Of a DNA stretch of 64,000 nt, positions 1 through 64,000 are shown in pieces. The DNA lies in the NCBI GenBank assembly GCA_937959265.1, contig CALGMA010000037.1:1-64000 (forward strand). Direction: 5' to 3'. The DNA comes from an uncultured Anaerolineae bacterium. Its GTDB lineage: Bacteria > Chloroflexota > Anaerolineae > J036 > Brachytrichaceae. The translations under genes were made by a program, and so were the position numbers. Below the pieces are notes generated by a model. The model was not told where the DNA came from, made no database searches, and saw only the letters and a list, made by a program, of their open reading frames with translations. How positions within the stretch are numbered: position 1 is the first letter of the stretch; every line of letters begins with the position of its first letter.

Positions 1-72
1 TGCGATCGTTTCGCCGCTGGTTTCTGCCTCGCGCAGCATCGTCACGATTCGCTCAGGTGTGTATCTCTTCAT
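1..72 (-). mobile_element. IS3-family transposase OrfA, N-terminal fragment (runs off the window)
   Basis: The minus strand from an ATG at 72 reads MKRYTPERIVTMLREAETSG and stays open to the window edge. Arg-Tyr-Thr-Pro-Glu followed by Ile-Val-x-x-Leu-Arg-Glu is the usual start of the HTH_Tnp_1 helix-turn-helix of IS3-family OrfA proteins. Only 24 codons are visible, so neither the integrity of the element nor its OrfB can be judged. A terminal inverted repeat was not located in the 150 bases to the right. Confidence 0.6.
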
Positions 73-141
73 CTTGTCTTCGCTCCCAATTTTGGCGCGA
101 AGACTTTCATCCCGCTTGGCTACAATTTTCGGCTCAGGGCA

Positions 142-195
142 TGACACTACTGACACTACCGTCACTAACGACACTCTCGACACTAACAACACTAA
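142..195. repeat. 9-bp-period degenerate tandem array (6 units)
   Basis: Six consecutive 9-mers: TGACACTAC twice, then CGTCACTAA, CGACACTCT, CGACACTAA and CAACACTAA. The array lies between the IS3 fragment and the 3' end of the nuclease gene and does not extend into it. It is one of several 9-bp arrays in the window. Confidence 0.8.
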
Positions 196-220
196 AACGA
201 CCCCGATACTATCCTACTAT

Positions 221-1366
221 CTATCTTCCCCAACCTTGTTCCTGAAGCGATCCTGTCAGGTTTATATCCACCCAAATTGCGGCATGATCCGATGCGGCGT
301 CGTGGGACGTGCGCACCTCCGCGTAGGTCTCCCACCGTCTGGGGCGCGACCCGGGCCACATGCCCTTGCGCCAGACGCCGCCGCATCGCACTTGCTCGAA
401 CAGCCGCGGCGAAAGCAAGATGTAATCAATCTTGTTCGCAGCGTTGCACAGGCCAAACGTGCCGGGATAGCCGCCATCATCGAATGTCGGGTGCGTGAAC
501 ACATCTTTCAAATCGGTGTCGGCGATCAGCGGCCGGAGCGGCGCGCTGTCCGGCACATCGTTCAGGTCGCCGATCACCGCGACCTGGTCGTGTCCTTCGG
601 CAACCAGGCCTTCATAGATCTCTTTCACGCGCTGCGCCTGCGCCTTGCGTCGCGCGTCGGCAGCGCGCTTGGTGCCGTAGCCCTTACTCTTGAAATGGTT
701 CACCAGGATGACGATCTCTTTCCCCTGCGGCGTCGTCACGAAGAACTCCGGGCAATCGCGCGAGAAGATCGGCGCGCCATTCGGCAGCCAGTCATCCACG
801 TGGCTGCGCATTATGCCGATCGAATATCCCGCGCGCGTCATGATACCGACATCTATGCCGCGGTCATCGTTGCCATCTATGAGCATGATGTGCTGGAACT
901 GCCGGCCGCCGATCGCTGCGATGATTTTGGCGTTGAACATCGCAAGGCCAGGTCGGTGCTCGGCTTCGATTATGCCCAGCACATCGGCTTGAAGGTCGCT
1001 CATCACGCGCGCCGTGTTGCGCATGGCGTTCTCGTCAATCGGCTCTGTGCGCAACTCCAGCGCGCCGGCCCAGTCCGCCCGGCCGTTGGCAACGATCTCG
1101 ATGCCGCCACCTTTCGGCCGGTGCAGCAGTTTGCCCCGGTTGCGCCGGAGGACGACGAACGGCCCCTGGTCGGACCTTTCCAGACCCAACTCGATCATCA
1201 GTTCGGCCATGCGCTGCTTCTGGCTCGCGCTGTAGGTGATCTCGCCGAGCAACGCTTGCAGTGCCGCAAAGCGTTCGAGCACCGGCCGGCCTTCGCTCCA
1301 GGTATCCAAATTCATCACCTTCGCACGGTCGAACAGGTTTTCGACGTTATATGACGCCAATCGCAT
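221..1366 (-). CDS. Endonuclease/exonuclease/phosphatase (EEP) family protein
   Basis: This is an EEP-fold phosphoesterase of about 381 residues, the superfamily of exonuclease III, DNase I and inositol phosphatases. The N-terminus carries the strand with the metal-binding Asn-Val-Glu-Asn (YNVENLFD). An internal IGDLNDVPDS motif supplies the Asp/Asn catalytic pair. Near the C-terminus SDHAAIWVDI holds the catalytic Asp-His. I chose the ATG at 1366 rather than the upstream TTG because AAGGAGG sits about 8 bases before it. No signal peptide is evident, so a cytoplasmic protein is likely. The substrate (nucleic acid, lipid or sugar phosphate) cannot be told from the sequence. Confidence 0.85.
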   Translation of the reverse strand: MRLASYNVENLFDRAKVMNLDTWSEGRPVLERFAALQALLGEITYSASQKQRMAELMIELGLERSDQGPFVVLRRNRGKLLHRPKGGGIEIVANGRADWAGALELRTEPIDENAMRNTARVMSDLQADVLGIIEAEHRPGLAMFNAKIIAAIGGRQFQHIMLIDGNDDRGIDVGIMTRAGYSIGIMRSHVDDWLPNGAPIFSRDCPEFFVTTPQGKEIVILVNHFKSKGYGTKRAADARRKAQAQRVKEIYEGLVAEGHDQVAVIGDLNDVPDSAPLRPLIADTDLKDVFTHPTFDDGGYPGTFGLCNAANKIDYILLSPRLFEQVRCGGVWRKGMWPGSRPRRWETYAEVRTSHDAASDHAAIWVDINLTGSLQEQGWGR

Positions 1367-1423
1367 GGCCAATCCTCCTTCAAGGCAAGCGCCTCACTCG
1401 CACGACCATGCATCCCGATGAAA

Positions 1424-1458
1424 GCCGATCGCGCGAACGGTCATTCTGCGCGATCGGC
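1424..1458 (-). terminator. Candidate terminator hairpin after the gcvT-like gene
   Basis: GCCGATCGCGC (1424-1434) pairs perfectly with GCGCGATCGGC (1448-1458) around a 13-base loop, between the stop of the GcvT-family gene and the nuclease start. Only three T residues follow on the minus strand, so termination would be weak or factor-assisted. Confidence 0.4.
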
Positions 1459-1598
1459 AAAGCCCTGTCAAACCGTTCGGGCGGTGAGTCAATCGGCGCG
1501 GCATAGAGGAGCGACCAGCCCTTCCAGCACAGGCAGCCGGGGGGTGCCAGAGGCGTTGTGCAGCCAGTCGAGGTAAGCGCCTGATGCACTCTGAGACG

Positions 1599-2807
1599 CT
1601 AGGCGCTGGCTCTTGCTCGCATGCGTGCGCCGGCAGAGTCGAAGAACGGCGTCGGCACCACCCTGGCCGGCCGCACCTCGCCTTCCACATCCACCAACAA
1701 CTGGCAGCCGGGGAAAGCATGCGTAGTTTGCACATAGGCCAGCGCCAACATCTTGCCCACACTGTGGCCGCGCGCAGCGCTGGTGACAACACCCACCTGC
1801 GCACCGGCGCCGAGCGGCTCGATAGCCTCTCCAGCGCGCGCGCCGCTCTTGCGCACCCGGCGCTGCGGCGCGATCTCGTTCACCGCCATCACAGCAGCGC
1901 CGGCGCGCGGCGCGACCTCGCTCTCCACATGCAGGCCAACCCAGCGTTCGGTGATGCCCATCTCCTGCACCCGAAGCAGCGCATCGCGGCCGACGAAGTC
2001 CGACTTGTCAAAGCGAATCCAGCGATCCAGGCCAACGTGAAACGGGGTGCGGCTCTCATCGTCGGGGATATCCGGCCCGGCCAACGGGAAGGCCTTCTCG
2101 ATGCGCAGGCTTTGCATGGCTGCCGTGCCGTACGGGCGCAGGCCAAAGTCACGCCCGCGCTGCAAGAGAAATTCCCACACGCTCAGCGCTTCCTCACTCG
2201 GCACGTAGAGTTCGTAGCCCAGCTCACCGGTGTAGCCGCTGCGTGAGATGAGCAGTTGCGTGTCATTGATCGTCGCACTCGTGAAGTGGAAGAATTTAAG
2301 GTCGGCGATGGTAGATTGGGAACTGGCGATCGTGCTCAATAGGTCGCGGCTGCGCGGGCCTTGCACGCTGATGAGCGCGATCGCGCCGGTCAGGTCGGTG
2401 ACATAGGCGCTGTGGCCGATGGCGTGTTCGGCAATCCATCGGGCGCTCTTCTTGCGCGGCGCGCTGCTGGTGACGATCATGAAGTGCTCGTCGTGGAACT
2501 TATAGGCGGTGATGTCGTCCACGATGCCGCCGCACTCGTTGCACATAGTGCTATAGCGCACCTGGCCGGGCAGCATGTCGCGCACCTCGTTCACCAACAG
2601 CCGGTTGATCAGGCGTTCGGCGCCGGGACCTTTAATGTCCACTTCGCCCATCGTGGACAGATCCTGCATGCCGGCGTTGCGGCGGGTGTTCAGATGTTCT
2701 TCGACCGGATTGGTGTAAGCGAGTGGGAAGAGGAAGTCACCGCCGCCGCGCACCAGCTCGGCGTGGCGGGCGTGATAGTCGAACAGGGGGGTGCGTCGTT
2801 CGGGCAT
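1599..2807 (-). CDS. gcvT: GcvT-family aminomethyltransferase / tetrahydrofolate-dependent demethylase
   Basis: A 402-residue protein of the glycine cleavage T-protein family, which transfers a one-carbon unit from an amino-methyl donor to tetrahydrofolate. Visible hallmarks are the folate-binding-domain segment GGIVDDITAYKF around residue 100, ISVQGPRSRDLL, the RSGYTGELGYELYVP signature, and the C-terminal barrel domain. gcvH and gcvP are not next to it, so it may be a stand-alone T protein or a related demethylase (the family also includes DmdA and sarcosine or dimethylglycine enzymes) rather than part of a glycine cleavage operon. The next gene in the same direction is a molybdenum hydroxylase 126 bases upstream. 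The gene symbol is by family only. Confidence 0.75.
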   Translation of the reverse strand: MPERRTPLFDYHARHAELVRGGGDFLFPLAYTNPVEEHLNTRRNAGMQDLSTMGEVDIKGPGAERLINRLLVNEVRDMLPGQVRYSTMCNECGGIVDDITAYKFHDEHFMIVTSSAPRKKSARWIAEHAIGHSAYVTDLTGAIALISVQGPRSRDLLSTIASSQSTIADLKFFHFTSATINDTQLLISRSGYTGELGYELYVPSEEALSVWEFLLQRGRDFGLRPYGTAAMQSLRIEKAFPLAGPDIPDDESRTPFHVGLDRWIRFDKSDFVGRDALLRVQEMGITERWVGLHVESEVAPRAGAAVMAVNEIAPQRRVRKSGARAGEAIEPLGAGAQVGVVTSAARGHSVGKMLALAYVQTTHAFPGCQLLVDVEGEVRPARVVPTPFFDSAGARMRARASA

Positions 2808-2933
2808 GGTGTCTCCTTACTGTGGCGGGATTCAATCACAAGCCAGCGCATCTTGGCAAGTGAACGAAACGCTACAAGCCAGACCGACCGAAGCGGCCTG
2901 ACCTGTTATGAGACCTCTAAATTGCCCGCCGTC

Positions 2934-5900
2934 TTATGCGTCAGCGATGAGCCAGCGCTTGTCCTCGATGCACCTCAACCGGCGCCACACGCGCTCCGGC
3001 GTAAGCGGGATTTGATAAAAGCGCACGCCCGTGGCGTGATATACCGCATTTGCCACCGCCGGCGCTACGCCATCCATGGGTATCTCAGCGGCAGCTTTTG
3101 CGCCATAGGGGCCGGACGGCTCGTAGGTCTGGATGAGGATGGATTGCAACTCCGGCGCCTCATCCGCGCTGTAGATGCGATAGGGGCCGAATCGGGGGTT
3201 GTGCAGCCGGCCTTGCGCGTCATACACCATCTCCTCGCAGTGGGCATAGCCACAGGCCTGCAGGTTGCCGCCCTCGATTTGGCCACTGGCGGTAGCCGGG
3301 TTGATCGCCACGCCACAATCCACCGCCATCACCAGCTTGGTCACGGTCACTTCGCCGGTCTCCGTATCCACCTCGACCTCGGCCATCTGGCAGCCGAACG
3401 GCGGCGGCGAGTCATAGCTCATGTGCGAGGCGACGGCGATGATCTGGTGCTGATCCTCGGTATGCGTGGCGAACAGGGCGATCTGCTGCAGGGTGATCGC
3501 GCGGCCATCCGGTGCCCAGGCGCAACGACTGCGCAGCCGCACGTCCTCCGGCTTCACCTCCCCGTGCGCGGCCGACGGATCTGGCGTGGCCGGGCGATGC
3601 TTGAGATACTCCACGGTGTCTATCTGATCCGGTGGCACAACGACGCCATAGCCCTTATTGAACATCTTGGCGGCGACCTCCTGGATTTGCGCGCGCACTT
3701 TCTCGGCAGCCTTCTTAGCCGCACCGCCGGTGATGAACGTGGTCGAGGACGCATACGCGCCGGTGTCGAAGGGCGTCATATCGGTGTCGCTGGAATACAT
3801 GATCACGTCTTCCAACGGCACGCCCAACGTCTCGGCCACGATCTGGCCAACCACAGTGTCGCTACCGGTGCCGATGTCGGTGCCGCCCACCAGACAGTTG
3901 AATGAGCCGTCGTCGTTCATCTTCACCGAAGCCGCGCCCATGTCCAAGCCGGCGATGGCCGTGCCGTGCATGCAAGCTGCCACGCCAATCCCGCGCCGCA
4001 CGCTAGGCCGCTGCGGGTCAATGATTAAGTCTTCGCCGGCGAATTCGCTGCGACGCTCCCAGCCGATGGCCGCCATGGCCTGCTGGAAGCACTCCTCCAT
4101 GCCGCTGGTCTTCACCACCTGCTCGAAGCCCTCGCGCGCCTCGCCGAGCGCCGCCGCCAACGGCAACGGGTCGCCTACGCGCACCCAGTTCTTGCGGCGC
4201 AGCTCGATCGTGTCCACGCCCATCAACTGTGCGGCCTCGTCCATGAGGCACTCCAGGCCAAACTCGGCCTGCGGTGCACCATAGCCGCGGAACGCACCGG
4301 GCGTAGGGATGTTGGTGTAGACAATATGGCAGTGAAACTTCAGGTTAGGGCAGCGATACGTGCTCAGCCCGCGCATGCCGCTCACCGTCTGGACGGTGAT
4401 GCCGTGCGTGCCATAAGCGCCGGTGTTGCCGATGACGTAGTGGCTGAGCGCGTGCAGGATCGGGGCGCCGCCGTTCGGGTCCTTCTTGAAGCCGGCTTTG
4501 AACACCATGCGCTGGGGATGGCGCGAGCGGGCGCTGGTGAACTCCTGCGCGCGGGTGTATTCGAAACGCACCGGCCGGCCGGTGGCGATGGTTAAATGCG
4601 CGCACAAGTCCTCGATCAGCATCTCCTGCTTGCCGCCGAAGCCGCCACCCACGCGCGGCTTGATCACGCGAATCTTCTTCACCGGCAGGCCAATCAGGGG
4701 GGCAATCATGCGGCGAACGTGGAAGGGCACCTGCGTGCTGGTGCGGATGATCAGCCGGTCATCCTCATCCCACCACGTCATGCAAATGTGCGGCTCGATG
4801 CTGGCTTGCTGCACCTGTGGCACGCGATACTCGCGCTCGATCACGAAGTCGCACTCGGCGAAGCCCTGCGTCACGTTGCCGTGCTCGGCAACGATTTCGG
4901 CGACCAGGTTGCGCTTTGCATCTTTGATGCCAACTGCGTCCGGCTCATCGTGAATGACCGGCGCGCCCTCCCGCATCGCCTCATCGGGGTCGAAGACCGC
5001 CGGCAACACTTCGTACTCCACCTCGATCAGCTCCAGCGCGCGCTGGGCAATCTCCGGCGTCTCCGCAGCAACGACGGCCACGCGATCACCGACGTGACGC
5101 ACCTTGCTATCCAGGCTCACCTGATCGTAAGGGAAGGGATTGGGATACGACTGACCGCCGGAGGCGTAGACCACGCGCGGCACGTCCTTGTAGGTGAGCA
5201 CGGCATGCACGCCGGGCAATGCTTTGGCCTTGCTGGTATCAATGTGCTTGATGCGTGCATGCGCATAGGGGCTGGTGAGCATCGCCGCATAGAGCATACC
5301 GGGCAACGGTGCGTCATCCACGAAGGCTGGCTTGCCCTGCACCAGCTTAGCCGCGTCCACCTTCTTTTCAGCTTTGCCGACGACGGATGTCTGCGGTTCG
5401 GGCGCGATCATGAACGGTGCGAGCGTCGCAGTGAGCGTCTGCGTCTGGGTTTGCATCTGCGTCTGCGTTCCTCCGCCACCGGCGCTCGGCCCCTGGCCGC
5501 CCCAGCGCACATCACCGATATCCTGGCGGAAGGCGCCCGGGCCACCCACGCCCGTGCCTTCCGGCGCCATCACGCGCCGGAAAGGTGGCGGCAGATCATC
5601 GGGGGCTTCGCCACGCAGGACGGCGGCTGCGTTCAACACCGCCTGCACCGGCTTGACGTAGCCGGTACAACGACACAGCACGCCGCTGATCGCGTCGCGC
5701 ACCTCGGCCTCACTTGGGTCGGGATTGCGATCGAGCAGCGCCTTCGCGGCCAGGATCTGGGCCGGCGTGCAATAGCCACATTGGATCGCGCCATTTTCGG
5801 TGAAGCACTGCTGAATCACACTCAACCCGCGCCGGTCGCCTAGCGATTCGACGGTGATGATCTCCGCATCTTGCGCCTGAGCCGCCAGCATGACGCAGGT

Positions 5901-6086
5901 GTTCACAATGGCCGGCGCTTCGCCCTCGCGCATGCGCATGATCACGCCGCATGCGCCGCATTCACCAGTCTCACAGCCATGCTTAACGCTGAAGTAGCCC
6001 TCGCGCCGCAGTGCAGTTAACAGCGTCTCATAAGGCTGAACGGCGATATCTTTGAACTGGCCGTTGATTTTCAAGTGGACGATCAT
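2934..6086 (-). CDS. Molybdenum hydroxylase (xanthine dehydrogenase family), fused [2Fe-2S] and Mo-binding subunits
   Basis: A 1050-residue fusion. Residues 1-150 form the iron-sulfur part: a plant-type cluster with Cys38, Cys43, Cys46 and Cys64, then the helical [2Fe-2S] domain with Cys103, Cys106, Cys138 and Cys140. A Gln/Thr-rich linker near 205-220 is encoded by a hexanucleotide repeat. From about 235 to the end lies the molybdopterin subunit, with RVGGGFGGKQE, GAFRGYGAPQ and, near the C-terminus, GAKAAAEIPMDGVAPAVANA carrying the expected active-site Glu. The family hydroxylates purines, aldehydes or N-heterocycles. No FAD-binding subunit is encoded nearby, so electrons probably go to ferredoxin, a quinone or another partner rather than directly to NAD. 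The substrate is unknown. Confidence 0.88.
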   Translation of the reverse strand: MIVHLKINGQFKDIAVQPYETLLTALRREGYFSVKHGCETGECGACGVIMRMREGEAPAIVNTCVMLAAQAQDAEIITVESLGDRRGLSVIQQCFTENGAIQCGYCTPAQILAAKALLDRNPDPSEAEVRDAISGVLCRCTGYVKPVQAVLNAAAVLRGEAPDDLPPPFRRVMAPEGTGVGGPGAFRQDIGDVRWGGQGPSAGGGGTQTQMQTQTQTLTATLAPFMIAPEPQTSVVGKAEKKVDAAKLVQGKPAFVDDAPLPGMLYAAMLTSPYAHARIKHIDTSKAKALPGVHAVLTYKDVPRVVYASGGQSYPNPFPYDQVSLDSKVRHVGDRVAVVAAETPEIAQRALELIEVEYEVLPAVFDPDEAMREGAPVIHDEPDAVGIKDAKRNLVAEIVAEHGNVTQGFAECDFVIEREYRVPQVQQASIEPHICMTWWDEDDRLIIRTSTQVPFHVRRMIAPLIGLPVKKIRVIKPRVGGGFGGKQEMLIEDLCAHLTIATGRPVRFEYTRAQEFTSARSRHPQRMVFKAGFKKDPNGGAPILHALSHYVIGNTGAYGTHGITVQTVSGMRGLSTYRCPNLKFHCHIVYTNIPTPGAFRGYGAPQAEFGLECLMDEAAQLMGVDTIELRRKNWVRVGDPLPLAAALGEAREGFEQVVKTSGMEECFQQAMAAIGWERRSEFAGEDLIIDPQRPSVRRGIGVAACMHGTAIAGLDMGAASVKMNDDGSFNCLVGGTDIGTGSDTVVGQIVAETLGVPLEDVIMYSSDTDMTPFDTGAYASSTTFITGGAAKKAAEKVRAQIQEVAAKMFNKGYGVVVPPDQIDTVEYLKHRPATPDPSAAHGEVKPEDVRLRSRCAWAPDGRAITLQQIALFATHTEDQHQIIAVASHMSYDSPPPFGCQMAEVEVDTETGEVTVTKLVMAVDCGVAINPATASGQIEGGNLQACGYAHCEEMVYDAQGRLHNPRFGPYRIYSADEAPELQSILIQTYEPSGPYGAKAAAEIPMDGVAPAVANAVYHATGVRFYQIPLTPERVWRRLRCIEDKRWLIADA
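5435..5470. repeat. 6-bp-period tandem array inside the molybdenum hydroxylase gene
   Basis: GCGTCT, GCGTCT, GGGTTT, GCATCT, GCGTCT, GCGTTC. The period is a multiple of three, so the frame is kept. On the minus strand it encodes the alternating Gln-Thr linker between the Fe-S and Mo domains. Confidence 0.8.
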
Positions 6087-6135
6087 GGGCTTTATCTCGT
6101 GCAGTCGTGCGTGATTGCCGGTCGCTCAACTGCAC

Positions 6136-6822
6136 CTAGTGCAACGAGCGCGCCTGGCCGGGTTGATGCACGTTCAGGTCGCCGGTGAGTTCGCCGGTCG
6201 CCACGAAGATCACGCGCTCGGCGACGTTGGTTGCGCGATCGCCAATGCGTTCGAGGCCATGCCCGGCATGCAGCAGCCACATGCCGCACTCGATGTGCCG
6301 GGGGTGATTCGCCATGGCATCTGTGGCTTGCGCCAACAGCGTGTTGTACATCTGATCAAGGCGATCGTCGTCTGCGAGCACCTGTTGCGCCGACTGCACA
6401 TCACCTTCGAGGAAGGCGCGCGTGCTGCGCTCCAACATGGAACGCGCCAGACGATCCATATCTGACAGGTTGAAGGTGGGGATGCCGCTATCGCAGCGAG
6501 CAATCCGGCGCGCTGCTTTGGCGACGCCCTTGGCGTAGTCGCCACAGCGCTCCAGCTCGACGGCGACGATGCTCGCGGCGATCAACTCGCGCAGGTCATG
6601 CGCGACCGGCTGCTGCGTCGCCATCACGGCCAGGCAAACGCGCTCGATGTCGTAGCGCAGCGCATCCATTGCTTTGTCATCCCGCTTCACCTCGCGCGCC
6701 TCGTCGAAGTTGCGGTTCACCAGTGCATTCACCGCCCGTGCAGTGGCATCCACAGCCTGCGCGCTGAGCGCAGCGATGCCATCGCGAACACTTTGCAGTT
6801 CTCCTTCCAGTATGCTCCTCAT
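6136..6822 (-). CDS. phoU: Phosphate-signalling accessory protein PhoU
   Basis: A 228-residue all-helical protein with the two tandem three-helix PhoU repeats. The ELERCGDYAKGVA segment (about residues 90-105) and its counterpart GLERIGDRATNVAE (about 190-205) are the family's metal-binding E/D-x-x-x-D motifs. PhoU links the PstSCAB phosphate transporter to the PhoR/PhoB two-component system and damps phosphate uptake. None of those partners is adjacent here, and a strong terminator separates phoU from the ferredoxin gene upstream. It may therefore be transcribed alone or with the molybdenum hydroxylase gene 49 bases downstream. Confidence 0.9.
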   Translation of the reverse strand: MRSILEGELQSVRDGIAALSAQAVDATARAVNALVNRNFDEAREVKRDDKAMDALRYDIERVCLAVMATQQPVAHDLRELIAASIVAVELERCGDYAKGVAKAARRIARCDSGIPTFNLSDMDRLARSMLERSTRAFLEGDVQSAQQVLADDDRLDQMYNTLLAQATDAMANHPRHIECGMWLLHAGHGLERIGDRATNVAERVIFVATGELTGDLNVHQPGQARSLH

Positions 6823-6837
6823 ACTTCAATCATCCCA

Positions 6838-6877
6838 CAAAAATGAATCAGCCAAACGATAGGCTCGTTTGGCTGAT
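6838..6877 (-). terminator. Rho-independent terminator after the ferredoxin gene
   Basis: A perfect 13-bp stem, ATCAGCCAAACGA (6847-6859) with TCGTTTGGCTGAT (6865-6877), and a 5-base loop. On the minus strand it is followed after a few bases by TTTTT (complement of 6839-6843). It sits 30 bases after the ferredoxin stop codon and ahead of phoU. Confidence 0.75.
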
Positions 6878-6906
6878 CAGCTCGAAAGGATTGCCGCGCA
6901 AGGCCG

Positions 6907-7257
6907 TCACATGTTGCGCGCGGCGTAACCAGGGCCTTCTTGATAGAAAGCGTAGTTGTACTGGATGTCCTCGCGCAGGTTGACCACCTCGCCGCCAGCG
7001 GCTGCGTAGCGCTCACCGCGGAACGGCTGCACTTCCTGACCCGGCTTCAGCTCATAGGCCTCGGGGACTTCATCCTCCGGGAAGATCGCTTCGTACGGGC
7101 ACTCGGGCACGCACGCGCCGCAGTCAATGCAGGTTGCCGGGTCAATGAAGAACCACGGCCATTCATCCTCTGGCTTGCCGCCAACGATGCACTCCACCGG
7201 GCATACATCCACGCATGCACCGTCGCGCAAGCACAAGCTGGTGATGATGTGCGTCAT
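6907..7257 (-). CDS. 7Fe/8Fe-type ferredoxin
   Basis: A 116-residue low-potential electron carrier. Cluster motifs: Cys9-x5-Cys15-x3-Cys19-Pro with Cys23 close by, and a classical Cys43-x2-Cys46-x2-Cys49-x3-Cys53-Pro. The longer first spacing is typical of ferredoxins with one [3Fe-4S] and one [4Fe-4S] cluster. The roughly 60-residue C-terminal extension is acidic and aromatic (DIQYNYAFYQEGPGY). It would be a plausible partner for the 2-oxoacid:ferredoxin oxidoreductase at 43.8-46.9 kb. The gene stands alone, with its own promoter-like region upstream and a terminator downstream. Confidence 0.85.
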   Translation of the reverse strand: MTHIITSLCLRDGACVDVCPVECIVGGKPEDEWPWFFIDPATCIDCGACVPECPYEAIFPEDEVPEAYELKPGQEVQPFRGERYAAAGGEVVNLREDIQYNYAFYQEGPGYAARNM

Positions 7258-7303
7258 TTGGAACTACTCCTTCTCAGTTATCTGAAATTTCATTCGGTTC
7301 AAC

Positions 7304-7332
7304 GTTGTAGTTAACCACGGTTAACTTTCCAA
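7304..7332 (-). promoter_or_regulatory. Candidate ferredoxin promoter with a palindrome filling the spacer
   Basis: On the minus strand TTGGAA (7332-7327) is followed by a 17-base spacer and TACAAC (7309-7304), about 50 bases before the ferredoxin start. The spacer contains GTTAACC-GT-GGTTAAC read on this strand, a palindrome with 7-bp arms (7310-7325). A dimeric regulator bound there would sit between the -35 and -10 boxes. The -10 match is poor, so the promoter call is tentative; the palindrome itself is clear. Confidence 0.4.
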
Positions 7333-7422
7333 CGACGCCGGTTATACACGATGTCACGTGCGTTGTCTAGCGCATTTTGTCACAGAAGCACGAGACGTTC
7401 TGCACGAACGCAACCACGCACC

Positions 7423-8037
7423 CTACGCGCCGAAGCGCTTTGCCACGTCCTCCCAGTTCACCACGTTCCAGAACGCTTTCAAGTAATCTGGCCGGCGGTT
7501 CTGATACTTCAGGTAGTAAGCGTGCTCCCACACATCCACGCCGAGGATTGGCTTCAGACCACCATACTCGGCCATCATCGGATTGTCCTGGTTGGGTGTG
7601 GACATGACTTCCAGCTTGCCATCCTTGTTGACCACCAACCAGGCCCAGCCCGACCCGAAGCGGCCGATACCGGCCTTCTCGAACGCCTCCTTGAAGGCAG
7701 CCATCGAACCGAACGCAGCGTTGATCGCGTCAGCCAGCGGGCTGCTCGTCGGCTCTGGCACACCCACCTTAAGCTGCTCCCAGAACATGGTGTGGTTGAC
7801 ATGGCCACCGCCGTTGTTGCGCACTGCCGTGCGGATGCTTTCGGGCAGCGCACTCAGATTCTGGATCAACTCCTCGACCGTCTTGCTCTGAAGGTCGGGA
7901 TAGTCCTTGATCGCGTTATTGAGGTTGTTCACGTAAGCCGCATGGTGCTTATCGTGATGGATTTGCATCGTCAGCGTGTCAATGTGCGGCTCCAGCGAGT
8001 CGTAAGGATACGGAAGCGGGGGAAGTTCAAAGGCCAT
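7423..8037 (-). CDS. sodA: Superoxide dismutase, Mn type
   Basis: A 204-residue Fe/Mn-family superoxide dismutase that converts superoxide to oxygen and hydrogen peroxide. The metal ligands His27, His82, Asp168 and His172 are all in place. [11 protein letters not shown] and [10 protein letters not shown] place a Gly and a Gln where manganese enzymes carry them (iron enzymes have the Gln in the first motif and Ala in the second). No signal peptide, so cytoplasmic. AGAGGAG lies just before the ATG. Its presence fits the aerobic lifestyle implied by the oxidase genes. Confidence 0.93.
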
Positions 8038-8093
8038 GTGTGTCTCCTCTGCAAGCGTTGTTTTTTTTTGCGACCTTCTCGATCGCGCACTTT

Positions 8094-8099
8094 ATTATA
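8094..8099 (-). promoter_or_regulatory. -10 element upstream of sodA
   Basis: The minus strand carries a perfect TATAAT at 8099-8094, 57 bases before the sodA start. The -35 region 17 bases further upstream (ACAAAA) is not recognisable. Confidence 0.45.
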
Positions 8100-8120
8100 A
8101 AACCCAACCGGCGGCGTTTT

Positions 8121-9050
8121 GTGATAATTGCCGACGTGACAACTCCGACTACGGCGTTGGAACGGCCGTCCCTCCCTCCCGCGCTGGGCATCGTCATCGG
8201 CGTGATCGCCGTCTCGACCGCCTCGATCTTCGTTCGATTCGCACAACAAGTCGGCGCCAGCTCACTGGCGATCGCTGCACTAAGACTGACGATCGCCGCG
8301 CTTGTGCTGCTGCCGTTCGCCCTCGTTCGTTGCAGCGAAGAATTCCGCGCCCTGTCCAGACGCGACGTGCTCACTGCCGCCGTCAGCGGCATCTTCCTGG
8401 GCGGGCACTTCGCGACGTGGATCTTGTCGCTGGAATTCACCAGCGTAGTCAGCTCCGTCGTGCTGGTGTCGCTCTCGCCGTTGTTCATCGCTGCGGCATC
8501 GGCGCTGTTTTTGAAAGAGCCGCTCACGGCGCGCATGATTGCCGGCATGATCACTGCCATCACCGGCGGCGTACTGATCGGCCTCTCCGACAGCGGCGGG
8601 ACGGCGCCTGGTCAGAACCCGATGCTGGGCAACGCCCTGGCGCTCAGTGGCGCGTTGTGCATGACGCCCTACCTCATCATCGCGCGCGCGCTGCGCAACA
8701 AGTTCTCGCTGCTGGCCTACATCACTCTGGTCTATGGTGCAGCGGCGATCGTGCTGATGACCAGTGTGTTGCTCACCGGAACGTCGCTCGCAGCCGATAA
8801 CCCATCGGCCCACCTCTGGATCGCGCTGCTGGCGCTGATGCCGCAGCTGATCGGCCACACGTCGTTCAACTGGTCGGTGCGCCGCTTGCCGGCAGTGTAT
8901 GGCACCATCCCCGTGCTGGGCGAGCCGGTCGGCTCGACCATCCTGGCGATGCTCGTGCTGGGCGAAACAGTGCAACCACTTACGCTGATTGGTGCAGCAC
9001 TGACGCTGGCCGGCATCGCGCTGATGAGCCTGAAGCGCAACGGCGCATGA
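8121..9050 (+). CDS. EamA/DMT-superfamily transporter
   Basis: An integral membrane protein of about 310 residues with ten predicted membrane segments in two EamA repeats, as in RhaT- and YdcZ-like metabolite exporters. The second repeat ends with the typical LGEPVGSTILAMLVLGE and ALTLAGIALM segments. An ATG at 8040 is in frame but lies 2 bases from the divergent sodA start and would overlap its promoter. I prefer the GTG at 8121 (or 8136), just before the first hydrophobic helix. The stop overlaps the next start by ATGA, so it is co-translated with the glycosyltransferase. The substrate cannot be inferred. Confidence 0.82.
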   Translation: MIIADVTTPTTALERPSLPPALGIVIGVIAVSTASIFVRFAQQVGASSLAIAALRLTIAALVLLPFALVRCSEEFRALSRRDVLTAAVSGIFLGGHFATWILSLEFTSVVSSVVLVSLSPLFIAAASALFLKEPLTARMIAGMITAITGGVLIGLSDSGGTAPGQNPMLGNALALSGALCMTPYLIIARALRNKFSLLAYITLVYGAAAIVLMTSVLLTGTSLAADNPSAHLWIALLALMPQLIGHTSFNWSVRRLPAVYGTIPVLGEPVGSTILAMLVLGETVQPLTLIGAALTLAGIALMSLKRNGA

Positions 9051-11014
9051 AGCGCAGTCGCGTTGCACCGGAGCACAACGTGAAGTTCATCTTCCACAGC
9101 TCAACGTGGGTTGCGTTGGCGACGCTGCTAGGCTTCGCGCTGCGCCTGCCGCTCAACGGCGTGATCCCACCCCGTTGGGACGAGGGCTGGTCCATCGCCC
9201 ATGCGTCGCTGCCGGTTGCCGAGCTGCTCTTCATTACCGCCGCCGACGTGCACCCGCCGCTGTACTACCTGGCACTGAGCGCATGGCAGCGCGTGACCGG
9301 CCATGAACTGTTCGCGGCGCGATACCTCTCCGTGCTGCTGAGCACGACGGCCATCCCGCTGGCGTATGTCGCCGCGCGCGCCTGGTCGCGCTCGCAGCGC
9401 ACCGCCGTGCTGGCCGCGTTCTTCATGGCCTGGATGCCGCTGGCCGTGTATTACGGCGCCGTGGTGCGCATGTATGCGCTCGCGCCCTCGTTCGTGCTGC
9501 TGGCAGCGTATGGCGCGTGCCGCAGATTAGCGATTGGAGAGTGGAGATCGGAAAGTGGCGCTATCCCCCGCCTTCAACCGACTGTTCTCTTCGCGGTCGG
9601 CACCGCCGGCGCGATGCTGACGCTCTACCACGCGGTCTGGGCATTGGCAGCCATCGCGATCTACGCCATGGGTTGCGCCGGCACGCAACGCGACCGGCGG
9701 ATTACGCGCGACATCGCGTTGTCTACCACGGTTGCAGTGCTCATCTTTGCACCGTGGGGCTTGTACGCTGTGCCACAGTTCCTGAGCCGCGCTGCTGCCG
9801 AGGCAACAACCAACATCGGACAACGATTCCCAGTGAACTACTTCGTGCGCCAGGGCATATTCGATCTGACGATGGCCCAGAAAGCCGGCATTGCGGGCCC
9901 GCTGGTCATCGGATTGATCATCGTCGCGGGCATCACAGCAGCCTTGGTGCGAAAGTGTCGGCCGAGCCTGTTAGCGCTGCCGCTCGGGATCATTGCGTTC
10001 ACGCTGCTGGGCGTGGCGTTCGCCGCGCGACAGTGGGCATTCAATGCGCGCATGTTGATCTGCGCGACGCCGGCGCTGGCTATGCTACTGGGCTGGTCGT
10101 TCGATCAACTCCTGAGGGCCGGCGCAGGCGACGCAGAACGCAAGCCGCGAGATGCGATGCGCCACATCCCACTCGTCCTGCTCAGCCTGGCGCTGTTTGC
10201 CGTTTATTGGCCGACGAGCACATCATTCGTCTACGTAAAGATGCTCGAGGTGTTCGACCCCTACAACCCGCATACCTATCGCGCACACATTGCGCCGCTT
10301 GCTCGGCCGGGCGACCTGGTCTTCTTCAACGTGCTTAGCCCGGCGGGATTCTACGCATTGGATCGGCAGGCCGGCGACCCTCGCTGGTCCTACGCGCTGA
10401 CCTGGGACCCGGTGATCGAACCGCGCGGGCGCTGGGAAACGCGCATTACCCAGGCAACGCAGCAGCACGACCGGCTGTGGATTGTGCTGTATCGCGGACT
10501 GGCCGGACAAAACGGCCACCTGCGCGGCTGGATGGACTCGAACTTCTACCCGGCCCATGCGCAGTGGGGCGAAGAAGAAGTGTTCTACGGTCTGTATGGC
10601 GTCGCCCGCGATGAACTGCTGCCCGGCAACGCCGCCGGCGCGCGTTGGGGCGACGTCATCCTGGAGGATGCGCGCCTGCCGAAGGCGGTGTCGCCCGGCG
10701 CCGTTGTGCCGGTAGCGCTCACCTGGCGCGCCGAGGCGCCGATCCCTAGGAACTACAAGGTTTTCGTGCATGCCATTCGTCCTGATGGCGGCATGGCCGC
10801 CCAGCATGATGCACAACCGCTCAACGACCTGCGACCGATGACGATATGGCCGGTAGGTGAGGCGGTGCGCGACCATCACGGTCTGGCGTTGCCGGCGGAC
10901 TACCGGGGGCCGCTGCAAATCGTCGCCGGCCTATACGACCCGGACACCGGCGAGCGCCTGCGCACGACCAGTGGGGCCGATGCAGTGACGCTTGCGACTG
11001 TCGTCGTTTGGTGA
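9047..11014 (+). CDS. GT39/ArnT-like polytopic membrane glycosyltransferase
   Basis: A 655-residue GT-C-fold protein. After the first membrane helix comes PPRWDEGWSIAHA, with the acidic residue that is the catalytic base position in PMT/ArnT enzymes, then DVHPPLYYL, typical of the first periplasmic loop. About ten hydrophobic segments follow up to residue 390, then a soluble C-terminal region of about 260 residues. Such enzymes transfer a sugar from a polyprenyl-phosphate donor to lipid or protein outside the cytoplasmic membrane. It overlaps the EamA gene by 4 bases; that exporter might deliver a related substrate. A 35-bp heptamer array encodes the odd hydrophilic stretch at about residues 160-171. 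Confidence 0.8.
   Translation: MKRSRVAPEHNVKFIFHSSTWVALATLLGFALRLPLNGVIPPRWDEGWSIAHASLPVAELLFITAADVHPPLYYLALSAWQRVTGHELFAARYLSVLLSTTAIPLAYVAARAWSRSQRTAVLAAFFMAWMPLAVYYGAVVRMYALAPSFVLLAAYGACRRLAIGEWRSESGAIPRLQPTVLFAVGTAGAMLTLYHAVWALAAIAIYAMGCAGTQRDRRITRDIALSTTVAVLIFAPWGLYAVPQFLSRAAAEATTNIGQRFPVNYFVRQGIFDLTMAQKAGIAGPLVIGLIIVAGITAALVRKCRPSLLALPLGIIAFTLLGVAFAARQWAFNARMLICATPALAMLLGWSFDQLLRAGAGDAERKPRDAMRHIPLVLLSLALFAVYWPTSTSFVYVKMLEVFDPYNPHTYRAHIAPLARPGDLVFFNVLSPAGFYALDRQAGDPRWSYALTWDPVIEPRGRWETRITQATQQHDRLWIVLYRGLAGQNGHLRGWMDSNFYPAHAQWGEEEVFYGLYGVARDELLPGNAAGARWGDVILEDARLPKAVSPGAVVPVALTWRAEAPIPRNYKVFVHAIRPDGGMAAQHDAQPLNDLRPMTIWPVGEAVRDHHGLALPADYRGPLQIVAGLYDPDTGERLRTTSGADAVTLATVVVW
9525..9559. 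repeat. 7-bp-period degenerate tandem array inside the glycosyltransferase gene
   Basis: GATTAGC, GATTGGA, GAGTGGA, GATCGGA, AAGTGGC. It is coding, in a loop between two membrane helices. Confidence 0.75.
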
Positions 11015-11032
11015 TCGGGTGCATACTGTGCC

Positions 11033-11677
11033 ATGAGTGTGAACAGCGACGAACTCGGGTATTACCTCTATCCCGCCGCGCGCGCCGGTGAGCCGGGCTA
11101 TCCGCGACTAGACATCAATATCTTCGCTGCGCCGACGCATCGCCATTACGACACGCGCGTGATTCACCTGCCGGTCGCTCACTTCGGCAGTGTGCGACAG
11201 ATGGATATCCGCCATCCATGGCACGCGGCGAACTACCACGTTTGTGCCGGGCGCATCACCCTGCGCGACTTCGTGGACAAGTCGGTAACGTTCTTCAGCT
11301 TTGGCGGAAATGCCGTCGTCGAAGTGCTACCCGATCACACCCATTGTGCCATCACGTCCGACGCGCCGATCCTACACCTGATCGAGGAGGAGGACCCAGC
11401 CACGGTGCTGAGCGAGGAGTTCGAAGCGCTACTGGCGCGACGACGCGGTGCCTGGGCCGGCAGACAAGACGAATACGAATTGCGACTGACGAAGGTCGAA
11501 CCTGTCGCGCTCTACCTCGCCTGTCTGAACGCGCTGCATCGAGCACTCGACGAAGGCACGCATCCAGCCGACGATGTACGAACGGCCCTGCGACGCGTGC
11601 TCCATGACGCGATTCGCGTCGCGGAGGCGCACGGACGCCGCATAGAGCACGCACCGGCGCTGGAGCAGCTCCTGTGA
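11033..11677 (+). CDS. Protein of unknown function (214 aa)
   Basis: I do not recognise this family. The protein is soluble-looking, with no signal peptide or membrane segment. The N-terminal half is rich in His and aromatic residues (THRHYDTRVIHLPVAHFG, DIRHPWHAANYHV); the C-terminal half is helical and charged. It starts 18 bases after the glycosyltransferase stop and is probably co-transcribed with it. The His-rich half could be metal-binding, but this is only a guess. The frame has normal codon use and an open length well beyond chance. Confidence 0.6.
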   Translation: MSVNSDELGYYLYPAARAGEPGYPRLDINIFAAPTHRHYDTRVIHLPVAHFGSVRQMDIRHPWHAANYHVCAGRITLRDFVDKSVTFFSFGGNAVVEVLPDHTHCAITSDAPILHLIEEEDPATVLSEEFEALLARRRGAWAGRQDEYELRLTKVEPVALYLACLNALHRALDEGTHPADDVRTALRRVLHDAIRVAEAHGRRIEHAPALEQLL

Positions 11678-11821
11678 GACACCCTGGTGGCGGCAGCCTC
11701 AACAGCGGCGCCTCGCAGACGACCTAGACACATCCCAGTAAGGGACAGAGTTACCCGAAGCTCTTCGGTGTGCAGCGCGGGAAGACCGATTGGGTCTGGG
11801 CATAGATGATTTGCGCCACCT

Positions 11822-12724
11822 TCAGTGACGCCTCGTTTCAACCAGGCGCTCATGAGCCATTACAGCTGCGCCGATGATGCCGGCGTCGTTGCCCAGCGCA
11901 GCGCGCACGATCGGTAACGCGCGCGTCTCGTCGCTCCAGATGTGTTCGCGCGTCGAAGCGACCAACTCATCCCAGAAGACGCTGCTGGCGCTGCCCAGCC
12001 CGCCGCCGATCAAGACAGCTTCGGGATCGAGCACGTTGCACAGGAAGCCAATGCTGTTGCCAATGGCCTGGCCGGCCGTACGCAGGATGGTGATCGCGCG
12101 TGGGTCGCCTGCCTGCGCCGCCTCGAACACTGCCTCGGCACGATCTGCGCCGAAGCGGTGCGCAATAGCCGACCCGGAGGCGAACTCCTCGAGTACCTGC
12201 TGCGTCCGGTGGCCGGTTTCATCCACCAGCATCAGCGGTGCGCTAGCCAGCACCAGCGCATTGCCGCGCGCGCCGGGATACGGTGCGCCATCCTGTACCA
12301 GACATGCGCTGATGCCGGTACCGAGGGTGACAAAGACGAAATCGCGGTAACGTCGACCCAGACCGAAACGCGCCTCGGCCCGCGCGTGAGCACGCACGTC
12401 CGATTCGACAACGGCCGGCGCGATCTCGCTCAAAGCGGCCTGCACCGGCAGTCCTTGCCACGGAACGGTGAAGCCGCTGGTGACGTTGCCGCACAAGTCC
12501 ACCAGCTCGCATACGCCCAAGCCTACGCAGGCGACGGGATGCGGTGTAGCTCGCATGAGTTCACGCGCCAGCGCCAGCACATCATCGAGCACGGCCCGGC
12601 CGCCGCGTTCTGGATGAGTGGGCTGAACGCGCTTCTCAAAAAGCTCGCCTGTCGGAAGGGCTACGACGCCGGCGGCGATCTTCGTGCCGCCTACATCTAT
12701 GCCGATGGAGAATCGCTGATCCAT
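11822..12724 (-). CDS. ROK-family sugar kinase
   Basis: A 300-residue protein of the ROK (repressor, ORF, kinase) family. The N-terminal phosphate-binding strand-loop IDVGGTKIAAGVV and the central FVTLGTGISACLVQDG are clear. The usual ROK zinc motif (C-x-C-G-x2-G-C-x-E) is absent: the corresponding segment reads GARGNALVLASAPLMLVDET and has no cysteines. It lacks the N-terminal HTH of NagC-like repressors, so a kinase is the better call. I take the ATG at 12724; the frame extends further upstream only as shadow sequence over the cupin gene. It is the last gene of the sugar operon, 37 bases after the cupin gene, and probably phosphorylates the imported sugar or its derivative. Confidence 0.8.
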   Translation of the reverse strand: MDQRFSIGIDVGGTKIAAGVVALPTGELFEKRVQPTHPERGGRAVLDDVLALARELMRATPHPVACVGLGVCELVDLCGNVTSGFTVPWQGLPVQAALSEIAPAVVESDVRAHARAEARFGLGRRYRDFVFVTLGTGISACLVQDGAPYPGARGNALVLASAPLMLVDETGHRTQQVLEEFASGSAIAHRFGADRAEAVFEAAQAGDPRAITILRTAGQAIGNSIGFLCNVLDPEAVLIGGGLGSASSVFWDELVASTREHIWSDETRALPIVRAALGNDAGIIGAAVMAHERLVETRRH

Positions 12725-12761
12725 GCGAGTCCGTCGCACAGCACTCGGGTCACCGACACAT

Positions 12762-13664
12762 TCAGGGGAGATAGCGCGGCGCGACGCCGAAGACCGCGAC
12801 AACGGGCCGGCTGCCGATGTTGTGACACGCATGCACCGTACCCTGCGGCACATAGCACGCATCGCCGGGCCCGATCTCGAACCAATCCGGGCGCTGACCA
12901 TCGAAGACCCGCACATGGAGTGCGCCCTCGGCGACATAGATGGCTTTGTCACCACCATGAACTGTGGGATCGGTGCGCTGACCAGGCAGCAAATGCAGCC
13001 GACCTACGGTGAGGTAATCGGTCGCCACGATCAGGCCGATCAGCGTCGGGAAGCCGCTGCCTTCCAGCCGCCAAACGATCTCATCTTCGCCGATCACATG
13101 GATGGCGTCGGCGGCACGAAGCCCGACGCGCTCCATCGGCAGCCGGCCCAACCATTCGTCGCGTCCATATCGAATCTCGGTGAGCAACGGCTTTTGCCGC
13201 GCGTATGCGCCGCTGGTGCCGGTAGAAGGCGGTGGCGCGAAGAACTCCAGCACACGCAGCGGCTCGTCGCTGTAGTTAAAGACGTGATGCCAGGTATCGC
13301 GGCGAAAGAAGGCCGTCGCACCCGGCGCGGCACGGTGCACCTCGCCCGTCTCCGGGTTGGCAATCACCATCACCCCGCTCAACACGTGATAAGCCACATC
13401 GGCGCCGAAGATGGTGCGGTAGTCGTCGCTGTGGCGAAAGGCGCCGCGAGGCGGCAAACCGAACACCAACGAATGGATCTTATCGCTGGAGACATAGATC
13501 CAGTCGGCCACCTCGCCACTCGCCTCGTCGCCCCACAAGTGGCGCGTGACAGAGGCGTAGGGGATCACTGTAGCGCGTTCGAAGGTCGGGCGCGGCGAGG
13601 GCGTATACCCCATGCGCCCATTACTGGCCGATGAGACGGCGCGAGTCGTGTTCTGCTGTTCCAT
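12762..13664 (-). CDS. Bicupin-domain protein
   Basis: A 300-residue protein with two beta-barrel cupin halves. The first has HSDDYRTIFG...WHHVFNYSDEPLRV, the second PGQRTDPTVHGGDKAIYVAEG...YVPQGTVHACHNIGS. The second barrel keeps the G-x5-H-x-H-like and P-x-G-x2-H patterns expected for metal binding; the first is less canonical. Bicupins of this size include sugar isomerases, quercetinase-like dioxygenases and sensors. Its position between the GntR regulator and the ROK kinase in a sugar operon favours a role in carbohydrate conversion or sensing, but the reaction is unknown. Confidence 0.72.
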   Translation of the reverse strand: MEQQNTTRAVSSASNGRMGYTPSPRPTFERATVIPYASVTRHLWGDEASGEVADWIYVSSDKIHSLVFGLPPRGAFRHSDDYRTIFGADVAYHVLSGVMVIANPETGEVHRAAPGATAFFRRDTWHHVFNYSDEPLRVLEFFAPPPSTGTSGAYARQKPLLTEIRYGRDEWLGRLPMERVGLRAADAIHVIGEDEIVWRLEGSGFPTLIGLIVATDYLTVGRLHLLPGQRTDPTVHGGDKAIYVAEGALHVRVFDGQRPDWFEIGPGDACYVPQGTVHACHNIGSRPVVAVFGVAPRYLP

Positions 13665-13691
13665 GTTTCTCGTTCGCGGTTCTTCCGAATT

Positions 13692-14468
13692 TCAATGCAT
13701 CACTACACTCATCAGCGAGGCATTGAAGGCTTCCTGGCGTGCCTTGGGCCGGCTGTCGAGCTGAATCTTGAACCGGTCGCCGCGATACACGGCTTTGAAA
13801 GCTTCCACGGGCCGGTCTGCTTCGTCGTAGGTCACGCCCTGTAACAAGATCATCGGCATGCCGGTCTGCACGCCGAACAGCTCGCTTTCGTAGTCGTTGG
13901 CCAGCACGGCTTCCAGCATATGTTGCGCGCCGCTCAGTTGCACGCCATACACGTCGCGCATGAGCTGGTAGAGCGAGCAATGCGCCATGTCTGCAGTTTC
14001 GAGACCCGGAAACAAAGCGTGCGGCACGTGCACAGTTTCGAGCAACACGGGCACCTCGTTCGACAAACGCAGGCGAACGATCCTGACCACTTCCTCACCT
14101 GCAATCAGGTTCAACTGTGCTGCGATCCGCGGGGTCGCCAGCGCGATAGCCTGCTCGATCACACGCGACGACGCTGCCGCGCCGCGCTGCATCATTGCCT
14201 CGGTAAAACCGAGCGCGTGCAGTGGATCGTACGCCAACTTCGGCTCGGCTACGAATGTGCCGACGCCCTGCTGCGCCACCAGCACATCTTCGCGGATCAG
14301 GTATTGCAGTGCCTGGCGGACGGTCATTCGACTGATGCCGTATTGCTCACTCAGCTCACGCTCGCTCGGCAATTGCTGGCCAGGCCGGTATTCGCCGACT
14401 CGGATGCGATCGCGAATGTCCTCGACGAGTTGGTAGTAGAGCGGAATGGGGCTATCTTTGTCGAGCAT
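13692..14468 (-). CDS. GntR-family regulator with UTRA ligand-binding domain
   Basis: A 258-residue HutC-subfamily regulator. Residues 1-72 are the winged helix (PIPLYYQLVEDIRDRI, GQQLPSERELSEQYGISRMTVRQAL). Residues about 90-245 are the UTRA (chorismate-lyase-like) domain that binds small effectors, often sugar phosphates. It lies inside the operon and probably represses it. A DasR/NagR-like half-palindromic site is present at the operon promoter (19878-19889). The gene starts 21 bases after the Gfo/Idh stop. Confidence 0.88.
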   Translation of the reverse strand: MLDKDSPIPLYYQLVEDIRDRIRVGEYRPGQQLPSERELSEQYGISRMTVRQALQYLIREDVLVAQQGVGTFVAEPKLAYDPLHALGFTEAMMQRGAAASSRVIEQAIALATPRIAAQLNLIAGEEVVRIVRLRLSNEVPVLLETVHVPHALFPGLETADMAHCSLYQLMRDVYGVQLSGAQHMLEAVLANDYESELFGVQTGMPMILLQGVTYDEADRPVEAFKAVYRGDRFKIQLDSRPKARQEAFNASLMSVVMH

Positions 14469-14489
14469 GGCACGCCATATCTCCTGCGA

Positions 14490-15605
14490 TCAGTCCTCGG
14501 TTCGGGTAGGATCGTGAATCGTCGCTCTGGGGGTATGGGCTTCCTCGAGCTGCACCGGCGGGAAGGTGCTCTCGATAGTCTGTGCGACGCCGGTGCGGCC
14601 AGCTTCCTCGGCTTTCAACATGATCTCGAGCACATGATACCCATGCTCCGGCGTGATGACGTCTGGCGTGCCATAGACGATCGCCTGCACCAGATGACGC
14701 AACCCATCCGTCCACGGCCAGTTTGGATCGAGATCCGGATGCAGTTCCCAATAGCCATTGCAGTTGCGATACAGCTCATAGCCCTGCGGATGCCAGTCAT
14801 CGCCGAGCATCTGGATTGTGCCCTCACTGCCATAGATCTCGATGCCGGCCACACGATAGGCCTGGATGGTGAAGCCGGTCGTGATCACACCGTACACGGC
14901 ATTGCCGAAATCCAGGCTGATGTGCGCGTTGTCTACGACTTCGACCTTTGTCATCTCGCCGTCCACGACGCGTTCGGAGATGGCCGTGCCGGCCAGCGCT
15001 GTGACGCGCTTGGCTGGGCCTAACAGCGCCGTGAGACTGGTCACGTTATACACGCCCAGGTCGAACAGCGCGCCACCGCCGGGCTTGTAGAACCACTTGC
15101 CCCAGTTCGGCCCAGCCCACCCGTAGAACGCGCGCGCCAGGTATGGACGGCCGATGTCACCTCGGTCAATGTGCCGCTTCATCGCCTTGAATGTTGCACT
15201 CAACACGACGTGCGGCGCAGGATGCAAGATGCCTTTGCTCTTCCTGGCGATCGCGAGCAGTTCTTTGCCTTCTGCCAGCGTCGTCGCCATCGGCTTCTCC
15301 ACCAGCACGTGCTTATCGGCCAGCAGCGCTGCCTTGGCGATCTCGGCGTGCGTCTGCATCGAGGTCGTCACCAGCACCAGGTCTACCTCTGCGCTCTCGA
15401 CGACGGCGCGATAGTCGCGCACGAACGCCGCCTGCGGCCATAGCCGCTGCGCAGTTGCGGCGCCTTCCGGCGCCACGTCGCAGGTCATCATCACTTCGAC
15501 CGGCAAGCCGAGATTTTGGATGCGGCGAATCTGATTGGTATACGGACCGCGCATCACACTGCCACAGCCAACGATTCCGATGCGGACAGTTTTGTGGTGG
15601 GGCAT
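14490..15605 (-). CDS. Gfo/Idh/MocA-family NAD(P)-dependent oxidoreductase
   Basis: A 371-residue dehydrogenase of the glucose-fructose oxidoreductase / inositol 2-dehydrogenase family. The N-terminal Rossmann motif is RIGIVGCGSVMRGPYTNQI, followed by LVTTSMQTHAEIAKAALLADKHVLVEKPMATTL, whose EKP is the family signature. The C-terminal alpha/beta domain begins near HPAPHVVLSATF. I chose the ATG at 15605, five bases after the PhyH stop, as the Rossmann fold starts there. It probably oxidises the sugar or polyol brought in by the ABC transporter, perhaps as a 3-keto route; the exact substrate is not visible. Confidence 0.87.
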   Translation of the reverse strand: MPHHKTVRIGIVGCGSVMRGPYTNQIRRIQNLGLPVEVMMTCDVAPEGAATAQRLWPQAAFVRDYRAVVESAEVDLVLVTTSMQTHAEIAKAALLADKHVLVEKPMATTLAEGKELLAIARKSKGILHPAPHVVLSATFKAMKRHIDRGDIGRPYLARAFYGWAGPNWGKWFYKPGGGALFDLGVYNVTSLTALLGPAKRVTALAGTAISERVVDGEMTKVEVVDNAHISLDFGNAVYGVITTGFTIQAYRVAGIEIYGSEGTIQMLGDDWHPQGYELYRNCNGYWELHPDLDPNWPWTDGLRHLVQAIVYGTPDVITPEHGYHVLEIMLKAEEAGRTGVAQTIESTFPPVQLEEAHTPRATIHDPTRTED

Positions 15606-15610
15606 GGTAT

Positions 15611-16414
15611 TCACCGACGTTCTTTCTGCGCAGCACGAGCGACGCGCTCCTGCCAATTCGTCTGCTGTTGTCTGAGCCAGTAGAAATCGCGTGGCACCGC
15701 ACGACGGGTAGGTGACACGCCGTAGCCCAGGATATAGGCCCGGCGCGGCCCATCCGACAGGTTCGGGCCGGTGTAGTGCAGAGTGCGGCAGTGATGGATG
15801 GTCGCTCCACCCGCCGGCAATGGGCACGGCACGCCCTGTGCCATAGCACGTTCCGGTTCATCCACCTCCAGCCCAACCACTTTCGGATCATGGCCGATCG
15901 GGTGGTGCGGCAATACGTCTTGCTTATGGCTGCCGGGCACGAACCACATGCAGCCATTCGCAATCGTTGCCTCTTGCAGCGGAATCCAGATGCTGACTTC
16001 TTCGTAGTGCATGCCACCATCGTTGTAGGCTTCGTCCTGATGCCAGGGCGTCGCTGCGCCGCTGCGCGGCGGCTTGCGAATAGCATGGTCGAAGCGGAAG
16101 GTCGTCCGTGGGCCAAGCAGTTGTTGGGCGACGGCCTCAGCATTGGCGCGCAACAACGTATCGGACAATTGCGGCGCGTATTTGGAAGGATTGAGGATTT
16201 GCGGCAACCTGTGCACGGCATCGTCCTCGTCGTGAGACGTGAGGTCCAGGTGATCGCCGGACTCACGGCCAGCCCTGACCTCGAACAGCCAATCGTAGAC
16301 GCTACACAGTTGCGCTACCTCCTCCGCCGTCGTCAGCGCCGGCAGAGACAAATACCCCTCGCGATGAAAGCGAGCGATTTGCTCGTCGGTCAGTTGAATG
16401 GTTGGTGATTTCAT
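15611..16414 (-). CDS. Phytanoyl-CoA dioxygenase (PhyH) family, Fe(II)/2-oxoglutarate-dependent
   Basis: A 267-residue double-stranded beta-helix oxygenase. The facial triad is visible as His-x-Asp in TPWHQDEAYNDGG and the distal His in IHHCRTLHYTGPNLSDGPRR, where the Arg contacting 2-oxoglutarate follows. The family hydroxylates unactivated C-H bonds of fatty acyl-CoAs, ectoine, quinones and many small molecules. Here it sits between ABC permeases and a Gfo/Idh dehydrogenase. This suggests hydroxylation or oxidative demethylation of an imported glycoside, cyclitol or methylated sugar. That role is inferred from context only. Confidence 0.83.
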   Translation of the reverse strand: MKSPTIQLTDEQIARFHREGYLSLPALTTAEEVAQLCSVYDWLFEVRAGRESGDHLDLTSHDEDDAVHRLPQILNPSKYAPQLSDTLLRANAEAVAQQLLGPRTTFRFDHAIRKPPRSGAATPWHQDEAYNDGGMHYEEVSIWIPLQEATIANGCMWFVPGSHKQDVLPHHPIGHDPKVVGLEVDEPERAMAQGVPCPLPAGGATIHHCRTLHYTGPNLSDGPRRAYILGYGVSPTRRAVPRDFYWLRQQQTNWQERVARAAQKERR

Positions 16415-16469
16415 AGTTCAGTTCATGATGCAAGATGTAGCATGCGCAAACTGCCAAACGCAGGGCGCT

Positions 16470-17387
16470 TCATCCCTTCAACCCCGTCAGCTTGATGCCC
16501 TCCAGGAAGTAACGCTGGGTAAGGAAGAAGATCACGATCAGCGGCAGGGTGGTGATGGTGGATGCCGCCATCATCAACGCCCATTCGGTCGTGCGCTGGG
16601 CGCGGAAGGCATACAAGCCCAGCGATAACGGATAGAGCTTGTTGTCGCTCAAGTAGATCAGCGGGCCGAGGAAGTCGTTCCACGTACCCAAGAAGGTGAA
16701 GACCGCCACCACCATGAGTGCCGGCTTCACCAGCGGCAACATCACCTGCCAGAAGATGCGGAAGTGGCCGGCGCCGTCTACACGCGCCGCGTCGGCCAGT
16801 TCGTTCGGCAAACCCAGGAAGAACTGGCGCATCATGAAGATGAAGAACGCGTTGCCAAGGAAGGCCGGCAGGATCAATGGCGTATAGCTGCCGATCAATC
16901 CGAAGTTCTTGAACAGGATGTAGGTCGGGATGAACGTGACGATGAACGGGATCATCAGCGTGGCGACGGTAACGTAGAAGAGGGCGTCGCGAAACGGGAA
17001 GCGCAACCGCGCAAAGCCGTAGCCCACCGCCGCACACGAGATGACCGTGCCGATCGTCACGCCGACCGAGTAGAACACGCTGTTGGCCAGGAAGCGCAGG
17101 AATGGAAAGTTCGGGTAGGTCAGCGCATTGGGGTAGTTCTCCCAACGCGGTGGATCGGGCAGCCACTGGATAGGGTTGGTGAAGATCTGCTGGTTGGTCT
17201 TCAGCGATGACACGATCATCCAGTAGAACGGCACCATGAACGCGATGGAGAAGGCGATGAGCACGGCGTGCGCAATGCCATTCCTGATGAGCCGGCGACC
17301 GCCGCGCCTGGTTTTGGCCGTGCTCGTCACAGTGACGGGCTGGGTCGCGCGCGATGGCGCAATCGATTGAGCAGCTTGATCCATCAT
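16470..17387 (-). CDS. Carbohydrate ABC transporter permease, MalG type
   Basis: A 305-residue inner-membrane permease with six membrane segments. The EAA loop DAARVDGAGHFRIFWQVMLPLVKPAL near residue 200 docks the ATPase. The C-terminus ends YFLEGIKLTGLKG, typical of MalG/CUT1 permeases. It follows the MalF-type gene by 10 bases. No ATPase gene (MsmK/UgpC type) is in the operon; CUT1 systems often share one encoded elsewhere. Confidence 0.92.
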   Translation of the reverse strand: MMDQAAQSIAPSRATQPVTVTSTAKTRRGGRRLIRNGIAHAVLIAFSIAFMVPFYWMIVSSLKTNQQIFTNPIQWLPDPPRWENYPNALTYPNFPFLRFLANSVFYSVGVTIGTVISCAAVGYGFARLRFPFRDALFYVTVATLMIPFIVTFIPTYILFKNFGLIGSYTPLILPAFLGNAFFIFMMRQFFLGLPNELADAARVDGAGHFRIFWQVMLPLVKPALMVVAVFTFLGTWNDFLGPLIYLSDNKLYPLSLGLYAFRAQRTTEWALMMAASTITTLPLIVIFFLTQRYFLEGIKLTGLKG

Positions 17388-17397
17388 CTCCCCTCGA

Positions 17398-18348
17398 CTA
17401 ACTCTTCAGCTCGCCCTCGTAGAACACCCAGCGCGTCGCACTGCGGAAGATCAGCAGCGTGATGAGCAGCACGGCAATGAACAGCACCACAGCTAGCGCC
17501 GAGGCGTAGCCCATGTTGAAGTAGCGAAAAGCGTTGCGGTAGAGATGTACGAAGTACATCAGCAGCGATTCTTGCGGCCGGCCAGTCGTCCCACCGATCA
17601 CCATCGCGCTGGTGAACACCTGGAACGAGGCAATCACACCGGTGACCAGGTTGTAGAGGATCACCGGCGAGAGCAGCGGGATGGTGACGCGCCAGAAGCG
17701 CTGCCAGGCGTTGGCGCCATCAATTGAGGCTGCCTCTAACAGCTCAGCCGGGATGTCCTTCAGGCCAGCCAGGAAGATCAGCGAACCGGCGCCTACGCCC
17801 CACAGGCTGAGCAGGATGAGGCCGGGCTTCGACCAATTCGGATCGGTGAACCAAGCCGGCCCCTGGATGCCGAAGAGGGCTAGGATGCTGTTGATCAACC
17901 CGCCCCGTGGCTGGAACATGATGATAAAGATGATCGTGCCGGCCACCGGTGGCGTGAGCGAAGCCAGGTAGAACAGCGTGCGATAGCCACCGATGAACCT
18001 CACCCGCATGTTCAGCAACAGCGCCAGGCCCAGCGACGAAAGCAGACCCAGCGGTACCGACAGGAAGGCGTAGTATGCGCTGTTGTAGACCGACACTTTG
18101 AAGGCCGGATCGGCAGTGAACATCATGACGTAGTTATCCAACCCCACCCACTTCGGCGCCTGGACGATGGAGTATTGTGTGAACGAATAGTAGAACGACG
18201 CCAGCACGGGATAGGTGGTGAACACCAGCAGGCTGATCACCCATGGGAACACGAAGGCAAGCCCGGCGATCGCCTCATGACGTCGCAGCTTGCTCGAACC
18301 GGATCCCCCCGATCGGGGCGAAGCGATCTTGGCCATCGGCAACCTCAT
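17398..18348 (-). CDS. Carbohydrate ABC transporter permease, MalF type
   Basis: A 316-residue CUT1 permease with six membrane segments starting with GLAFVFPWVISLLVFTTYPV. The EAA loop is present as EAASIDGANAWQRFWRVTIP. It forms the heterodimeric membrane channel with the MalG-type protein encoded 10 bases downstream and works with the lipoprotein receptor encoded upstream. An in-frame ATG at 18336 is an alternative start. Confidence 0.92.
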   Translation of the reverse strand: MRLPMAKIASPRSGGSGSSKLRRHEAIAGLAFVFPWVISLLVFTTYPVLASFYYSFTQYSIVQAPKWVGLDNYVMMFTADPAFKVSVYNSAYYAFLSVPLGLLSSLGLALLLNMRVRFIGGYRTLFYLASLTPPVAGTIIFIIMFQPRGGLINSILALFGIQGPAWFTDPNWSKPGLILLSLWGVGAGSLIFLAGLKDIPAELLEAASIDGANAWQRFWRVTIPLLSPVILYNLVTGVIASFQVFTSAMVIGGTTGRPQESLLMYFVHLYRNAFRYFNMGYASALAVVLFIAVLLITLLIFRSATRWVFYEGELKS

Positions 18349-18396
18349 CAGGCAGAGGCGTGCTGCGGCAGACGGCGCGCACCTCCTTTATCGTCC

Positions 18397-19842
18397 CTAC
18401 ATCTTCATCACCTTCTCGAGTTCGGCCTGGCACGCCTGTTGCGCTTCGGTCAGCGCTTCCTTCGGCGTCGCCTGTTTGGTATAGACCCGCTCCAGCATAC
18501 GTGTGATCTGGTCATTGGCGAAATTCTGCACCGGCGACGTCCACATCGGCGCTGCGACGTCGAGCTGCCCGTAGAAGAACATCAGCACGTCCCTGGCAAA
18601 TTCCTCACCGCGCATTTCGGCGACCTTCTTCGGCAAGAGCTTGCTGATGTCCACGTTCTTGTTGGTCGGCATATCGGGAATCGCGTCGAACCAGGTGAGG
18701 ATGCCAACGGCAGACATGTAGTCCATATACTTGAAGGCGTCTTCGCGTCGCCTGGCGCCCCTAGGGATGACCATCCAGTTCGGCCAGTAGCCGGACTTGG
18801 TGCCGGAACCGCTAGGCCCAACGGGGTATTGCGCGACGTTCCAACGCTCTGCCTCGGGCTTCACCTCCGAACCATACATGTCGCCGGCCACCCAGAAGCC
18901 ATCGGACAGCATGGCCAAGTTGGCATTTTGGAACTCCGGCGGACGGCCATTGCTATCCGGGTAGAAGCCCCAGTTCGCCGAGTTGTTGACCGCGTTGATG
19001 TCGCCTTTGTACTCCTCATTCAACCAGTCGAGGAAGTACTGCATCATCTCGACGTTCTGCTCGGAGTCTATGGTGAATTTGTTACTGGCAGCGTCGTAGA
19101 ACTGGCCACCGTTCAACGCCGAGAAGACATTTAATTCGACCGCACCCACCACTGTTGGCAGGAAACCGACCGACTTGAGTGTGTTGCCGTCCCACACCGT
19201 GAATTCCTTGGACAGCCGGCGCAGCTCATCCCAGGTCTTGGGGAAGTCTTCGCGTTTGGCCGAGATGCCCTTGGACTCAAAGAGCGCCTCGTTGTAATAC
19301 ACGGCGTAAGTGCCGGCAGCGACGGGCAAACCATAGGTCTTACCCTGCCACTGGCAACTGGCCAACACCCCGGGCGGCCAAGCGTCGGCTTGCGAATACT
19401 TCGACGCCTGCATCAAATCATCCAACGGCTCCAGTGCGCCGCGTACGGCCAGCGAAACCGGCGAATCCCATATGATTGTGGTGTCAGGCGGGTTGCCGGC
19501 CGCGACGCGCGCCAACAGCACTTCGAGGAAGTTCTGATCGCCCGCCCCACACTGCGCGTCGGCCACGGTCAACCCTGGGTATTCCTCAGCGAATGCCTTG
19601 GAGATGAGATTGAAGTTCTGGCAGTACGTCGCCGAACCACCGGGCGTCCAGAAAACGATGGGCTCCGCGCCGGCAGCGGGAGCAACGTCCTGTGGTGTTG
19701 GGGACTGAGCGGCTTCACCTGCAGGCGCCGGGGCCGGTGCAGCACATGCGCCGATCAACACAACACCGCTGCCCAGGCCAGCGATCTTGAGAAAACGACG
19801 CCGGTTGATCGCAGATGAACGGACGAGAGAGGTCTTGCTCAC
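18397..19842 (-). CDS. Extracellular sugar-binding lipoprotein (family 1 solute-binding protein)
   Basis: A 481-residue substrate receptor for the CUT1 importer. The N-terminus combines a twin-arginine motif (NRRRFLK, residues 13-19) with a lipobox ending at Cys33 (VVLIGAC), then an Ala/Pro-rich linker, so it is exported folded and lipid-anchored. The body has the SBP_bac_1 fold (FWTPGGSATYCQNFNLISKA, NPPDTTIIWDSP, LLARVAAG). Start is GTG with an excellent AGGAGG about 8 bases before it. It is the first gene of the sugar operon, with a promoter and operator immediately upstream. Confidence 0.92.
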   Translation of the reverse strand: MSKTSLVRSSAINRRRFLKIAGLGSGVVLIGACAAPAPAPAGEAAQSPTPQDVAPAAGAEPIVFWTPGGSATYCQNFNLISKAFAEEYPGLTVADAQCGAGDQNFLEVLLARVAAGNPPDTTIIWDSPVSLAVRGALEPLDDLMQASKYSQADAWPPGVLASCQWQGKTYGLPVAAGTYAVYYNEALFESKGISAKREDFPKTWDELRRLSKEFTVWDGNTLKSVGFLPTVVGAVELNVFSALNGGQFYDAASNKFTIDSEQNVEMMQYFLDWLNEEYKGDINAVNNSANWGFYPDSNGRPPEFQNANLAMLSDGFWVAGDMYGSEVKPEAERWNVAQYPVGPSGSGTKSGYWPNWMVIPRGARRREDAFKYMDYMSAVGILTWFDAIPDMPTNKNVDISKLLPKKVAEMRGEEFARDVLMFFYGQLDVAAPMWTSPVQNFANDQITRMLERVYTKQATPKEALTEAQQACQAELEKVMKM

Positions 19843-19877
19843 AACTGGTCCTCCTTCAGATTATGGAATAGGTATAG

Positions 19878-19916
19878 AGGTATAGACCAGTATGACAGAG
19901 ATATGCAGAATGTCAA
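19878..19916 (-). promoter_or_regulatory. Promoter and GntR/UTRA-type operator of the sugar operon
   Basis: On the minus strand a perfect -35 TTGACA (19916-19911) precedes CATACT/ATACTG (16-17 bp spacing). TGGTCTATACCT (19889-19878) follows, overlapping the -10. It matches 10 of 12 positions of the TGGTCTAGACCA site used by DasR/NagR-type GntR regulators, and a second AGGTATAG copy sits at 19870-19877. The site is 36 bases before the solute-binding-protein start, as expected for repression by the GntR/UTRA protein of the same operon. Confidence 0.55.
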
Positions 19917-19917
19917 A

Positions 19918-20820
19918 TCAACGCGCGCCGGTATAGGCAATCCGCCACTCGCCAGCGTAGATGTTGAAACACGTGCTGCGCACGAAGCCAAGCAAGGTTA
20001 AGTTGAAGGTTTGCGCCAGCTCCACCGCCAGCGACGACGGCGCGCCCACCGCAGCCACTATCGGCGCATGCGCCATCAGCGCCTTTTGCATGATCTCGAA
20101 GCTGGCTCTGCCAGAGACCATCAGGAGATGGCGAGAGATCGGCAACTGGCGGTCCAGCAAGCGTTTGCCGATGAGTTTGTCGAGGGCGCTGTGCCGGCCC
20201 ACGTCTTCGTGCAGGGCAAGCAGGCGCCCTTCGCTGTCGAACAACGCCGCGGCATGCAGCCCACCGGTCTTGGCGAAAAGTGACTGCCGGCTGCGCAGCG
20301 CTGCGTCTAGCCGAACGATCATGTCGGCTTCAATCCGGAACGCATCGCGTGGCAGGGGTGCGCAGCCGCGCAGCTCCAGCGACTCCAGCGATGCCTTGCC
20401 ACACACGCCGCACGACGAAGTCGTGTAGAAGTTGCGCTGAATATGCGCGGCGTCGAACCTCACGCCGGGGCGAAGGTGCACAGTGACGACGTTGTATCGC
20501 GCTGGCCCACTCACCTGCTCCGCACCGTCGTCTGCGCCGTTTGCATCAGCCGCAGGCCCGGGCGCATCGTCGCAACAGTAGCGAATTCCGCCGATCTGCT
20601 CCCAAGTGTGCAGCAGACCTTCGCCGAACAAAAAGCCAGCGGCCAGCTCGAAATCTTCGCCGGGTGTGCGCATGATGACGGCCACCGGGTGCACACCATC
20701 ATCCGAGGCCACACGAATCTCGAGTGGTTCCTCAACAGCCAGGACATCCCGTTCGCGCACAGCTCGACCATCGCGCACTTTGCGCACATAGAGCCGGCGG
20801 AGATTGGGCTGGGTGAGCAT
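19918..20820 (-). CDS. fdhD: Formate dehydrogenase accessory sulfurtransferase FdhD
   Basis: A 300-residue protein that transfers sulfur from a cysteine desulfurase to the bis-MGD cofactor of formate dehydrogenase. The catalytic Cys-x2-Cys is seen at Cys137/Cys140 in TTSSCGVCGKAS. GEDFELAAGFLFGEGLL and the C-terminal VSGRASFEIMQKALMA and SSLAVELA stretches are family hallmarks. An Asp/Ala-rich insertion lies at about 88-105. It starts 71 bases after the FdhF-type gene and probably matures that enzyme. Confidence 0.93.
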   Translation of the reverse strand: MLTQPNLRRLYVRKVRDGRAVRERDVLAVEEPLEIRVASDDGVHPVAVIMRTPGEDFELAAGFLFGEGLLHTWEQIGGIRYCCDDAPGPAADANGADDGAEQVSGPARYNVVTVHLRPGVRFDAAHIQRNFYTTSSCGVCGKASLESLELRGCAPLPRDAFRIEADMIVRLDAALRSRQSLFAKTGGLHAAALFDSEGRLLALHEDVGRHSALDKLIGKRLLDRQLPISRHLLMVSGRASFEIMQKALMAHAPIVAAVGAPSSLAVELAQTFNLTLLGFVRSTCFNIYAGEWRIAYTGAR

Positions 20821-20829
20821 GGATCCGTG

Positions 20830-20864
20830 GAGATTGGAGACCGATGGTCAGTGGTTGATGATTG
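20830..20864. repeat. 7-bp-period degenerate tandem array between fdhF-like gene and fdhD
   Basis: GAGATTG, GAGACCG, ATGGTCA, GTGGTTG, ATGATTG. It fills most of the 71-base gap just upstream of the fdhD start. Confidence 0.7.
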
Positions 20865-20891
20865 GCATTGAACCTTTAATCCCTCATTCCT

Positions 20892-23111
20892 TCAATGGCC
20901 GATCTTCCGAAGCATTACGATCGCCTTATAGACCGGCACACCGGCGGCCGGGTCGGTACAGTGTGGCGCCAGCAAGACGTTGCCTTCCGGCCAATGCACC
21001 TGCACGTTGCGCGGCTTGATCGGCGCAAACTTCACGCGCACGCGCATCTCGCCAACACTCGACTGCACCATCACCCAATCGCCCTCGACCAGGCCCAGCG
21101 CCCGCGCATCCTCGGGGTTCATCAACATATCGTCGCGCCGCGCGCCGTTCAAGGGGTCGCGCTCCATGTGGATCAAGCTGTTGAACTGCTTGCCACGTCG
21201 GGTCTTGAGGATGAACGCACCGTCAGGCAGCGTGTATTCAGGAGGTGTGAGCGGGGTGAAGTGCGCGCGGCGGGTAGGCGTCGGGAAGTCGCCGCCGGCG
21301 CACAGCAAGCGCCCGCCCCACTGCACATGATCGCCCTTCTTCTTCAGATGCTGAATACCCTCATAGAACGACACAACGTGGGCGATCTCATCGCGTATGG
21401 CTTGCCCATTTTCGAAGTGGATGAGATGCCTGCGTCCCGGATAGACGTGCTCGGCGAGTTGCATGAGAATCTCCCACTCGCTGCGCGCCTCCGCTGGCGG
21501 ATCGGTGATCTTTGGTGAGAAGATCACCTGTCTCTCGGTGCTGGTTTGGGTGCCGCCATCGCGCTGTTCGTAGCGCGTGGCGGCCGGCAGCAAGATCACT
21601 GTGTCAGCCGGATCCACCAGCATTTGCGAGGTGGCGACGATGTCCTGGTGCACCCGCAACCCCGGCCGTTCCAGCGCTTGACGCACAAAGCGGGGATCCG
21701 GAAGCGTATCGAGGAAGTTGCCGCCGACGACATAGAACACATCCATCTTACCGGCATGGGCCGCCTCGAGCATATCGACGCATGCCAGACCCTTCCACGC
21801 CGGCACATCGAACCCCCACATCGCGCTGAAGCGCTGGGCGTTCGCCTCGTTGATGGGCTCGCCGCCAGGGAAGCTCCATGCCGCGCAACCCATCTCGCCA
21901 CCGCCCTGCACGCCGCTGTGGCCGCGAATCGGCATCACGCCGCAATGTTCGCGGCCGACGAAGCCACGCGCCAGTGCCAGGTTGAGAATGGCCTTCACAT
22001 TCTCCACACCGTTTTCATGCTGCGTGATTCCCATGCTCCACACGAACACCGCGCTCTTGGCCTGGGCCAGCATCTCGGCAAAGCGCAGCATCTCTTCGCG
22101 CGAGGCACCGCTGTAGCGCTCCAGCATCTCCCAGGGCTGCTCCACCAGCTCAGCCTCGACCGAGCCAAAACAATCGGTGTGCGCCGTGATGAACTCACGG
22201 TCGAGCCAGTCCCTCTCGATCAAATGTTTGAGCACACCGTTCAGGAAGGCCAAGTCACCGCCGGTGTGAATTTGGAAGAATTCATCAGCCAGTCGCGTGC
22301 CGAAGAGCGCGCTCTCGAACACGCTGGGCACCCAATAGCGTTCCAGGCCCGGCTCGCGGTAGGGGTTGATCACCACAATCCTGGAGCCGTGCTTCTTGGC
22401 GTGATAGAGATACTTGGTGGTGACGGGTTGATTGTTCGGCGTGTCGCTGCCGATGAAAATCAACAGATCGGCACCGATCCAGTCTTTGTACGAACAGGTC
22501 GAAGCTGCGACACCCAGTACCTGCTTCATGGCGACAGTGCTCGGCGAGTGACAAACGCGGGCAGCGTTGTCCACATTGTTCGTGCCGAGGAAGCGGGCGA
22601 CTTTCTGCGCCACGTAATACACCTCGTTAGTGAGGCCACGCGAAGTCAGATAGAAGCCAATCCGGCGCGGGTCAGTCTCACGGATGCGGCCGGCGATTTC
22701 GCCGAGCGCCTGATCCCAAGAAATGCGGGTGAAGCCCGGCTCACTGCGCCGGCGAATCATTGGATAAGGCAGGCGGCCCAACTCGCGCAGCGCTCTGCCA
22801 TTCATGCCGTGCAAGCGCGAAACGTCGGCCAGCGCGCCTGCGTCCATTGGCGGCATGGTACTCAACCGCAGCAAGTTCAACCGGACGGTGCACAAATGCA
22901 CGCCAGGGATGGTGAAATCGCGCAGGCCGGCCGTGCCCAGAGCGCAACCATCGCACACGCCATCGTTGAGGATACGCCACGCCAGCGGAAGATTGTCGCG
23001 ATTCTGCCAGGCCGCACGCACCATCTCCCAGTAGTGGTTCGGCTTGACATGTCCCAGCCCATTGGGCATCAAGCTCACCCACTGCGAGGTATCCATTCCG
23101 AGGAATTTCAT
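20892..23111 (-). CDS. FdhF/YdeP-family molybdopterin oxidoreductase
   Basis: A 739-residue bis-MGD enzyme of the FdhF/YdeP group (formate-dehydrogenase-like alpha subunits). The N-terminus has the group's RILNDGVCDGCALGTAGLRD with a Cys pair near 53-56 instead of a full [4Fe-4S] ferredoxin-like motif. ARVCHSPSTVAMKQVLGV supplies the probable Cys ligand to Mo. GHSGVQGGGEMGC and QFNSLIHMERDPLNGA are also typical. The C-terminal domain (EDARALGLVEGDWVMV) caps the cofactor. No NADH- or quinone-reacting subunit is adjacent. With fdhD next to it and folate C1 genes upstream, oxidation of formate is the simplest role, but YdeP-type enzymes are not all proven formate dehydrogenases. Confidence 0.85.
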   Translation of the reverse strand: MKFLGMDTSQWVSLMPNGLGHVKPNHYWEMVRAAWQNRDNLPLAWRILNDGVCDGCALGTAGLRDFTIPGVHLCTVRLNLLRLSTMPPMDAGALADVSRLHGMNGRALRELGRLPYPMIRRRSEPGFTRISWDQALGEIAGRIRETDPRRIGFYLTSRGLTNEVYYVAQKVARFLGTNNVDNAARVCHSPSTVAMKQVLGVAASTCSYKDWIGADLLIFIGSDTPNNQPVTTKYLYHAKKHGSRIVVINPYREPGLERYWVPSVFESALFGTRLADEFFQIHTGGDLAFLNGVLKHLIERDWLDREFITAHTDCFGSVEAELVEQPWEMLERYSGASREEMLRFAEMLAQAKSAVFVWSMGITQHENGVENVKAILNLALARGFVGREHCGVMPIRGHSGVQGGGEMGCAAWSFPGGEPINEANAQRFSAMWGFDVPAWKGLACVDMLEAAHAGKMDVFYVVGGNFLDTLPDPRFVRQALERPGLRVHQDIVATSQMLVDPADTVILLPAATRYEQRDGGTQTSTERQVIFSPKITDPPAEARSEWEILMQLAEHVYPGRRHLIHFENGQAIRDEIAHVVSFYEGIQHLKKKGDHVQWGGRLLCAGGDFPTPTRRAHFTPLTPPEYTLPDGAFILKTRRGKQFNSLIHMERDPLNGARRDDMLMNPEDARALGLVEGDWVMVQSSVGEMRVRVKFAPIKPRNVQVHWPEGNVLLAPHCTDPAAGVPVYKAIVMLRKIGH

Positions 23112-23175
23112 CGTCTATCCTCCGCAGGTGTGGCTGGCGACGCCGGCATCGCAGATGTCACGATGAAAGCGCCGC

Positions 23176-23202
23176 ACACCACGGACACCACCGACGCGCC
23201 GG
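23176..23202. repeat. Short 9-bp-period array between fdhF-like gene and the PF13769-like gene
   Basis: ACACCACGG, ACACCACCG, ACGCGCCGG: three units in the 93-base gap, sharing the ACAC core with the array at 142-195. Confidence 0.5.
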
Positions 23203-23204
23203 CA

Positions 23205-23501
23205 CTACCCTTTGATCTTCGCGACCGTTGCCCGCCAGTCAATCTCTGGGAATTGTGCATCCAATTCGGCAACGACGGCAAGCGCAACACGCTGAGCGTC
23301 GCCCTCGCGTTCCTGCGGGTCGCTCCAGCGAAATGCCGCAGTGTACTCGTCCGACCCGATCAGCCCAGCTGCCATCGCCGCGTTGTCTATCGCTTCCTGA
23401 AACCGTTGCGGCAATGGCACGCTGACGCGCTCGCGCCCGGCACCCTTAGCCCGCACCTGTGCCGGAATGTCATGCCAGTAAAGAATCTGGTAGGTTGCCA
23501 T
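23205..23501 (-). CDS. Small conserved protein, PF13769-like ('virulence factor' family)
   Basis: A 98-residue soluble protein starting MATYQILYWHDIPAQVRAKG, which matches the small family misleadingly named virulence factor in Pfam. The rest has PLPQRFQEAIDNAAMAAGL and FRWSDPQEREGDAQRVALA, also typical. No enzymatic motif is evident. Members recur beside corrinoid methyltransferase and MetF genes in alphaproteobacteria, and here too the gene lies in such an operon, 20 bases after the DUF1638 gene. An accessory role in one-carbon transfer is likely; its biochemical function is unknown. Confidence 0.75.
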   Translation of the reverse strand: MATYQILYWHDIPAQVRAKGAGRERVSVPLPQRFQEAIDNAAMAAGLIGSDEYTAAFRWSDPQEREGDAQRVALAVVAELDAQFPEIDWRATVAKIKG

Positions 23502-23521
23502 ACACGCTAATCAGCCATCAT

Positions 23522-24145
23522 CTACGACTGTTGATTGATGCGCGGCTTGTAGCGCTCGTCGGCAATTTCATCCATGAGCGCCACAAGCCGCGCCTCCATC
23601 TCGCCGTAGCTGGTGCGATGGATTCGCAACGGCAGACCGAGCTGCTCTGCCACGGCATGTGCTTTCGCGGCCAGGCGATCGTCATCGCGCTGGGCTAGGT
23701 AGACCACGCGCCGGTAATTTGCAAAATAGGTCTCCTTCAACTCCGGAAAGCGATCCAGTCCAAGGCCCTTCCACACCAAACCATCGAACCCTCGTAGCAG
23801 AAAGTCGGTGAGGAAGAAGGTGCCCGGCTCTGTATCCATCAGGGCATCGAACGCTGCGCCGGTATACATCTCGTAGCAGTGCGGCCCGGCGATGCGCGGC
23901 ACGTTGTAGCGCCGCAGCACATCGTCGAGCGCGCCGCCCGTGCCGCAGTCGCCATAGATGACCACGACGCGGTCGAAGCATGGGATTAATTCACGCAGCC
24001 TGCGTTCGACCAGCGGTGCGATACGCTCCGGGCGCATGTGCGCCTGCGCGTCCACGCCGTAGAGGCTCACGTTCCACCCTCGCCGGCGTGCGATGTCGGT
24101 CACCTCGCGCGCGAGCGCCCCGCACAGCACAAATGCCACGCGCAT
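23522..24145 (-). CDS. DUF1638 protein
   Basis: A 207-residue protein of the DUF1638 family. Three conserved Cys motifs are visible: VLCGALAREV (N-terminus), IYGDCGTGGALDD (near residue 70) and GPHCYEMYTG (near residue 90). These look like a metal- or corrinoid-ligand set but their role is unproven. The open frame continues upstream, but I place the start at ATG 24145, where homologous sequence (MRVAFVLCGAL) begins. ATGs at 24190 and 24208 would add residues encoded by a 9-bp repeat array. It follows the homocysteine methyltransferase gene. DUF1638 genes commonly accompany MttB-type methyltransferases. Confidence 0.8.
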   Translation of the reverse strand: MRVAFVLCGALAREVTDIARRRGWNVSLYGVDAQAHMRPERIAPLVERRLRELIPCFDRVVVIYGDCGTGGALDDVLRRYNVPRIAGPHCYEMYTGAAFDALMDTEPGTFFLTDFLLRGFDGLVWKGLGLDRFPELKETYFANYRRVVYLAQRDDDRLAAKAHAVAEQLGLPLRIHRTSYGEMEARLVALMDEIADERYKPRINQQS

Positions 24146-24150
24146 GTTTT

Positions 24151-24222
24151 GGACAGAATGGGCAGAATTCACAGAATCGGCTTTGTTCATTTCACTCATT
24201 CTGTTCATTTTGTTCACTCTGC
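24151..24222. repeat. 9-bp-period degenerate tandem array (8 units) upstream of the DUF1638 gene
   Basis: Units: GGACAGAAT, GGGCAGAAT, TCACAGAAT, CGGCTTTGT, TCATTTCAC, TCATTCTGT, TCATTTTGT, TCACTCTGC. The CAGAAT half and its complement (ATTCTG) occur in opposite orientation in the two halves, so the array can fold. It ends exactly at the stop codon of the homocysteine methyltransferase gene and shares its core with the array in metF. Confidence 0.85.
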
Positions 24223-25236
24223 CTAAACCTCGCGGCGTGACCTGCGCTCGCGCCGATCGCTGTTCGACGCCCGACGCCGCGCCAGCGGCACCGTCAGTGT
24301 GAGTGTTGCCGGGTCGAGTGGCGGTTGATCGAACAGCGCCGACTTCATCGCGCGGATATGCGCCGGTGTGCTGCCGCAGCACGCGCCGATCAACGTTGCG
24401 CCGAATGCGCGCAGCCGACGAGCTGCTTCCGCCATGACTGCCGGCGAAGCGTCATAGGTCGCCTTGCCGTTGATCATCTTGGGCATGCCGGCGTTGCTCT
24501 TGGCCACCAGGGGAATATCCTGCCGCACCATGCGCATGGCGTAGATCACTGCTTCCAGTTCGTCCGGGCCGTTACCACAGTTCCCACCGATCGCTGCAAG
24601 GTCGAGCTTGACCAACTCGGTGATGGCCTCAGCGGGGCTGACGCCCATCATTGTGAAGCCGCGCGTGTCGAACGTCATCGTCACCACGATGGGCAGATGC
24701 GGCGCGGCCAGGCGCGCACCCTCGACCGCCGCTTGCACCTCCCGCAGGTCACTCATCGTCTCGATCCAAAAGAGGTCCACGCCGCCGGCAGCCAACCCCT
24801 GCGCTTGTGCGCGAAATCCCTCGACGGCATCGGCATATGTCAGCGTGCCCGTGGGCTGCAGGATCTCTCCGCTCGGACCGATGTCGCCGGCCACCACGCG
24901 ATCACCAGCCTCGGCGCGCGCCAGCTCCGCCCCCGCCTTGTTCAACTCGAACACGCGGTCGTGCAAGTTGTGCATCTTCAGGCGGAACGGATTGCCGCCG
25001 AACGTGTTAGTCAGTATGACATCCGAGCCGGCATCCAAATAGCCGCGATGCACTGCGCGCACTTTCGCCTGCTTATCCGCCAACACGTTCCACAGCTCGG
25101 GTGGGTCGCCGAAGAGCAAGCCCACCTCCATCAGTTGTGTGCCCATTGCGCCGTCGAGGAGGATCGGCTGGCCGTCGCGGCCGGCGCGTTCGAGGAGATC
25201 GAGAAAGGTTCGGGGGATAGTGGTAGAGAGTGTCAT
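24223..25236 (-). CDS. Homocysteine S-methyltransferase-domain protein (BHMT/MetH-N type)
   Basis: A 337-residue zinc-dependent methyltransferase barrel. The first strand carries ILLDGAMGTQLM, the zinc-ligand Cys is in GGNCGNGPDE, and the Cys pair lies in LIGACCGSTPAHIRAM. The family moves methyl groups from betaine, S-methylmethionine or a methylcorrinoid to homocysteine or other thiols. Start is taken at ATG 25236; the longer TTG-type start adds unconserved residues. In this operon it could accept the methyl group from the corrinoid protein or act directly on the methylated substrate. Confidence 0.85.
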   Translation of the reverse strand: MTLSTTIPRTFLDLLERAGRDGQPILLDGAMGTQLMEVGLLFGDPPELWNVLADKQAKVRAVHRGYLDAGSDVILTNTFGGNPFRLKMHNLHDRVFELNKAGAELARAEAGDRVVAGDIGPSGEILQPTGTLTYADAVEGFRAQAQGLAAGGVDLFWIETMSDLREVQAAVEGARLAAPHLPIVVTMTFDTRGFTMMGVSPAEAITELVKLDLAAIGGNCGNGPDELEAVIYAMRMVRQDIPLVAKSNAGMPKMINGKATYDASPAVMAEAARRLRAFGATLIGACCGSTPAHIRAMKSALFDQPPLDPATLTLTVPLARRRASNSDRRERRSRREV

Positions 25237-25294
25237 GTGTCTTGTGCTACGTGTTGCGCATTCCGTCCACACAATCCGTAATGCGCTGTGTGCG

Positions 25295-25783
25295 CTACGC
25301 TCGCTGTTTCTCGATGAATTCTCGAACGCTCACGATCTGGGCAAGGTGTTCGTTGTCGTGCCCGATCAGGATCTCGACCTGCCGACGCAATTTGGTTACG
25401 CCGAGCGTCTCGTGTGTACATGTGCGCAGCCACTGCTGCGGGGTCAATCCATGCAGATAGTTGACCGTCGCCGCACGTTCCGCCGAAAAGACTTCAATCA
25501 AGTCCTTCACACTTTTAGTCAGATTATGGGTAGTCGGGTCAGGCCAGATGAGCGGCTCACGCGGGTCATCCTGCTCAACCATGCGCACGAAGCGCGCGCG
25601 GAACGCGATTTCGACCTGGGCCAAATGCGCGATCACGTCTTTGATGCACCACGCCTCAGGCGCCGGCCGCACCAACGCAGCGGCCTCATCCACGCGCCCC
25701 GTCAAACGCACCAGGTCACGCGGTGTACCGTCGAGCGCTTCGAGCAGCATTTGATACTTCGTGTGCAACGTGCGTGGGGTCAT
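25295..25783 (-). CDS. DinB-family four-helix metal-binding protein
   Basis: A 162-residue DinB/YfiT-like four-helix bundle. The likely metal ligands are His in KDVIAHLAQVE (about residue 53) and His-x3-His in GHDNEHLAQIVSV near the C-terminus. Known members are thiol transferases (mycothiol, bacillithiol) or hydrolases of similar fold. The start overlaps the stop of the RACo-type gene by ATGA, so its presence in this operon is not accidental. It may detoxify or activate an intermediate, but no function is proven. Confidence 0.8.
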   Translation of the reverse strand: MTPRTLHTKYQMLLEALDGTPRDLVRLTGRVDEAAALVRPAPEAWCIKDVIAHLAQVEIAFRARFVRMVEQDDPREPLIWPDPTTHNLTKSVKDLIEVFSAERAATVNYLHGLTPQQWLRTCTHETLGVTKLRRQVEILIGHDNEHLAQIVSVREFIEKQRA

Positions 25784-27933
25784 AGCGTTGATGTTTGCGC
25801 CTCCGACGAGGCCACTTGCGATGACGGAGCAGCGTTCCGCGCGCGTCGTTCGCGCCGGCGACGCGCGCGCGCGTCTTCGTTCGGTTCGTTCTGCTCATCC
25901 GGCAGCACGCCGATCGCTCTCAGGTGAGGGAACAGATCTACCCGGTTCGGTAGATGCATGGCGTTGACGAATTCCTCCTGGAAGGACGGGTCGATGGCCG
26001 TCTCGATGTAGTTCACACGACGTGCAGCTTGCGCCGACTCGGCTCGGCGCGCCTTGTTGAGCAGCGCAATGCGCGCTCCGTCGCCAGCGGCATTGCCCAC
26101 AGCAACCACACGCCCTAGATCACAATCGGGGAACATACCGAGCACCATCGCATGCAGCGGGTCAATATAGCTACCGAAGGCACCGGCCAGCACCACCCTG
26201 TCCACACGCTCGACACCGCGTCGGCGCATGAGCAATTTGCATCCAGCATACAGCGCTGCCTTTGCCAACTGGATGTTGCGCACATCGTCCTGCGTGATCA
26301 CGATCTCCCTGCCGAAGGCAGTCTGGTCGGCGGTCGCGAGCACATACTCGGCCTTGCGGCCGTTGAAGCGCAGACCGGGAGCTGCGCGCGGAGAGTGGGT
26401 GCTCGTTGCCGACTCCCCGCTCCCGATTCCCAATTCTTCACTAAATCTCCCATCCGGCCTGAGGATCCCCGCCATGAACAACTCGGCCACCGCTTCGATG
26501 ATGCCGCTGCCGCAGATGCCGGTCGCTTTGATCCGTTCCGGCGGCTGCTCATCGCTCCACAAATCGTTGCCGATCACCTTGAAGCGCGGGCGGCCGGTGG
26601 CGCGATCAATGCGCACGCGCTCGATGGCGCCCGGCGCAGCGCGCTGGCCATGCGTGATCTGCGCGCCCTCGAAGGCCGGGCCGGTCGGGCTGCTGCAGCT
26701 CCATATGCCTTCGCGATTGCCGAGCAGGATTTCGGCGTTCGTGCCCACGTCGATCACCAGCATCATTTCGTCCTGCTGGTCGGGCGCTTCGGCGATCAGC
26801 ACGCCGACGTTATCTGCGCCAACGTGGCCGGCCTGCAACGCGAGCAAATGCACATTGGCTGCCGGATGGATGCGCAAACCGAGATCGCGCGCTTTCACGT
26901 CCACCGGCGCATGGGTGGCCAACGTGAATGGCGCTGCACCGAGTTCGGTCGGATCGAGGCCGAGCAAAATGTGGTGCATGACAGTATTGCCGACCAGCAC
27001 GGCCTCGTAAACGTCATCCATGTTCACGCCGGCGCGCCTCACAGCCCGGGTCGCCAGCTCATTGAGCGCGCCGATGACCACGGCATGCAGCTTGCCCAGA
27101 CCTTCGGCATGCATCATAACGTAGCTCACCCGGCTCATCAGATCTTCGCCAAACGTGATTTGCGGGTTCATCACGCTCTCGGTTGCCAGAACAGCGCCAG
27201 TGTGCAAATCGCACAGGTGTGCCGCGATGGTGGTCGAGCCCACATCCACCGCCAGGCCATACATTGCGTCGCGAAAGCCCGGGCGCACATCAACCACTTC
27301 GCGCTCGTCCCAGACAACGACCGTGACGCGCGGATTGCCTGTCGGCGCAGCCGGCTTACCTGCCCGCAAAGCCGGCGTCAGTTGGCGCAGCGCATGGATA
27401 TCAATGCGCAAGCCCTCGAGCCCCCACTCGTGGCTCAACGCTTCCTGCAACCGTTCCCAATCACCTTTGCGCCCGCCAAGCGTGTTGGGCTCGACCTCGA
27501 CGAACATCTGGCGCAGGATCGGATCTATCGTGATCAGGCGGTCACGCGCGTCCTTGCGCACTACCTGCCGGTGCCGGGCGCTCTCGGGCGGCACAGTCAC
27601 CAGGACATCGCCGGTGATGCAAGCGGCGCAAGACAAGCGGTAATGGACAAATGATGATTGATGATTGGTAAGCGAGGAGGGATGTTTGGCAAAGTAGCGC
27701 GCTTCGTCCTCGCCCATCGGCGTGATGTGATCGAGCGAGGAAGCGATGCTGTATTTGGGGAACTGGCCGCTCTCGATGATGACCTTGCACTTGCCGCAGG
27801 TTTGTCGCCCGCCGCAGATGCTATCTATATCCACGCCAAGCTGGCGCGCAGCGTCGAGCAGCGTGGTGCCTTCAGCCACGCGCCCTTGCCGGCCAGAGGG
27901 CTGGAAGACGAGGCGATGCGTGTTCTGTGTCAT
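25780..27933 (-). CDS. RACo-type corrinoid reductive activase (ASKHA + [2Fe-2S])
   Basis: A 717-residue ATP-dependent reactivator that reduces cob(II)alamin of corrinoid proteins back to Co(I). Residues 1-110 form a [2Fe-2S] domain with Cys40, Cys46 and Cys49 plus Cys102/Cys105. The middle and C-terminal parts are an ASKHA fold (GLAVDVGSTTIAAHL; VIDVGTNAEILLGN; ATGICGSGIIEAVAELF; VVLAGAFGSYIDP). Start taken at ATG 27933. Two 7-bp arrays within the gene encode low-complexity inserts at about residues 82-93 and 494-507. The Arg-rich C-terminal tail (about 40 residues) is not conserved. It lies directly downstream of the corrinoid protein gene it should serve. Confidence 0.9.
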   Translation of the reverse strand: MTQNTHRLVFQPSGRQGRVAEGTTLLDAARQLGVDIDSICGGRQTCGKCKVIIESGQFPKYSIASSLDHITPMGEDEARYFAKHPSSLTNHQSSFVHYRLSCAACITGDVLVTVPPESARHRQVVRKDARDRLITIDPILRQMFVEVEPNTLGGRKGDWERLQEALSHEWGLEGLRIDIHALRQLTPALRAGKPAAPTGNPRVTVVVWDEREVVDVRPGFRDAMYGLAVDVGSTTIAAHLCDLHTGAVLATESVMNPQITFGEDLMSRVSYVMMHAEGLGKLHAVVIGALNELATRAVRRAGVNMDDVYEAVLVGNTVMHHILLGLDPTELGAAPFTLATHAPVDVKARDLGLRIHPAANVHLLALQAGHVGADNVGVLIAEAPDQQDEMMLVIDVGTNAEILLGNREGIWSCSSPTGPAFEGAQITHGQRAAPGAIERVRIDRATGRPRFKVIGNDLWSDEQPPERIKATGICGSGIIEAVAELFMAGILRPDGRFSEELGIGSGESATSTHSPRAAPGLRFNGRKAEYVLATADQTAFGREIVITQDDVRNIQLAKAALYAGCKLLMRRRGVERVDRVVLAGAFGSYIDPLHAMVLGMFPDCDLGRVVAVGNAAGDGARIALLNKARRAESAQAARRVNYIETAIDPSFQEEFVNAMHLPNRVDLFPHLRAIGVLPDEQNEPNEDARARRRRERRARNAAPSSQVASSEAQTSTL
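26411..26452. repeat. 7-bp-period array inside the RACo gene (C-terminal part)
   Basis: GACTCCC, CGCTCCC, GATTCCC, AATTCTT, CACTAAA, TCTCCCA. On the coding strand it gives a Gly/Ser/Glu-rich insert following GRFSEE. Total length 42 bp, so the frame is preserved. Confidence 0.75.
27653..27687. repeat. 7-bp-period array inside the RACo gene ([2Fe-2S] domain)
   Basis: GATGATT twice, then GGTAAGC, GAGGAGG, GATGTTT. It encodes the insert HPSSLTNHQSS between the third cluster Cys and the SCAAC motif. Confidence 0.7.
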
Positions 27934-27950
27934 GAACAGGGATCGAGGGG

Positions 27951-28637
27951 TCAGGGGGTAGTTCCCTGTTGACCGTTCTTCCACGCCATGTATTTCTTTG
28001 CGATCTCAACCGCCGTCGCCGCATCGCGGCCATAGGCATCGGCTTCGATCTCCTCGGCAAACGCCTCACTCACCGGCGCACCGCCCACCATCACGAACAC
28101 CTGGTTGCGCAGGCCTTCGTCCTTCAATGCCTGAATCACCACTTTCATGTAGGGCATAGTCGTGGTCAGCAGCGCACTCATGCCCACGATATCGGCATGG
28201 TGTTCTTTGACCGCTGCGACAAATTTATCGGCGTCGTTGTTGACACCCAGATTGATCACCTCGAAGCCAGCGCCCTCCATCATCATGCTGACCAGGTTCT
28301 TGCCAATGTCATGAATGTCGCCTTTGACTGTGCCGATCACCATCGTGCCGATGCGCGGCGCGCCGGTCTGCGTGAGCAGCGGGCGCAGGATCTCCATCCC
28401 TGCTTTCATCGCGTTGGCTGCCATCAACACCTCGGGCACGAACAACACGCCGTCACGGAAATCCACGCCGACGATGTCCATGCCGGCTACCAGGCCTTTG
28501 GCCAGCACCTCGGTTGGGCTGTAGCCGCGCGCAAGCGCCTCTTTCGTCTCCTCGACCACCTCATCCTTTAGCCCATCGTAGAGGTCGTCTTGCATCTGTA
28601 ACCAGAGTTCTTCGTCGGGAAGGTCTTTGAAGTCCAT
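27951..28637 (-). CDS. Corrinoid (cobalamin-binding) methyl-carrier protein, MttC/MtbC type
   Basis: A 228-residue two-domain protein. Residues 1-90 are the helical methionine-synthase cap (B12-binding 2); residues 95-220 are the Rossmann B12 domain. The base-off/His-on motif is complete: GDIHDIGKN with His109 as lower cobalt ligand, the SxL of GMSALLTTT (Ser154) and the GG of VMVGGAPVSE. It would accept a methyl group from the MttB-type enzyme and pass it to the folate methyltransferase encoded next. Genes on both sides are 15-17 bases away. Confidence 0.93.
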   Translation of the reverse strand: MDFKDLPDEELWLQMQDDLYDGLKDEVVEETKEALARGYSPTEVLAKGLVAGMDIVGVDFRDGVLFVPEVLMAANAMKAGMEILRPLLTQTGAPRIGTMVIGTVKGDIHDIGKNLVSMMMEGAGFEVINLGVNNDADKFVAAVKEHHADIVGMSALLTTTMPYMKVVIQALKDEGLRNQVFVMVGGAPVSEAFAEEIEADAYGRDAATAVEIAKKYMAWKNGQQGTTP

Positions 28638-28652
28638 TGTGCGCGACTCCTT

Positions 28653-29603
28653 CTAGCCTTGTATCTGCGTCGCCCGTCGTGCAGCGCGGCGAGCCTCTCG
28701 CTCGGCGCGGGCCGCTTCGGCAGCGGTTGCGCGCACGGCGGTGCCGCCCGCTTGCTGAGATTCCACTTCGCGCCGCGCTGCAATCCAGGCCATGCAATTA
28801 CTGTCGTTGCCCATGAGCAAGTTAGCAGCCAGGATGGCGTTTTTGATCTCCGGCTCGATCGGGTTTGTGATAGCACACGGCATCCCGGCGGCGATGGCCA
28901 TGCTGATGAAGGCAGCGTTCAGGATCAGCCGCCCCGGCAGGCCGAAGGAGATGTTGCTCGCGCCACACACAGTGTTGCAGCCTAGCTCCTCTCGGATCAT
29001 GCGCACGAGGTCGAACACCATCTTCCCGGCGCCATGTACAGCGCCGGCCGGCATAGCCAGCGGATCAATAATCACATCCTCACGCGGGATGCCATAGCGT
29101 TCGGCACGCTCGACGATCTTCTTCGCCACCTTAAAGCGCTCGCGGATGTCGTATGAGATACCAGTTTCGTCGTTGCTGATACCGATGACGGCGGCCCGAT
29201 GCTCGGCCACCATTGGCAACACCGACTCGAGCCGCTCCTCCTCGCCGGTCACTGAGTTTACCAGTGGCTTACCCTTCACGACTTCCAGACCCGCCTTGAG
29301 CGCTGCAATGACGGACGAGTCTATGCAGATCGGCACATCGGTGACAGACTGCACGACACGAATGGCCTCGGCCAGCAGCGCCGGCTCGTCGGCCAGCGGA
29401 ATCCCGGCGTTCACGTCCAGGACATGCGCGCCGGCAGCTACTTGCGCAATCGCATCATCGCGCACACGGCTGAAATCGCCAGCAGCCATCTCCGCCGCCA
29501 GTTTCTTGCGGCCGGTCGGGTTGATACGCTCGCCAATGATGACGAACGGCCGGTTCGGGCCGATCACGACAGTCTTGGTGGGTGAAGAGAGGGTGGTTTC
29601 CAT
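28653..29603 (-). CDS. Methylcorrinoid:tetrahydrofolate methyltransferase (pterin-binding domain)
   Basis: A TIM-barrel pterin-binding protein of about 316 residues, of the dihydropteroate synthase / MetH-folate / AcsE family. IIGERINPTGRKKL, HVLDVNAGIPLADE, ICIDSSVIAALKAGL and CGASNISFGLPGR are the pterin-site motifs; NPTGR and DVNAG with Asp and Asn are those seen in AcsE/MtgA. ATG 29603 is preferred over the TTG two codons upstream. The Ala/Arg-rich C-terminal helix (about 40 residues) is unusual. The function is transfer of methyl from the methylcorrinoid protein to tetrahydrofolate, giving 5-methyl-THF for MetF, or the reverse. Confidence 0.9.
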   Translation of the reverse strand: METTLSSPTKTVVIGPNRPFVIIGERINPTGRKKLAAEMAAGDFSRVRDDAIAQVAAGAHVLDVNAGIPLADEPALLAEAIRVVQSVTDVPICIDSSVIAALKAGLEVVKGKPLVNSVTGEEERLESVLPMVAEHRAAVIGISNDETGISYDIRERFKVAKKIVERAERYGIPREDVIIDPLAMPAGAVHGAGKMVFDLVRMIREELGCNTVCGASNISFGLPGRLILNAAFISMAIAAGMPCAITNPIEPEIKNAILAANLLMGNDSNCMAWIAARREVESQQAGGTAVRATAAEAARAEREARRAARRATQIQG

Positions 29604-29612
29604 TCTCAATCT

Positions 29613-30650
29613 TCAGACAGAATGAACAGAATGAACAGAATGAACAGAATGAGCGGAATGGATAGAACCAGTATTTGGCACTTGGTTCGTCTTGTTCGTT
29701 TTATCCAGATCGCCACGCAGGCGGCGCGGCAGCAGCCCAGCGCGCTGGATCACTTCGGCGACGGCCTCTTCTTGACGATAGGCCATGACGTGCACGCCAG
29801 CTACACCCTCGATCTCGCGCACCTGCTGGATGATCTCGATGCAGATACGTTTACCTTCCTCCGCCTGTTGTGCTTTGGGCGTCTTGGCCATGCGTTGCAT
29901 CACCGCATCGGGGATCCACACCCCCGGCACACGGTCGCGCATGAACTCAGCAGCTTTGTACGATCGAATCGGTCCAACACCGACAAGGATGTAAACGCGC
30001 TCGTGCAGGCCAAGGTCGCGCACGCGGCGCATGAACTGTTGCAAACGCGGCACGTCGAAGCAGTACTGCGTCTGGATGAACTCGGCGCCCGCGCGCACCT
30101 TCTTCTCCAGGCGCAGCGGCCGCCAATCGAGCGGCGGCGCAAAAGGGTTCTCCACGGCGCCCAGGAAGAACTGCGGCGGCATGCGCAACTTACGACCACT
30201 TAACAACACGCCGCGGTCGCGCATCATTCGGGCGATCTGCAACAGTTGGATCGAATCCAGGTCGAACACGCGCTTGGCTTCGGGCTGGTCGCCGGCCGAG
30301 ACGTCATCACCGGTGATGCACAACACGTTTCGCACACCCATCGCCGCCGCACCCAGCAAGTCGCCTTGGATGGCGATGCGATTGCGGTCCCGGCAGCCCA
30401 TTTGCAACACCGCTTCGTAGCCAGCGCGCGTCAGCAACGCGCAGCATCCCATGCTGCTCATATGGCAATTTGCGCCAGCACCATCGGTGGCGTTGATGGC
30501 ATCGCACACCTCGGCCAGCACCAGCGCGTTCTGATACACGTCGTTCGGGTCAGCACTGTCCGGAGCATCCAGCTCGGCAGTGACGGCAAAGCGTCCCGAA
30601 CGCAGCACACGCTCGAGACGCGAACGAGGCGGCATCATCAAGTCTTTCAT
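29613..30650 (-). CDS. metF: Methylenetetrahydrofolate reductase (MetF)
   Basis: A 345-residue MetF-type flavoprotein barrel interconverting 5-methyl- and 5,10-methylene-THF. Seen motifs: VTAELDAPD at the N-terminus, QGDLLGAAAMGVRNVLCITGDD, FFLGAVENPFAPP, and KVRAGAEFIQTQYCFD. The ATG at 30650 overlaps the metV stop (ATGA), which argues for a MetV-MetF complex. The last 30 residues are a repetitive Ser-Val-His tail encoded by a 9-bp tandem array, clearly an acquired low-complexity end. In this pathway it would run toward methylene-THF, feeding C1 oxidation. Confidence 0.92.
   Translation of the reverse strand: MKDLMMPPRSRLERVLRSGRFAVTAELDAPDSADPNDVYQNALVLAEVCDAINATDGAGANCHMSSMGCCALLTRAGYEAVLQMGCRDRNRIAIQGDLLGAAAMGVRNVLCITGDDVSAGDQPEAKRVFDLDSIQLLQIARMMRDRGVLLSGRKLRMPPQFFLGAVENPFAPPLDWRPLRLEKKVRAGAEFIQTQYCFDVPRLQQFMRRVRDLGLHERVYILVGVGPIRSYKAAEFMRDRVPGVWIPDAVMQRMAKTPKAQQAEEGKRICIEIIQQVREIEGVAGVHVMAYRQEEAVAEVIQRAGLLPRRLRGDLDKTNKTNQVPNTGSIHSAHSVHSVHSVHSV
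29617..29706. repeat. 9-bp-period tandem array forming the 3' end of metF
   Basis: ACAGAATGA four times, then diverging units GCGGAATGG, ATAGAACCA, GTATTTGGC, ACTTGGTTC, GTCTTGTTC, GTTTTATCC. Nine bases give a three-residue repeat, read on the minus strand as Ser-Val-His. Confidence 0.9.
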
Positions 30651-31144
30651 CCCCACCCTTTTGGCGTCCGTGCGTCGCGCCCTTCGATCATGGTCACCCA
30701 GGCCGACTCACCTTGAAGCGCACGGTTGACCGGCGGCTGAATCACCTTGATATCGTCGGCGAAGATCAGCATCGCCTGGCTGCGTTCCCAAGCTTGCACC
30801 CATACGCACGGCATATCCGGGATCACCTCGCAATGACCGTTGGGCCGTACCCCGCCGCATGGCCCGTTGCGCAAGTTCTTTGGGCAATTCATCGGGCAGG
30901 TCATGCCGGTGCTGTGCAAGATGCATTGCCCGCACATCTGGCAATTGAACACCCAGCCCTTCAACACCTTTTCACTCCACACCATCAGCCTATCGGCGAG
31001 GCGCGAATGGATACGCTTCATCAAAGGATAGACTGTCGCAATGATGCGCTTGGAAAGAAGATAGACACGCTCCAGCCAGTGTGGACGATTCTTAAGCCAC
31101 TCTGCGCCGGGCATACGCCGCGCCTCTTTCATACGAGCAACCAT
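30647..31144 (-). CDS. metV: MetV-like zinc/Fe-S subunit of methylenetetrahydrofolate reductase
   Basis: A protein of about 165 residues of the MTHFR_C / MetV family. The Cys cluster CQMCGQCILHSTGMTCPMNC, followed by CPKNLRNGPCGGVRPNGHCEV, is the family signature; in acetogen MetVF complexes this subunit carries metal centres and links MetF to its electron donor. The N-terminal 60 residues are basic and helical. It overlaps metF by ATGA. ATG at 31144 is preferred over the GTG two codons upstream. Its presence suggests that MetF here may use a donor other than free NADH. Confidence 0.85.
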   Translation of the reverse strand: MVARMKEARRMPGAEWLKNRPHWLERVYLLSKRIIATVYPLMKRIHSRLADRLMVWSEKVLKGWVFNCQMCGQCILHSTGMTCPMNCPKNLRNGPCGGVRPNGHCEVIPDMPCVWVQAWERSQAMLIFADDIKVIQPPVNRALQGESAWVTMIEGRDARTPKGWG

Positions 31145-31168
31145 GGTCACACCCCATCTTGCACGACG

Positions 31169-32734
31169 TCACTCGCGCACCAAGCGACCGGCACGAATCT
31201 CGGCGCGGCGCTTCTCGACGAATTCATGCAGCGCCTCCCTCATCCCTTCATCGAGCGCTGGCGGCTGATACTCTTGCAACATGCGCTTCCAGACAGCGTT
31301 CGCGCGCTTATAGACATCCTCCGCACCCTCGCTCTCCCACTTCTCATAGTTGTCCATGTTGAATACGGCATGCTGGTAGAACGCCGTCTCGTAGTGGCGC
31401 ATGGTGTGCTGCGAGCCGAGGAAATGATTACCGGGGCCAACTTCCTCATAGGCATCCCATGCAAAGTCCTCCTCATCCAGGCCGATGCCCTGCACGAACT
31501 TTGCCATCATGCCGCACATCTCCAGGTCCAGGATGAACTTCTCGTAACCGGCGATCAAGCCGCCCTCTAACCAACCAGCCGCGTGCAACACGAAGTTGAC
31601 GCCTGCCTGTACCGTCGTCGTGAACGTGCTGGCGCTCTCGTAGCCGGCCTGCGCGTCGGGGATGCGCGACGCGGTAAAGTTGCCACCGCTGCGGTAAGGC
31701 AAGTTGTAATGGCGCGCCATCTGTGCGCCGGCGTAGAGCGCCAGATTGCCCTCCGGTGTGCCGAAGCAAGGCACACCACTCTTCAGGTCAATATTCGCCA
31801 GAAACGAACCGTAGATGCAGGGTGTTCCGGGGTTGAGCATTTGCGCATAGCAAATGCCGAACAGTGCCTCCGCGTTCTGCTGCGCCAGCGTAGCGGCCAT
31901 GCTCACTGGCGACATCGCGCCGGCGATGAGGAAGGGCGTGATGAGCAGTGCCTGCTTCGCCTGCGCGTAGACCTCCAGCGCGCCGAACATGCGGTCGTCA
32001 AAGCGCAGCGGCGACGACGCATTAATGAGCGAGAGTACCGCGGGGCGCTCGCGGATCGCCTCTGCCCCGAAGACGATCTCGGCCATCGCCACCGTGTCGC
32101 GCGCATTCTCCTGATGCGTCACGCTGCCCATGAACGCCTTGTCGCTCAACGTGATATGCGCGAGCAGCATGTCGAGGTGGCGCTCCTTCACGTCTACATC
32201 GTTTGGCTCGCACAATGTGCCGCCGTCGTGATGCAAATGCTCGCTCATGTAAGTCAGGCGGACGAAATTGCAAAAGTCCTCGATGGTCGCCGGCTGCCGG
32301 CCACGGTCGAGGTCGAGCACGAACGGTGGGCCATACACCGGCGCAAAGACGGTATATCGTCCGCCGATAGGCGCATCCTTAGCCGGATTACGCGCACGCT
32401 GCACGAACGACGCAGGCGCCTGCCGGATGAAATGCAGCAGCGTGTCCTCGTCAATCTTCACTAGCTGGCCGTCGGACCGCTCCTCGACAATTGCACCGTG
32501 ACGGCGGAAGGTCTCGGCAGCACGGGGATAGTCCACGATCAGGATGCCGATCTCCTTCAACAAGCGCATGGAGGCGCGATGGATTTTGTCCACACCCTCA
32601 GGAGACAATGCCTCGGTCGGCGGAAGCGCATTGACCAGCGGCTTGATCGCGTCAACGAAGGCGAAGCCGCGCTGGCGGCGGCGGGCGTCGCGTTCGCGTC
32701 GAGCGCGGCGTTCGGTGATAGGTGCAGTTGTCAT
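31169..32734 (-). CDS. MttB-family corrinoid methyltransferase without pyrrolysine
   Basis: A 521-residue protein of the trimethylamine methyltransferase (MttB) superfamily. The frame is uninterrupted: no in-frame TAG, so no pyrrolysine. It therefore belongs with the non-Pyl members, of which characterised ones demethylate quaternary amines (glycine betaine, proline betaine, carnitine, gamma-butyrobetaine). Family segments seen: GVDKIHRASMRLLKEIGI, GTPCIYGSFLANIDLKSG, GNLALYAGAQMARHYNLPY and AGWLEGGLIAGYEKFILDLE. The first 30 residues are Arg-rich. It is the first enzyme gene of the operon, ten bases after the IclR gene, and should determine which methylated compound is used. The substrate cannot be read from sequence. 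Confidence 0.9.
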   Translation of the reverse strand: MTTAPITERRARRERDARRRQRGFAFVDAIKPLVNALPPTEALSPEGVDKIHRASMRLLKEIGILIVDYPRAAETFRRHGAIVEERSDGQLVKIDEDTLLHFIRQAPASFVQRARNPAKDAPIGGRYTVFAPVYGPPFVLDLDRGRQPATIEDFCNFVRLTYMSEHLHHDGGTLCEPNDVDVKERHLDMLLAHITLSDKAFMGSVTHQENARDTVAMAEIVFGAEAIRERPAVLSLINASSPLRFDDRMFGALEVYAQAKQALLITPFLIAGAMSPVSMAATLAQQNAEALFGICYAQMLNPGTPCIYGSFLANIDLKSGVPCFGTPEGNLALYAGAQMARHYNLPYRSGGNFTASRIPDAQAGYESASTFTTTVQAGVNFVLHAAGWLEGGLIAGYEKFILDLEMCGMMAKFVQGIGLDEEDFAWDAYEEVGPGNHFLGSQHTMRHYETAFYQHAVFNMDNYEKWESEGAEDVYKRANAVWKRMLQEYQPPALDEGMREALHEFVEKRRAEIRAGRLVRE

Positions 32735-32744
32735 GCCTCAACAA

Positions 32745-33566
32745 TTAACCACGAAGCCCACGAAGTTGACGAAGGCTGTCGAGGAGCACTTCGCGTTGCT
32801 TGGTGACCTTCAGGGATAGATATCCCAGCTTCGCACTGATCGCGTCGGCTGTGTCTTTCGTCGGTTGGATCAAATGGCCAGCGTCTTGTTCCTTCGGCCA
32901 GCGAAAGGCCGGACCGAACAAACATACCGACGCCACAATACGCCCCGCATCGTCATAGATCGGCGCAGCCACGCCGACGATATCCGGATCGAACTCGCCG
33001 TCGGTCCAAGCGTAGCCTTTGCGTCGAATGGCGCGCAGCGCGCGGCGGAGCGCCGCCGGCGATGCAAGCGTCGTCGGGGTAAAGCGCTGCAACGGGTGCT
33101 GTAGATAACGTTCGATCTGAGCCGGGCTACGATGGGCCAGGTAGAGTTTGCCGTCGGAACATGCATGCAGTGGTAAGCGCTGCCCCACCCAACTGCGCAC
33201 CTGCAGCGCGCGTGCCGCGTCAATTTGGTCCACATAGTGGGCATAGTCGCCATCCGGCACACAGAGCGTGAGCGTCTCGCCGGTAGCTTCGGCCAGTCCT
33301 TGCAAAAACGGGCGGGCCACGGCAACCAGGCTCCGCGCATAAGGCGCGTGCGAAACGAGGGAGATCAACGCCTGGCCGATCCGAAAACCGTCGCGATCGC
33401 CATTGCGCTCTACCGCGCCCACCGCCTCCAGCGTCGAGAGCATTCGCGAGACGGTACTCTTGGGCAGCGCGACACGCGCGACAATCTCGGACAGACCGGC
33501 ACCCTCATCGCACGAGAGCGCCATCAGAATGTCGAACGCGCGTCGGACGGATTGAATTTCGGACAT
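32745..33566 (-). CDS. IclR-family transcriptional regulator
   Basis: A 273-residue regulator. Residues 1-65 are the winged HTH (SVRRAFDILMALSCDEGAGLSEIVARVALPKSTVSRMLSTL, given here only to mark the domain by its start and end). Residues 80-250 are the GAF-like IclR effector domain (SLVAVARPFLQGLAEATGETL; PIYDDAGRIVASVCLFG). It is the promoter-proximal gene of the methyltransferase operon and probably both controls it and senses its substrate. A palindromic site lies 18 bases upstream of its start. The 3' end of the gene contains a 9-bp array (32748-32774) that encodes the last Leu/Arg-rich residues. Confidence 0.9.
   Translation of the reverse strand: MSEIQSVRRAFDILMALSCDEGAGLSEIVARVALPKSTVSRMLSTLEAVGAVERNGDRDGFRIGQALISLVSHAPYARSLVAVARPFLQGLAEATGETLTLCVPDGDYAHYVDQIDAARALQVRSWVGQRLPLHACSDGKLYLAHRSPAQIERYLQHPLQRFTPTTLASPAALRRALRAIRRKGYAWTDGEFDPDIVGVAAPIYDDAGRIVASVCLFGPAFRWPKEQDAGHLIQPTKDTADAISAKLGYLSLKVTKQREVLLDSLRQLRGLRG
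32748..32774. repeat. 9-bp-period array at the 3' end of the iclR-type gene
   Basis: ACCACGAAG, CCCACGAAG, TTGACGAAG. Three units, coding for the C-terminal Leu-Arg residues of the regulator. Confidence 0.65.
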
Positions 33567-33583
33567 ACCTGAGTCTCACGATA

Positions 33584-33610
33584 CGGAACGATTCCGCATT
33601 GTGGAACCAC
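33584..33610 (-). promoter_or_regulatory. Candidate IclR operator upstream of the methyltransferase operon
   Basis: CGGAA-CGA-TTCCG (33584-33596) is an inverted repeat with 5-bp arms, and GTGG-AA-CCAC (33601-33610) a second one beside it. Both lie 18-44 bases upstream of the iclR-type start, in the only promoter region of the operon. Short TTCCG/CGGAA-type palindromes are common for IclR-family proteins. No convincing -35/-10 pair was seen. Confidence 0.45.
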
Positions 33611-33692
33611 ATTAAAACGCAAAACTTAAACGACGTCAAATCCAACCATCAATCATGATGGCTGGGCCACGGATATGGTAGGCTTGGCTGCG

Positions 33693-34874
33693 ATGCGAAA
33701 GCGAACGCGCCTGGTATGCGCCGGCTGGATCGCCGGTGCGTTTATCCTCGGCGCTTGTGCACAGCCCTCGTCCGAACTGCCCACCGCAACGCCCGGCGAC
33801 ATCCCGGTGACCGTTTACGCCACATCGCGCCCGGCTGCCGGCGTTCCTCCGACGGCTTCGCCCACTTCCTTACCGTCTGCACAAATCACGCAGGCGCCGC
33901 CTGCCATGCCGACGCCCGCGCCCACCGAGACGCCCTACCCTCTGCCGGAAATTTCGCTATCCGGCGAGGGTATCAACGTGGTAGACTACGGCAACGACAA
34001 CCTTAAAGCGCTAGAGCCGCTTGGCTTTGGATGGGTTCAAGTCTTCAACCCGCCGGATCACCCGATCCCCAACTACAAGGTGCTATACCGCGTCTCATTG
34101 GGCGAAGCCATCAGCGGCGAGACGGCAGCGGTCAACGCCTGGGCCAACCGGCTGGAGAGCCTGGCCCGCGAACGGCGCGGCGTGATCAACGCTTATTCGA
34201 TCGGCAACGAGGTCAACCTATCCCGCGAGTGGGGCGGTCGTCCGCCAGATCCATCCCTCTACGCCCGGCTGCTTGCCATTGCCTATGCGCGCATCAAGAC
34301 CGCCGACCCAGACGCATTGGTGATCTCGGCCGGCATCGCACCCACAGGTGGCGACGGGGACGGTGCCATGGACGATTTGGCATACGCCCGCGCTTTGTTC
34401 GAGGCCGGCATCGCCAGCTATATGGACGGCTACGGATTCCATCCCTACGGCTTCGCTTACGAGCCGGAGCACGACCCCGACGATCCACAGGCACGCGGCT
34501 TGCTCTTCCGCCGCGCCGAGGCGCACCGCCGGCTGATGGAAGAATACGGCGCAGGCGACAAGCCGATGTGGGCAACCGAGTTCGGCTGGCTCATGGACCC
34601 GCGCGAGGAAGGGTTGACCTGTGCATGGCCGGAACTGGATTGGCAGCGGGTCTCGCGCAAACGTCAGGCGGAATACGTCGTGCGCGCCTTTGATTTCGCT
34701 CAAAAGCACTGGCCATGGATGGGTCCGATGTTTCTATGGAACTACGATTTCAGCCGCTCGGCGCAGTACCCCGACCCGTGCGAGCAGATGAAGTTCTTCT
34801 CGCTGCTCGATGCGCAGGGGAACGAGCGACTGGTGATGCAGGCGCTGCGCGCGGCGACGCGCAGGGAGCGATGA
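33693..34874 (+). CDS. Lipoprotein with glycoside-hydrolase-like TIM barrel
   Basis: A 393-residue exported protein. The signal peptide has basic residues (MRKRTR), a hydrophobic core and a lipobox ending at Cys22 (FILGAC). A linker of about 55 residues rich in Thr, Pro and Ala follows. The catalytic domain resembles clan GH-A barrels: NAYSIGNEVNLSREWG holds the Asn-Glu pair of an acid/base and MWATEFGWLMD a Glu suited as nucleophile, with GYGFHPYGF between. The fold suggests a retaining glycosidase, but no GH family can be named with confidence. It would act on polysaccharide outside the membrane. The start at 33693 is preferred over 33675 because it gives a standard signal peptide. Confidence 0.75.
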   Translation: MRKRTRLVCAGWIAGAFILGACAQPSSELPTATPGDIPVTVYATSRPAAGVPPTASPTSLPSAQITQAPPAMPTPAPTETPYPLPEISLSGEGINVVDYGNDNLKALEPLGFGWVQVFNPPDHPIPNYKVLYRVSLGEAISGETAAVNAWANRLESLARERRGVINAYSIGNEVNLSREWGGRPPDPSLYARLLAIAYARIKTADPDALVISAGIAPTGGDGDGAMDDLAYARALFEAGIASYMDGYGFHPYGFAYEPEHDPDDPQARGLLFRRAEAHRRLMEEYGAGDKPMWATEFGWLMDPREEGLTCAWPELDWQRVSRKRQAEYVVRAFDFAQKHWPWMGPMFLWNYDFSRSAQYPDPCEQMKFFSLLDAQGNERLVMQALRAATRRER

Positions 34875-34877
34875 GCG

Positions 34878-35549
34878 ATGTGCGGCCGTTACACTTTGAC
34901 CACTGCCCCTGAACAGCTCATGGCGCGGTTCAACTTGACCGGCGCGGATTTCGTCGCCAGGCCGCGCTACAACATCGCGCCGACGCAGACTGTTGCCGTC
35001 GTATACGATGCGTCACCGCGCACACTATCGGCAGCGCGCTGGGGTTTAATCCCCTCATGGGCAAAAGACCCTGGCATCGGCGCGCGCATGATCAACGCAC
35101 GCGCCGAGACGCTGGCAGAGAAGCCGGCCTTCCGCAATTTGCTCAAAAGGCGGCGCTGTCTGGTGTTGGCCGATAGCTTCTATGAGTGGCGCAAAAACCC
35201 GGACGGCTCGAAGACGCCGATGCGTGTGATGCTCGCATCCGAAGAACCATTCGCGCTGGCCGGGCTGTGGGATGCCTGGAAGACACCAGAGGGCGAGTGG
35301 CTGAGCACCTGCACGATCGTTACCACAGAACCGAACGTCCTGGTTGCGCCGCTACACGATCGCATGGCGGCTATTCTGCTGCCGGAGCACGAGGCGGACT
35401 GGCTCAGCCACGACCACGACGATACAATCTTCCTGCAGTCATTGCTTCAACCCTTCCCGGCAGAGCGCATGAAGTCCTATCCCGTTTCATCGCGGGTGAA
35501 CAATGTCAAGAACGACGACCCCGCGCTGATCGAACCGGCAGCAGCGTGA
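34878..35549 (+). CDS. SOS-response-associated peptidase / abasic-site sensor (HMCES/YedK family)
   Basis: A 223-residue SRAP protein that crosslinks to abasic sites in single-stranded DNA through its N-terminal Cys2, exposed after Met removal (MCGRYTLTT). Other conserved active-site residues are present: Asn73 (MINARAET), Glu103 (FYEWR) and His160 (PLHDRM). Length and architecture match E. coli YedK. It starts four bases after the stop of the glycosidase-like lipoprotein gene, probably by chance operon structure rather than function. Confidence 0.93.
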   Translation: MCGRYTLTTAPEQLMARFNLTGADFVARPRYNIAPTQTVAVVYDASPRTLSAARWGLIPSWAKDPGIGARMINARAETLAEKPAFRNLLKRRRCLVLADSFYEWRKNPDGSKTPMRVMLASEEPFALAGLWDAWKTPEGEWLSTCTIVTTEPNVLVAPLHDRMAAILLPEHEADWLSHDHDDTIFLQSLLQPFPAERMKSYPVSSRVNNVKNDDPALIEPAAA

Positions 35550-35556
35550 CCGCCAA

Positions 35557-36045
35557 TCACTTCGCCTCGACCAGCGCCAGCATGCGATATGGCTCTGCTG
35601 CACCAAAGTCAATGTGCACGCGCAGGCGCCACACACCCGGCCTAGGGAAGAACGCACCGGAGACGACGTATGCGCCGTTGCGCTGCGGCACCATCGGATA
35701 GTCGCGACCCTCAACTTGCGTCGGCTCCGCGACGCTTAGCGTCGGCGTGATCGTCATCAAGCGCCCCGCCTTACGATCGAGCACCACTAGCGTCACAGTT
35801 GCCGGCGCGCCGGCGCGCGGCAGATACGGCTCGAGCTTGATGCTCAGCACGGCTGGCTCAATGATCTGAGTGCCCACCCCATCCGCACCCAACGGCACAG
35901 CGATGCTGTCCAGAGGAACCTGCAACTCGACAGCGCGCGCGACATCTCGTTGCATCTGCAGGCGGGCAAGCGCGATGCCCGCGACGAGTAGAAGCGATGC
36001 CGCAATCAGTGCGACGATCACCCAGCGCAGGGCGATTCTGGCCAC
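35557..36045 (-). CDS. FixH/YtkA-like single-pass membrane protein of the oxidase cluster
   Basis: A 162-residue protein with one N-terminal membrane helix (ALRWVIVALIAASLLLVAGI) and an extracytoplasmic beta-sandwich ending GVWRLRVHIDFGAAEPYRM, as in YtkA/FixH-like domains. These domains often accompany cytochrome c oxidase genes and are thought to help in copper handling or assembly. It is the last gene of the oxidase run, six bases after coxC. Assignment is by domain style and context. Confidence 0.6.
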   Translation of the reverse strand: MARIALRWVIVALIAASLLLVAGIALARLQMQRDVARAVELQVPLDSIAVPLGADGVGTQIIEPAVLSIKLEPYLPRAGAPATVTLVVLDRKAGRLMTITPTLSVAEPTQVEGRDYPMVPQRNGAYVVSGAFFPRPGVWRLRVHIDFGAAEPYRMLALVEAK

Positions 36046-36051
36046 GTCATT

Positions 36052-36687
36052 TCACCCGATCAGATACAGCACCGCGAACACGACCAGCCACACGCCAGTG
36101 ATGAAATACCAATACATCGCCGTCGCCTGCACCAGTAAGCGGCGTTTGCTCGAAAAGTGGCCAAGCAGCGCGCGCACCAACACGACGCCCATCAAGACCA
36201 CACCCACGAATACGCGTATGACATGGAAGAGGAGTAGGAAGGTGAATGTCGAGCCGTAGGCGCTGCCCTGGGCCAGCATGGCCAGATCGGTAAACTCCGC
36301 CGCCTGCACCGCCATGAAGAGCACGCCCAATGCGCCGGCCGATGCGATTCCCCTCACCAGTCCCTGGCGATCATTGTGGGCCAGAGCGCGATTGGCAAAG
36401 CAGACGGCAACCGTGCTGAGCAATGCAACGACAGTATTGAAGACGGCCGGCGCGATCGGCGGCGGCACGACGCCGGCCGGCGGCCATACATCGCTCGTGT
36501 TGCGCGTAAAAAACCAGGCCAGAAACAGGCCTAGGAAGAACGTGGATTCGGAGACGATGAAGAAACCGACACCCAACAGGCCAACGTTCTTCTGCCGAAC
36601 CGGTGCGCCATCCGTAGCGCGGCTCGCCGGATGCACGCCGCGATCACGCAAAGTCACCTGCGCCATCGGATCCACCTCGTCTATCAC
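36052..36687 (-). CDS. coxC: Cytochrome c oxidase subunit III
   Basis: A 211-residue membrane protein with five or six helices. GVGFFIVSESTFFLGLFLAWFF and QAAEFTDLAMLAQGSAYGSTFTFLLLFHVIRVFVG are typical subunit III segments, the latter with the conserved Glu and His. Subunit III stabilises the catalytic core and proton entry. A GTG at 36687 overlaps the stop of the preceding gene by GTGA; an ATG at 36666 is an alternative start. It is part of the minus-strand run from coxB to the FixH-like gene. Confidence 0.9.
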   Translation of the reverse strand: MIDEVDPMAQVTLRDRGVHPASRATDGAPVRQKNVGLLGVGFFIVSESTFFLGLFLAWFFTRNTSDVWPPAGVVPPPIAPAVFNTVVALLSTVAVCFANRALAHNDRQGLVRGIASAGALGVLFMAVQAAEFTDLAMLAQGSAYGSTFTFLLLFHVIRVFVGVVLMGVVLVRALLGHFSSKRRLLVQATAMYWYFITGVWLVVFAVLYLIG

Positions 36688-36992
36688 TCGTGATCCGAGG
36701 TCACCGAGCTGGCGTTGACGATTTCATCGTAGAGCCAGGTGCCCAACCCGACGAGGACGCCAACGACGCCCAGGATGAGCATCACCGGGTGCAGCACAAC
36801 GCCAAAAGCTGCCAGTGTCATGCCCGCTCCAAGGATGATGGGAGACAGGCTGGGTGCCGGCATATGCGGCTCATGCACCTCGGCATGATCATGGCCGGCG
36901 GTGCCTGCAGCAGGCTCAAGATATCCCTTCGCATCGCCAGTCGAGACAGCAACGGTAGGGGACGTGTTCCGAGTCGTTTCTTGCATGGTCAT
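36684..36992 (-). CDS. Small two-helix oxidase protein (cytochrome c oxidase subunit IV-like)
   Basis: A 102-residue protein with a hydrophilic N-terminal half containing GHDHAEVHEPH and two C-terminal membrane helices (LSPIILGAGMTLAAFGVV; PVMLILGVVGVLVGLGTW). Size, topology and place between ctaAB and coxC fit the poorly conserved subunit IV of caa3 oxidases. The His-rich N-terminus might bind metal. Stop overlaps the coxC start. Confidence 0.65.
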   Translation of the reverse strand: MTMQETTRNTSPTVAVSTGDAKGYLEPAAGTAGHDHAEVHEPHMPAPSLSPIILGAGMTLAAFGVVLHPVMLILGVVGVLVGLGTWLYDEIVNASSVTSDHE

Positions 36993-37019
36993 CTTGGTCT
37001 TGTGATGTCGAGAGGATCG

Positions 37020-37136
37020 TCACTTCACGCTGTAGATGCTCACCCAGAGCAGGCCGAGTGTAATGCCGATCGCCAACAGCCCAAAGCTGATCAGGGTCAT
37101 CACGATCGCTTGTCGTTTTGCGCGCTTTGGAATCAT
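37020..37136 (-). CDS. 38-residue single-helix membrane peptide in the oxidase operon
   Basis: A short frame with ATG at 37136 and TGA at 37022-37020 encodes a basic start (MIPKRAKRQ), one hydrophobic helix (IVMTLISFGLLAIGITLGLL) and a short tail (WVSIYSVK). The positive-inside pattern and location between ctaAB (46 bases upstream) and the subunit-IV-like gene (27 bases downstream) make a real gene likely. Such peptides resemble small accessory subunits of haem-copper oxidases (CcoQ/CtaF size class). No sequence family is recognised. Confidence 0.6.
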   Translation of the reverse strand: MIPKRAKRQAIVMTLISFGLLAIGITLGLLWVSIYSVK

Positions 37137-37182
37137 CGTTTGGTTGCTGGTTGGTGTTCGCGAGTCGCTGGAAGCCGGTTGG

Positions 37183-39009
37183 TCAAAAGGCGACGCGATC
37201 TATCATCATCATCGCGAACAGGGCAAACAGATAGAGCAACGAGTACGCATATAGCCTGAGGGCGGCACGAGGCGTATGGTCATGATTCACACGCCAGGCC
37301 AACCACAAAAACCATGCCCCCAATGCTATCGCACCTAACAGGTAGACGCCACCCATCGCCCGAACCGGTGCCAACATCAACGTCAGCGCGACCATGCCGA
37401 ACGCGTAGACAAGGATCTGGCGTGCGGTCTCGCCTTCACCGGCCACCACCGGCAACATCGGCACACCCGCTGCGGCATAGTCCTTGCGTTTGAGCAACGC
37501 CAGCGCCCAGAAGTGCGGGGGCGTCCAGTAGAACACGATGGCGAAGAGCACGAAAGCGGCCAACGAAAGCCGGCCACTGGCCGCCGCCCAGCCGATCATC
37601 GGTGGGATCGCCCCGGCTCCGCCACCAATCACGATGTTCTGCCATGTGCTGCGCTTCAGCCAGCGCGTGTAGATCACCGTGTAGTAGAAGAAGCCGATCA
37701 CAGCCAGGAGCGCTGCCAGCCAGTTGACGAACAGGATGAAGATCACGAACGACAGACCGGCCAGCACGACACCGAATTTGAAAGCGCGGCGCGGCGGAAC
37801 CCGGCCACTGGGCACGGGCCGCTTGCTCGTACGTCCCATAACCTGGTCAATGTCGCTGTCGTAGGCCATGTTCACCGCATTCGCTCCGCCGGCCATCAGA
37901 TAGCCACCGATCAGCGTCCATGCGACGAGATACCATGGCGGCGCACCGGCAGGGGTGATGAACATGGCTGCCAGCGTGGTAAATAGCAGCAGTGAGATGA
38001 CGCGCGGTTTGGTCAGCGCCACGTAATCGTTGATCGTTTGACGCCATGCCGGCAGAGGCTTCTTCGCCGTTTCCACAATCGTGACCGGCAGACGCTCGAT
38101 CAGCATAGCCAGCGCAACTGCGCTTACCCACAACACAGCCGCCACCGCGTTGTGCAAGGTGGCCAGGATAGCCGGGCGGGTCAGTGCCACCATCAGCCAG
38201 CCCAGCACACCCACGGCTAGGAACGCAGCGATGAATACCCAACTCACGATCCGAAAGTGCGCATCCAAGCCGGCGCGCGCTTCCCGGCGCAGCAAGCGGC
38301 TCACCAATGAGAGCACAAGGAGCGCGAGCCCGAACACTGATGCACGATGCAGCCACTGCAGGAGCACCAGCGCCCCGCCATTCGGCAACCAGCCGCCATT
38401 GCAAATCGGGAAGGTTTGGCCGCACGCCATCGCCGCGCCGCTGCCGGAGACCAGCGCACCCGTCGTCAACGTGACGAACGTCGCGCCGACCAGCACGTGG
38501 ATCGAGCGGCGGAAGCGCTGCAGCGGCGGGGTCGCCTCCGCCGGATCAGGCGCAGCCTTCGGATAGCGCACCTCTACATACATTCCAGCGATGCAACCAA
38601 GCGTGACCAGTTCAGCGATCAGGTGCAACGCCGAGATCAGCGGTTGCCGTGTCGGCCAGGGCTGCAGCACAACTAGCGCACCCAGCACAATCTGAATGCC
38701 TACCAGGACGAGCGATGCCAGGCTGAGTGCGAGCAACGCATGATCCAGATGACGTCGCCGGCGCAGACACACAGTAGCAATAGCGAGCAACGCAGCAGCG
38801 GTCAGCGCAGCCAATGCGCGATAGGCGACTTCGGCAAGCGCCCTTGCATCATCCAGAGGTAGCACTGCGTCGAAGCACAATGGCCAGTCGAGGCAGCATG
38901 GCCCATCACCCGAGATGCGCACCACGTTGCCCACCACCACCAACAGCGCCGTAACGATCAGCGCGGCCAGCGTCAGACGGCGCAACATCCTGGTTTCATC
39001 CGCCCACAT
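37183..39009 (-). CDS. ctaAB: Fused haem A synthase and protohaem IX farnesyltransferase (CtaA-CtaB)
   Basis: A 608-residue polytopic fusion making haem A from haem B in one polypeptide. Residues 1-310 are CtaA/COX15: eight helices with conserved His residues (ALHLIAELVT, QWLHRASVFG, TLHNAVAAV) and two Cys pairs (CCLDWPLC and ACGQTFPICNG) on extracytoplasmic loops. Residues about 330-600 are CtaB/COX10: NAVNMAYDSDIDQVMGRTSK holds the N-x3-D-x3-D prenyl-diphosphate motif and YTRWLKRSTWQNIVIGGGAGA the second signature. Start taken at ATG 39009. It serves the adjacent caa3 oxidase. Confidence 0.92.
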   Translation of the reverse strand: MWADETRMLRRLTLAALIVTALLVVVGNVVRISGDGPCCLDWPLCFDAVLPLDDARALAEVAYRALAALTAAALLAIATVCLRRRRHLDHALLALSLASLVLVGIQIVLGALVVLQPWPTRQPLISALHLIAELVTLGCIAGMYVEVRYPKAAPDPAEATPPLQRFRRSIHVLVGATFVTLTTGALVSGSGAAMACGQTFPICNGGWLPNGGALVLLQWLHRASVFGLALLVLSLVSRLLRREARAGLDAHFRIVSWVFIAAFLAVGVLGWLMVALTRPAILATLHNAVAAVLWVSAVALAMLIERLPVTIVETAKKPLPAWRQTINDYVALTKPRVISLLLFTTLAAMFITPAGAPPWYLVAWTLIGGYLMAGGANAVNMAYDSDIDQVMGRTSKRPVPSGRVPPRRAFKFGVVLAGLSFVIFILFVNWLAALLAVIGFFYYTVIYTRWLKRSTWQNIVIGGGAGAIPPMIGWAAASGRLSLAAFVLFAIVFYWTPPHFWALALLKRKDYAAAGVPMLPVVAGEGETARQILVYAFGMVALTLMLAPVRAMGGVYLLGAIALGAWFLWLAWRVNHDHTPRAALRLYAYSLLYLFALFAMMMIDRVAF

Positions 39010-39164
39010 ACGATCACCCAAAGCGCGCTGCGCTCACGTGCGACCTTGCGATCAACTGCCATAGCCGGCGCTCAGCGTGTGTATGAGGACTCACCTCACG
39101 AGACGCTATCGGGCAGGCGACAGCAGTGCATTCACCTGCCCGGCGGATCATTTCAGACACGCAC

Positions 39165-40784
39165 TCAGACATGAGGTGTGCGCATCCGCGCGTCGAACAG
39201 CGGGCGATCGCTCTCCACAGTCGGAATCTCGAGGAAGTTATATTCCGGCGGCGGAGATGCCACACTCCACTCCAACGTGTTGCCTTCCCAGGGATCATCA
39301 CCGGCGGGCGCGCCCTGGCGCAGCTTGATGACATTGACAATGAAGACCAGCACCGAGAACGCCAGGACGAATGCCCCAATCGTGGCGATCAGGTTGCCCG
39401 CCTCCCAACCGCGGCCAGGGTCGTAGGTGGCGATGCGCCGCGGCATCCCTTGAAGGCCCAGGAAATGCATAGGGAAGAAGGTAACATTGAAGCCGATCAG
39501 CATGAGCCAGAAATGCAACTTGCCCAGCTTCTCGTCGAACATGCGGCCGGTGATCTTCGGCCCCCAATAATACAAGGCGGCGAAGATGCCGAACACGCTG
39601 CCGCCAAACAAGACGTAGTGAAAGTGCGCGACGACGAAGTACGAGTTGTGCACATACTGGTTGAGTGGGATCGCGGCTTGCATCACCCCGCTGATGCCAC
39701 CGATTACGAACGTTGCCAAGAAGCCGATGCACATCAGCAATGGCGTTTTGAGGTTCAATGAGCCGCCCCACAGCGTCGCAATCCAGTTGAACACTTTCAC
39801 GCCGGTCGGCACGGCGATCACCATCGTCGTGAACATGAAGAAACGCTCAATGGTCGGATCCACGCCGCTGACGAACATGTGATGCACCCACGTCGTGAAG
39901 CCTAGCAAGCCGATGAGGACGGTGCTGATCACGACTGCACGCAGACCAAAGAGCGGCCTGCGCGAGAACACGGGGATGATCTCGGAGATGATGCCCATTG
40001 CCGGCAGAATCATGATGTAGACGGCAGGATGCGAGTAGAACCAGAACATGTGCTGCCACAACTGCACCCGGTTGGTGGTGAAGAACTGCGTGTTGAAGTT
40101 GCGGTCGGCCACCAGCATGATCAGCGCGGCGGTGAGCACCGGCGTGGCCAGCAACACCATGCCGGCAGTAGTTGCCATCGCCCACACGAACATCGGGATG
40201 CGCCAGGCGGTCATGCCGGGCGCGCGCATGCTGTAGACGGTGACCAGGAAGTTCACCGCGCCCAGCGTCGAGCCAATGCCGAGCAGGATCACGCCGATCA
40301 ACCAGATGTCCATGCCGATCGTCGGTGAGAACGATTTGGTCGAGTAGGGCACGTAGGCTGTCCACGCCGCGTCGGAACGTGCGCCAAAGAGAAAGCCGAT
40401 CAGCATCACCAGGCCAGCGCCCAGGGTGATCCAAAAGCTAAACGCGTTCAGGCGTGGGAAGGCGACATCACGCGCGCCGATCATCAACGGCACAAAGTAG
40501 TTGCCGAACCCGCCCACCAGCATCGGAATGGTGAACAGGAAGATCATCACCGAGCCGTGCATAGTGAAGAGCTGGTTGTAGGTGTTCGGGTCCACGACCT
40601 GCAAGTTGGGCGCAGCCAACTGCAGCCGGATGAGCAGCGCCATCACGCCGGCGGCGATGAAGAACAAGAACGACATCACCATGTACATGACGCCGATCTT
40701 CTTGTGATCAACGGTCGCGAGCCAGCCGAGCACGCCGCTCTTGGCGCGGTCGCGAAGGGGAATCGGAATGCTGATGCTTGCCAT
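39165..40784 (-). CDS. coxA: Cytochrome c oxidase subunit I, A2-type haem-copper oxidase
   Basis: A 539-residue catalytic subunit with 12 helices. Haem and CuB ligands are clear: HGSVMIF for haem a, FWFYSHPAVYIMILP with the cross-linked His-Tyr, VHHMF for CuB, and VAHFHYVLFG for haem a3/a. The glutamate of the D-channel motif GHPEV is replaced: the sequence reads YSHPAV. That is the YS signature of A2-subfamily oxidases such as those of Thermus and Rhodothermus. Start at ATG 40784, a few codons after a possible TTG. coxB lies 52 bases upstream. Confidence 0.95.
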   Translation of the reverse strand: MASISIPIPLRDRAKSGVLGWLATVDHKKIGVMYMVMSFLFFIAAGVMALLIRLQLAAPNLQVVDPNTYNQLFTMHGSVMIFLFTIPMLVGGFGNYFVPLMIGARDVAFPRLNAFSFWITLGAGLVMLIGFLFGARSDAAWTAYVPYSTKSFSPTIGMDIWLIGVILLGIGSTLGAVNFLVTVYSMRAPGMTAWRIPMFVWAMATTAGMVLLATPVLTAALIMLVADRNFNTQFFTTNRVQLWQHMFWFYSHPAVYIMILPAMGIISEIIPVFSRRPLFGLRAVVISTVLIGLLGFTTWVHHMFVSGVDPTIERFFMFTTMVIAVPTGVKVFNWIATLWGGSLNLKTPLLMCIGFLATFVIGGISGVMQAAIPLNQYVHNSYFVVAHFHYVLFGGSVFGIFAALYYWGPKITGRMFDEKLGKLHFWLMLIGFNVTFFPMHFLGLQGMPRRIATYDPGRGWEAGNLIATIGAFVLAFSVLVFIVNVIKLRQGAPAGDDPWEGNTLEWSVASPPPEYNFLEIPTVESDRPLFDARMRTPHV

Positions 40785-40836
40785 TGGGTTCAAACTCGAG
40801 AGCAGCCACCAGGGCGAGACGGCCGCTCAACTCAGA

Positions 40837-41835
40837 TTATTTCAGAGTCAGCAAATAGGCCACCAAATCTTCGATCTCTTGCGCCTTCAGATTCAAGTTG
40901 GGCATGGCTGTGCCGGGTTTGATCGCCTGCGGGTCGCGCAGCCACTTTGCCAGATTCTCAGCGTTGTTCTCGAACCCGTCGAGCTGGGCGATGGTGGGAT
41001 AGCTGGCGAAGCGTGTCAATTCGCGGGGAGCAACGCGCCCCTGGGCTTTGGTGCCTTCAATGTAGTGACAGGCGATGCACGAACCATTCATGAAGATGTT
41101 CTTGCCGACTTCCGGATCGCCCGGACGAGCCGCAGCCGAGTTGGCCGCGGCCTGCCTGGCATACCATTCGTCGTATTCGGCCTGCGGCAGCGCCTTCACC
41201 CTGGAGATCATCCGAGCATGGGCCACACCACAATACACGTTGCACTGGCCGATGTAGTCACCGGGCGGCACATTGAACCAAACATAGGACATCTCGCCGG
41301 GGTTGACGTAGATCATCGGGCCGAGCTCCGGCATCCACCACGCATGAATGACGTCGGCGGCCGTCATATCCAGGCGAATGTTCTTGTTCGCTGGGACGAC
41401 CAACTCTTCGCTTGCCGTCACGCCGTCGCCGCCGGGATACTTGTATTGCCATACCCACTGACGGCCGGTCACTTCGACCACCAAGTCCACCGGCTGCGCG
41501 CGCTCAACACGCTGGCGCGCCGCCACATCGTTGATGGCATGCACGTGGGCGACCGGATTGGACAACGTGCCGCGCGCCGTCATGCGGCCCAGGGTGTCTA
41601 CCGAAAGCCCGAAGATCACGGCGACCAAAATGGCTGGGATAATCGTCCAGGCTAACTCGAGCGTGCGGCTGCCATGGATCTGCTGCGGCATCTCATCGGC
41701 GCTGCGCCGGCGGAATTTGACGGCTGAGTAGATGAGCAGACCTTCGACCAGCACGAATACGATCACCGCAAAGATGAGGATGACGTTGTAAAGATCGTTG
41801 ATGAGTTCTGCGTCGTGCGTTACAGGAGGAACCAT
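40837..41835 (-). CDS. coxB: Cytochrome c oxidase subunit II with fused cytochrome c (caa3 type)
   Basis: A 332-residue subunit with two N-terminal membrane helices, a cupredoxin CuA domain and a C-terminal c-type haem domain. The CuA site is seen in HAWWMPELG and GQCNVYCGVAHARM (Cys, Cys, His, Met). GSCIACHYIEG is the CxxCH haem site and GTAMPNLNL supplies the distal Met. The fusion makes this a caa3 oxidase that takes electrons from a soluble or membrane cytochrome or copper protein. GAGGT precedes the start codon by about 7 bases. It is the first gene of the oxidase run. Confidence 0.95.
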   Translation of the reverse strand: MVPPVTHDAELINDLYNVILIFAVIVFVLVEGLLIYSAVKFRRRSADEMPQQIHGSRTLELAWTIIPAILVAVIFGLSVDTLGRMTARGTLSNPVAHVHAINDVAARQRVERAQPVDLVVEVTGRQWVWQYKYPGGDGVTASEELVVPANKNIRLDMTAADVIHAWWMPELGPMIYVNPGEMSYVWFNVPPGDYIGQCNVYCGVAHARMISRVKALPQAEYDEWYARQAAANSAAARPGDPEVGKNIFMNGSCIACHYIEGTKAQGRVAPRELTRFASYPTIAQLDGFENNAENLAKWLRDPQAIKPGTAMPNLNLKAQEIEDLVAYLLTLK

Positions 41836-42020
41836 CACTACCTCATAAGTGTTCTGAACGCCGAAGATTCTAGCATAGGCACGCTTCTCGTCACGTGATC
41901 TTCAACAGTAGTGCGAGCATGACGTTCGACCCCATTACACTCTTAGTTAAGGCTCATGCCGTGCTCATATGCATTTGATCTGCGCCACCAGAATCAACTC
42001 GAAGAAGAATAGTCGAGGAG

Positions 42021-42749
42021 ATGTTTGAACGACGGGTGAATGGCTTGCATCGGCGCGCCTTCCTGAGAACGGCTCTGATCGCTTCACCGGGCATCGCGCT
42101 TGCGGCATGCGCCTCTGCTGCGGCCCGCCCAGCCACGACGATCGAGCCTGCGCCTATCATCCCGCCGGCGACGGGCGCCGACCCCACCGGCGCGCCCGAA
42201 GACGAAGCCGCAACAGTTCGATCGGCACGAGCAGATGCAGCGCCTCTCATGCTGCCGCCAACGCCCGCCTGCGGCGACGACGAGCCTACGCCGCCTCAGA
42301 CTGCCGGACCGTTCTACACTCCCAACACGCCGCAGCGCAGTTCCTTCCTGGAGCCCGGGATCGACGGCACACGAATGATCGCCACCGGTTATGTGCTCGA
42401 CACGGCATGCCAGCCCATCCCCGGTGCAATGCTCGACTTCTGGCACTGCGACGCCTCAGGCGTATATGACAACGTCGGCTACAAGCTACGCGGGCACTTC
42501 TTTGCCGATGGCGCCGGGCGGTACGCGCTCGAGACGATCCGGCCGGGCATCTACCCAGGCCGCACACGCCACTTTCACGTGCGCGTTCAAGCGCCGAACC
42601 AACCCGTGCTCACCACTCAGCTCTACTTCCCAGGCGAAGCGTTGAATGCGCGAGACCGACTCTTCCGTCCGGAATGCCTGATGGAAGTGCGCGACAACGC
42701 CGACGGCAGCAAGACTGGCCTCTTCAATTTCGTCCTCGAGCTGCGCTAA
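42021..42749 (+). CDS. Secreted intradiol ring-cleavage dioxygenase-like lipoprotein
   Basis: A 242-residue protein with a twin-arginine start (LHRRAFLRT) and lipobox ending at Cys30 (IALAAC), then an acidic/Ala-rich linker to about residue 85. The rest matches the intradiol dioxygenase fold: TAGPFYTPNTPQR, PGAMLDFWHCDASGVYDN and the ligand set Tyr-x-His-x-His in IYPGRTRHFHVRV. Classical intradiol enzymes (protocatechuate or catechol dioxygenases) are cytoplasmic. Exported homologues of this kind are widespread in soil bacteria and their substrate is mostly unknown. It stands alone, with a terminator-like hairpin behind it. Confidence 0.8.
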   Translation: MFERRVNGLHRRAFLRTALIASPGIALAACASAAARPATTIEPAPIIPPATGADPTGAPEDEAATVRSARADAAPLMLPPTPACGDDEPTPPQTAGPFYTPNTPQRSSFLEPGIDGTRMIATGYVLDTACQPIPGAMLDFWHCDASGVYDNVGYKLRGHFFADGAGRYALETIRPGIYPGRTRHFHVRVQAPNQPVLTTQLYFPGEALNARDRLFRPECLMEVRDNADGSKTGLFNFVLELR

Positions 42750-42758
42750 CCATTACGG

Positions 42759-42790
42759 GTAGGCGACGGCAATGCCATCGCCTACTTCTC
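42759..42790 (+). terminator. Terminator-like hairpin after the intradiol dioxygenase gene
   Basis: GTAGGCGA-C-GGC-AAT-GCC-A-TCGCCTAC (42759-42785) forms an 11-bp stem with a single C/A mismatch and a triloop, ten bases after the stop codon. It is followed by TTCTC only, so termination efficiency is uncertain. Confidence 0.5.
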
Positions 42791-42959
42791 ACCCGTGTTG
42801 GAAGCTTAGCTCGCTCGTGGTCTTCCTGCAGGCAAGGAGAGGTCTCACCCCTTAGCCCTTAGCGAGAAATGCACCCACCTTGCGGGGCGGCACATATGGA
42901 CTCCACCAGGTAAGTGCCGGCAAAGTGCGTATTTTGCGCACAAAACTCAGGCCAACCCG

Positions 42960-43011
42960 TTGACTTTTAGCGCAAGACGTGTAGAATCTAATCATCCGAA
43001 TCATCGGATGA
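42960..43011 (+). promoter_or_regulatory. Promoter and perfect FadR-type operator for the regulator-korAB genes
   Basis: TTGACT (42960-42965), 16 bases, TAGAAT (42982-42987) form a good sigma-70-like promoter. Five bases downstream lies TCATCCGA-ATCA-TCGGATGA (42992-43011), an inverted repeat with perfect 8-bp arms covering the expected start of transcription. A bound dimer of the FadR-type protein encoded 34 bases further on would block initiation, so autoregulation is likely. Confidence 0.65.
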
Positions 43012-43045
43012 ATTATATTGTTTTGATTTATCACCACTCACAATC

Positions 43046-43792
43046 ATGTTGCGAGGCATCGAATCTGACCTGCTGGAATACATCATCGCGAACGACTTGC
43101 AGGCGGGAGACCGACTGCCGCCGCTGGAAGAGCTGAGCGCTGAGCTGCAGATCAGCATCGGTAAGCTCCGCGAACAGCTCGAGGTAGCGCGAACGCTCGG
43201 CCTGGTAGAGGTCAAGCCGCGCACCGGCATCCGCGTCAGCCCTTTTAGCTTCCTACCCGCCGTCCGCTTTAGCCTGCTCTACGCGCTGGCACAGAACCGC
43301 AAACTCTTCGACGCTTTCAGCGAACTGCGCAACCACATCGAATTCGCCTTCTTCCACGAAGCGGTTTCGCTGCTGACAGACGAGGACTCCGCTCACCTGA
43401 AGTCGCTGATCGAGCAGGCATTTGCCAAGCTAGAAGAACACCCGCCGCGCATCCCCCACGAAGAACACCGCGAGCTGCACCTGACGATCTATCGCCGCCT
43501 CGACAACCCCTTCGTCAAAGGTCTGCTGGAAGCCTACTGGGACGGCTACGAAGCCGAGGGGCTGAGCGTGTTCTCCGACTACGACTATCTTCATGAAGTG
43601 TGGACCTATCACGAGGGGATCGTCAACGCGATCGTCGCCGGCGATGTGGACGAAGCCTACCGGCTGTTGGTGCAGCACACCAAGCTGCTGCAAAAGCGAC
43701 CGAAGGCGCGCACGTTGCGCAGCCGGGTGAATGGCGATGCCCTGGCGTCGGAGAGCAAAACGATCGCCCAACAGCCCATTACCGCTAGATGA
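43046..43792 (+). CDS. FadR-subfamily GntR regulator (FCD domain)
   Basis: A 248-residue regulator. Residues 1-65 are a winged HTH (DLLEYIIANDLQAGDRLPPL, then SIGKLREQLEVARTLGLVEV). Residues 80-225 are the helical FCD ligand-binding domain, with the metal-binding Asp/His set in EEHRELHLTIYR, LHEVWTYHEGIVNAI and LVQHTKLL. Ligands of this subfamily are usually carboxylates. It precedes korA in the same direction by 44 bases, so control of 2-oxoacid oxidation is likely. The promoter region carries a perfect palindrome. Confidence 0.88.
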   Translation: MLRGIESDLLEYIIANDLQAGDRLPPLEELSAELQISIGKLREQLEVARTLGLVEVKPRTGIRVSPFSFLPAVRFSLLYALAQNRKLFDAFSELRNHIEFAFFHEAVSLLTDEDSAHLKSLIEQAFAKLEEHPPRIPHEEHRELHLTIYRRLDNPFVKGLLEAYWDGYEAEGLSVFSDYDYLHEVWTYHEGIVNAIVAGDVDEAYRLLVQHTKLLQKRPKARTLRSRVNGDALASESKTIAQQPITAR

Positions 43793-43800
43793 ACTTCAAC

Positions 43801-43823
43801 GCCCGGCGGCAAAGTTGCCGGGC
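43801..43823 (+). other. Hairpin between the FadR-type gene and korA
   Basis: GCCCGGC (43801-43807) pairs with GCCGGGC (43817-43823). There is no T run behind it. It may act as a processing or partial attenuation site in the 44-base gap before korA. Confidence 0.4.
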
Positions 43824-43836
43824 GCAGGTATAGCTA

Positions 43837-45750
43837 ATGAGTTTGAACGAACCCGAGACGGTTCAGGAGATGAAAATGCTGAGAGACCTTACCGCACCTG
43901 TCAACGCAGCACCTGCAACACCCTACCCTGCACGAGATACAAGTGCATCGCTCTTGCAACGCGAACCCATCGTGAACGACTTCGCCATCACCGCCGCCAC
44001 GAAGAACGGCTCCGGCAGCCAGACATCCAACGCGATTCTGCTGCGCGCCCTTTTCAAGATGGGCATCCCGGTCAGCGGCAAGAATCTCTTTCCATCCAAC
44101 ATCCAGGGCCGGCCGACGTGGTACACCATCCGGTTGAGCAAGGACGGCTACCTAGCCCGCCGCGAAACGACCGAGGTCATGATCGTGCTGAACCCGGATA
44201 CGATCCTGGAAGACCACCAGAACACCGCGCCGGGCGGCGTGTTCATGTATGCCGACGACATTAAGCTGCCGGTGCAGCGCAGCGACCTGCACTACTACGC
44301 CATTCCGGTCAAGGAGATGGCGCGCCAGCACGAGTCCGATCCTAAGCTGCGCACCTACGTGGCCAACATGGTGTATGTCGGCGCGATCGCCCAGTTGCTC
44401 GGCATTGACCTGGACGAGATCGAAGCCGCGCTGATGTTCCACTTCAGAGGCAAGGCCAAGCCGGTGCAGAGCAATATGAAGGTGGTGCGCGCCGCAGCCG
44501 CCTGGGCCGCCGAGCACTTGATCAAGACCGATCCCTACCGCGTGGAGCGCATGGATAAGACCAAGGGCCAGATCATGATTGACGGCAACACTGCCGCTGC
44601 GCTCGGCGCGATCTATGGCGGCGTGGGGTTCGCCGCATGGTATCCCATCACGCCGGCCACCAGCCTGGCCGACGCCTTGAACGAATATCTGCCCAAACTG
44701 CGGATTGACCCCGAAACCCAAGCGCCGACCTATGCGGTCGTCCAGGCCGAAGACGAACTGGCGGCATTAGGCATGGTCATGGGCGCCGGATGGGCCGGCG
44801 CGCGGGCGATGACTTCCACCAGCGGTCCCGGCATCTCGCTGATGGCCGAGTTCACCGGCCTGGGCTACTTCGCCGAGATCCCGGCGGTGATCTGGGACGT
44901 GCAGCGCATGGGGCCGGCCACCGGCCTGCCCACCCGCGTCTCGCAAGGCGACATCATCGCCGCCTACTGGCTCGGCCACGGCGACACCAAGCATCCGGTG
45001 CTGCTGCCCGGCTCGGTCTATGAATGCTTCGAGTTCGGTTGGCGCGCTTTCGACCTAGCCGAGCGTCTGCAGACGCCGATCTTCGTGCTGAGCGACCTGG
45101 ACCTGGGCATGAACCAGTGGATGAGCAAGCCGTTCGACTACCCAGAGGAGCCGATGGATCGCGGCAAGGTGCTCACCGAGGAACAAGTCAACACCGCACG
45201 CGGCTTCGCGCGCTACAAGGACGTGGACGGCGACGGCATCGGCTGGCGTACGCTGCCGGGCAACGAAAGCCCCTTCGCCGCCTACTTCACCCGTGGGTCC
45301 GGCCACAACGAGCGCGCCATGCTCTCGGAGCGCGCCGACGACTGGGAGAACAACATGGATCGCCTGGCGCGCAAGTTCGAGACGGCCCGCAAGTTGATGC
45401 CGCCCCCGGTGATTGACATGGTCGAGGGTGCAGAGATCGGGATCATCGGCTTCGGCTCAACCGACCCGGCCATCCAGGAGGCGCGCGCCATGCTGGAGGC
45501 CAAAGGCATTCGCGCTTCGTATCTGCGCCTGCGCGCGCTGCCGATGAACGAGGACGTGACGATGTTCCTGGCGTCGCACAAGCGCATCTACGTGGTCGAA
45601 CTGAACAGCGACGCGCAACTGTGCCAACTGCTGCGCCTGCACTCACCCAAAGACGCCGAGAAAGTGCATCCGGCCAATCACAACGACGGCTTGCCGCTAA
45701 CGGCGCACTGGATCACCGAGGAGATTCTGTATCAGGAGACGCGACATTGA
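43837..45750 (+). CDS. korA: 2-oxoacid:ferredoxin oxidoreductase, fused gamma-alpha subunit
   Basis: A 637-residue subunit. Residues about 45-230 are the gamma domain (TKNGSGSQTSNAILLRALFKMGIPVSGKNLFPSN, cited for position only). Residues about 245-630 are the alpha (pyrimidine-binding) domain, with WYPITPATSLADALNEYL, AEDELAALGMVMGAGWAGAR and TSTSGPGISLMAEFTGLGYF. The enzyme oxidatively decarboxylates a 2-oxoacid, probably 2-oxoglutarate, to the acyl-CoA with ferredoxin as acceptor. Start is uncertain: ATG 43837 has a weak ribosome site, while ATG 43876 has CAGGAG six bases upstream. No Fe-S delta subunit is encoded, as in two-subunit KorAB enzymes, which include oxygen-tolerant forms. Confidence 0.9.
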   Translation: MSLNEPETVQEMKMLRDLTAPVNAAPATPYPARDTSASLLQREPIVNDFAITAATKNGSGSQTSNAILLRALFKMGIPVSGKNLFPSNIQGRPTWYTIRLSKDGYLARRETTEVMIVLNPDTILEDHQNTAPGGVFMYADDIKLPVQRSDLHYYAIPVKEMARQHESDPKLRTYVANMVYVGAIAQLLGIDLDEIEAALMFHFRGKAKPVQSNMKVVRAAAAWAAEHLIKTDPYRVERMDKTKGQIMIDGNTAAALGAIYGGVGFAAWYPITPATSLADALNEYLPKLRIDPETQAPTYAVVQAEDELAALGMVMGAGWAGARAMTSTSGPGISLMAEFTGLGYFAEIPAVIWDVQRMGPATGLPTRVSQGDIIAAYWLGHGDTKHPVLLPGSVYECFEFGWRAFDLAERLQTPIFVLSDLDLGMNQWMSKPFDYPEEPMDRGKVLTEEQVNTARGFARYKDVDGDGIGWRTLPGNESPFAAYFTRGSGHNERAMLSERADDWENNMDRLARKFETARKLMPPPVIDMVEGAEIGIIGFGSTDPAIQEARAMLEAKGIRASYLRLRALPMNEDVTMFLASHKRIYVVELNSDAQLCQLLRLHSPKDAEKVHPANHNDGLPLTAHWITEEILYQETRH

Positions 45751-45808
45751 GCCTGGCCTGCGCGCTGTGCCGCAACACAGTGCGACGTCGCCAGCAGGAG
45801 AAACAACC

Positions 45809-46915
45809 ATGACAACCGTCAAGAATGGAAGCATCGCTAGGAACGGCGCTCAAGCAACCGCAGCACACGGCACTCAGCCCAAGGTGTCGGTCGCGAGCGC
45901 ATCTGGCGTGAACATCATCGGCCTGGCGAAGGCCGACTACAAAGGCCTGGAATCTACGCTGTGCAACGGCTGCGGGCACGACTCGATCTCGTCACAGATC
46001 ATCACCGCATGCTACGAGCTGGGCGTGAAGCCCGAGCACATCGTCAAATTCAGCGGCATCGGCTGCAGCAGCAAATCGCCGGCCTACTTCATGAGCCGGT
46101 CGTTCGGCTTCAACGCGCTGCATGGCCGCATGCCGTCGGTGGCGCAAGGCGCGCTGATGGCGAACCATAGGCTGCAGGGCCTGGGCGTCAGCGGCGACGG
46201 CGACACCGGCAGCATCGGCCTCGGTCAATTCATGCACCTCATCCGCCGCAACCTGCGCATGGTCTACATCATCGAGAACAACGGCGTGTATGGCCTGACC
46301 AAAGGCCAGTTCTCGGCCACCGCCGACGTAGGTCAGGAGCTCAAGCACGCCGGCCGCAACGAGTTCCCACCGATCGACCTGTGCCGCGCCGCAATCGTGG
46401 CCGACTGCGGGTTCGTCGCCCGGTCATTTGCCGGCGATCCCAAGCAAGTCGTGATGTTGCTCAAGGCCGCGCTCAGCCATCGCGGCACCGCCGTGCTCGA
46501 CATCATCAGCCCGTGCGTCACGTTCAACAACCGCGACGACAGCACCAAGAGCTACACCTGGGGCAAGGCGCACGACGAACGCATCAACGATTTCGGCTTC
46601 GTCATGTCGCAGGAAGAGATTCGCGTGGACTACGCCGAGGGCGAGACAAAAGAAGTTGAGCTATTCGACGGCTCGAGGATCGTCCTGAAGAAGCTGGACG
46701 GCAGCCACGATCCGACGGACAAACAAGCCGCCCTGCGTTTGCTTACCGAGGCGCACGACAATCAACTGTTCGTCACCGGCCTGCTTTACATTAACAGCGA
46801 GCGGCCCAACTTGGCCGAGACGTATCACCTGGTCAAGCCGATCGCTTCGTATCAGCAGGACAAGCTGCGGCCTTCCCGCGAGAGCTTGCAAAAGATCATC
46901 AGCGCCATGTATTGA
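45809..46915 (+). CDS. korB: 2-oxoacid:ferredoxin oxidoreductase, beta (TPP) subunit
   Basis: A 368-residue thiamine-diphosphate subunit. STLCNGCGHDSISSQI and SGIGCSSKSPAYF carry the Cys ligands of the [4Fe-4S] cluster. VSGDGDTGSIGLGQFMHLIR followed by ENNGVYGLTKGQ is the TPP/Mg motif (GDGD...NN). CVTFNN supplies the last cluster Cys. The ATG at 45809 is preceded by CAGGAG. It completes the two-subunit enzyme with korA, 58 bases upstream. A strong terminator follows. The first 40 residues are an unconserved, Ala-rich extension. Confidence 0.93.
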   Translation: MTTVKNGSIARNGAQATAAHGTQPKVSVASASGVNIIGLAKADYKGLESTLCNGCGHDSISSQIITACYELGVKPEHIVKFSGIGCSSKSPAYFMSRSFGFNALHGRMPSVAQGALMANHRLQGLGVSGDGDTGSIGLGQFMHLIRRNLRMVYIIENNGVYGLTKGQFSATADVGQELKHAGRNEFPPIDLCRAAIVADCGFVARSFAGDPKQVVMLLKAALSHRGTAVLDIISPCVTFNNRDDSTKSYTWGKAHDERINDFGFVMSQEEIRVDYAEGETKEVELFDGSRIVLKKLDGSHDPTDKQAALRLLTEAHDNQLFVTGLLYINSERPNLAETYHLVKPIASYQQDKLRPSRESLQKIISAMY

Positions 46916-46972
46916 TTGCGCTCCCGCGATGAGTTGCGCGCAAGCAGCGCGCGTCAGATTTCCATACCCGCA

Positions 46973-47010
46973 ACAGGTCAGACCTTTTGCAACAGTCTGA
47001 CCTGTTTTTT
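46973..47010 (+). terminator. Rho-independent terminator of the korAB operon
   Basis: ACAGGTCAGAC (46973-46983) pairs perfectly with GTCTGACCTGT (46995-47005), an 11-bp stem with an 11-base loop followed directly by TTTTTT. Located 58 bases after the korB stop. Confidence 0.88.
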
Positions 47011-47301
47011 ATTAGCCCCACCCGGAATTGCATCAATCATCAGCCATGCTCAGTGACCCCTTCCGGGAATTAGCCCCTCACTGACAGCAGATTTAAGGTT
47101 CGATGTCGGCTAACCCACCAACACACTTTCAACGTGCCATTCGCCAAATCCATCTCCCACATGCGAACCTTCCATCGCGTTATCGCCCGAAACCTTCTTC
47201 CACCAATCTATGATTTCAGAGAAGGGTCACCACAAGGCCCGACAATCTGCGTGTTCTAATCTTCGGGTCACCTAGTTTCGAGTTTAACTATATGCGCGGC
47301 T
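47011..47301. other. Intergenic stretch without a recognisable gene
   Basis: About 290 bases with stop codons in all frames and no convincing ribosome site or motif. GTGACCCCTTC near 47053 and GAAGGGTCAC near 47222 are imperfect inverted copies and could be the ends of a decayed insertion, but nothing transposase-like was recognised between them. Confidence 0.4.
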
Positions 47302-48347
47302 ATGACAAACGCAACTGCCTTGCTCGAAGACATCTTCACCTTCCTGTGCTTCCTGCAGGCCGACGACATTCGCCCGCGCGGATCACGCTTTCTGCACCCC
47401 ACCGAGATGGGGAAGCACTGCCTCACAAGCGCAGGAGGCTCAATGACCATCGGCGACCCTGCGGCCCGGGTGCATCGCGTCGGGGCGCGCGTCGCGCCGG
47501 CCGTCACGATCGAACACAACGGCAACTTTCTGGCTGCGCCCGGCGCGCCCTGGGCGGCGCTCTACGAGCCTATGCACCTATGCCGATCTGATTGCCGTAT
47601 ATCCTCGACGACGCTACCGTCTGTCCCAGGATCGTGTGCGTCGCGCGCTATCTCCCGGCGTGCCGCCGGAACAGATCATCGGCGCACTGGAAGGCATGAC
47701 CGGCGACGCGCTACCACCGGCGATTGGCGATGCCATCCATGAATGGGCGCGGGCGTTTGGCCGGTTGCGCGTGCACCGCGCAGCGCTGATCGAAGCGCGC
47801 GACGCACAGTTGTGGGCCGATCTGCTATGCCAACGCGGCATCCGCGCGTGCATCCGCCCCCTTTCGGCGCGCGTCGCCGCCATCAAGCCCGGCAAGGTGC
47901 AAACGTTGATTCGACGGCTGGGAACGGCGCGGGCTATCACCGCACGTCGCGCTGGCGCCCTGACCCGATGCACCGCGCCTGCGGCAACTTTCGGCGCCGG
48001 CCCAGCTCTACCTGGCCGTGCGGCTGTGCCACCGGTTGGCCGGCATGATGCCGGCGCACATGCTGCCACCCTACGCGTTGGCCCTCGATCTCGAACAGCA
48101 GATCGAGCCGCATGAGGTCGAAGCAGTCGCCGCACTAATGGAGACGATCACCGATCGAGCCGCAACGACGAGGCGCGGCAGGCCGATCTGGATGACGTGT
48201 TGAACGCAGCAGCGGCCGCCCTGGCCGAGCACAGCTCAATGGACATTTGCTATCGCGGCCGCAATGACAAGGCTGCCTCAAGGCGACGGATCGAACCACG
48301 CCGGCTGGAGTGGCATTCAGGCACCGCCTACGTGATCGCGTGGTGTC
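47302..48347 (+). pseudogene. Frameshifted gene: XPB/Ssl2-helicase-N-like plus WYL-domain protein
   Basis: Homologous-looking coding sequence is spread over three frames. Frame 1 (47302 to about 47575) has FTFLCFLQADDIRPRGSRFL and VTIEHNGNFLAAPGAPWAAL. After a shift, YADLIAVYPRRRYRLSQDRV continues into ALSPGVPPEQIIGALEGMTG and IGDAIHEWARAFGRLRVHRA, the pattern of XPB/Ssl2 N-terminal-like domains. Further shifts near 47935-48000 and near 48170 restore LYLAVRLCHRLAGMMPAHML, and then MDICYRGRNDK with RRIEPRRLEWHSGTAYVIAW, a WYL-like sheet. At least three frameshifts make it non-functional. It may once have been a WYL regulator. Confidence 0.55.
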
Positions 48348-48540
48348 AGGCCATCTCGGCGTCTAGTCGCGGCAAAGCTTCGGCGATTCCGCGCTGGAGC
48401 GGATCGGTGTGGATGACCACAACTTCCTCAAAGATCAAATCGGGGTCACGGGCGAACAGCTCATCGAGCGCGATGGTCACCACCTGCGGCTCGGTACCCA
48501 AGGTGGCAACGAAGGCAGTCTGGCAAGCATGCTTGAGCAT
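48346..48540 (-). pseudogene. CARF-like CRISPR-associated protein, N-terminal remnant
   Basis: A 64-residue frame reads AFVATLGTEPQVVTIALDEL and then FEEVVVIHTDPLQRGIAEAL. The phosphate-loop-like start of a Rossmann CARF domain followed by a strand ending HTDP is typical of CRISPR ring nucleases and Csm6/Csx1-type proteins of 200-450 residues. Here the rest is missing: the frame stops at 48346, where the WYL pseudogene ends on the other strand. It lies 66 bases downstream of the cas6 remnant, in the same direction, which supports the assignment. Confidence 0.45.
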
Positions 48541-48555
48541 CGGCGGGTGGTCGAG

Positions 48556-48585
48556 GGTTACAGGTTGCAGGTTACGGGTTGACGG
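48556..48585. repeat. 7-bp-period array between the two cas remnants
   Basis: GGTTACA, GGTTGCA, GGTTACG, GGTTGAC, then GG. Four heptamers, non-coding. Confidence 0.8.
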
Positions 48586-48606
48586 TCGCCAGACATCAGT
48601 CGTGAA

Positions 48607-49408
48607 TCAGCCATCCGACCAACCGGCCGGGCGGACAGTCTGGCCCATGCCCTGGGTGGTCTTGCGGCCGGTGCCGCAGAAGAAGGCATAGTCAGCCAGG
48701 CAGTTGAGCACGGCCACGGCATCGTTCGGGAGATCAGCGAGATCGACGATGGCGTACTGCACCTTGCCGATGCAACCGATCTGCAGGCCATCGGGAAGGC
48801 GCATCGGCTCGCTGTGCACATCAAAGCGCGAGACGGCGACCGAACGGCGCAGCCAGTCCAGCCAGTCGTCGAGGATGGTCAAGCGCGCCAGCGCAAAGGC
48901 GTTCCAGCGCCGGCGATAGCTGTCGAACACCAGCTCGGGATCGGGCAGCGGATAGTCCATGCCCCCGGAGCGAAAGCTCATCGGCGTACGGAAGTGCAGG
49001 ATGACCTGGTGGTCGCGGGCGGCATCGGTCAGCAGGCGATCGTATTCAGCGATGACGATAGAGATGTCGCCGGCCAGAGGGGCAGACGACGGTCGAGGAT
49101 ATCCACCTCTGGCCGGGCGCGGATGCCGGCTTCGAGTAGCTCGAGCAAGCCTTCTTGCAGCAACGTGATGCGGAATGACGCCCAACTGCGAGCCACGAAC
49201 AAGGGGAGACGGTGAACGGCTTAGGGCCGTCGGCGTCGTCGAGCGCGTGGGCGTGCGCAGGGTCACTGGCCTCCAACCAGCGGAAAAAGTTGGCATGCAA
49301 AGCGGGCACGGCGTTACGAGGCAGCCGTTCGGCGGCTTGCCGGCTAAGAGGAAGTTCGAGCGAGGCAGGCACGCAAGGCCTATTGTATGTGCAGAACGCC
49401 GCGAACAA
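48607..49408 (-). pseudogene. cas6: cas6 CRISPR RNA endoribonuclease, frameshifted remnant
   Basis: The N-terminal third (about 49380-49205) reads VPASLELPLSRQAAERLPRN, ALHANFFRWLEASDPAHAHA and DADGPKPFTVSP, the Cas6 ferredoxin-like start. One base is lost near 49201, because the next frame continues LFVARSWASFRITLLQEGLL. A further shift near 49080 leads to VILHFRTPMSFRSGGMDYPL and a C-terminus NCLADYAFFCGTGRKTTQGM, the Gly-rich loop typical of Cas6. At least two frameshifts interrupt the gene. Cas6 cuts CRISPR precursor RNA, but no array or other intact cas gene is in the window. Confidence 0.75.
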
Positions 49409-49450
49409 ACAGTGGAGAAAACTGAGGGATTCGCGCTCACCACATGAAGC

Positions 49451-49481
49451 AAAAACCCCGGCTGTATCCTAGCCGGGGGTT
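49451..49481 (-). terminator. Rho-independent terminator after atpF
   Basis: CCCCGGCT and AGCCGGGG (49456-49463 with 49471-49478) form an 8-bp GC-rich stem extended by flanking pairs, loop of 7. On the minus strand it is followed by TTTTT (49455-49451). It lies 25 bases after the atpF stop and marks a true end of the nuo-atp run. Confidence 0.85.
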
Positions 49482-49505
49482 CTCGACGCTCACGTTGATA
49501 AGCGC

Positions 49506-50294
49506 TCAGGCGCTCAACTGCTGACGCATGGCGTTGACTTTACTCGACACGCTGTCGTCAATCACCTTGTCACCCACGCGGACCACCAGGCCGCCCAGGA
49601 TGGACGGGTCCACATCGAACGTGATGTTTTCTATCGCGCCGATTTGCTTCGACAGGTCAGCCTTCACACGCGACTGTTCTTCGGCCGTGAGCGGCAGCGC
49701 GCTGGTGACGACAACGGGCGCACCATCCACCGAGACGCCGGCAATCTTGGCCGCCGGCACCTTGCTGAAGAAGTCGTTGATCAACGCCTTCTGACGATTC
49801 GCATCGAGCGATTCGCCGACGAGCTTGTTCGTCGCCGCCATGACGAGGGCGACGATCTGGTTGCGTGAGTCGGCTAGGAGCTGGTTGCGCTCGGCCTGCG
49901 CGTCAATGCGTGCTTGCTGACGCAGGCGCTCAATTTCGGCTTGCGCCTCCTGCCGGATGCGCTGCGCCTCTTGCTGTGCGGCGTTCACCGCTTCGGCGCG
50001 AATCTTCTGCGCTTCGGCAGCGGCCTCGTTCAACTTGGACTGATAATCCTTCTCGACATTCGCCAGGCGCTCATCGGCCAGGCGCGCGTTCTCCAGGCTC
50101 TCCTCGATGCGCTTGCGTCGCGCCTCCAGGTTGCGCAGCACCGGCCGGATCACCATGCCGGTCAGGAAGTACATGATCAGCAAGAAGTTGATGAGCTGCG
50201 CCAGGAACTGCACCAGGTTGATGCCCAATCCTTCGAGCGGGTTGGCGCCGCCACCTTCCGCTGCCACACGTGCAATTGCGAGAAACGACAACAC
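49506..50294 (-). CDS. atpF: ATP synthase subunit b fused to the C-terminal domain of delta
   Basis: A 262-residue stator subunit. Residues 27-50 are the membrane helix, and 55-160 a long charged coiled coil as in subunit b. After about residue 190 the sequence changes to PVVVTSALPLTAEEQSRVKA and then DPSILGGLVVRVGDKVIDDS, ending in NAMRQQL, which is the C-terminal domain of subunit delta/OSCP. The N-terminal six-helix domain of delta, which binds the top of F1, is absent, unlike the full b-delta fusion of mycobacteria. Start is GTG with GGAGGT before it. No separate atpH follows; a terminator does. Confidence 0.85.
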   Translation of the reverse strand: MLSFLAIARVAAEGGGANPLEGLGINLVQFLAQLINFLLIMYFLTGMVIRPVLRNLEARRKRIEESLENARLADERLANVEKDYQSKLNEAAAEAQKIRAEAVNAAQQEAQRIRQEAQAEIERLRQQARIDAQAERNQLLADSRNQIVALVMAATNKLVGESLDANRQKALINDFFSKVPAAKIAGVSVDGAPVVVTSALPLTAEEQSRVKADLSKQIGAIENITFDVDPSILGGLVVRVGDKVIDDSVSSKVNAMRQQLSA

Positions 50295-50316
50295 GGTTAC
50301 CTCCGATGCGCTGCGC

Positions 50317-50565
50317 CTAGCCGCTGAAGGCGAACAACAGCAGGAACGAAATCACGAGCGCGAAGATGGCGAGCGACTCCGCGAACGCAATCACCAGGAT
50401 CATGTAGGTTTGGAGCGTCGAGGTCACTTCGGGATTGCGGCCGATCGAGATCAGCGCGCCGAGTCCCGCCAGCCCAATCCCGATACCGGGGCCGATCATG
50501 CCGGCGCCGCCGGCGATGCCCGCGCCAATCGCTTTGCCCAAAACGAGTGCTGCTTCTGGTTCCAT
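50317..50565 (-). CDS. atpE: ATP synthase subunit c
   Basis: An 82-residue two-helix hairpin forming the rotor ring. The Gly-rich first helix (GAGIAGGAGMIGPGIGIGLA), polar loop RNPE and the ion-binding Glu63 in AFAESLAIFA are clear. The first-helix position that carries Gln in sodium-binding rings is a hydrophobic Ile (GIGIG), so proton coupling is expected. It lies between atpB and atpF as usual. Confidence 0.95.
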   Translation of the reverse strand: MEPEAALVLGKAIGAGIAGGAGMIGPGIGIGLAGLGALISIGRNPEVTSTLQTYMILVIAFAESLAIFALVISFLLLFAFSG

Positions 50566-50646
50566 TCTGCTTACTCCTCAGTGTGTCTGTGGTTTGTAAA
50601 TCTGTGTCAGTGAACTTGGCAATTCGGTAATGCGTTATCACCCGCA

Positions 50647-51750
50647 TCAGTGCTCGCCGTGCGCCACGGCCAGCGAGGTGAACACGGTGATCAACATCAT
50701 GAACACGAAGGCTTGAATCACGGCGATCGCAAACTCTAAGCCGTAGAAGACGGTGGGCAACAAGACCGGGAGAATAGACGCCATCACGAAGACGAGCACC
50801 GTCCCAGCGAACATGTTGCCGAAAAGTCGGAACGAGAACGACACGATGCGGATAAACTCGGAGATCAACTCGAGCGGGCCGACCAGGCCGGCCTGGATGT
50901 TACCCACCAAGCCCTGCATCATGCCCTGATGCGCGCGCCGCCAGGCATCCACCTGGATGAAGCGGCTGAAGTAATGGATACCGTTGGCGCGGATGCCCTG
51001 ATATTCGATGAACAGGAAGGCGAGCACCGCCAAAGCCAGCGTCGTGCTAAGCGAAGAGGTCGGACGGCGCAGGAAGGGGATGAGCGCGGCTCCGGCGTTC
51101 GGATCTGTGCCGCCGGCCATCGCCGGAGCAGCCTGCACGTCGCTGGTCAGCACAGCCATTTCGGCGCCGTCGTCAACCGCCATGCCTTCGGCCTGCTCGA
51201 GCGTGTAGCCGCACGACTCAGCAAAGCCCTTGGCCTTGTCCACTTCGTAGCCGGTGATCAACCACACGCCACCTGTTTTGACAGCGCAGAAACCGCGCAG
51301 GTTGGCCGGCGCAGCTTCCATCTTGCCGACGGACTCGTGGCCGGGCAGCAACTCGAAGAAGCCGGCGATCATGATGAAGGTGAAGATCGAGATCGCAATC
51401 GGCGCCACCACCTTCGCGCGCGAGCCGAGCGTAGGCACGAGGTAGTTGTTGTAAAGGAACTCGACGAACGTCTCCCACGCGCGCGCAAACCAGTTGGTTC
51501 CGGTGAGCGTGTTGCGCAAGCCACGCGCGCCCAGCAATGCCAGCACGATGATCACGGCGTCCACGATCAGCGTCGTGAACAACGTGTTGTGCAGCCAATC
51601 CGGGCCGAGCGGCTCCGAAGGCACGACGATGTTGGGGATGAACGTCTTGAACGGCACAGCCAAACCGTTGATATTCAACGTGAAGCTGCTGAGCAAGAGG
51701 CCGGCCACGATGGCCAGGGCCAGGATGACGAGGAACTTCAACCCTTTCAT
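50647..51750 (-). CDS. atpB: ATP synthase subunit a with a large extra segment
   Basis: A 367-residue proton-channel subunit; typical lengths are 230-310. The essential Arg lies in SEFIRIVSFSFRLFGNMFAG and the last helices (FAIAVIQAFVFMMLITVFTS) are normal. Between FELLPG (residue 137) and the next helix (SSLSTTLALAVLAF, from about 231) sits about 90 residues of soluble sequence with two Cys (155 and 180). This includes GFCAVKTGGVWLITGYEVDK and an acidic stretch. The place corresponds to the short loop between early membrane helices of ordinary a subunits. It is in the normal order I-B-E-F. Confidence 0.93.
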   Translation of the reverse strand: MKGLKFLVILALAIVAGLLLSSFTLNINGLAVPFKTFIPNIVVPSEPLGPDWLHNTLFTTLIVDAVIIVLALLGARGLRNTLTGTNWFARAWETFVEFLYNNYLVPTLGSRAKVVAPIAISIFTFIMIAGFFELLPGHESVGKMEAAPANLRGFCAVKTGGVWLITGYEVDKAKGFAESCGYTLEQAEGMAVDDGAEMAVLTSDVQAAPAMAGGTDPNAGAALIPFLRRPTSSLSTTLALAVLAFLFIEYQGIRANGIHYFSRFIQVDAWRRAHQGMMQGLVGNIQAGLVGPLELISEFIRIVSFSFRLFGNMFAGTVLVFVMASILPVLLPTVFYGLEFAIAVIQAFVFMMLITVFTSLAVAHGEH

Positions 51751-51790
51751 ATCGTTACAGTTTCAAAACTCATTGAATCTCGCGTTGTAG

Positions 51791-52144
51791 CTAGTGTGCG
51801 TCGTTGAATGTGACGGCCGGCGCGCCCTGCGCATCCGTCGTGCTATTGGCGTTGGTGCGCTGCGATTCCATCCAGTCCAGGTAAGCCTGCCGGGAGCGTT
51901 TGACCGTCCGCATGGCCATCCGGTAGGTCACGAACACCGAGAGGATCGCGCCGAGGATCGGCAGGCTGAGAGTCAACAGTGGGCGTGTGTCGAACTGGCG
52001 GTCGAGCATGACGCCGAGGAATACACCCCCGATCATGAGTGCGCCGTTGATCAATGCAATCTGGACGGCCATTGCAGCGATGATCTGTGGTGGAAATGCC
52101 TTGAGGAAGATGATGAACGGCGACTCGCGTTTGGGGCTATGCAT
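51791..52144 (-). CDS. atpI: AtpI/AtpZ-like ATP synthase assembly protein
   Basis: A 117-residue two-helix membrane protein (IIAAMAVQIALINGALMIGG; LLTLSLPILGAILSVFVTY) with GVMLDRQFDTRP between, as in AtpI/AtpZ proteins that help c-ring assembly and magnesium supply. It is the first gene of the atp set, 40 bases before atpB. A TAAAAT box lies just upstream (52162-52157 on this strand), but its -35 is unclear. Confidence 0.7.
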   Translation of the reverse strand: MHSPKRESPFIIFLKAFPPQIIAAMAVQIALINGALMIGGVFLGVMLDRQFDTRPLLTLSLPILGAILSVFVTYRMAMRTVKRSRQAYLDWMESQRTNANSTTDAQGAPAVTFNDAH

Positions 52145-52223
52145 CTTGCGGCTCCGATTTTAGCATGCGTGACTTTTCGACTTCCCCCCCATTCCACCCT
52201 GGCGAGGAGGGATTGGATTCACC

Positions 52224-53717
52224 TCAACCCGGAAAGAACGCCTGCGCCGCCTCGACGGCCAGGTTCCAGAACGGCGGCGAGACGACGGTCAACAGCGCGA
52301 TGGCGACAGCAGTGAGCAACACCACGACACCGGTCGGCACAGGCACATAGAACGGCTGGGCGTCGCGTTCGGTGCGTTCCACATACATCGCGCGCACCAC
52401 GTTCAAGTAATACACGACCGACACCAGCACCATGATGATAGCGATGACGACCAGAGTGACCAGGTTGACGCCGACGGCCGGCGCGAAGATCAGCAATTTG
52501 GCGACAAAGCCGACCAGCGGGGGCGCACCCAGCAGGCTGACCAGGGCCGCCGTCATGCCCAACGCGAGATAGGGCGCGCGCCGGCCCAGCCCGTTGAAGT
52601 GCTGGATGTCGTCCCCGCCCACGCGCTCGGAGACGAGGCCGACGACGGCGAAGGCGCAGATGTTAGTGAGCATGTAGGTGGCAATGTAGAAGATCACCGC
52701 CGCCAGCGCATCAGCGCGGTTGAACTGGTTGGCAGCCAGCGCCGTCACGCCGACGAGGATGTAGCCGGCCTGCGCAACGCTGGAATAGGCCAGCATGCGC
52801 TTGACGTTGTTCTGCACCAGCGCCAGCAGGCCGCCGACGACCATGGTCAGGATGGCGAGCGGCTGCATGAGCGCCGCCCAGGTCAGCGATGCCTCCGACG
52901 TGCCGGGTGGCAGCGTGTAGAACAAGAAGCGCATCAGGATGGCGAAGCCGGCCGCCTTCGACGCGGTGCTGATGTAGCCGGAGACCGGCGTCGGCGCGCC
53001 CTGATACACGTCCGGCGCCCAGAAGTGGAACGGAAAAGCCGATGTCTTGAAGGCGAACCCGACCAGCACGAGCAAAGCAGCAAAGGATACCGGCACGCGC
53101 AGATCGGGATTGAGCAGCGCGCGGGCGATGGCCTGATAGCTGGTGTTGCCGCCGCTCAAGCCGTAGAACAGGCTGAGGCCGAACAACATCACTGCCGAGG
53201 TGACCGCGCCAAAGATGAAATACTTCATGCCGGCCTCGGCGCTCAGTTTGTTGCCGCGGTAGAAGCCGGCCAGCAGGTACAACGACAGGCTCGACGACTC
53301 GGTGGCCAGAAACAACATGATCAGATCGTTCGCGCCGGCCATTAGCGACATGGCAATTGTCGTAAAGATGATGATGGCGTAGTACTCACTGCCGATCCGC
53401 ATCGAGCGGAAGTCAATCGAGACCAGGCAGGTGAGCGCGCCGGCGGCGATGAAGATGACGCGGAAGACGAACGTATACAGGTCGTTGCGAATCATGCCGC
53501 CAAGGATGGTCTGCGATTCGGCCGGCCGGCTGGCGATTGCAACAACCAGGATGACGATCATGCCGATGGCCGCCGTCACGCCCAGGGTGCGTCGCTTGAG
53601 CGACCGCCCAGAGACCAGGTCGAGCGCCAGCACGACCATGGACCACAGCAGCAACAAAATCTCCGGCAGGATGCCGAGAAACTCGGCGGGGTTGAACTCT
53701 ACGAAAGAACCACCCAT
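52224..53717 (-). CDS. nuoN: NADH-quinone oxidoreductase subunit N
   Basis: A 497-residue antiporter-like proton-pumping subunit with 14 helices. AFKTSAFPFHFWAPDVYQGA and TPVSGYISTASKAAGFAILM are the lysine-bearing central motifs, and VKRMLAYSSVAQAGYILVG is a further family signature. MLFLATESSSLSLYLLAG carries the Glu of TM5. It is the last nuo gene, about 80 bases before atpI, so the nuo and atp genes may share transcripts. Confidence 0.94.
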   Translation of the reverse strand: MGGSFVEFNPAEFLGILPEILLLLWSMVVLALDLVSGRSLKRRTLGVTAAIGMIVILVVAIASRPAESQTILGGMIRNDLYTFVFRVIFIAAGALTCLVSIDFRSMRIGSEYYAIIIFTTIAMSLMAGANDLIMLFLATESSSLSLYLLAGFYRGNKLSAEAGMKYFIFGAVTSAVMLFGLSLFYGLSGGNTSYQAIARALLNPDLRVPVSFAALLVLVGFAFKTSAFPFHFWAPDVYQGAPTPVSGYISTASKAAGFAILMRFLFYTLPPGTSEASLTWAALMQPLAILTMVVGGLLALVQNNVKRMLAYSSVAQAGYILVGVTALAANQFNRADALAAVIFYIATYMLTNICAFAVVGLVSERVGGDDIQHFNGLGRRAPYLALGMTAALVSLLGAPPLVGFVAKLLIFAPAVGVNLVTLVVIAIIMVLVSVVYYLNVVRAMYVERTERDAQPFYVPVPTGVVVLLTAVAIALLTVVSPPFWNLAVEAAQAFFPG

Positions 53718-53725
53718 ATTTTCGA

Positions 53726-53739
53726 GCTATGAGCTATGA
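53726..53739. repeat. Short heptamer duplication between nuoN and the second nuoM
   Basis: GCTATGA twice (53726-53739), flanked by degenerate units, in the 56-base gap between the two genes. Confidence 0.45.
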
Positions 53740-53773
53740 ACGGTGCTTGACCGCTCCAACTCAAATCCTAGAA

Positions 53774-55309
53774 CTATCCCGTCGCGGTCAGGCCGCGAAT
53801 GATCGCTTGCACGCCGGCATTGACCACCGACATGACTGTGTTCGGCAGCACGCCGACGACGATGAGCACCGCACACATCAACACAATAGCCGTCTTTTCC
53901 AGCGCGTCGAGGCGAGGCAGCTTTTGCAGCTCCATGTCCTGCGGCTCGCTGAAGTACACCCGGCCGGCCACGCGCAACGTCCAGGCGGCGTTGACGACGA
54001 TGACGACGATGCTGGCCACGGCTACGACGGCGTACCAACCGTTCGTCGCGCCCGCGAACATCGCGCTTGGCGTGGCTGAGGCGTTCCACAGGCCCATGAA
54101 GATTTGCAACTCGGCCGGGAAGCCCGGTAAGCCGGGCATGCCCATCAGCGTAAGCGCGCCAATGACGAAGCCGACGGCCGCCAGGGGCATCACCCGCACC
54201 AGCCCGTTCAGCTCGCGCACGTCGCGCAGGTGCGCGCGCTCGTAGATCATGCCGACCAGGGCGAACATCAGGCCGGTCATCACGCCGCCGGCGAACAGCT
54301 CCAACCCGGCGCCGTTCAGGCCGAGTTCGTTCAACGCGGCCAGGCCCAGCAGCACCAGGCCGAGGTGGCTGACCGACGAGAAGCCGATGATGTACTTGAG
54401 GTCAGTCTGCCGGAAGGCGATCAAGGCCGCGTAGATCAGGCCGGCCATGCACAGGAAGACGACCACCGGCATCCAGTATTTGGCGCCTTCGGGCAGCAGT
54501 TGGATGCCGATGCGCAGGCCGCAGTAGGCGCCGGTCGCTTTCAACACGCCGCCGTGCAACATCGAGACGGCGGTGGGCGCTGCGGCGTAACCATCGGGCG
54601 ACCAGTTGTGCAACGGCCACAGGCTGGCCAGCACGCCGAAGCCGACGAAGATCGGCAAGAACCAGGTGCGCTGCAACTGAACGGACTGCTCAGGCGGCAG
54701 GTTGCGCACGCCGGCCTGAATGTCGAACCAGTCGAACGAATTGCCGGTCTGGAAGTAAATGGCCAACAGGCCGATGATCGCCACGAGCGAACCGACGAAC
54801 AGGTAGATCGTCAGCTTCATCGCCGCGTATTCGCGCCGCTTGCTGCCCCAGCCGGCGATGAGCACATAGACCGGGAACAGCACCAGCTCGTAGAAGATGA
54901 GCAGCAGGAAGATGTCGAGCGCGATGAAGCTGCCGAACACGCCGGCCACGAGCAACAGCAAGAAGGCGAAATACTCGCGCGGGCGATCGGCGGAGCGCCA
55001 TGAGACCAGCACGGCGCAGAACATGACGATGCCGGTCAATACAAGCTGCGGCGCGGAGAAGCCGTCTACGCCGACGTGATAGCCGATGCCGAATTCCGGT
55101 ATCCAGGTCGTCTTCTCCTGGAACTGGAAGCCGCCGAGAGTGCGATCGTAGCCGAAGAACACGGCCAGCGAGAGCAGCAGTGAGACGAATGACGCCATGG
55201 CCGCGATGGTCTTGATCACATCCTCCCGATCGCGCGGCACGAGCAGGATGATGATCGCGCCGATGAGCGGCACGAGCATGATGAGGGTGAGGAACGGGAC
55301 GTTCGTCAT
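53774..55309 (-). CDS. nuoM: NADH-quinone oxidoreductase subunit M, second copy
   Basis: A 511-residue proton-pumping subunit. GVDGFSAPQLVLTGIVMFCA, FYELVLFPVYVLIAGWGSKR (TM5 Glu), LWPLHNWSPDGYAAAPTAVS (central motif) and LKYIIGFSSVSHLGLVLLG mark NuoM. The central Trp-Pro-x-x-x-W region has N-W-S-P-D-G-Y, where the other copy has TWLPDAH, so the two M subunits are clearly diverged. The TGM of VMTGLMFALVGMIYERAH is also as in M. It starts four bases after the first nuoM stop. Confidence 0.92.
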   Translation of the reverse strand: MTNVPFLTLIMLVPLIGAIIILLVPRDREDVIKTIAAMASFVSLLLSLAVFFGYDRTLGGFQFQEKTTWIPEFGIGYHVGVDGFSAPQLVLTGIVMFCAVLVSWRSADRPREYFAFLLLLVAGVFGSFIALDIFLLLIFYELVLFPVYVLIAGWGSKRREYAAMKLTIYLFVGSLVAIIGLLAIYFQTGNSFDWFDIQAGVRNLPPEQSVQLQRTWFLPIFVGFGVLASLWPLHNWSPDGYAAAPTAVSMLHGGVLKATGAYCGLRIGIQLLPEGAKYWMPVVVFLCMAGLIYAALIAFRQTDLKYIIGFSSVSHLGLVLLGLAALNELGLNGAGLELFAGGVMTGLMFALVGMIYERAHLRDVRELNGLVRVMPLAAVGFVIGALTLMGMPGLPGFPAELQIFMGLWNASATPSAMFAGATNGWYAVVAVASIVVIVVNAAWTLRVAGRVYFSEPQDMELQKLPRLDALEKTAIVLMCAVLIVVGVLPNTVMSVVNAGVQAIIRGLTATG

Positions 55310-55313
55310 TGAG

Positions 55314-56903
55314 CTACCTTAACAACCCTTGCACGCCTACGTTGATCACATTGAGCGCCAGCGCCGGCCACACGCCCAGCACCAGCATCGCACCCATCAA
55401 TGGGGCGATGCCGAGGATCTCGGCGAAGTTCATATCCGGCAGCGGATGATGCCGCCACGCTTCGCCCAGCGGCCCGTGCAGCACTTTCTGGATCGCCTTG
55501 AGGATGTAGATGCCGGTGATGAGCAAACCTGCCATCGAGAGGATGGTGAGCAGGGTATGCACCGACCACGCGCCGCGCGTGACCATGAACTCGCTCACAA
55601 ACCCGGACAGGCCGGGCAACCCCAGCGAACCCATCGAGCAGAAGATGAGCACGGCGCCGTAGATCGGCATGATCGTCCACAGGCCGCCATACCGGGTCAG
55701 GTCGCGCGTGTGGGCACGTTCGTACACTACGCCGACCAGGGCGAACATGGCCGCCGAGGAGAGGCCATGCGTCACCATTTGCAGTACGGCGCCGCTGCCG
55801 GCGATGGTGGCGTCAATTTCGCGCACGGTGGAGTTGGGCGCCAGCGCCAGCCCCGCCGAGGCGATGCCCAGGGCCACAAAGCCCATGTGGTTGATGGACG
55901 AATAAGCGACCAGCCGCTTGAAATCGGTCTGCCCCCACGCGGCAAATGCCCCCAGCAAAATGCTCAGGAAGGCCAGCAAGGCCAGCAGCACGCTGTAGTT
56001 GAGCGGCGCGCCGAACACGCTCAGCCCGGGCAGCACCGGCTGCGAGAACACATCGGGGAAGAGCGGCATGACCAGCCGGAAGAAGCCGTAACCGCCGAGC
56101 TTGAGCAGAATGCCGGCCAGCATCATCGAGCCGCCGGTCGGCGCCTCGGTGTGCGCATCAGGCAGCCAGGTATGCAGCGGCCAGATCGGAATCTTCAACG
56201 CGAAGGCGATGCTGAACGCGATGAACGCAATCGCCTTCCAGACGGTCGGCTCCCAGCCGAAGAACGTCACTTGGTTGTTGCCGGTGAAGGGCCGGCCGAG
56301 CGACGATTCGAGATAGGTGAGGTCGAAGCTCTTGGAGGCCAAACCGATCACCTGGATTGCCAACAGCATCCCCAGGCTGGCGAACATGGTGTAGAGGATG
56401 AACTTGAAGGAGGCATAGCGCCGGTTTGCCCCACCCCACTGGCTGATGAGGAAGTACATCGGCACCAGGCTGACCTCGTAGAACAGGAAGAACAAGATGA
56501 GATCGAGCGCAATGAACACACCCAAGACCGTCGTCTGCAACAGGAAGAAGAGCGCGAAGTAAGCCTTCGGGTGGTGCTCGATGTTGAGCGAGAAGATCAT
56601 CGCCAGCGGCGTGAGGAAGCAGGTGAGCACCACCAGTGGCAGGCTGATGCCGTCCACGCCCACTTTGTAGACCGAGTTGATCTGCGGGAACCAGACCATG
56701 CTCTCGAGGTACTGGTATCCGCCTTGGGCGCGGTCGTAGCCGGCCCACGCTGCGATCGAAAGCCCCAGCGGAATCAGGCTGAAGGCGATGGCCCCCCACT
56801 TGATCAGCCTGGTCTGACTGGATGGGGTGACCAACACCAGCAACATGCCCACCAGCGGCAGGTAGGTGATCACCGACAGCAGGTTTGTGCTCAATAGATT
56901 CAT
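55314..56903 (-). CDS. nuoM: NADH-quinone oxidoreductase subunit M, first copy
   Basis: A 529-residue proton-pumping subunit with 14 helices. KVGVDGISLPLVVLTCFLTP, FYEVSLVPMYFLISQWGGAN (TM5 Glu), KIPIWPLHTWLPDAHTEAPT (standard M motif) and FKRLVAYSSINHMGFVALG are textbook NuoM. It precedes the second copy by 4 bases. Together with NuoL and NuoN this gives four antiporter-like subunits if all assemble in one complex. Confidence 0.95.
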   Translation of the reverse strand: MNLLSTNLLSVITYLPLVGMLLVLVTPSSQTRLIKWGAIAFSLIPLGLSIAAWAGYDRAQGGYQYLESMVWFPQINSVYKVGVDGISLPLVVLTCFLTPLAMIFSLNIEHHPKAYFALFFLLQTTVLGVFIALDLILFFLFYEVSLVPMYFLISQWGGANRRYASFKFILYTMFASLGMLLAIQVIGLASKSFDLTYLESSLGRPFTGNNQVTFFGWEPTVWKAIAFIAFSIAFALKIPIWPLHTWLPDAHTEAPTGGSMMLAGILLKLGGYGFFRLVMPLFPDVFSQPVLPGLSVFGAPLNYSVLLALLAFLSILLGAFAAWGQTDFKRLVAYSSINHMGFVALGIASAGLALAPNSTVREIDATIAGSGAVLQMVTHGLSSAAMFALVGVVYERAHTRDLTRYGGLWTIMPIYGAVLIFCSMGSLGLPGLSGFVSEFMVTRGAWSVHTLLTILSMAGLLITGIYILKAIQKVLHGPLGEAWRHHPLPDMNFAEILGIAPLMGAMLVLGVWPALALNVINVGVQGLLR

Positions 56904-56915
56904 CGTTGTCGCCGT

Positions 56916-56950
56916 GAGACTGGAGACTTTTCAATCTCCCATCTCTAAAT
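56916..56950. repeat. 7-bp-period array between nuoL and nuoM
   Basis: GAGACTG, GAGACTT, TTCAATC, TCCCATC, TCTAAAT, filling most of the 55-base gap. Confidence 0.65.
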
Positions 56951-56958
56951 CCATACCC

Positions 56959-59157
56959 TCACTGAAACAGGAACAAGAAAAACACCAGAATCGCGATGAC
57001 CATGATCAGGCCGGACAGCAGGTAGTTCTGCACTTGGCCGCTCTGCAGTTCGCGTCCCCAGTCACCCAGGCTGCGGAAGAAGCGGCCCACAGCATCGGAG
57101 AAGCCGGTAATCACGACGCGGTCGAACTCGGCAAAGCCCTGCGTCACGCGCGCGCCGAGGGCGTAACCGCCCTCCAGGATACGGTCTATCACGCCCTTGT
57201 CCACCACGCGCGAGTAGTTATCGGCGATGGCTTGCAGCGGATTGACGAAGATCTTGCGATACAGCTCGTCCCAGTACCAGCGATGATGGAGGAAGTTGAA
57301 CACCGGCAGCTTCTCCACCGGATCGGTCTGGCCGGCCTGCAGCGGGTTGCGCGCATAGACGAACCAGCCGAGCGCCAGGCCGCCCAGCGCCACGCCGATC
57401 GAGAACAACACCGGCACGATGTTGAACGCCAGCGGCTCCGGCTTCTCCAGCAACATGCTGGCGATGAAGTTCTTCAACCAAAAGGCACCATCGCCCATCA
57501 GGGCGCCGAAGATCGGGAAATCCTTCGGAATGTTGATGAAGCCGATGAACAGCGCAAAGACGGCCAGGACGATCAGCGGGAAGGTCATCGAGGGGGCGCT
57601 TTCGGTCGCGTGCGCGGCCGCTTCGGTGCGCGGCTGGCCGAGGAAGGTCATGGCGATCTGGCGCATGGTATAGAACGCCGTCAGGAGCGCGCTGACCACC
57701 AACACCAGGAAGACCAGGGCCGCCAGCCCATCGCCTTTGACCAGGCCATGATAGTAAGCGTCAGCGAAGATCTCGTCTTTGCTCCAGAAGCCGGCGGTGA
57801 TGAACGGGAAGCCAGCCAGCGCCAGGCCGCCGATCAAGAACGTGACGAATGTGATCGGCATGCGCGCGCGCAAACCGCCCATATTGCGCATGTCCTGCGG
57901 GTCGAATGCGTGCGCATCGCCGTCGGCAGGATCAGCGTGTTCGTCATGCCCATCATGCTCATCATGCCCGTGCTCCGAATGGCTCCCGTGGCCTGAATGA
58001 TGGGCATGGCTCACGTGATGGTGCCCATGCTCCACGCCGTGGATGACCGAGCCGGAAGCCAGGAACAACAGTGCCTTGAAGAAAGCATGCGTCAGCAAGT
58101 GGAAGGCCGCCGCCACATACGCACCGATGCCGACCGCGGCGACCATGAAACCGAGCTGCGAGATGGTGGAGAAGGCCAGCACGCGCTTGATGTCGTATTG
58201 CGCCACGGCGATCGTCGCGCCCAGGAAGGCGGTGAACGCCCCGATGAGGCCGACGATGGTAAAGGCCGAGCTGTGTTCGCCCGAAGCTACCAGCAGCGGG
58301 AAGAAGCGCAACAACATGAAGATGCCGGCGCTCACCATCGTGGCAGCGTGGATCATGGCCGAGACCGGCGTCGGGCCTTCCATCGCGTCAGGCAACCACA
58401 CATGCAGCGGCCACTGCGCGCTCTTGCCCACCGTGCCGCCGAAGATCAGAATGGCGATCAGCCCGGCCGCCGAGATGCCCAGCCCGAGCACTGCCGGCGT
58501 CGCTGCCAGTTCCTTCAGCACCTCTTCGCTATGCAGGATGGCGTGAAAGTTCAGTGTGCCGGTCTGGGCGTAGAGATACACCATGCCCAGCAGCAGCAAC
58601 ATGTCACCTACGCGCGTCGTCATGAAAGCCTTGACCGCCGCTTTATAGGCCGAGGGCTTCTGGTAGAAGAAGCCGATCAGCGAGTAGGAGCAAAAGCCCA
58701 TCAGCTCCCAGAAGATGAATAGGGTGAGCAGGTTATCGCTGACCACCAGGCCCATCATCGAGCCGGCGAACAGGCTGAGGTAGGCAAAGAAGCGCGTGTA
58801 GCGTGGATCCGCCGACATGTAGCCGACGCTGTAGATAAAGATCAGCGTACAAGCCAGCGGCACCATGAACAGAAAGGTCGCGCCGAGCGGGTCCACGGCG
58901 ACGCCGATGTTCAAGACCGTCTCGCCGGTGGGCAACCAACCGATCTGCCCGCCGATGGGCTTTTTGCCAAGGTCCTTCATCTGCCAGACGCTGAAGAACA
59001 CGATGAACGACATCACCAGAGATGCGATCATCGCGAGCACGGCAATCGTCGAGCTAGTCTGGCGGTAGCGGTTGGTGAACAGCGCAATGACCGCAAACGC
59101 CAGGATCGGCGGCAGCGGCGCAAGCCAGAGTAATGTAGTCAGTGTTTCGTGCGACAT
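56959..59157 (-). CDS. nuoL: NADH-quinone oxidoreductase subunit L with a His-rich insert
   Basis: A 732-residue distal proton pump (E. coli NuoL has about 610 residues). Family motifs: NIGVAVDPLGATFLFMVPLA, FWELMGFCSYSLIGFFY, SAQWPLHVWLPDAMEGPTPV and AFSTISQLGFMVAAVG. At residues 373-416, after LTHAFFKALLFLASGSVIHG, comes an insert of about 40 residues made mostly of His, Asp, Glu and Ser. It is partly encoded by a 9-bp array, in the loop where many homologues have only a short His-containing stretch. The long C-terminal part includes the lateral helix and an extra membrane anchor. Confidence 0.94.
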   Translation of the reverse strand: MSHETLTTLLWLAPLPPILAFAVIALFTNRYRQTSSTIAVLAMIASLVMSFIVFFSVWQMKDLGKKPIGGQIGWLPTGETVLNIGVAVDPLGATFLFMVPLACTLIFIYSVGYMSADPRYTRFFAYLSLFAGSMMGLVVSDNLLTLFIFWELMGFCSYSLIGFFYQKPSAYKAAVKAFMTTRVGDMLLLLGMVYLYAQTGTLNFHAILHSEEVLKELAATPAVLGLGISAAGLIAILIFGGTVGKSAQWPLHVWLPDAMEGPTPVSAMIHAATMVSAGIFMLLRFFPLLVASGEHSSAFTIVGLIGAFTAFLGATIAVAQYDIKRVLAFSTISQLGFMVAAVGIGAYVAAAFHLLTHAFFKALLFLASGSVIHGVEHGHHHVSHAHHSGHGSHSEHGHDEHDGHDEHADPADGDAHAFDPQDMRNMGGLRARMPITFVTFLIGGLALAGFPFITAGFWSKDEIFADAYYHGLVKGDGLAALVFLVLVVSALLTAFYTMRQIAMTFLGQPRTEAAAHATESAPSMTFPLIVLAVFALFIGFINIPKDFPIFGALMGDGAFWLKNFIASMLLEKPEPLAFNIVPVLFSIGVALGGLALGWFVYARNPLQAGQTDPVEKLPVFNFLHHRWYWDELYRKIFVNPLQAIADNYSRVVDKGVIDRILEGGYALGARVTQGFAEFDRVVITGFSDAVGRFFRSLGDWGRELQSGQVQNYLLSGLIMVIAILVFFLFLFQ
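57941..57976. repeat. 9-bp-period array within nuoL
   Basis: TCGTCATGC, CCATCATGC, TCATCATGC, CCGTGCTCC. In frame, encoding alternating His/Asp/Glu residues of the His-rich loop. Confidence 0.7.
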
Positions 59158-59166
59158 GCTTCGATT

Positions 59167-59202
59167 GGTGTCGTTCGTGTCGGTGGCGTCTGTGGTGTCT
59201 TA
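59167..59202. repeat. 9-bp-period array between nuoK and nuoL
   Basis: GGTGTCGTT, CGTGTCGGT, GGCGTCTGT, GGTGTCTTA: four units in the 50-base gap, directly upstream of the nuoL start. Confidence 0.75.
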
Positions 59203-59207
59203 CGGCA

Positions 59208-59534
59208 TCACAGCTTCATCCGATCCAGCTTCTCTGGGTCAATGCTGCGGGTGACGCGATAGACCGAAATAATCAGCGCAAGGCCGACAGCGGCTTCGGC
59301 AGCAGCGATCACGAGCACGAAGGCGGCGAAAGCCAGTCCACCGGACGATGCCGGCGCCAGATAGCGCCAGAAGGCCAGCAGATTGATGTTGGCAGCGTTC
59401 AGCATCAGCTCGACGCCCATTAGCAAAGCGATGGCATTCTTGCGCGCCAACGCGCCATACAGGCCGATGCAGAACAGCGCCGCCGATACGGCGAGATACC
59501 ACCACAGCGGGATTCCGTTGAGCAGGTTTTGCAT
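59208..59534 (-). CDS. nuoK: NADH-quinone oxidoreductase subunit K
   Basis: A 108-residue three-helix subunit of the membrane arm. RKNAIALLMGVELMLNAANI carries the conserved Glu in helix 2 (VEL), and AAAEAAVGLALIISVYR the Glu of helix 3. Both belong to the central polar axis of complex I. Gene order J-K-L is as in standard nuo operons. Confidence 0.95.
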   Translation of the reverse strand: MQNLLNGIPLWWYLAVSAALFCIGLYGALARKNAIALLMGVELMLNAANINLLAFWRYLAPASSGGLAFAAFVLVIAAAEAAVGLALIISVYRVTRSIDPEKLDRMKL

Positions 59535-59563
59535 GATTCCTCAATCGAGAGCGCGCTTGAGTT

Positions 59564-60283
59564 TCAATGTTCGGCGGTCGAAGCCACCGCGCCTTCCGGC
59601 AACGGTGCAACATCCGGCATCATGCCAGCCCGTCGCATCGCTTCGGCTTCCTCAGCCGCTTCTTCGGCCTGACGCTGGTGATCTTCGATGACCTCGGCCG
59701 GCCGGCGCTGGCGTGCGACGAAGATTGCGCCGGCCAGCACCACATCCACCAGGAAGGCGATCAGCAAGAAGGGCAGCAGATACTGGTTCAAGTCCACCAG
59801 CGAGCGGCCGAAATCGGCGATGTAAGTCTCCGGCACAGCCGGAATCGGCTGGCCTGATGGCGTCCACGCGATGCCACCAACGTCGCGCGGGGAGGCGTTG
59901 CCGGCGAACAGGGAGACGACCGGCCAGCGTGCGACGTCAATCGTCGTGCGCAGCGGACCGAACAAGAGCAGCAGCACCAAGAAGATAATTCCCACGGTCA
60001 CGGCAGCGGCGACGGCCTGCGAGTTGCGCGGCACCATGCCCTGCATGCCGCGTGTGAGCATGACGGCAAAGATGATCAAGATGGAGATTGCGCCGATGTA
60101 GATCAACACCTGTGCCACAGCGAACAGGCCGATGTCCAGCAGCACAAACAATCCGGCTACGCCGAAGAATGTCAGGATCAGCACCAGCGCCGCGCGAAAG
60201 AGGTTGCTGGTGGTGACGACGAAAATCGCCGACCCAAGGACGGCCAGGGTGATCACGATGAAGAGCACTTGATGGATCGTCAT
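59564..60283 (-). CDS. nuoJ: NADH-quinone oxidoreductase subunit J
   Basis: A 239-residue membrane subunit with five helices. FVLLDIGLFAVAQVLIYIGA contains the helix-3 region with the conserved Gly/Tyr that forms the pi-bulge, and AISILIIFAVMLTRGMQG follows. The C-terminal 45 residues (EVIEDHQRQAEEAAEEAEAM and on) form a charged helix beyond the last membrane span, not present in E. coli NuoJ. Confidence 0.93.
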   Translation of the reverse strand: MTIHQVLFIVITLAVLGSAIFVVTTSNLFRAALVLILTFFGVAGLFVLLDIGLFAVAQVLIYIGAISILIIFAVMLTRGMQGMVPRNSQAVAAAVTVGIIFLVLLLLFGPLRTTIDVARWPVVSLFAGNASPRDVGGIAWTPSGQPIPAVPETYIADFGRSLVDLNQYLLPFLLIAFLVDVVLAGAIFVARQRRPAEVIEDHQRQAEEAAEEAEAMRRAGMMPDVAPLPEGAVASTAEH

Positions 60284-60342
60284 GATTTCCGAATTCGTAA
60301 TCGGTCAACAGCGAATGGGCATTTCTTCACTGAGCATCACCT

Positions 60343-61596
60343 TCATGTGCTCACTGCTGCGATGTTCTCCGCCCGGCGTTGCTCGAGCACCGCTTCTTCC
60401 TGCAGGCGCATAATGCGCGCGCGTCGCGCTGCAACCATCAGTGAGCCAATCAGGATGAGCACGCTCGCTACGAACAAGATAGCCGCCTGCATGCCTGGCG
60501 TGACAAGAATGCCACCGCTGGCCTGCACCATCGCCGGGCTGGTCACGAAGAGCTTCATCAACACCATCATCACGACCAGGTGCACGATCGAAACCGGCAC
60601 GAAGAACTTCCAGTTCAGGTTGTGCATCTGGTCCACGCGGATACGAGGCAGCGTGCCACGCAGCCACATGAAGACGAAGAACACAGCGGCTGCTTTGAGC
60701 AGCAACCAGATGTAGGGCGGCAGTAGCGGGCCGGCGTAGCCGCCCAGGAACAGCGTCGAGAATACGAACGCTACGGCCAGCGCATTCACGTATTCGCCCA
60801 GGAAGAACAGCGCGAACTTCATACCGCTGTACTCGACGTGGAAGCCGGCCACGATCTCCGACTCGGCCTCCAGTAGGTCGAACGGCGAGCGCGCCGTCTC
60901 GGCGATGCCGCTGATCAAGAAGACCAGCGCGCTGAGCGGGAAGAACACGATGAACGGGATGCCCGGGTTGCCGTTTAGCGTCGTCTGCTGGTTGACGATG
61001 TCCACAAGGCCCAGCGAGCCGGTGATCATCACCACCGGCAGCACGTTCAACAGCATCGGCACCTCGTAGCCGACAAGTTGCGCCACCGTGCGGAAGGCGC
61101 CCAGCAAGGCATATTTATTGTTGCTGCCCCAGCCCGCCATGATGATGGCTACGATGCTGCCCGAGCCGATTGCGATGATGTAAAACACGCCGACGTTCAG
61201 ATTCGTGCCCACCACACCCGGCGCAAACGGCAGCACGGCATAGGTCGTCAGGGCGAACACCGCGATGATTAGCGGCGCGAGGTTGTACACCCAACGATCA
61301 GCGGCCGCCGGCGTGGTGTCTTCCTTGGTGAACATCTTGATGCCGTCGGCGATAGGCTGCAGCAGCCCAAGCGGGCCGGCCTGATTCGGGCCGACTCGGT
61401 CTTGAATGCGCGCGACAACCTTGCGTTCGACATACGTCAGCCCCATGAACGACAATGCAGCGAAGGTGCACAAAATGACCGCTGCCAGCCCCATGGTAAC
61501 CAGGTCGGCGAGGAAGGGGCTGAATCCGAAGATGCCGTTGATGATCCCCGCGACGAAATCGCCGATGATCTTGAGCAGGTCGTTGATGAAATCCAT
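60343..61596 (-). CDS. nuoH: NADH-quinone oxidoreductase subunit H
   Basis: A 417-residue membrane subunit that joins the peripheral arm and forms the quinone-chamber floor. YVERKVVARIQDRVGPNQAG, GWGSNNKYALLGAFRTVAQL and ETARSPFDLLEAESEIVAGF are the invariant loops with the Glu/Asp/Arg network. The C-terminal extension (about 60 residues) adds a further helix and a basic tail. It is the second gene in the operon here; nuoBCD, which normally sit between A and H, are not present. Confidence 0.95.
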   Translation of the reverse strand: MDFINDLLKIIGDFVAGIINGIFGFSPFLADLVTMGLAAVILCTFAALSFMGLTYVERKVVARIQDRVGPNQAGPLGLLQPIADGIKMFTKEDTTPAAADRWVYNLAPLIIAVFALTTYAVLPFAPGVVGTNLNVGVFYIIAIGSGSIVAIIMAGWGSNNKYALLGAFRTVAQLVGYEVPMLLNVLPVVMITGSLGLVDIVNQQTTLNGNPGIPFIVFFPLSALVFLISGIAETARSPFDLLEAESEIVAGFHVEYSGMKFALFFLGEYVNALAVAFVFSTLFLGGYAGPLLPPYIWLLLKAAAVFFVFMWLRGTLPRIRVDQMHNLNWKFFVPVSIVHLVVMMVLMKLFVTSPAMVQASGGILVTPGMQAAILFVASVLILIGSLMVAARRARIMRLQEEAVLEQRRAENIAAVST

Positions 61597-61653
61597 AGAT
61601 CAGGTCTCAGCAACCGGCAGCCAGCCGGATGTCCGACGGTGTGATCTTCATTA

Positions 61654-62010
61654 TTATTCCCAGTCCAGCGCGCCTTTGCGCCAGGCGTAGAGCAGCGCGA
61701 TCAGCAGCACGACGATGAAAAGGACGACGTTGGCGACGGCGAAGAACGTTAGCGAGTTGAACGCCACGGCGATTGGAAAGAGCAGGATCGCCTCGATGTC
61801 GAACAGCACGAACACCAGGGCGATCACGTAGTACTGCACCCGGAACTGCACCCAGGTGTCGCCGACCGTCTCCATGCCGCACTCATACGTCTCGAGCTTG
61901 GCTTTGCTGGGCTTCTTAGGGCGGAGTAACGAAGCCGCAACAAGCGTCACCCCCATGAGCAACGCAGCCGTCACCAGCATCACACCGACGAACGCAAAGT
62001 CTGTTCTCAT
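61654..62010 (-). CDS. nuoA: NADH-quinone oxidoreductase subunit A
   Basis: A 118-residue three-helix subunit. YECGMETVGDTWVQFRVQYY has the conserved Cys loop near the quinone site and ALVFVLFDIEAILLFPIAVA the Asp/Glu of helix 2. The ATG at 62010 is preferred over the GTG at 62022. It is the first gene of the nuo-atp run, preceded by a strong promoter and a long leader hairpin. Confidence 0.94.
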   Translation of the reverse strand: MRTDFAFVGVMLVTAALLMGVTLVAASLLRPKKPSKAKLETYECGMETVGDTWVQFRVQYYVIALVFVLFDIEAILLFPIAVAFNSLTFFAVANVVLFIVVLLIALLYAWRKGALDWE

Positions 62011-62025
62011 AGGCCTATGCACGAT

Positions 62026-62075
62026 TTAGCCACAGCGCCGCTACAAACAATCGTCTTTCGCGGCACTGTGGCTAA
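62026..62075 (-). other. Long leader hairpin upstream of nuoA
   Basis: TTAGCCACAG-C-GCCGC (62026-62041) pairs with GCGGC-A-CTGTGGCTAA (62060-62075): 15 paired bases with one mismatch around an 18-base loop. It lies between the nuo promoter and the nuoA start, so it is in the mRNA leader. No T run follows. It could stabilise the mRNA, hide the ribosome site, or bind a protein. Confidence 0.6.
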
Positions 62076-62115
62076 CTGAGATCCGGACAAGTGCCAAACT
62101 TCACAAGGCGCGAGC

Positions 62116-62145
62116 ATTATAGCTGCAGGAATTTTATAGCGTCAA
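62116..62145 (-). promoter_or_regulatory. nuoA: Sigma-70-like promoter of the nuo operon
   Basis: On the minus strand TTGACG (62145-62140), 18 bases, then a perfect TATAAT (62121-62116). Transcription would start near 62109, giving a leader of about 100 bases that contains the hairpin at 62026-62075. Confidence 0.75.
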
Positions 62146-62176
62146 GGATTAACATAGGTCCAAAGTGCGCCGAATG

Positions 62177-63559
62177 TCATACCCCACGCCACAGCCGGCC
62201 GGCTGCCTCACGCGTCCTGGCAATCAGCGCCTCGGGGTCGGCGTTGAGCACGACGTAGTTGCGCTTTAACCATCGGCCGGCCACCATGACGCTGTGCACG
62301 TCCACAGCATCGCGCCATAGAATCAGTTGATCGAGCAAGTTATGCGCGGTGACCGGCGTCGGCAAATCCAGGTCAATCGCGATCAGATCGGCCTGTTTGC
62401 CCACGGCAAGTGAACCGATTGCATCAGCCATCGCCAGCGCGCGCGCGCCATCGCTCGTGGCCATTTGCCATACCTCGCGCGCCGGCATCGCGCCGGGATT
62501 CAACAGCCGCGCTTTGTGAATCAGAAATGCACCGCGCAACGAGGCGAAGAAGTTAGCGACGTAGCCATCGGTGCCCAAGCCAACGATCGCCCCGGCTCGG
62601 CGCATCTCCGGCACCGGCGCAATGCCGCCGCCTACCTCGCAGTTGCTCAGCGGCATGGTCGTCACCCGGATGCCGCGTTCGCCGACGATGCGCACTTCGT
62701 CTGGCGAGAGCTGAACACACTGCGATGCCAGCGTAGTCTCGTCGAGGATGCCAAGGTCGGCATAGTGCTCGATCGTACGCCGGCCCCACTTCTTCAATGC
62801 TTGCTCCGGCTCATACGTCCCCTCCGAACAGTGGAAGTGCAACAGCGCGCCGAGTTCCTTCGCCAACCCATGCGCCTTGCAGATGAAGTCGTCGCTGCAC
62901 GTGAAGGTGGTGTGATGGCACATGGCGCCACTGATCAGGCGTGGCGCGTGAACCGCAGCACTTGAATCGTTGCTTGGCCCACGATGAGCACGACACGCTC
63001 GGATGAACTCGACGTTCTCGCGCAACCCCAACTCGCCGTTCTCTTCGCTCACCCGCTGAGTGGCCTCGAAGCACAGCACGCCGCGCAGCCCCCAGCGCGC
63101 GACGACCTCGGCCTGGACGAACAAGCCGCCGGGGATGGCGTTGGGCGCCTCCAGGCAGTCGAAGAACGTGGTAATGCCGCTGCGGATCATGTCGTAGCAC
63201 GACAGGTCCATCGCCGCGCGGAGCATGTCGTGGTCGAGACGGTCTTCGATCTTGCCCCACCAGAACTCATTCAAGAAAGCCCAGAAGTCCGCCGGTGCAT
63301 GCTCGGTGGGGATGCCGTGCGCCAACACGCCGTAGCAGTGCCGATGGGCGTCCACGAAGCCGGGCGAGATGGCGTAACCGCGCAGGTCGGTCACTTCGGA
63401 ATCGGGGTGTTGTGCACACATCGCCGCGATCGGGCCAATGCCGGCGATGCGGTCGCCCTCAATGAGCACAGCATGATCGGGTTTAGGCGGCTCACCCGCC
63501 GAGGTGACCAGCCAGGAGCAGAGCAGAAGTTGGCGCGCCGGAAAGTAATCCTGAGTCAT
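62177..63559 (-). CDS. Amidohydrolase-family deaminase/hydrolase
   Basis: A 460-residue metal-dependent hydrolase of the AtzA/TrzN/SsnA/guanine-deaminase type. The metal site is complete: GFVDAHRHCYG (His-x-His), LLHFHCSEG (His), and VGLGTDGYVANFF (Asp). Other family parts are the N-terminal VLIEGDRIAGIG and the C-terminal IGSLAVGKQADLIAIDLD. Substrates in this family are aminated heterocycles such as guanine, cytosine or triazines. Start taken at ATG 63559, as the upstream frame is not conserved-looking. It is not obviously linked to the nuo genes that follow. Confidence 0.88.
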   Translation of the reverse strand: MTQDYFPARQLLLCSWLVTSAGEPPKPDHAVLIEGDRIAGIGPIAAMCAQHPDSEVTDLRGYAISPGFVDAHRHCYGVLAHGIPTEHAPADFWAFLNEFWWGKIEDRLDHDMLRAAMDLSCYDMIRSGITTFFDCLEAPNAIPGGLFVQAEVVARWGLRGVLCFEATQRVSEENGELGLRENVEFIRACRAHRGPSNDSSAAVHAPRLISGAMCHHTTFTCSDDFICKAHGLAKELGALLHFHCSEGTYEPEQALKKWGRRTIEHYADLGILDETTLASQCVQLSPDEVRIVGERGIRVTTMPLSNCEVGGGIAPVPEMRRAGAIVGLGTDGYVANFFASLRGAFLIHKARLLNPGAMPAREVWQMATSDGARALAMADAIGSLAVGKQADLIAIDLDLPTPVTAHNLLDQLILWRDAVDVHSVMVAGRWLKRNYVVLNADPEALIARTREAAGRLWRGV

Positions 63560-63654
63560 GGCCCCGATTTTAGGCGCGCCGCTTTTAGATCTTTTAGGGG
63601 GATTGACGACGCTGGAGCATCTGCGATACTCATGTGTAACGAGGGGATTCACAT

Positions 63655-64000
63655 ATGTCAACTTCAGCAGCATCGTCGCACCGGCGGGGTCGCCTTGCGG
63701 CGATATTTGGGTTGCTAATCGTTACCGCTTCGATGCTATCCGGGCTTTCATCCTCGCTGGCCTACGACGGCGGTGAGGATGAGAAGGGCAGGTTGATCGT
63801 GCCCGCAAGCGACAAAGCGGCATCCGACCCAACCGCGCTGCGGATACAGGCTTCACAGCACGGCCGGCTGCGCGTCATCGCCACGTTGAATGTAAATTAC
63901 CGACCTGAGAGCCAGCTCGCCAGCGCAGAGGCAACGGCACAACGCGCTGCTATTCGAGTGACGACAGCGCGCGCGCTGTCGCGCCTGGCCGGCGGGAACT
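63655..64000 (+). CDS. Secreted protein, N-terminal part (S8/subtilisin-like precursor), runs off the window
   Basis: The ATG at 63655 is preceded by GAGGGG. The first 115 codons give a basic start (SHRRGRLAA), a hydrophobic signal core (IFGLLIVTASMLSGLSSSLA) and then a mature region. LRVIATLNVNYRPESQLASA and RAAIRVTTARALSRLAGG resemble the inhibitor-like propeptide of subtilisin-family (S8) proteases. The catalytic domain would lie beyond the window, so the protease assignment is tentative. Confidence 0.55.
   Translation, partial: MSTSAASSHRRGRLAAIFGLLIVTASMLSGLSSSLAYDGGEDEKGRLIVPASDKAASDPTALRIQASQHGRLRVIATLNVNYRPESQLASAEATAQRAAIRVTTARALSRLAGGN

What the first reader, a model, noticed from the sequence alone, without database searches (positions are those of the whole stretch)
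19918..33566. A 13-gene corrinoid demethylation operon with its own C1-oxidation end in an apparently aerobic bacterium
Seen: IclR, non-pyrrolysine MttB, MetV, MetF, folate methyltransferase, corrinoid protein, RACo, DinB, homocysteine methyltransferase, DUF1638, PF13769-like, FdhF/YdeP and FdhD lie on one strand with mostly 4-90 base gaps and several ATGA overlaps. Known: MttB-type enzymes without pyrrolysine demethylate quaternary amines such as glycine betaine or carnitine, mainly in anaerobes, passing methyl through a corrinoid protein to folate. Inference: this operon takes methyl groups from an unidentified N-methyl compound to folate and on to formate and CO2, or to homocysteine, in an organism that also carries a caa3 oxidase and Mn-SOD. 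An oxygen-compatible, self-contained B12 methylotrophy module in this lineage would be new or poorly described.
Basis: partly seen in the sequence, partly recalled or inferred. Interest (0 to 1): 0.88.

Follow-up and report, generated by a model that had tools for sequence, protein, structure and literature searches.

The report
Chloroflexota vitamin-B12 glycine betaine demethylation operon
A probably oxygen-respiring Chloroflexota bacterium carries, in one gene block, a vitamin-B12 enzyme set that most likely strips a methyl group from the common osmolyte glycine betaine and helps burn it to CO2; the pathway type is known from marine and soil proteobacteria, but its compact form here and one unexplained small protein in it point to an unrecognised part of the B12-repair machinery.

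Summary
In detail: 13 same-strand genes with gaps of -10 to +93 bases and the claimed families. The contig belongs to its genus; gene order is kept in Ca. Roseilinea sp. SKYG71 and Anaerolineae HOT.MB2.30. Best reading: an aerobic-type MtgBCDE glycine betaine demethylation system. MttB keeps four residues that docking predicts to hold betaine in MtgB. 10 of 34 orthologue loci carry betaine uptake, choline dehydrogenase or full-length dimethylglycine-dehydrogenase-like genes, controls 0 of 24. Of 8 family members searched, only this genome has MttB, such dehydrogenases and a strong betaine-binding protein. It is not self-contained: FolD and Fhs lie elsewhere, and full MetH exists. The kind is not new: shown genetically in Ruegeria in 2025 (PMC12478193). 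Apparently new: PF13769, misnamed 'virulence factor', belongs to it. It accompanies DUF1638 plus RACo in 16 of 18 loci not chosen for it, is in 51 of 82 MttB-bearing but only 5 of 318 other genomes, and is fused to RACo in Terrarubrum, suggesting a third corrinoid-reactivation component. Substrate and activity are untested.

The parts
32745..33566 (-). IclR-type regulator, likely local regulator of the operon
   Evidence: PF01614 and PF09339 over cut-off; an IclR homologue flanks the same module in many of the other Chloroflexota loci read
31169..32734 (-). MtgB-like non-pyrrolysine MttB: N-methyl compound (best guess glycine betaine):corrinoid methyltransferase
   Evidence: PF06253 686 bits; no in-frame stop; Y134 N238 R348 H384 align with MtgB Y94 N199 R309 H345; tree
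30647..31150 (-). MetV, MTHFR partner with eight cysteines
   Evidence: PF12225; cysteines
29613..30656 (-). MetF, methylene-tetrahydrofolate reductase, inferred to run in the oxidative direction
   Evidence: PF02219; 63-64% identical to MetF of the Sinorhizobium and Paracoccus modules
28653..29603 (-). MtgD-like pterin-binding methyltransferase (corrinoid to tetrahydrofolate)
   Evidence: PF00809, NF005719 over cut-off
27951..28637 (-). MtgC-like corrinoid protein
   Evidence: PF02310, PF02607; DIHDIG motif; NCBIfam MtgC models match below cut-off
25780..27933 (-). RACo/RamA-like ATP-dependent corrinoid reductive activase with N-terminal 2Fe-2S domain
   Evidence: PF14574, PF17651, PF17650, PF00111; start refined
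25295..25783 (-). DinB_2-family protein, role unknown
   Evidence: PF12867; at the same place in L083 and L084
24223..25236 (-). MtgE-like homocysteine methyltransferase
   Evidence: PF02574; C220, C286, C287 (zinc role recalled)
23522..24145 (-). DUF1638 protein, predicted corrinoid-reactivation factor
   Evidence: PF07796; start ATG 24145; role from PMC5764234 and PMC12478193
23205..23501 (-). PF13769 ('virulence factor') small protein; proposed third component of corrinoid reactivation
   Evidence: PF13769 74 bits; fused to RACo in L145; beside DUF1638 in many loci
20892..23111 (-). FdhF/YdeP-family (Fdh4A-like) molybdenum formate dehydrogenase
   Evidence: TIGR01701 687 bits over cut-off; ARVCH motif at residue 184
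19918..20820 (-). FdhD sulfurtransferase for formate dehydrogenase maturation
   Evidence: NF001943 over cut-off
15611..19842 (-). Solute-binding protein, two ABC permeases and PhyH; same strand, 75 bases downstream; membership in the operon unproven
   Evidence: PF13416/PF01547, PF00528 twice, PF05721; gaps; absent together with the operon in G304

Best explanation
The operon encodes an aerobic-type MtgBCDE corrinoid demethylation system whose main substrate is most likely glycine betaine. MttB/MtgB moves one methyl group from the quaternary amine to Co(I) of the MtgC-like corrinoid protein, leaving dimethylglycine. The MtgD-like enzyme passes the methyl to tetrahydrofolate; MetVF oxidises methyl-THF to methylene-THF; FolD (contig C11) and Fhs (contig C27) take it on to formate with ATP gain; the Fdh4A-like FdhF/YdeP, matured by FdhD, oxidises formate to CO2. 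MtgE can instead send the methyl to homocysteine, although a full MetH exists. Because Co(I) is oxidised now and then, more so under oxygen, RACo with DUF1638 and, I propose, the PF13769 protein reduces it back. Dimethylglycine is then oxidised by the two DMGDH/SARDH-like enzymes of this genome. Shown by sequence: families, gene order, kept residues, presence of the other genes. Inferred: substrate, directions, regulation by IclR, role of PF13769.
For: Families and gaps. Similar gene sets in proteobacteria: Sinorhizobium pSymB, Paracoccus, Azoarcus pAZKH; Azoarcus has corrinoid-DUF1638-PF13769-MetV-MetF-pterin methyltransferase-RACo in one run, with glycine betaine ProV, permease and binding-protein genes and an FAD oxidoreductase 32% like DMGDH nearby. 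Ruegeria mtgC and mtgD mutants lose growth on betaine (PMC12478193). The MtgB residues Y94, N199, R309, H345, predicted by docking (PMC6855144, passages), are all kept; 68 of 80 aligned MttB rows keep them, while this genome's second MttB has S at position 94. Neighbours: 10 of 34 loci have a full-length DMGDH-like (DAO, FAO_M, GCV_T), BetA, OpuAC or ProW gene; three more have only a stand-alone GCV_T protein; controls 0 of 24. Among 8 genomes of the own family only G000 has MttB, PF16350 (two copies) and an OpuAC match above 100 bits; that OpuAC gene lies beside a fused permease over the choline and betaine models' cut-offs and a choline dehydrogenase over its cut-off. FolD and Fhs present. 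No acetyl-CoA synthase (CdhC) match, so not acetogenic. FdhF/YdeP with FdhD is tied to formate oxidation in Pseudomonas putida (PMC10308882, passages).
Against: NCBIfam MtgC models match below their cut-offs (225 of 370 and 188 of 310 bits), as does TIGR02369 for MttB (311 of 525). The four 'betaine' residues come from docking and also occur in MttB rows whose substrate is unknown. 21 of 34 orthologue loci show none of the betaine-related neighbours (some contigs are short). A few query genes came from the tested loci, and 19 of the 24 controls come from G000 itself. The transporter 75 bases downstream is not of the OpuAC type. The betaine genes are on other contigs of a draft genome with 5% contamination. 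A weak OpuAC match over cut-off also occurs in same-genus G152 (23.7 bits). A same-genus, 99% complete genome lacks the block, so it is not a core trait.
Confidence: 0.72

Rival explanations
1. Same chemistry, different substrate: the MttB demethylates another quaternary or tertiary N-methyl compound (choline, carnitine, gamma-butyrobetaine, proline betaine, tetramethylammonium), perhaps brought in by the ABC transporter downstream.
For: The MttB superfamily has many substrates; MtyB and MtcB, 53% identical, are assigned to different ones (PMC8604678, passages). Choline dehydrogenase genes next to orthologues (L085, L088, L109) could also mean choline-linked use. The adjacent transporter is not of the OpuAC type.
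Against: The enzyme keeps the four residues predicted for betaine; orthologue neighbourhoods hold DMGDH-like and betaine-uptake genes; the related Azoarcus module is flanked by genes annotated as glycine betaine transport.
Confidence: 0.2
2. The operon is mainly a split methionine synthase: methyl-THF to corrinoid to homocysteine, with MttB as a side entrance.
For: Homologues of MtgC, MtgD, MtgE, RACo and DUF1638 form the split methionine synthase of Phaeobacter (PMC5764234, passages), and an MtgE-like gene is in the operon.
Against: A full-length MetH over cut-off is on contig C19, as in all seven family relatives searched. MetV, MetF, FdhF and FdhD in the operon point to oxidation.
Confidence: 0.05
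3. The contig is misbinned: it comes from another Chloroflexota lineage and says nothing about this organism.
For: Genome contamination is 5.1%; none of the seven genus or family relatives has an MttB; the best MttB there besides its own is from another family (G318, 74%).
Against: The CtaAB fusion on the contig is 75% identical to same-genus G304, then 54-55% over full length to two same-family genomes; window 8113-11677 and 33674-42751 are collinear with G304:C100; base composition of block and flanks is alike; Ca. Roseilinea sp. SKYG71 carries the operon beside the same upstream gene.
Confidence: 0.03

Closest known systems
Aerobic MtgBCDE system of Ruegeria pomeroyi, with the related split methionine synthase of Phaeobacter inhibens and the co-localised genes of Sinorhizobium meliloti (PMC12478193; PMC5764234)
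   Same: Separate MtgB, MtgC, MtgD, MtgE proteins, RamA/RACo and DUF1638 reactivation, a MetF for oxidation of methyl-THF; in S. meliloti the parts are co-localised.
   Different: Here one continuous same-strand run in a Chloroflexota with MetV, an Fdh4A-like formate dehydrogenase with FdhD, IclR, DinB and PF13769; full MetH also present; Fhs and no PurU over cut-off.
MtgB system of Desulfitobacterium hafniense (PDB 2qne/9yce for MtgB)
   Same: Non-pyrrolysine MttB; same predicted betaine residues.
   Different: D. hafniense is an anaerobe (passages); its MtgB falls outside the group of Chloroflexota and proteobacterial enzymes in a quick tree (98 SH-aLRT).
Azoarcus sp. KH32C pAZKH cluster (L146)
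   Same: Corrinoid, DUF1638, PF13769, MetV, MetF, pterin methyltransferase, RACo in one run, plus betaine transport genes.
   Different: PurU beside the run on the other strand and no FdhF/FdhD annotated in the 24 kb; MttB about 12 kb away; no MtgE-like match in the stretch.
FdhF/YdeP formate dehydrogenases PP_0256/PP_4596 of Pseudomonas putida and Fdh4A of Methylobacterium (PMC10308882)
   Same: FdhF/YdeP family; FdhD beside PP_0256.
   Different: Here linked to a corrinoid demethylation operon.

Membership tests
Aerobic-type MtgBCDE glycine betaine demethylation system | Non-pyrrolysine PF06253 methyltransferase (MtgB) | tested here: met
   686 bits, 521 aa open frame, no in-frame stop
Aerobic-type MtgBCDE glycine betaine demethylation system | Separate corrinoid protein (MtgC) | tested here: met
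   PF02310 and PF02607 over cut-off; but the NCBIfam MtgC models stay below their cut-offs
Aerobic-type MtgBCDE glycine betaine demethylation system | Separate pterin-binding methyltransferase (MtgD) and homocysteine methyltransferase (MtgE) | tested here: met
   NF005719 over cut-off; PF02574 over cut-off; PRK07534 model 311 of 338 bits, below cut-off
Aerobic-type MtgBCDE glycine betaine demethylation system | RamA/RACo and DUF1638 reactivation proteins | tested here: met
   PF14574 and PF07796 over cut-off
Aerobic-type MtgBCDE glycine betaine demethylation system | Growth on, and demethylation of, glycine betaine in air | not testable with these tools
   Needs enzyme or culture work; only context and residues support it
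Aerobic-type MtgBCDE glycine betaine demethylation system | Absence of classical MetH (108 of 156 bearers in PMC12478193; common, not defining) | tested here: not met
   Full MetH on C19, 1634 bits
Pyrrolysine trimethylamine methyltransferase MttB | In-frame UAG for pyrrolysine and TIGR02369 over cut-off | tested here: not met
   No in-frame stop; 310.7 of 525 bits
Wood-Ljungdahl acetogenesis | Acetyl-CoA synthase | tested here: not met
   No CdhC (PF03598) match in G000; two of the 14 control genomes ring; genome about 94% complete
FdhF/YdeP formate dehydrogenase | TIGR01701 membership with FdhD and Cys-His at the active site | tested here: met
   687 against a cut-off of 582 bits; ARVCH at 184 (the comparison with the Sec-His pair of E. 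coli FdhF is recalled)
FdhF/YdeP formate dehydrogenase | Formate oxidation | not testable with these tools
   Supported for relatives in P. putida

The most novel reading that the evidence does not exclude
PF13769, named 'virulence factor' in Pfam, is an unrecognised third component of the corrinoid reductive-reactivation machinery, working with RACo and DUF1638, and perhaps typical of corrinoid methyltransferase systems that must run under oxygen.
Probability: 0.6. Interest if true: 0.62.

Novelty: new variant of a known kind. Interest (0 to 1): 0.5.

Why it matters
It extends B12-dependent betaine demethylation, shown genetically in marine proteobacteria, to Ca. Roseilinea-type Chloroflexota, a lineage known from hot-spring mats (search listing), and places methyl removal, entry into folate oxidation and formate oxidation in one gene block. 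It also gives a concrete function to test for PF13769 and sharpens the question, left open by Price and co-workers, of what DUF1638 does: both travel with RACo, and PF13769 is fused to RACo in one soil alphaproteobacterium.

Tried and rejected
Misbinning of the contig: tested and set aside. Recent gain by a mobile element: window 11678-33673 is missing in G304, where 122 bases lie instead, but no exact direct repeat of 10 bases or more joins the two block ends (400 bases each searched), base composition is alike and Pfam scans of the ORFs at the block's left end found ROK and GntR/UTRA proteins and one 89-aa frame without a match, no transposase. I read the G304 state as more likely a loss, because the more distant L084 (flanking gene 63% identical against 81% for G304) has the operon at the same place; this rests on one flanking gene. 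DUF1638 fold: a good model (mean pLDDT 87.5) gave no useful match (two hits at E <= 0.001, both with TM-score below 0.4); three cysteines are invariant in 5 sequences, which may mean a metal or cluster, untested. PF13769 fold: poor model (pLDDT 53), not searched. Sequence searches of solved structures with both alignments found nothing convincing. Placement against MtpB, MtcB and MtyB was not done: I found no source for their sequences in the calls made, so the tree has only MtgB and the Sinorhizobium 4yyc enzyme as solved references. The six shorter DMGDH hits turned out to be stand-alone GCV_T proteins, so I do not count them as full-length DMGDH. Literature: no paper in the held library combined PF13769 with DUF1638 or corrinoid terms (a gene called only 'virulence factor' would be missed). 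Listings of searches for Chloroflexi, SAR202 or Anaerolineae with betaine or MttB terms and for Roseilinea (12 to 20 rows seen of longer lists) showed none whose title or abstract start describes this module there; PMC9999580 (passages) reports non-pyrrolysine mttB transcripts in a sponge community, and PMC6306507 (passages) notes sarcosine oxidase and formate dehydrogenase in SAR202 Chloroflexi that might serve demethylation. Many subscription papers are not covered.


Full report
Observation. The 13 genes are real. Pfam and NCBIfam give IclR, MTTB (PF06253, 686 bits), MetV (PF12225), MTHFR, a pterin-binding methyltransferase (NF005719 over cut-off), a B12-binding corrinoid protein, RACo with a 2Fe-2S domain, DinB_2, homocysteine methyltransferase, DUF1638, PF13769, FdhF/YdeP (TIGR01701 over cut-off) and FdhD. 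All lie on the minus strand, with gaps of 10, 18, -10, 9, 15, 17, -4, 58, 77, 20, 93 and 71 bases after start refinement. The same-strand run goes on into a solute-binding protein, two permeases and PhyH (gaps 75, 48, 10, 55).

Whose genome. The window is the first 64 kb of contig C37 of a 52-contig, 4.01 Mb genome, 94.2% complete with 5.1% contamination. The CtaAB fusion on the contig is 75% identical to same-genus G304 and 54-55% over full length to two same-family genomes. Window 8113-11677 and 33674-42751 are collinear with G304:C100 at 76-83% nucleotide identity, while window 11678-33673 is absent there (122 bases instead). So the contig belongs to the genus, and the 22 kb block is variable within it. 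In named genomes the closest MttB is from Candidatus Roseilinea sp. SKYG71 (95%) and Anaerolineae bacterium HOT.MB2.30 (89%). L083 is collinear from IclR to DUF1638, where its contig ends; L084 from IclR to FdhF; both have the same upstream gene. That the window's organism is a Ca. Roseilinea relative is my inference. Ca. [quoted passage not shown] the terms formate, osmolyte, methylotroph and cobalamin do not occur in that text.

Module in other lineages. In 400 genomes of the phylum (handles G000 to G399 in all three searches), 82 have an MttB match, 56 a PF13769 match and 79 a DUF1638 match. PF13769 and MttB coincide in 51 genomes; 31 have MttB alone and 5 PF13769 alone (Fisher p about 8e-37). 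MttB and DUF1638 coincide in 53, PF13769 and DUF1638 in 38. These counts ignore relatedness, so the p value is only a guide. In fetched loci the set corrinoid, DUF1638, PF13769, pterin methyltransferase, RACo and MttB recurs in other orders in several genera of family f33 and in f31, and RACo, corrinoid, HMT, DUF1638, PF13769, MetV, MetF and pterin methyltransferase recur in L112 and in G318 (L121). Much of the set is on Sinorhizobium pSymB (L004), a Paracoccus plasmid (L003, no PF13769 found) and Azoarcus pAZKH (L146). In many of the Chloroflexota MttB loci (for example L086, L087, L110, L114) none of the other module genes sought was found near the MttB, so in those genomes the parts lie elsewhere or are missing; I did not search those genomes whole.

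Substrate. (a) Residues Y94, N199, R309 and H345, predicted by docking in MtgB (PMC6855144, passages), align with Y134, N238, R348 and H384 of the window enzyme; 68 of 80 rows keep all four; the 12 that do not are 25-44% identical to the window enzyme and include this genome's second MttB, with S at position 94. (b) In the tree the window enzyme lies in a 30-row group of Chloroflexota enzymes with one Trueperaceae and one unclassified bacterium (100 SH-aLRT); next come a G184 enzyme and then proteobacterial and f33 enzymes, which include PDB 4yyc; MtgB lies outside (quick method, midpoint root, several long branches). (c) Of 34 orthologue loci, 10 hold a full-length DMGDH-like gene (five confirmed with DAO, FAO_M and GCV_T domains: L087, L092, L107, L111, L114), a BetA, an OpuAC or a ProW gene; L096, L099 and L108 have only a stand-alone GCV_T protein; 24 control stretches have none of these. 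A few query sequences came from the tested loci, so those hits are partly self-matches, and 19 of the controls are from this one genome. (d) Among 8 genomes of the own family only G000 has MttB, PF16350 proteins (two) and an OpuAC match above 100 bits (G152 has a weak one of 23.7 bits, over cut-off). Three further family members seen were not searched for these. The strong OpuAC gene lies beside a permease over the TIGR03416 and PRK10952 cut-offs and a choline dehydrogenase over TIGR01810; one DMGDH-like gene lies beside an aldehyde dehydrogenase that scores below the betaine-aldehyde models' cut-offs. This makes a choline to betaine to dimethylglycine to sarcosine route plausible. It does not prove it.

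Fate of the methyl group. FolD is on C11 and Fhs on C27, about 2.3 kb from the second MttB. No PurU reached its cut-off in G000. No acetyl-CoA synthase match was found. A full MetH is present, so the MtgE-like enzyme is not the only methionine synthase. FdhF/YdeP enzymes, one with FdhD, are tied to formate oxidation in P. putida and resemble Fdh4A (PMC10308882, passages); the window protein has ARVCH at residue 184 (the comparison with E. coli FdhF is recalled).

PF13769. It is a steady member: of 21 loci in which both DUF1638 and RACo were found, 18 also carry PF13769. Of the three without, L083 ends just after DUF1638 and is set aside; L003 (Paracoccus) and L124 (G184, a genome with acetyl-CoA synthase) truly lack it in the stretch read. 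Leaving out the two loci fetched because of PF13769 itself gives 16 of 18. In the 400-genome set, 34 of 62 PF13769 places lie within 2 kb of a DUF1638 match; the other 28, many of them low-scoring, do not, and their context was not examined. All 9 plasmid records with a PF13769 hit have it near a gene of such a module: five stretches were read (in L148 only the pterin methyltransferase was found nearby), and for the other four the MttB and PF13769 coordinates lie within 3.5 kb. In Terrarubrum flagellatum the gene after the B12-binding and DUF1638 genes encodes PF13769 fused to a 2Fe-2S domain and RACo. Price and co-workers tied a RamA-like protein and DUF1638 to B12 reactivation by mutant fitness and left DUF1638 without a specific role (PMC5764234, passages); 'PF13769' and 'virulence factor' do not occur in that text, and no paper in the held library combined PF13769 with DUF1638 or corrinoid terms. 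The fusion is one case among the 9 plasmid records; more are needed. Against the idea: DUF1638 and RACo can go without PF13769 (L003, L124), and Gemmatirosa (L147) has PF13769 with RACo but no DUF1638 found.

Compared with what is known. The kind is the aerobic MtgBCDE system (PMC12478193: outline, passages, Results part 1, section 7 and Discussion seen). That paper already reports co-location in S. meliloti and the spread over Alpha-, Delta- and Gammaproteobacteria; the word beginning Chloroflex does not occur in its main text. The window's system differs by lineage, by the one-block layout with MetVF and an Fdh4A-like end, and by co-existence with MetH. I therefore file it as a new variant of a known kind, with the PF13769 proposal as the boldest reading not excluded.

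Noticed in passing
G000:C27:30842-32347 (L002, L038): A second non-pyrrolysine MttB (42% identical) about 2.3 kb from the genome's Fhs gene, with S in place of the MtgB Y94 residue, so probably another substrate.
   Followed up: partly
29617-29660 and 24184-24221: Short tandem repeats at the MetF/MeTr junction (9-base unit ACAGAATGA) and between the homocysteine methyltransferase and DUF1638 (18-base unit of similar letters), inside the operon.
   Followed up: partly
11678-33673: A 22 kb block, operon plus ABC/PhyH/Gfo-type cassette, present here and absent from same-genus G304 at an otherwise collinear site, without direct repeats or a transposase in the ORFs scanned.
   Followed up: yes
L145:10001-12283: PF13769 fused to 2Fe-2S and RACo domains in Terrarubrum flagellatum, annotated only as virulence factor.
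   Followed up: yes
L123 (G184:C57): Six divergent MttB-family genes (25-36% identity) with corrinoid and pterin methyltransferase genes in one 20 kb stretch of a genome that has acetyl-CoA synthase.
   Followed up: no
L085:9992-16895: MttB orthologue directly followed by a NuoEF-like fusion and an FdhA-like gene, suggesting an NAD-linked formate dehydrogenase tied to the same pathway in another Chloroflexota.
   Followed up: no
L118 (G283:C57): A same-family genome without MttB has another corrinoid protein next to a homocysteine methyltransferase at a contig end.
   Followed up: no
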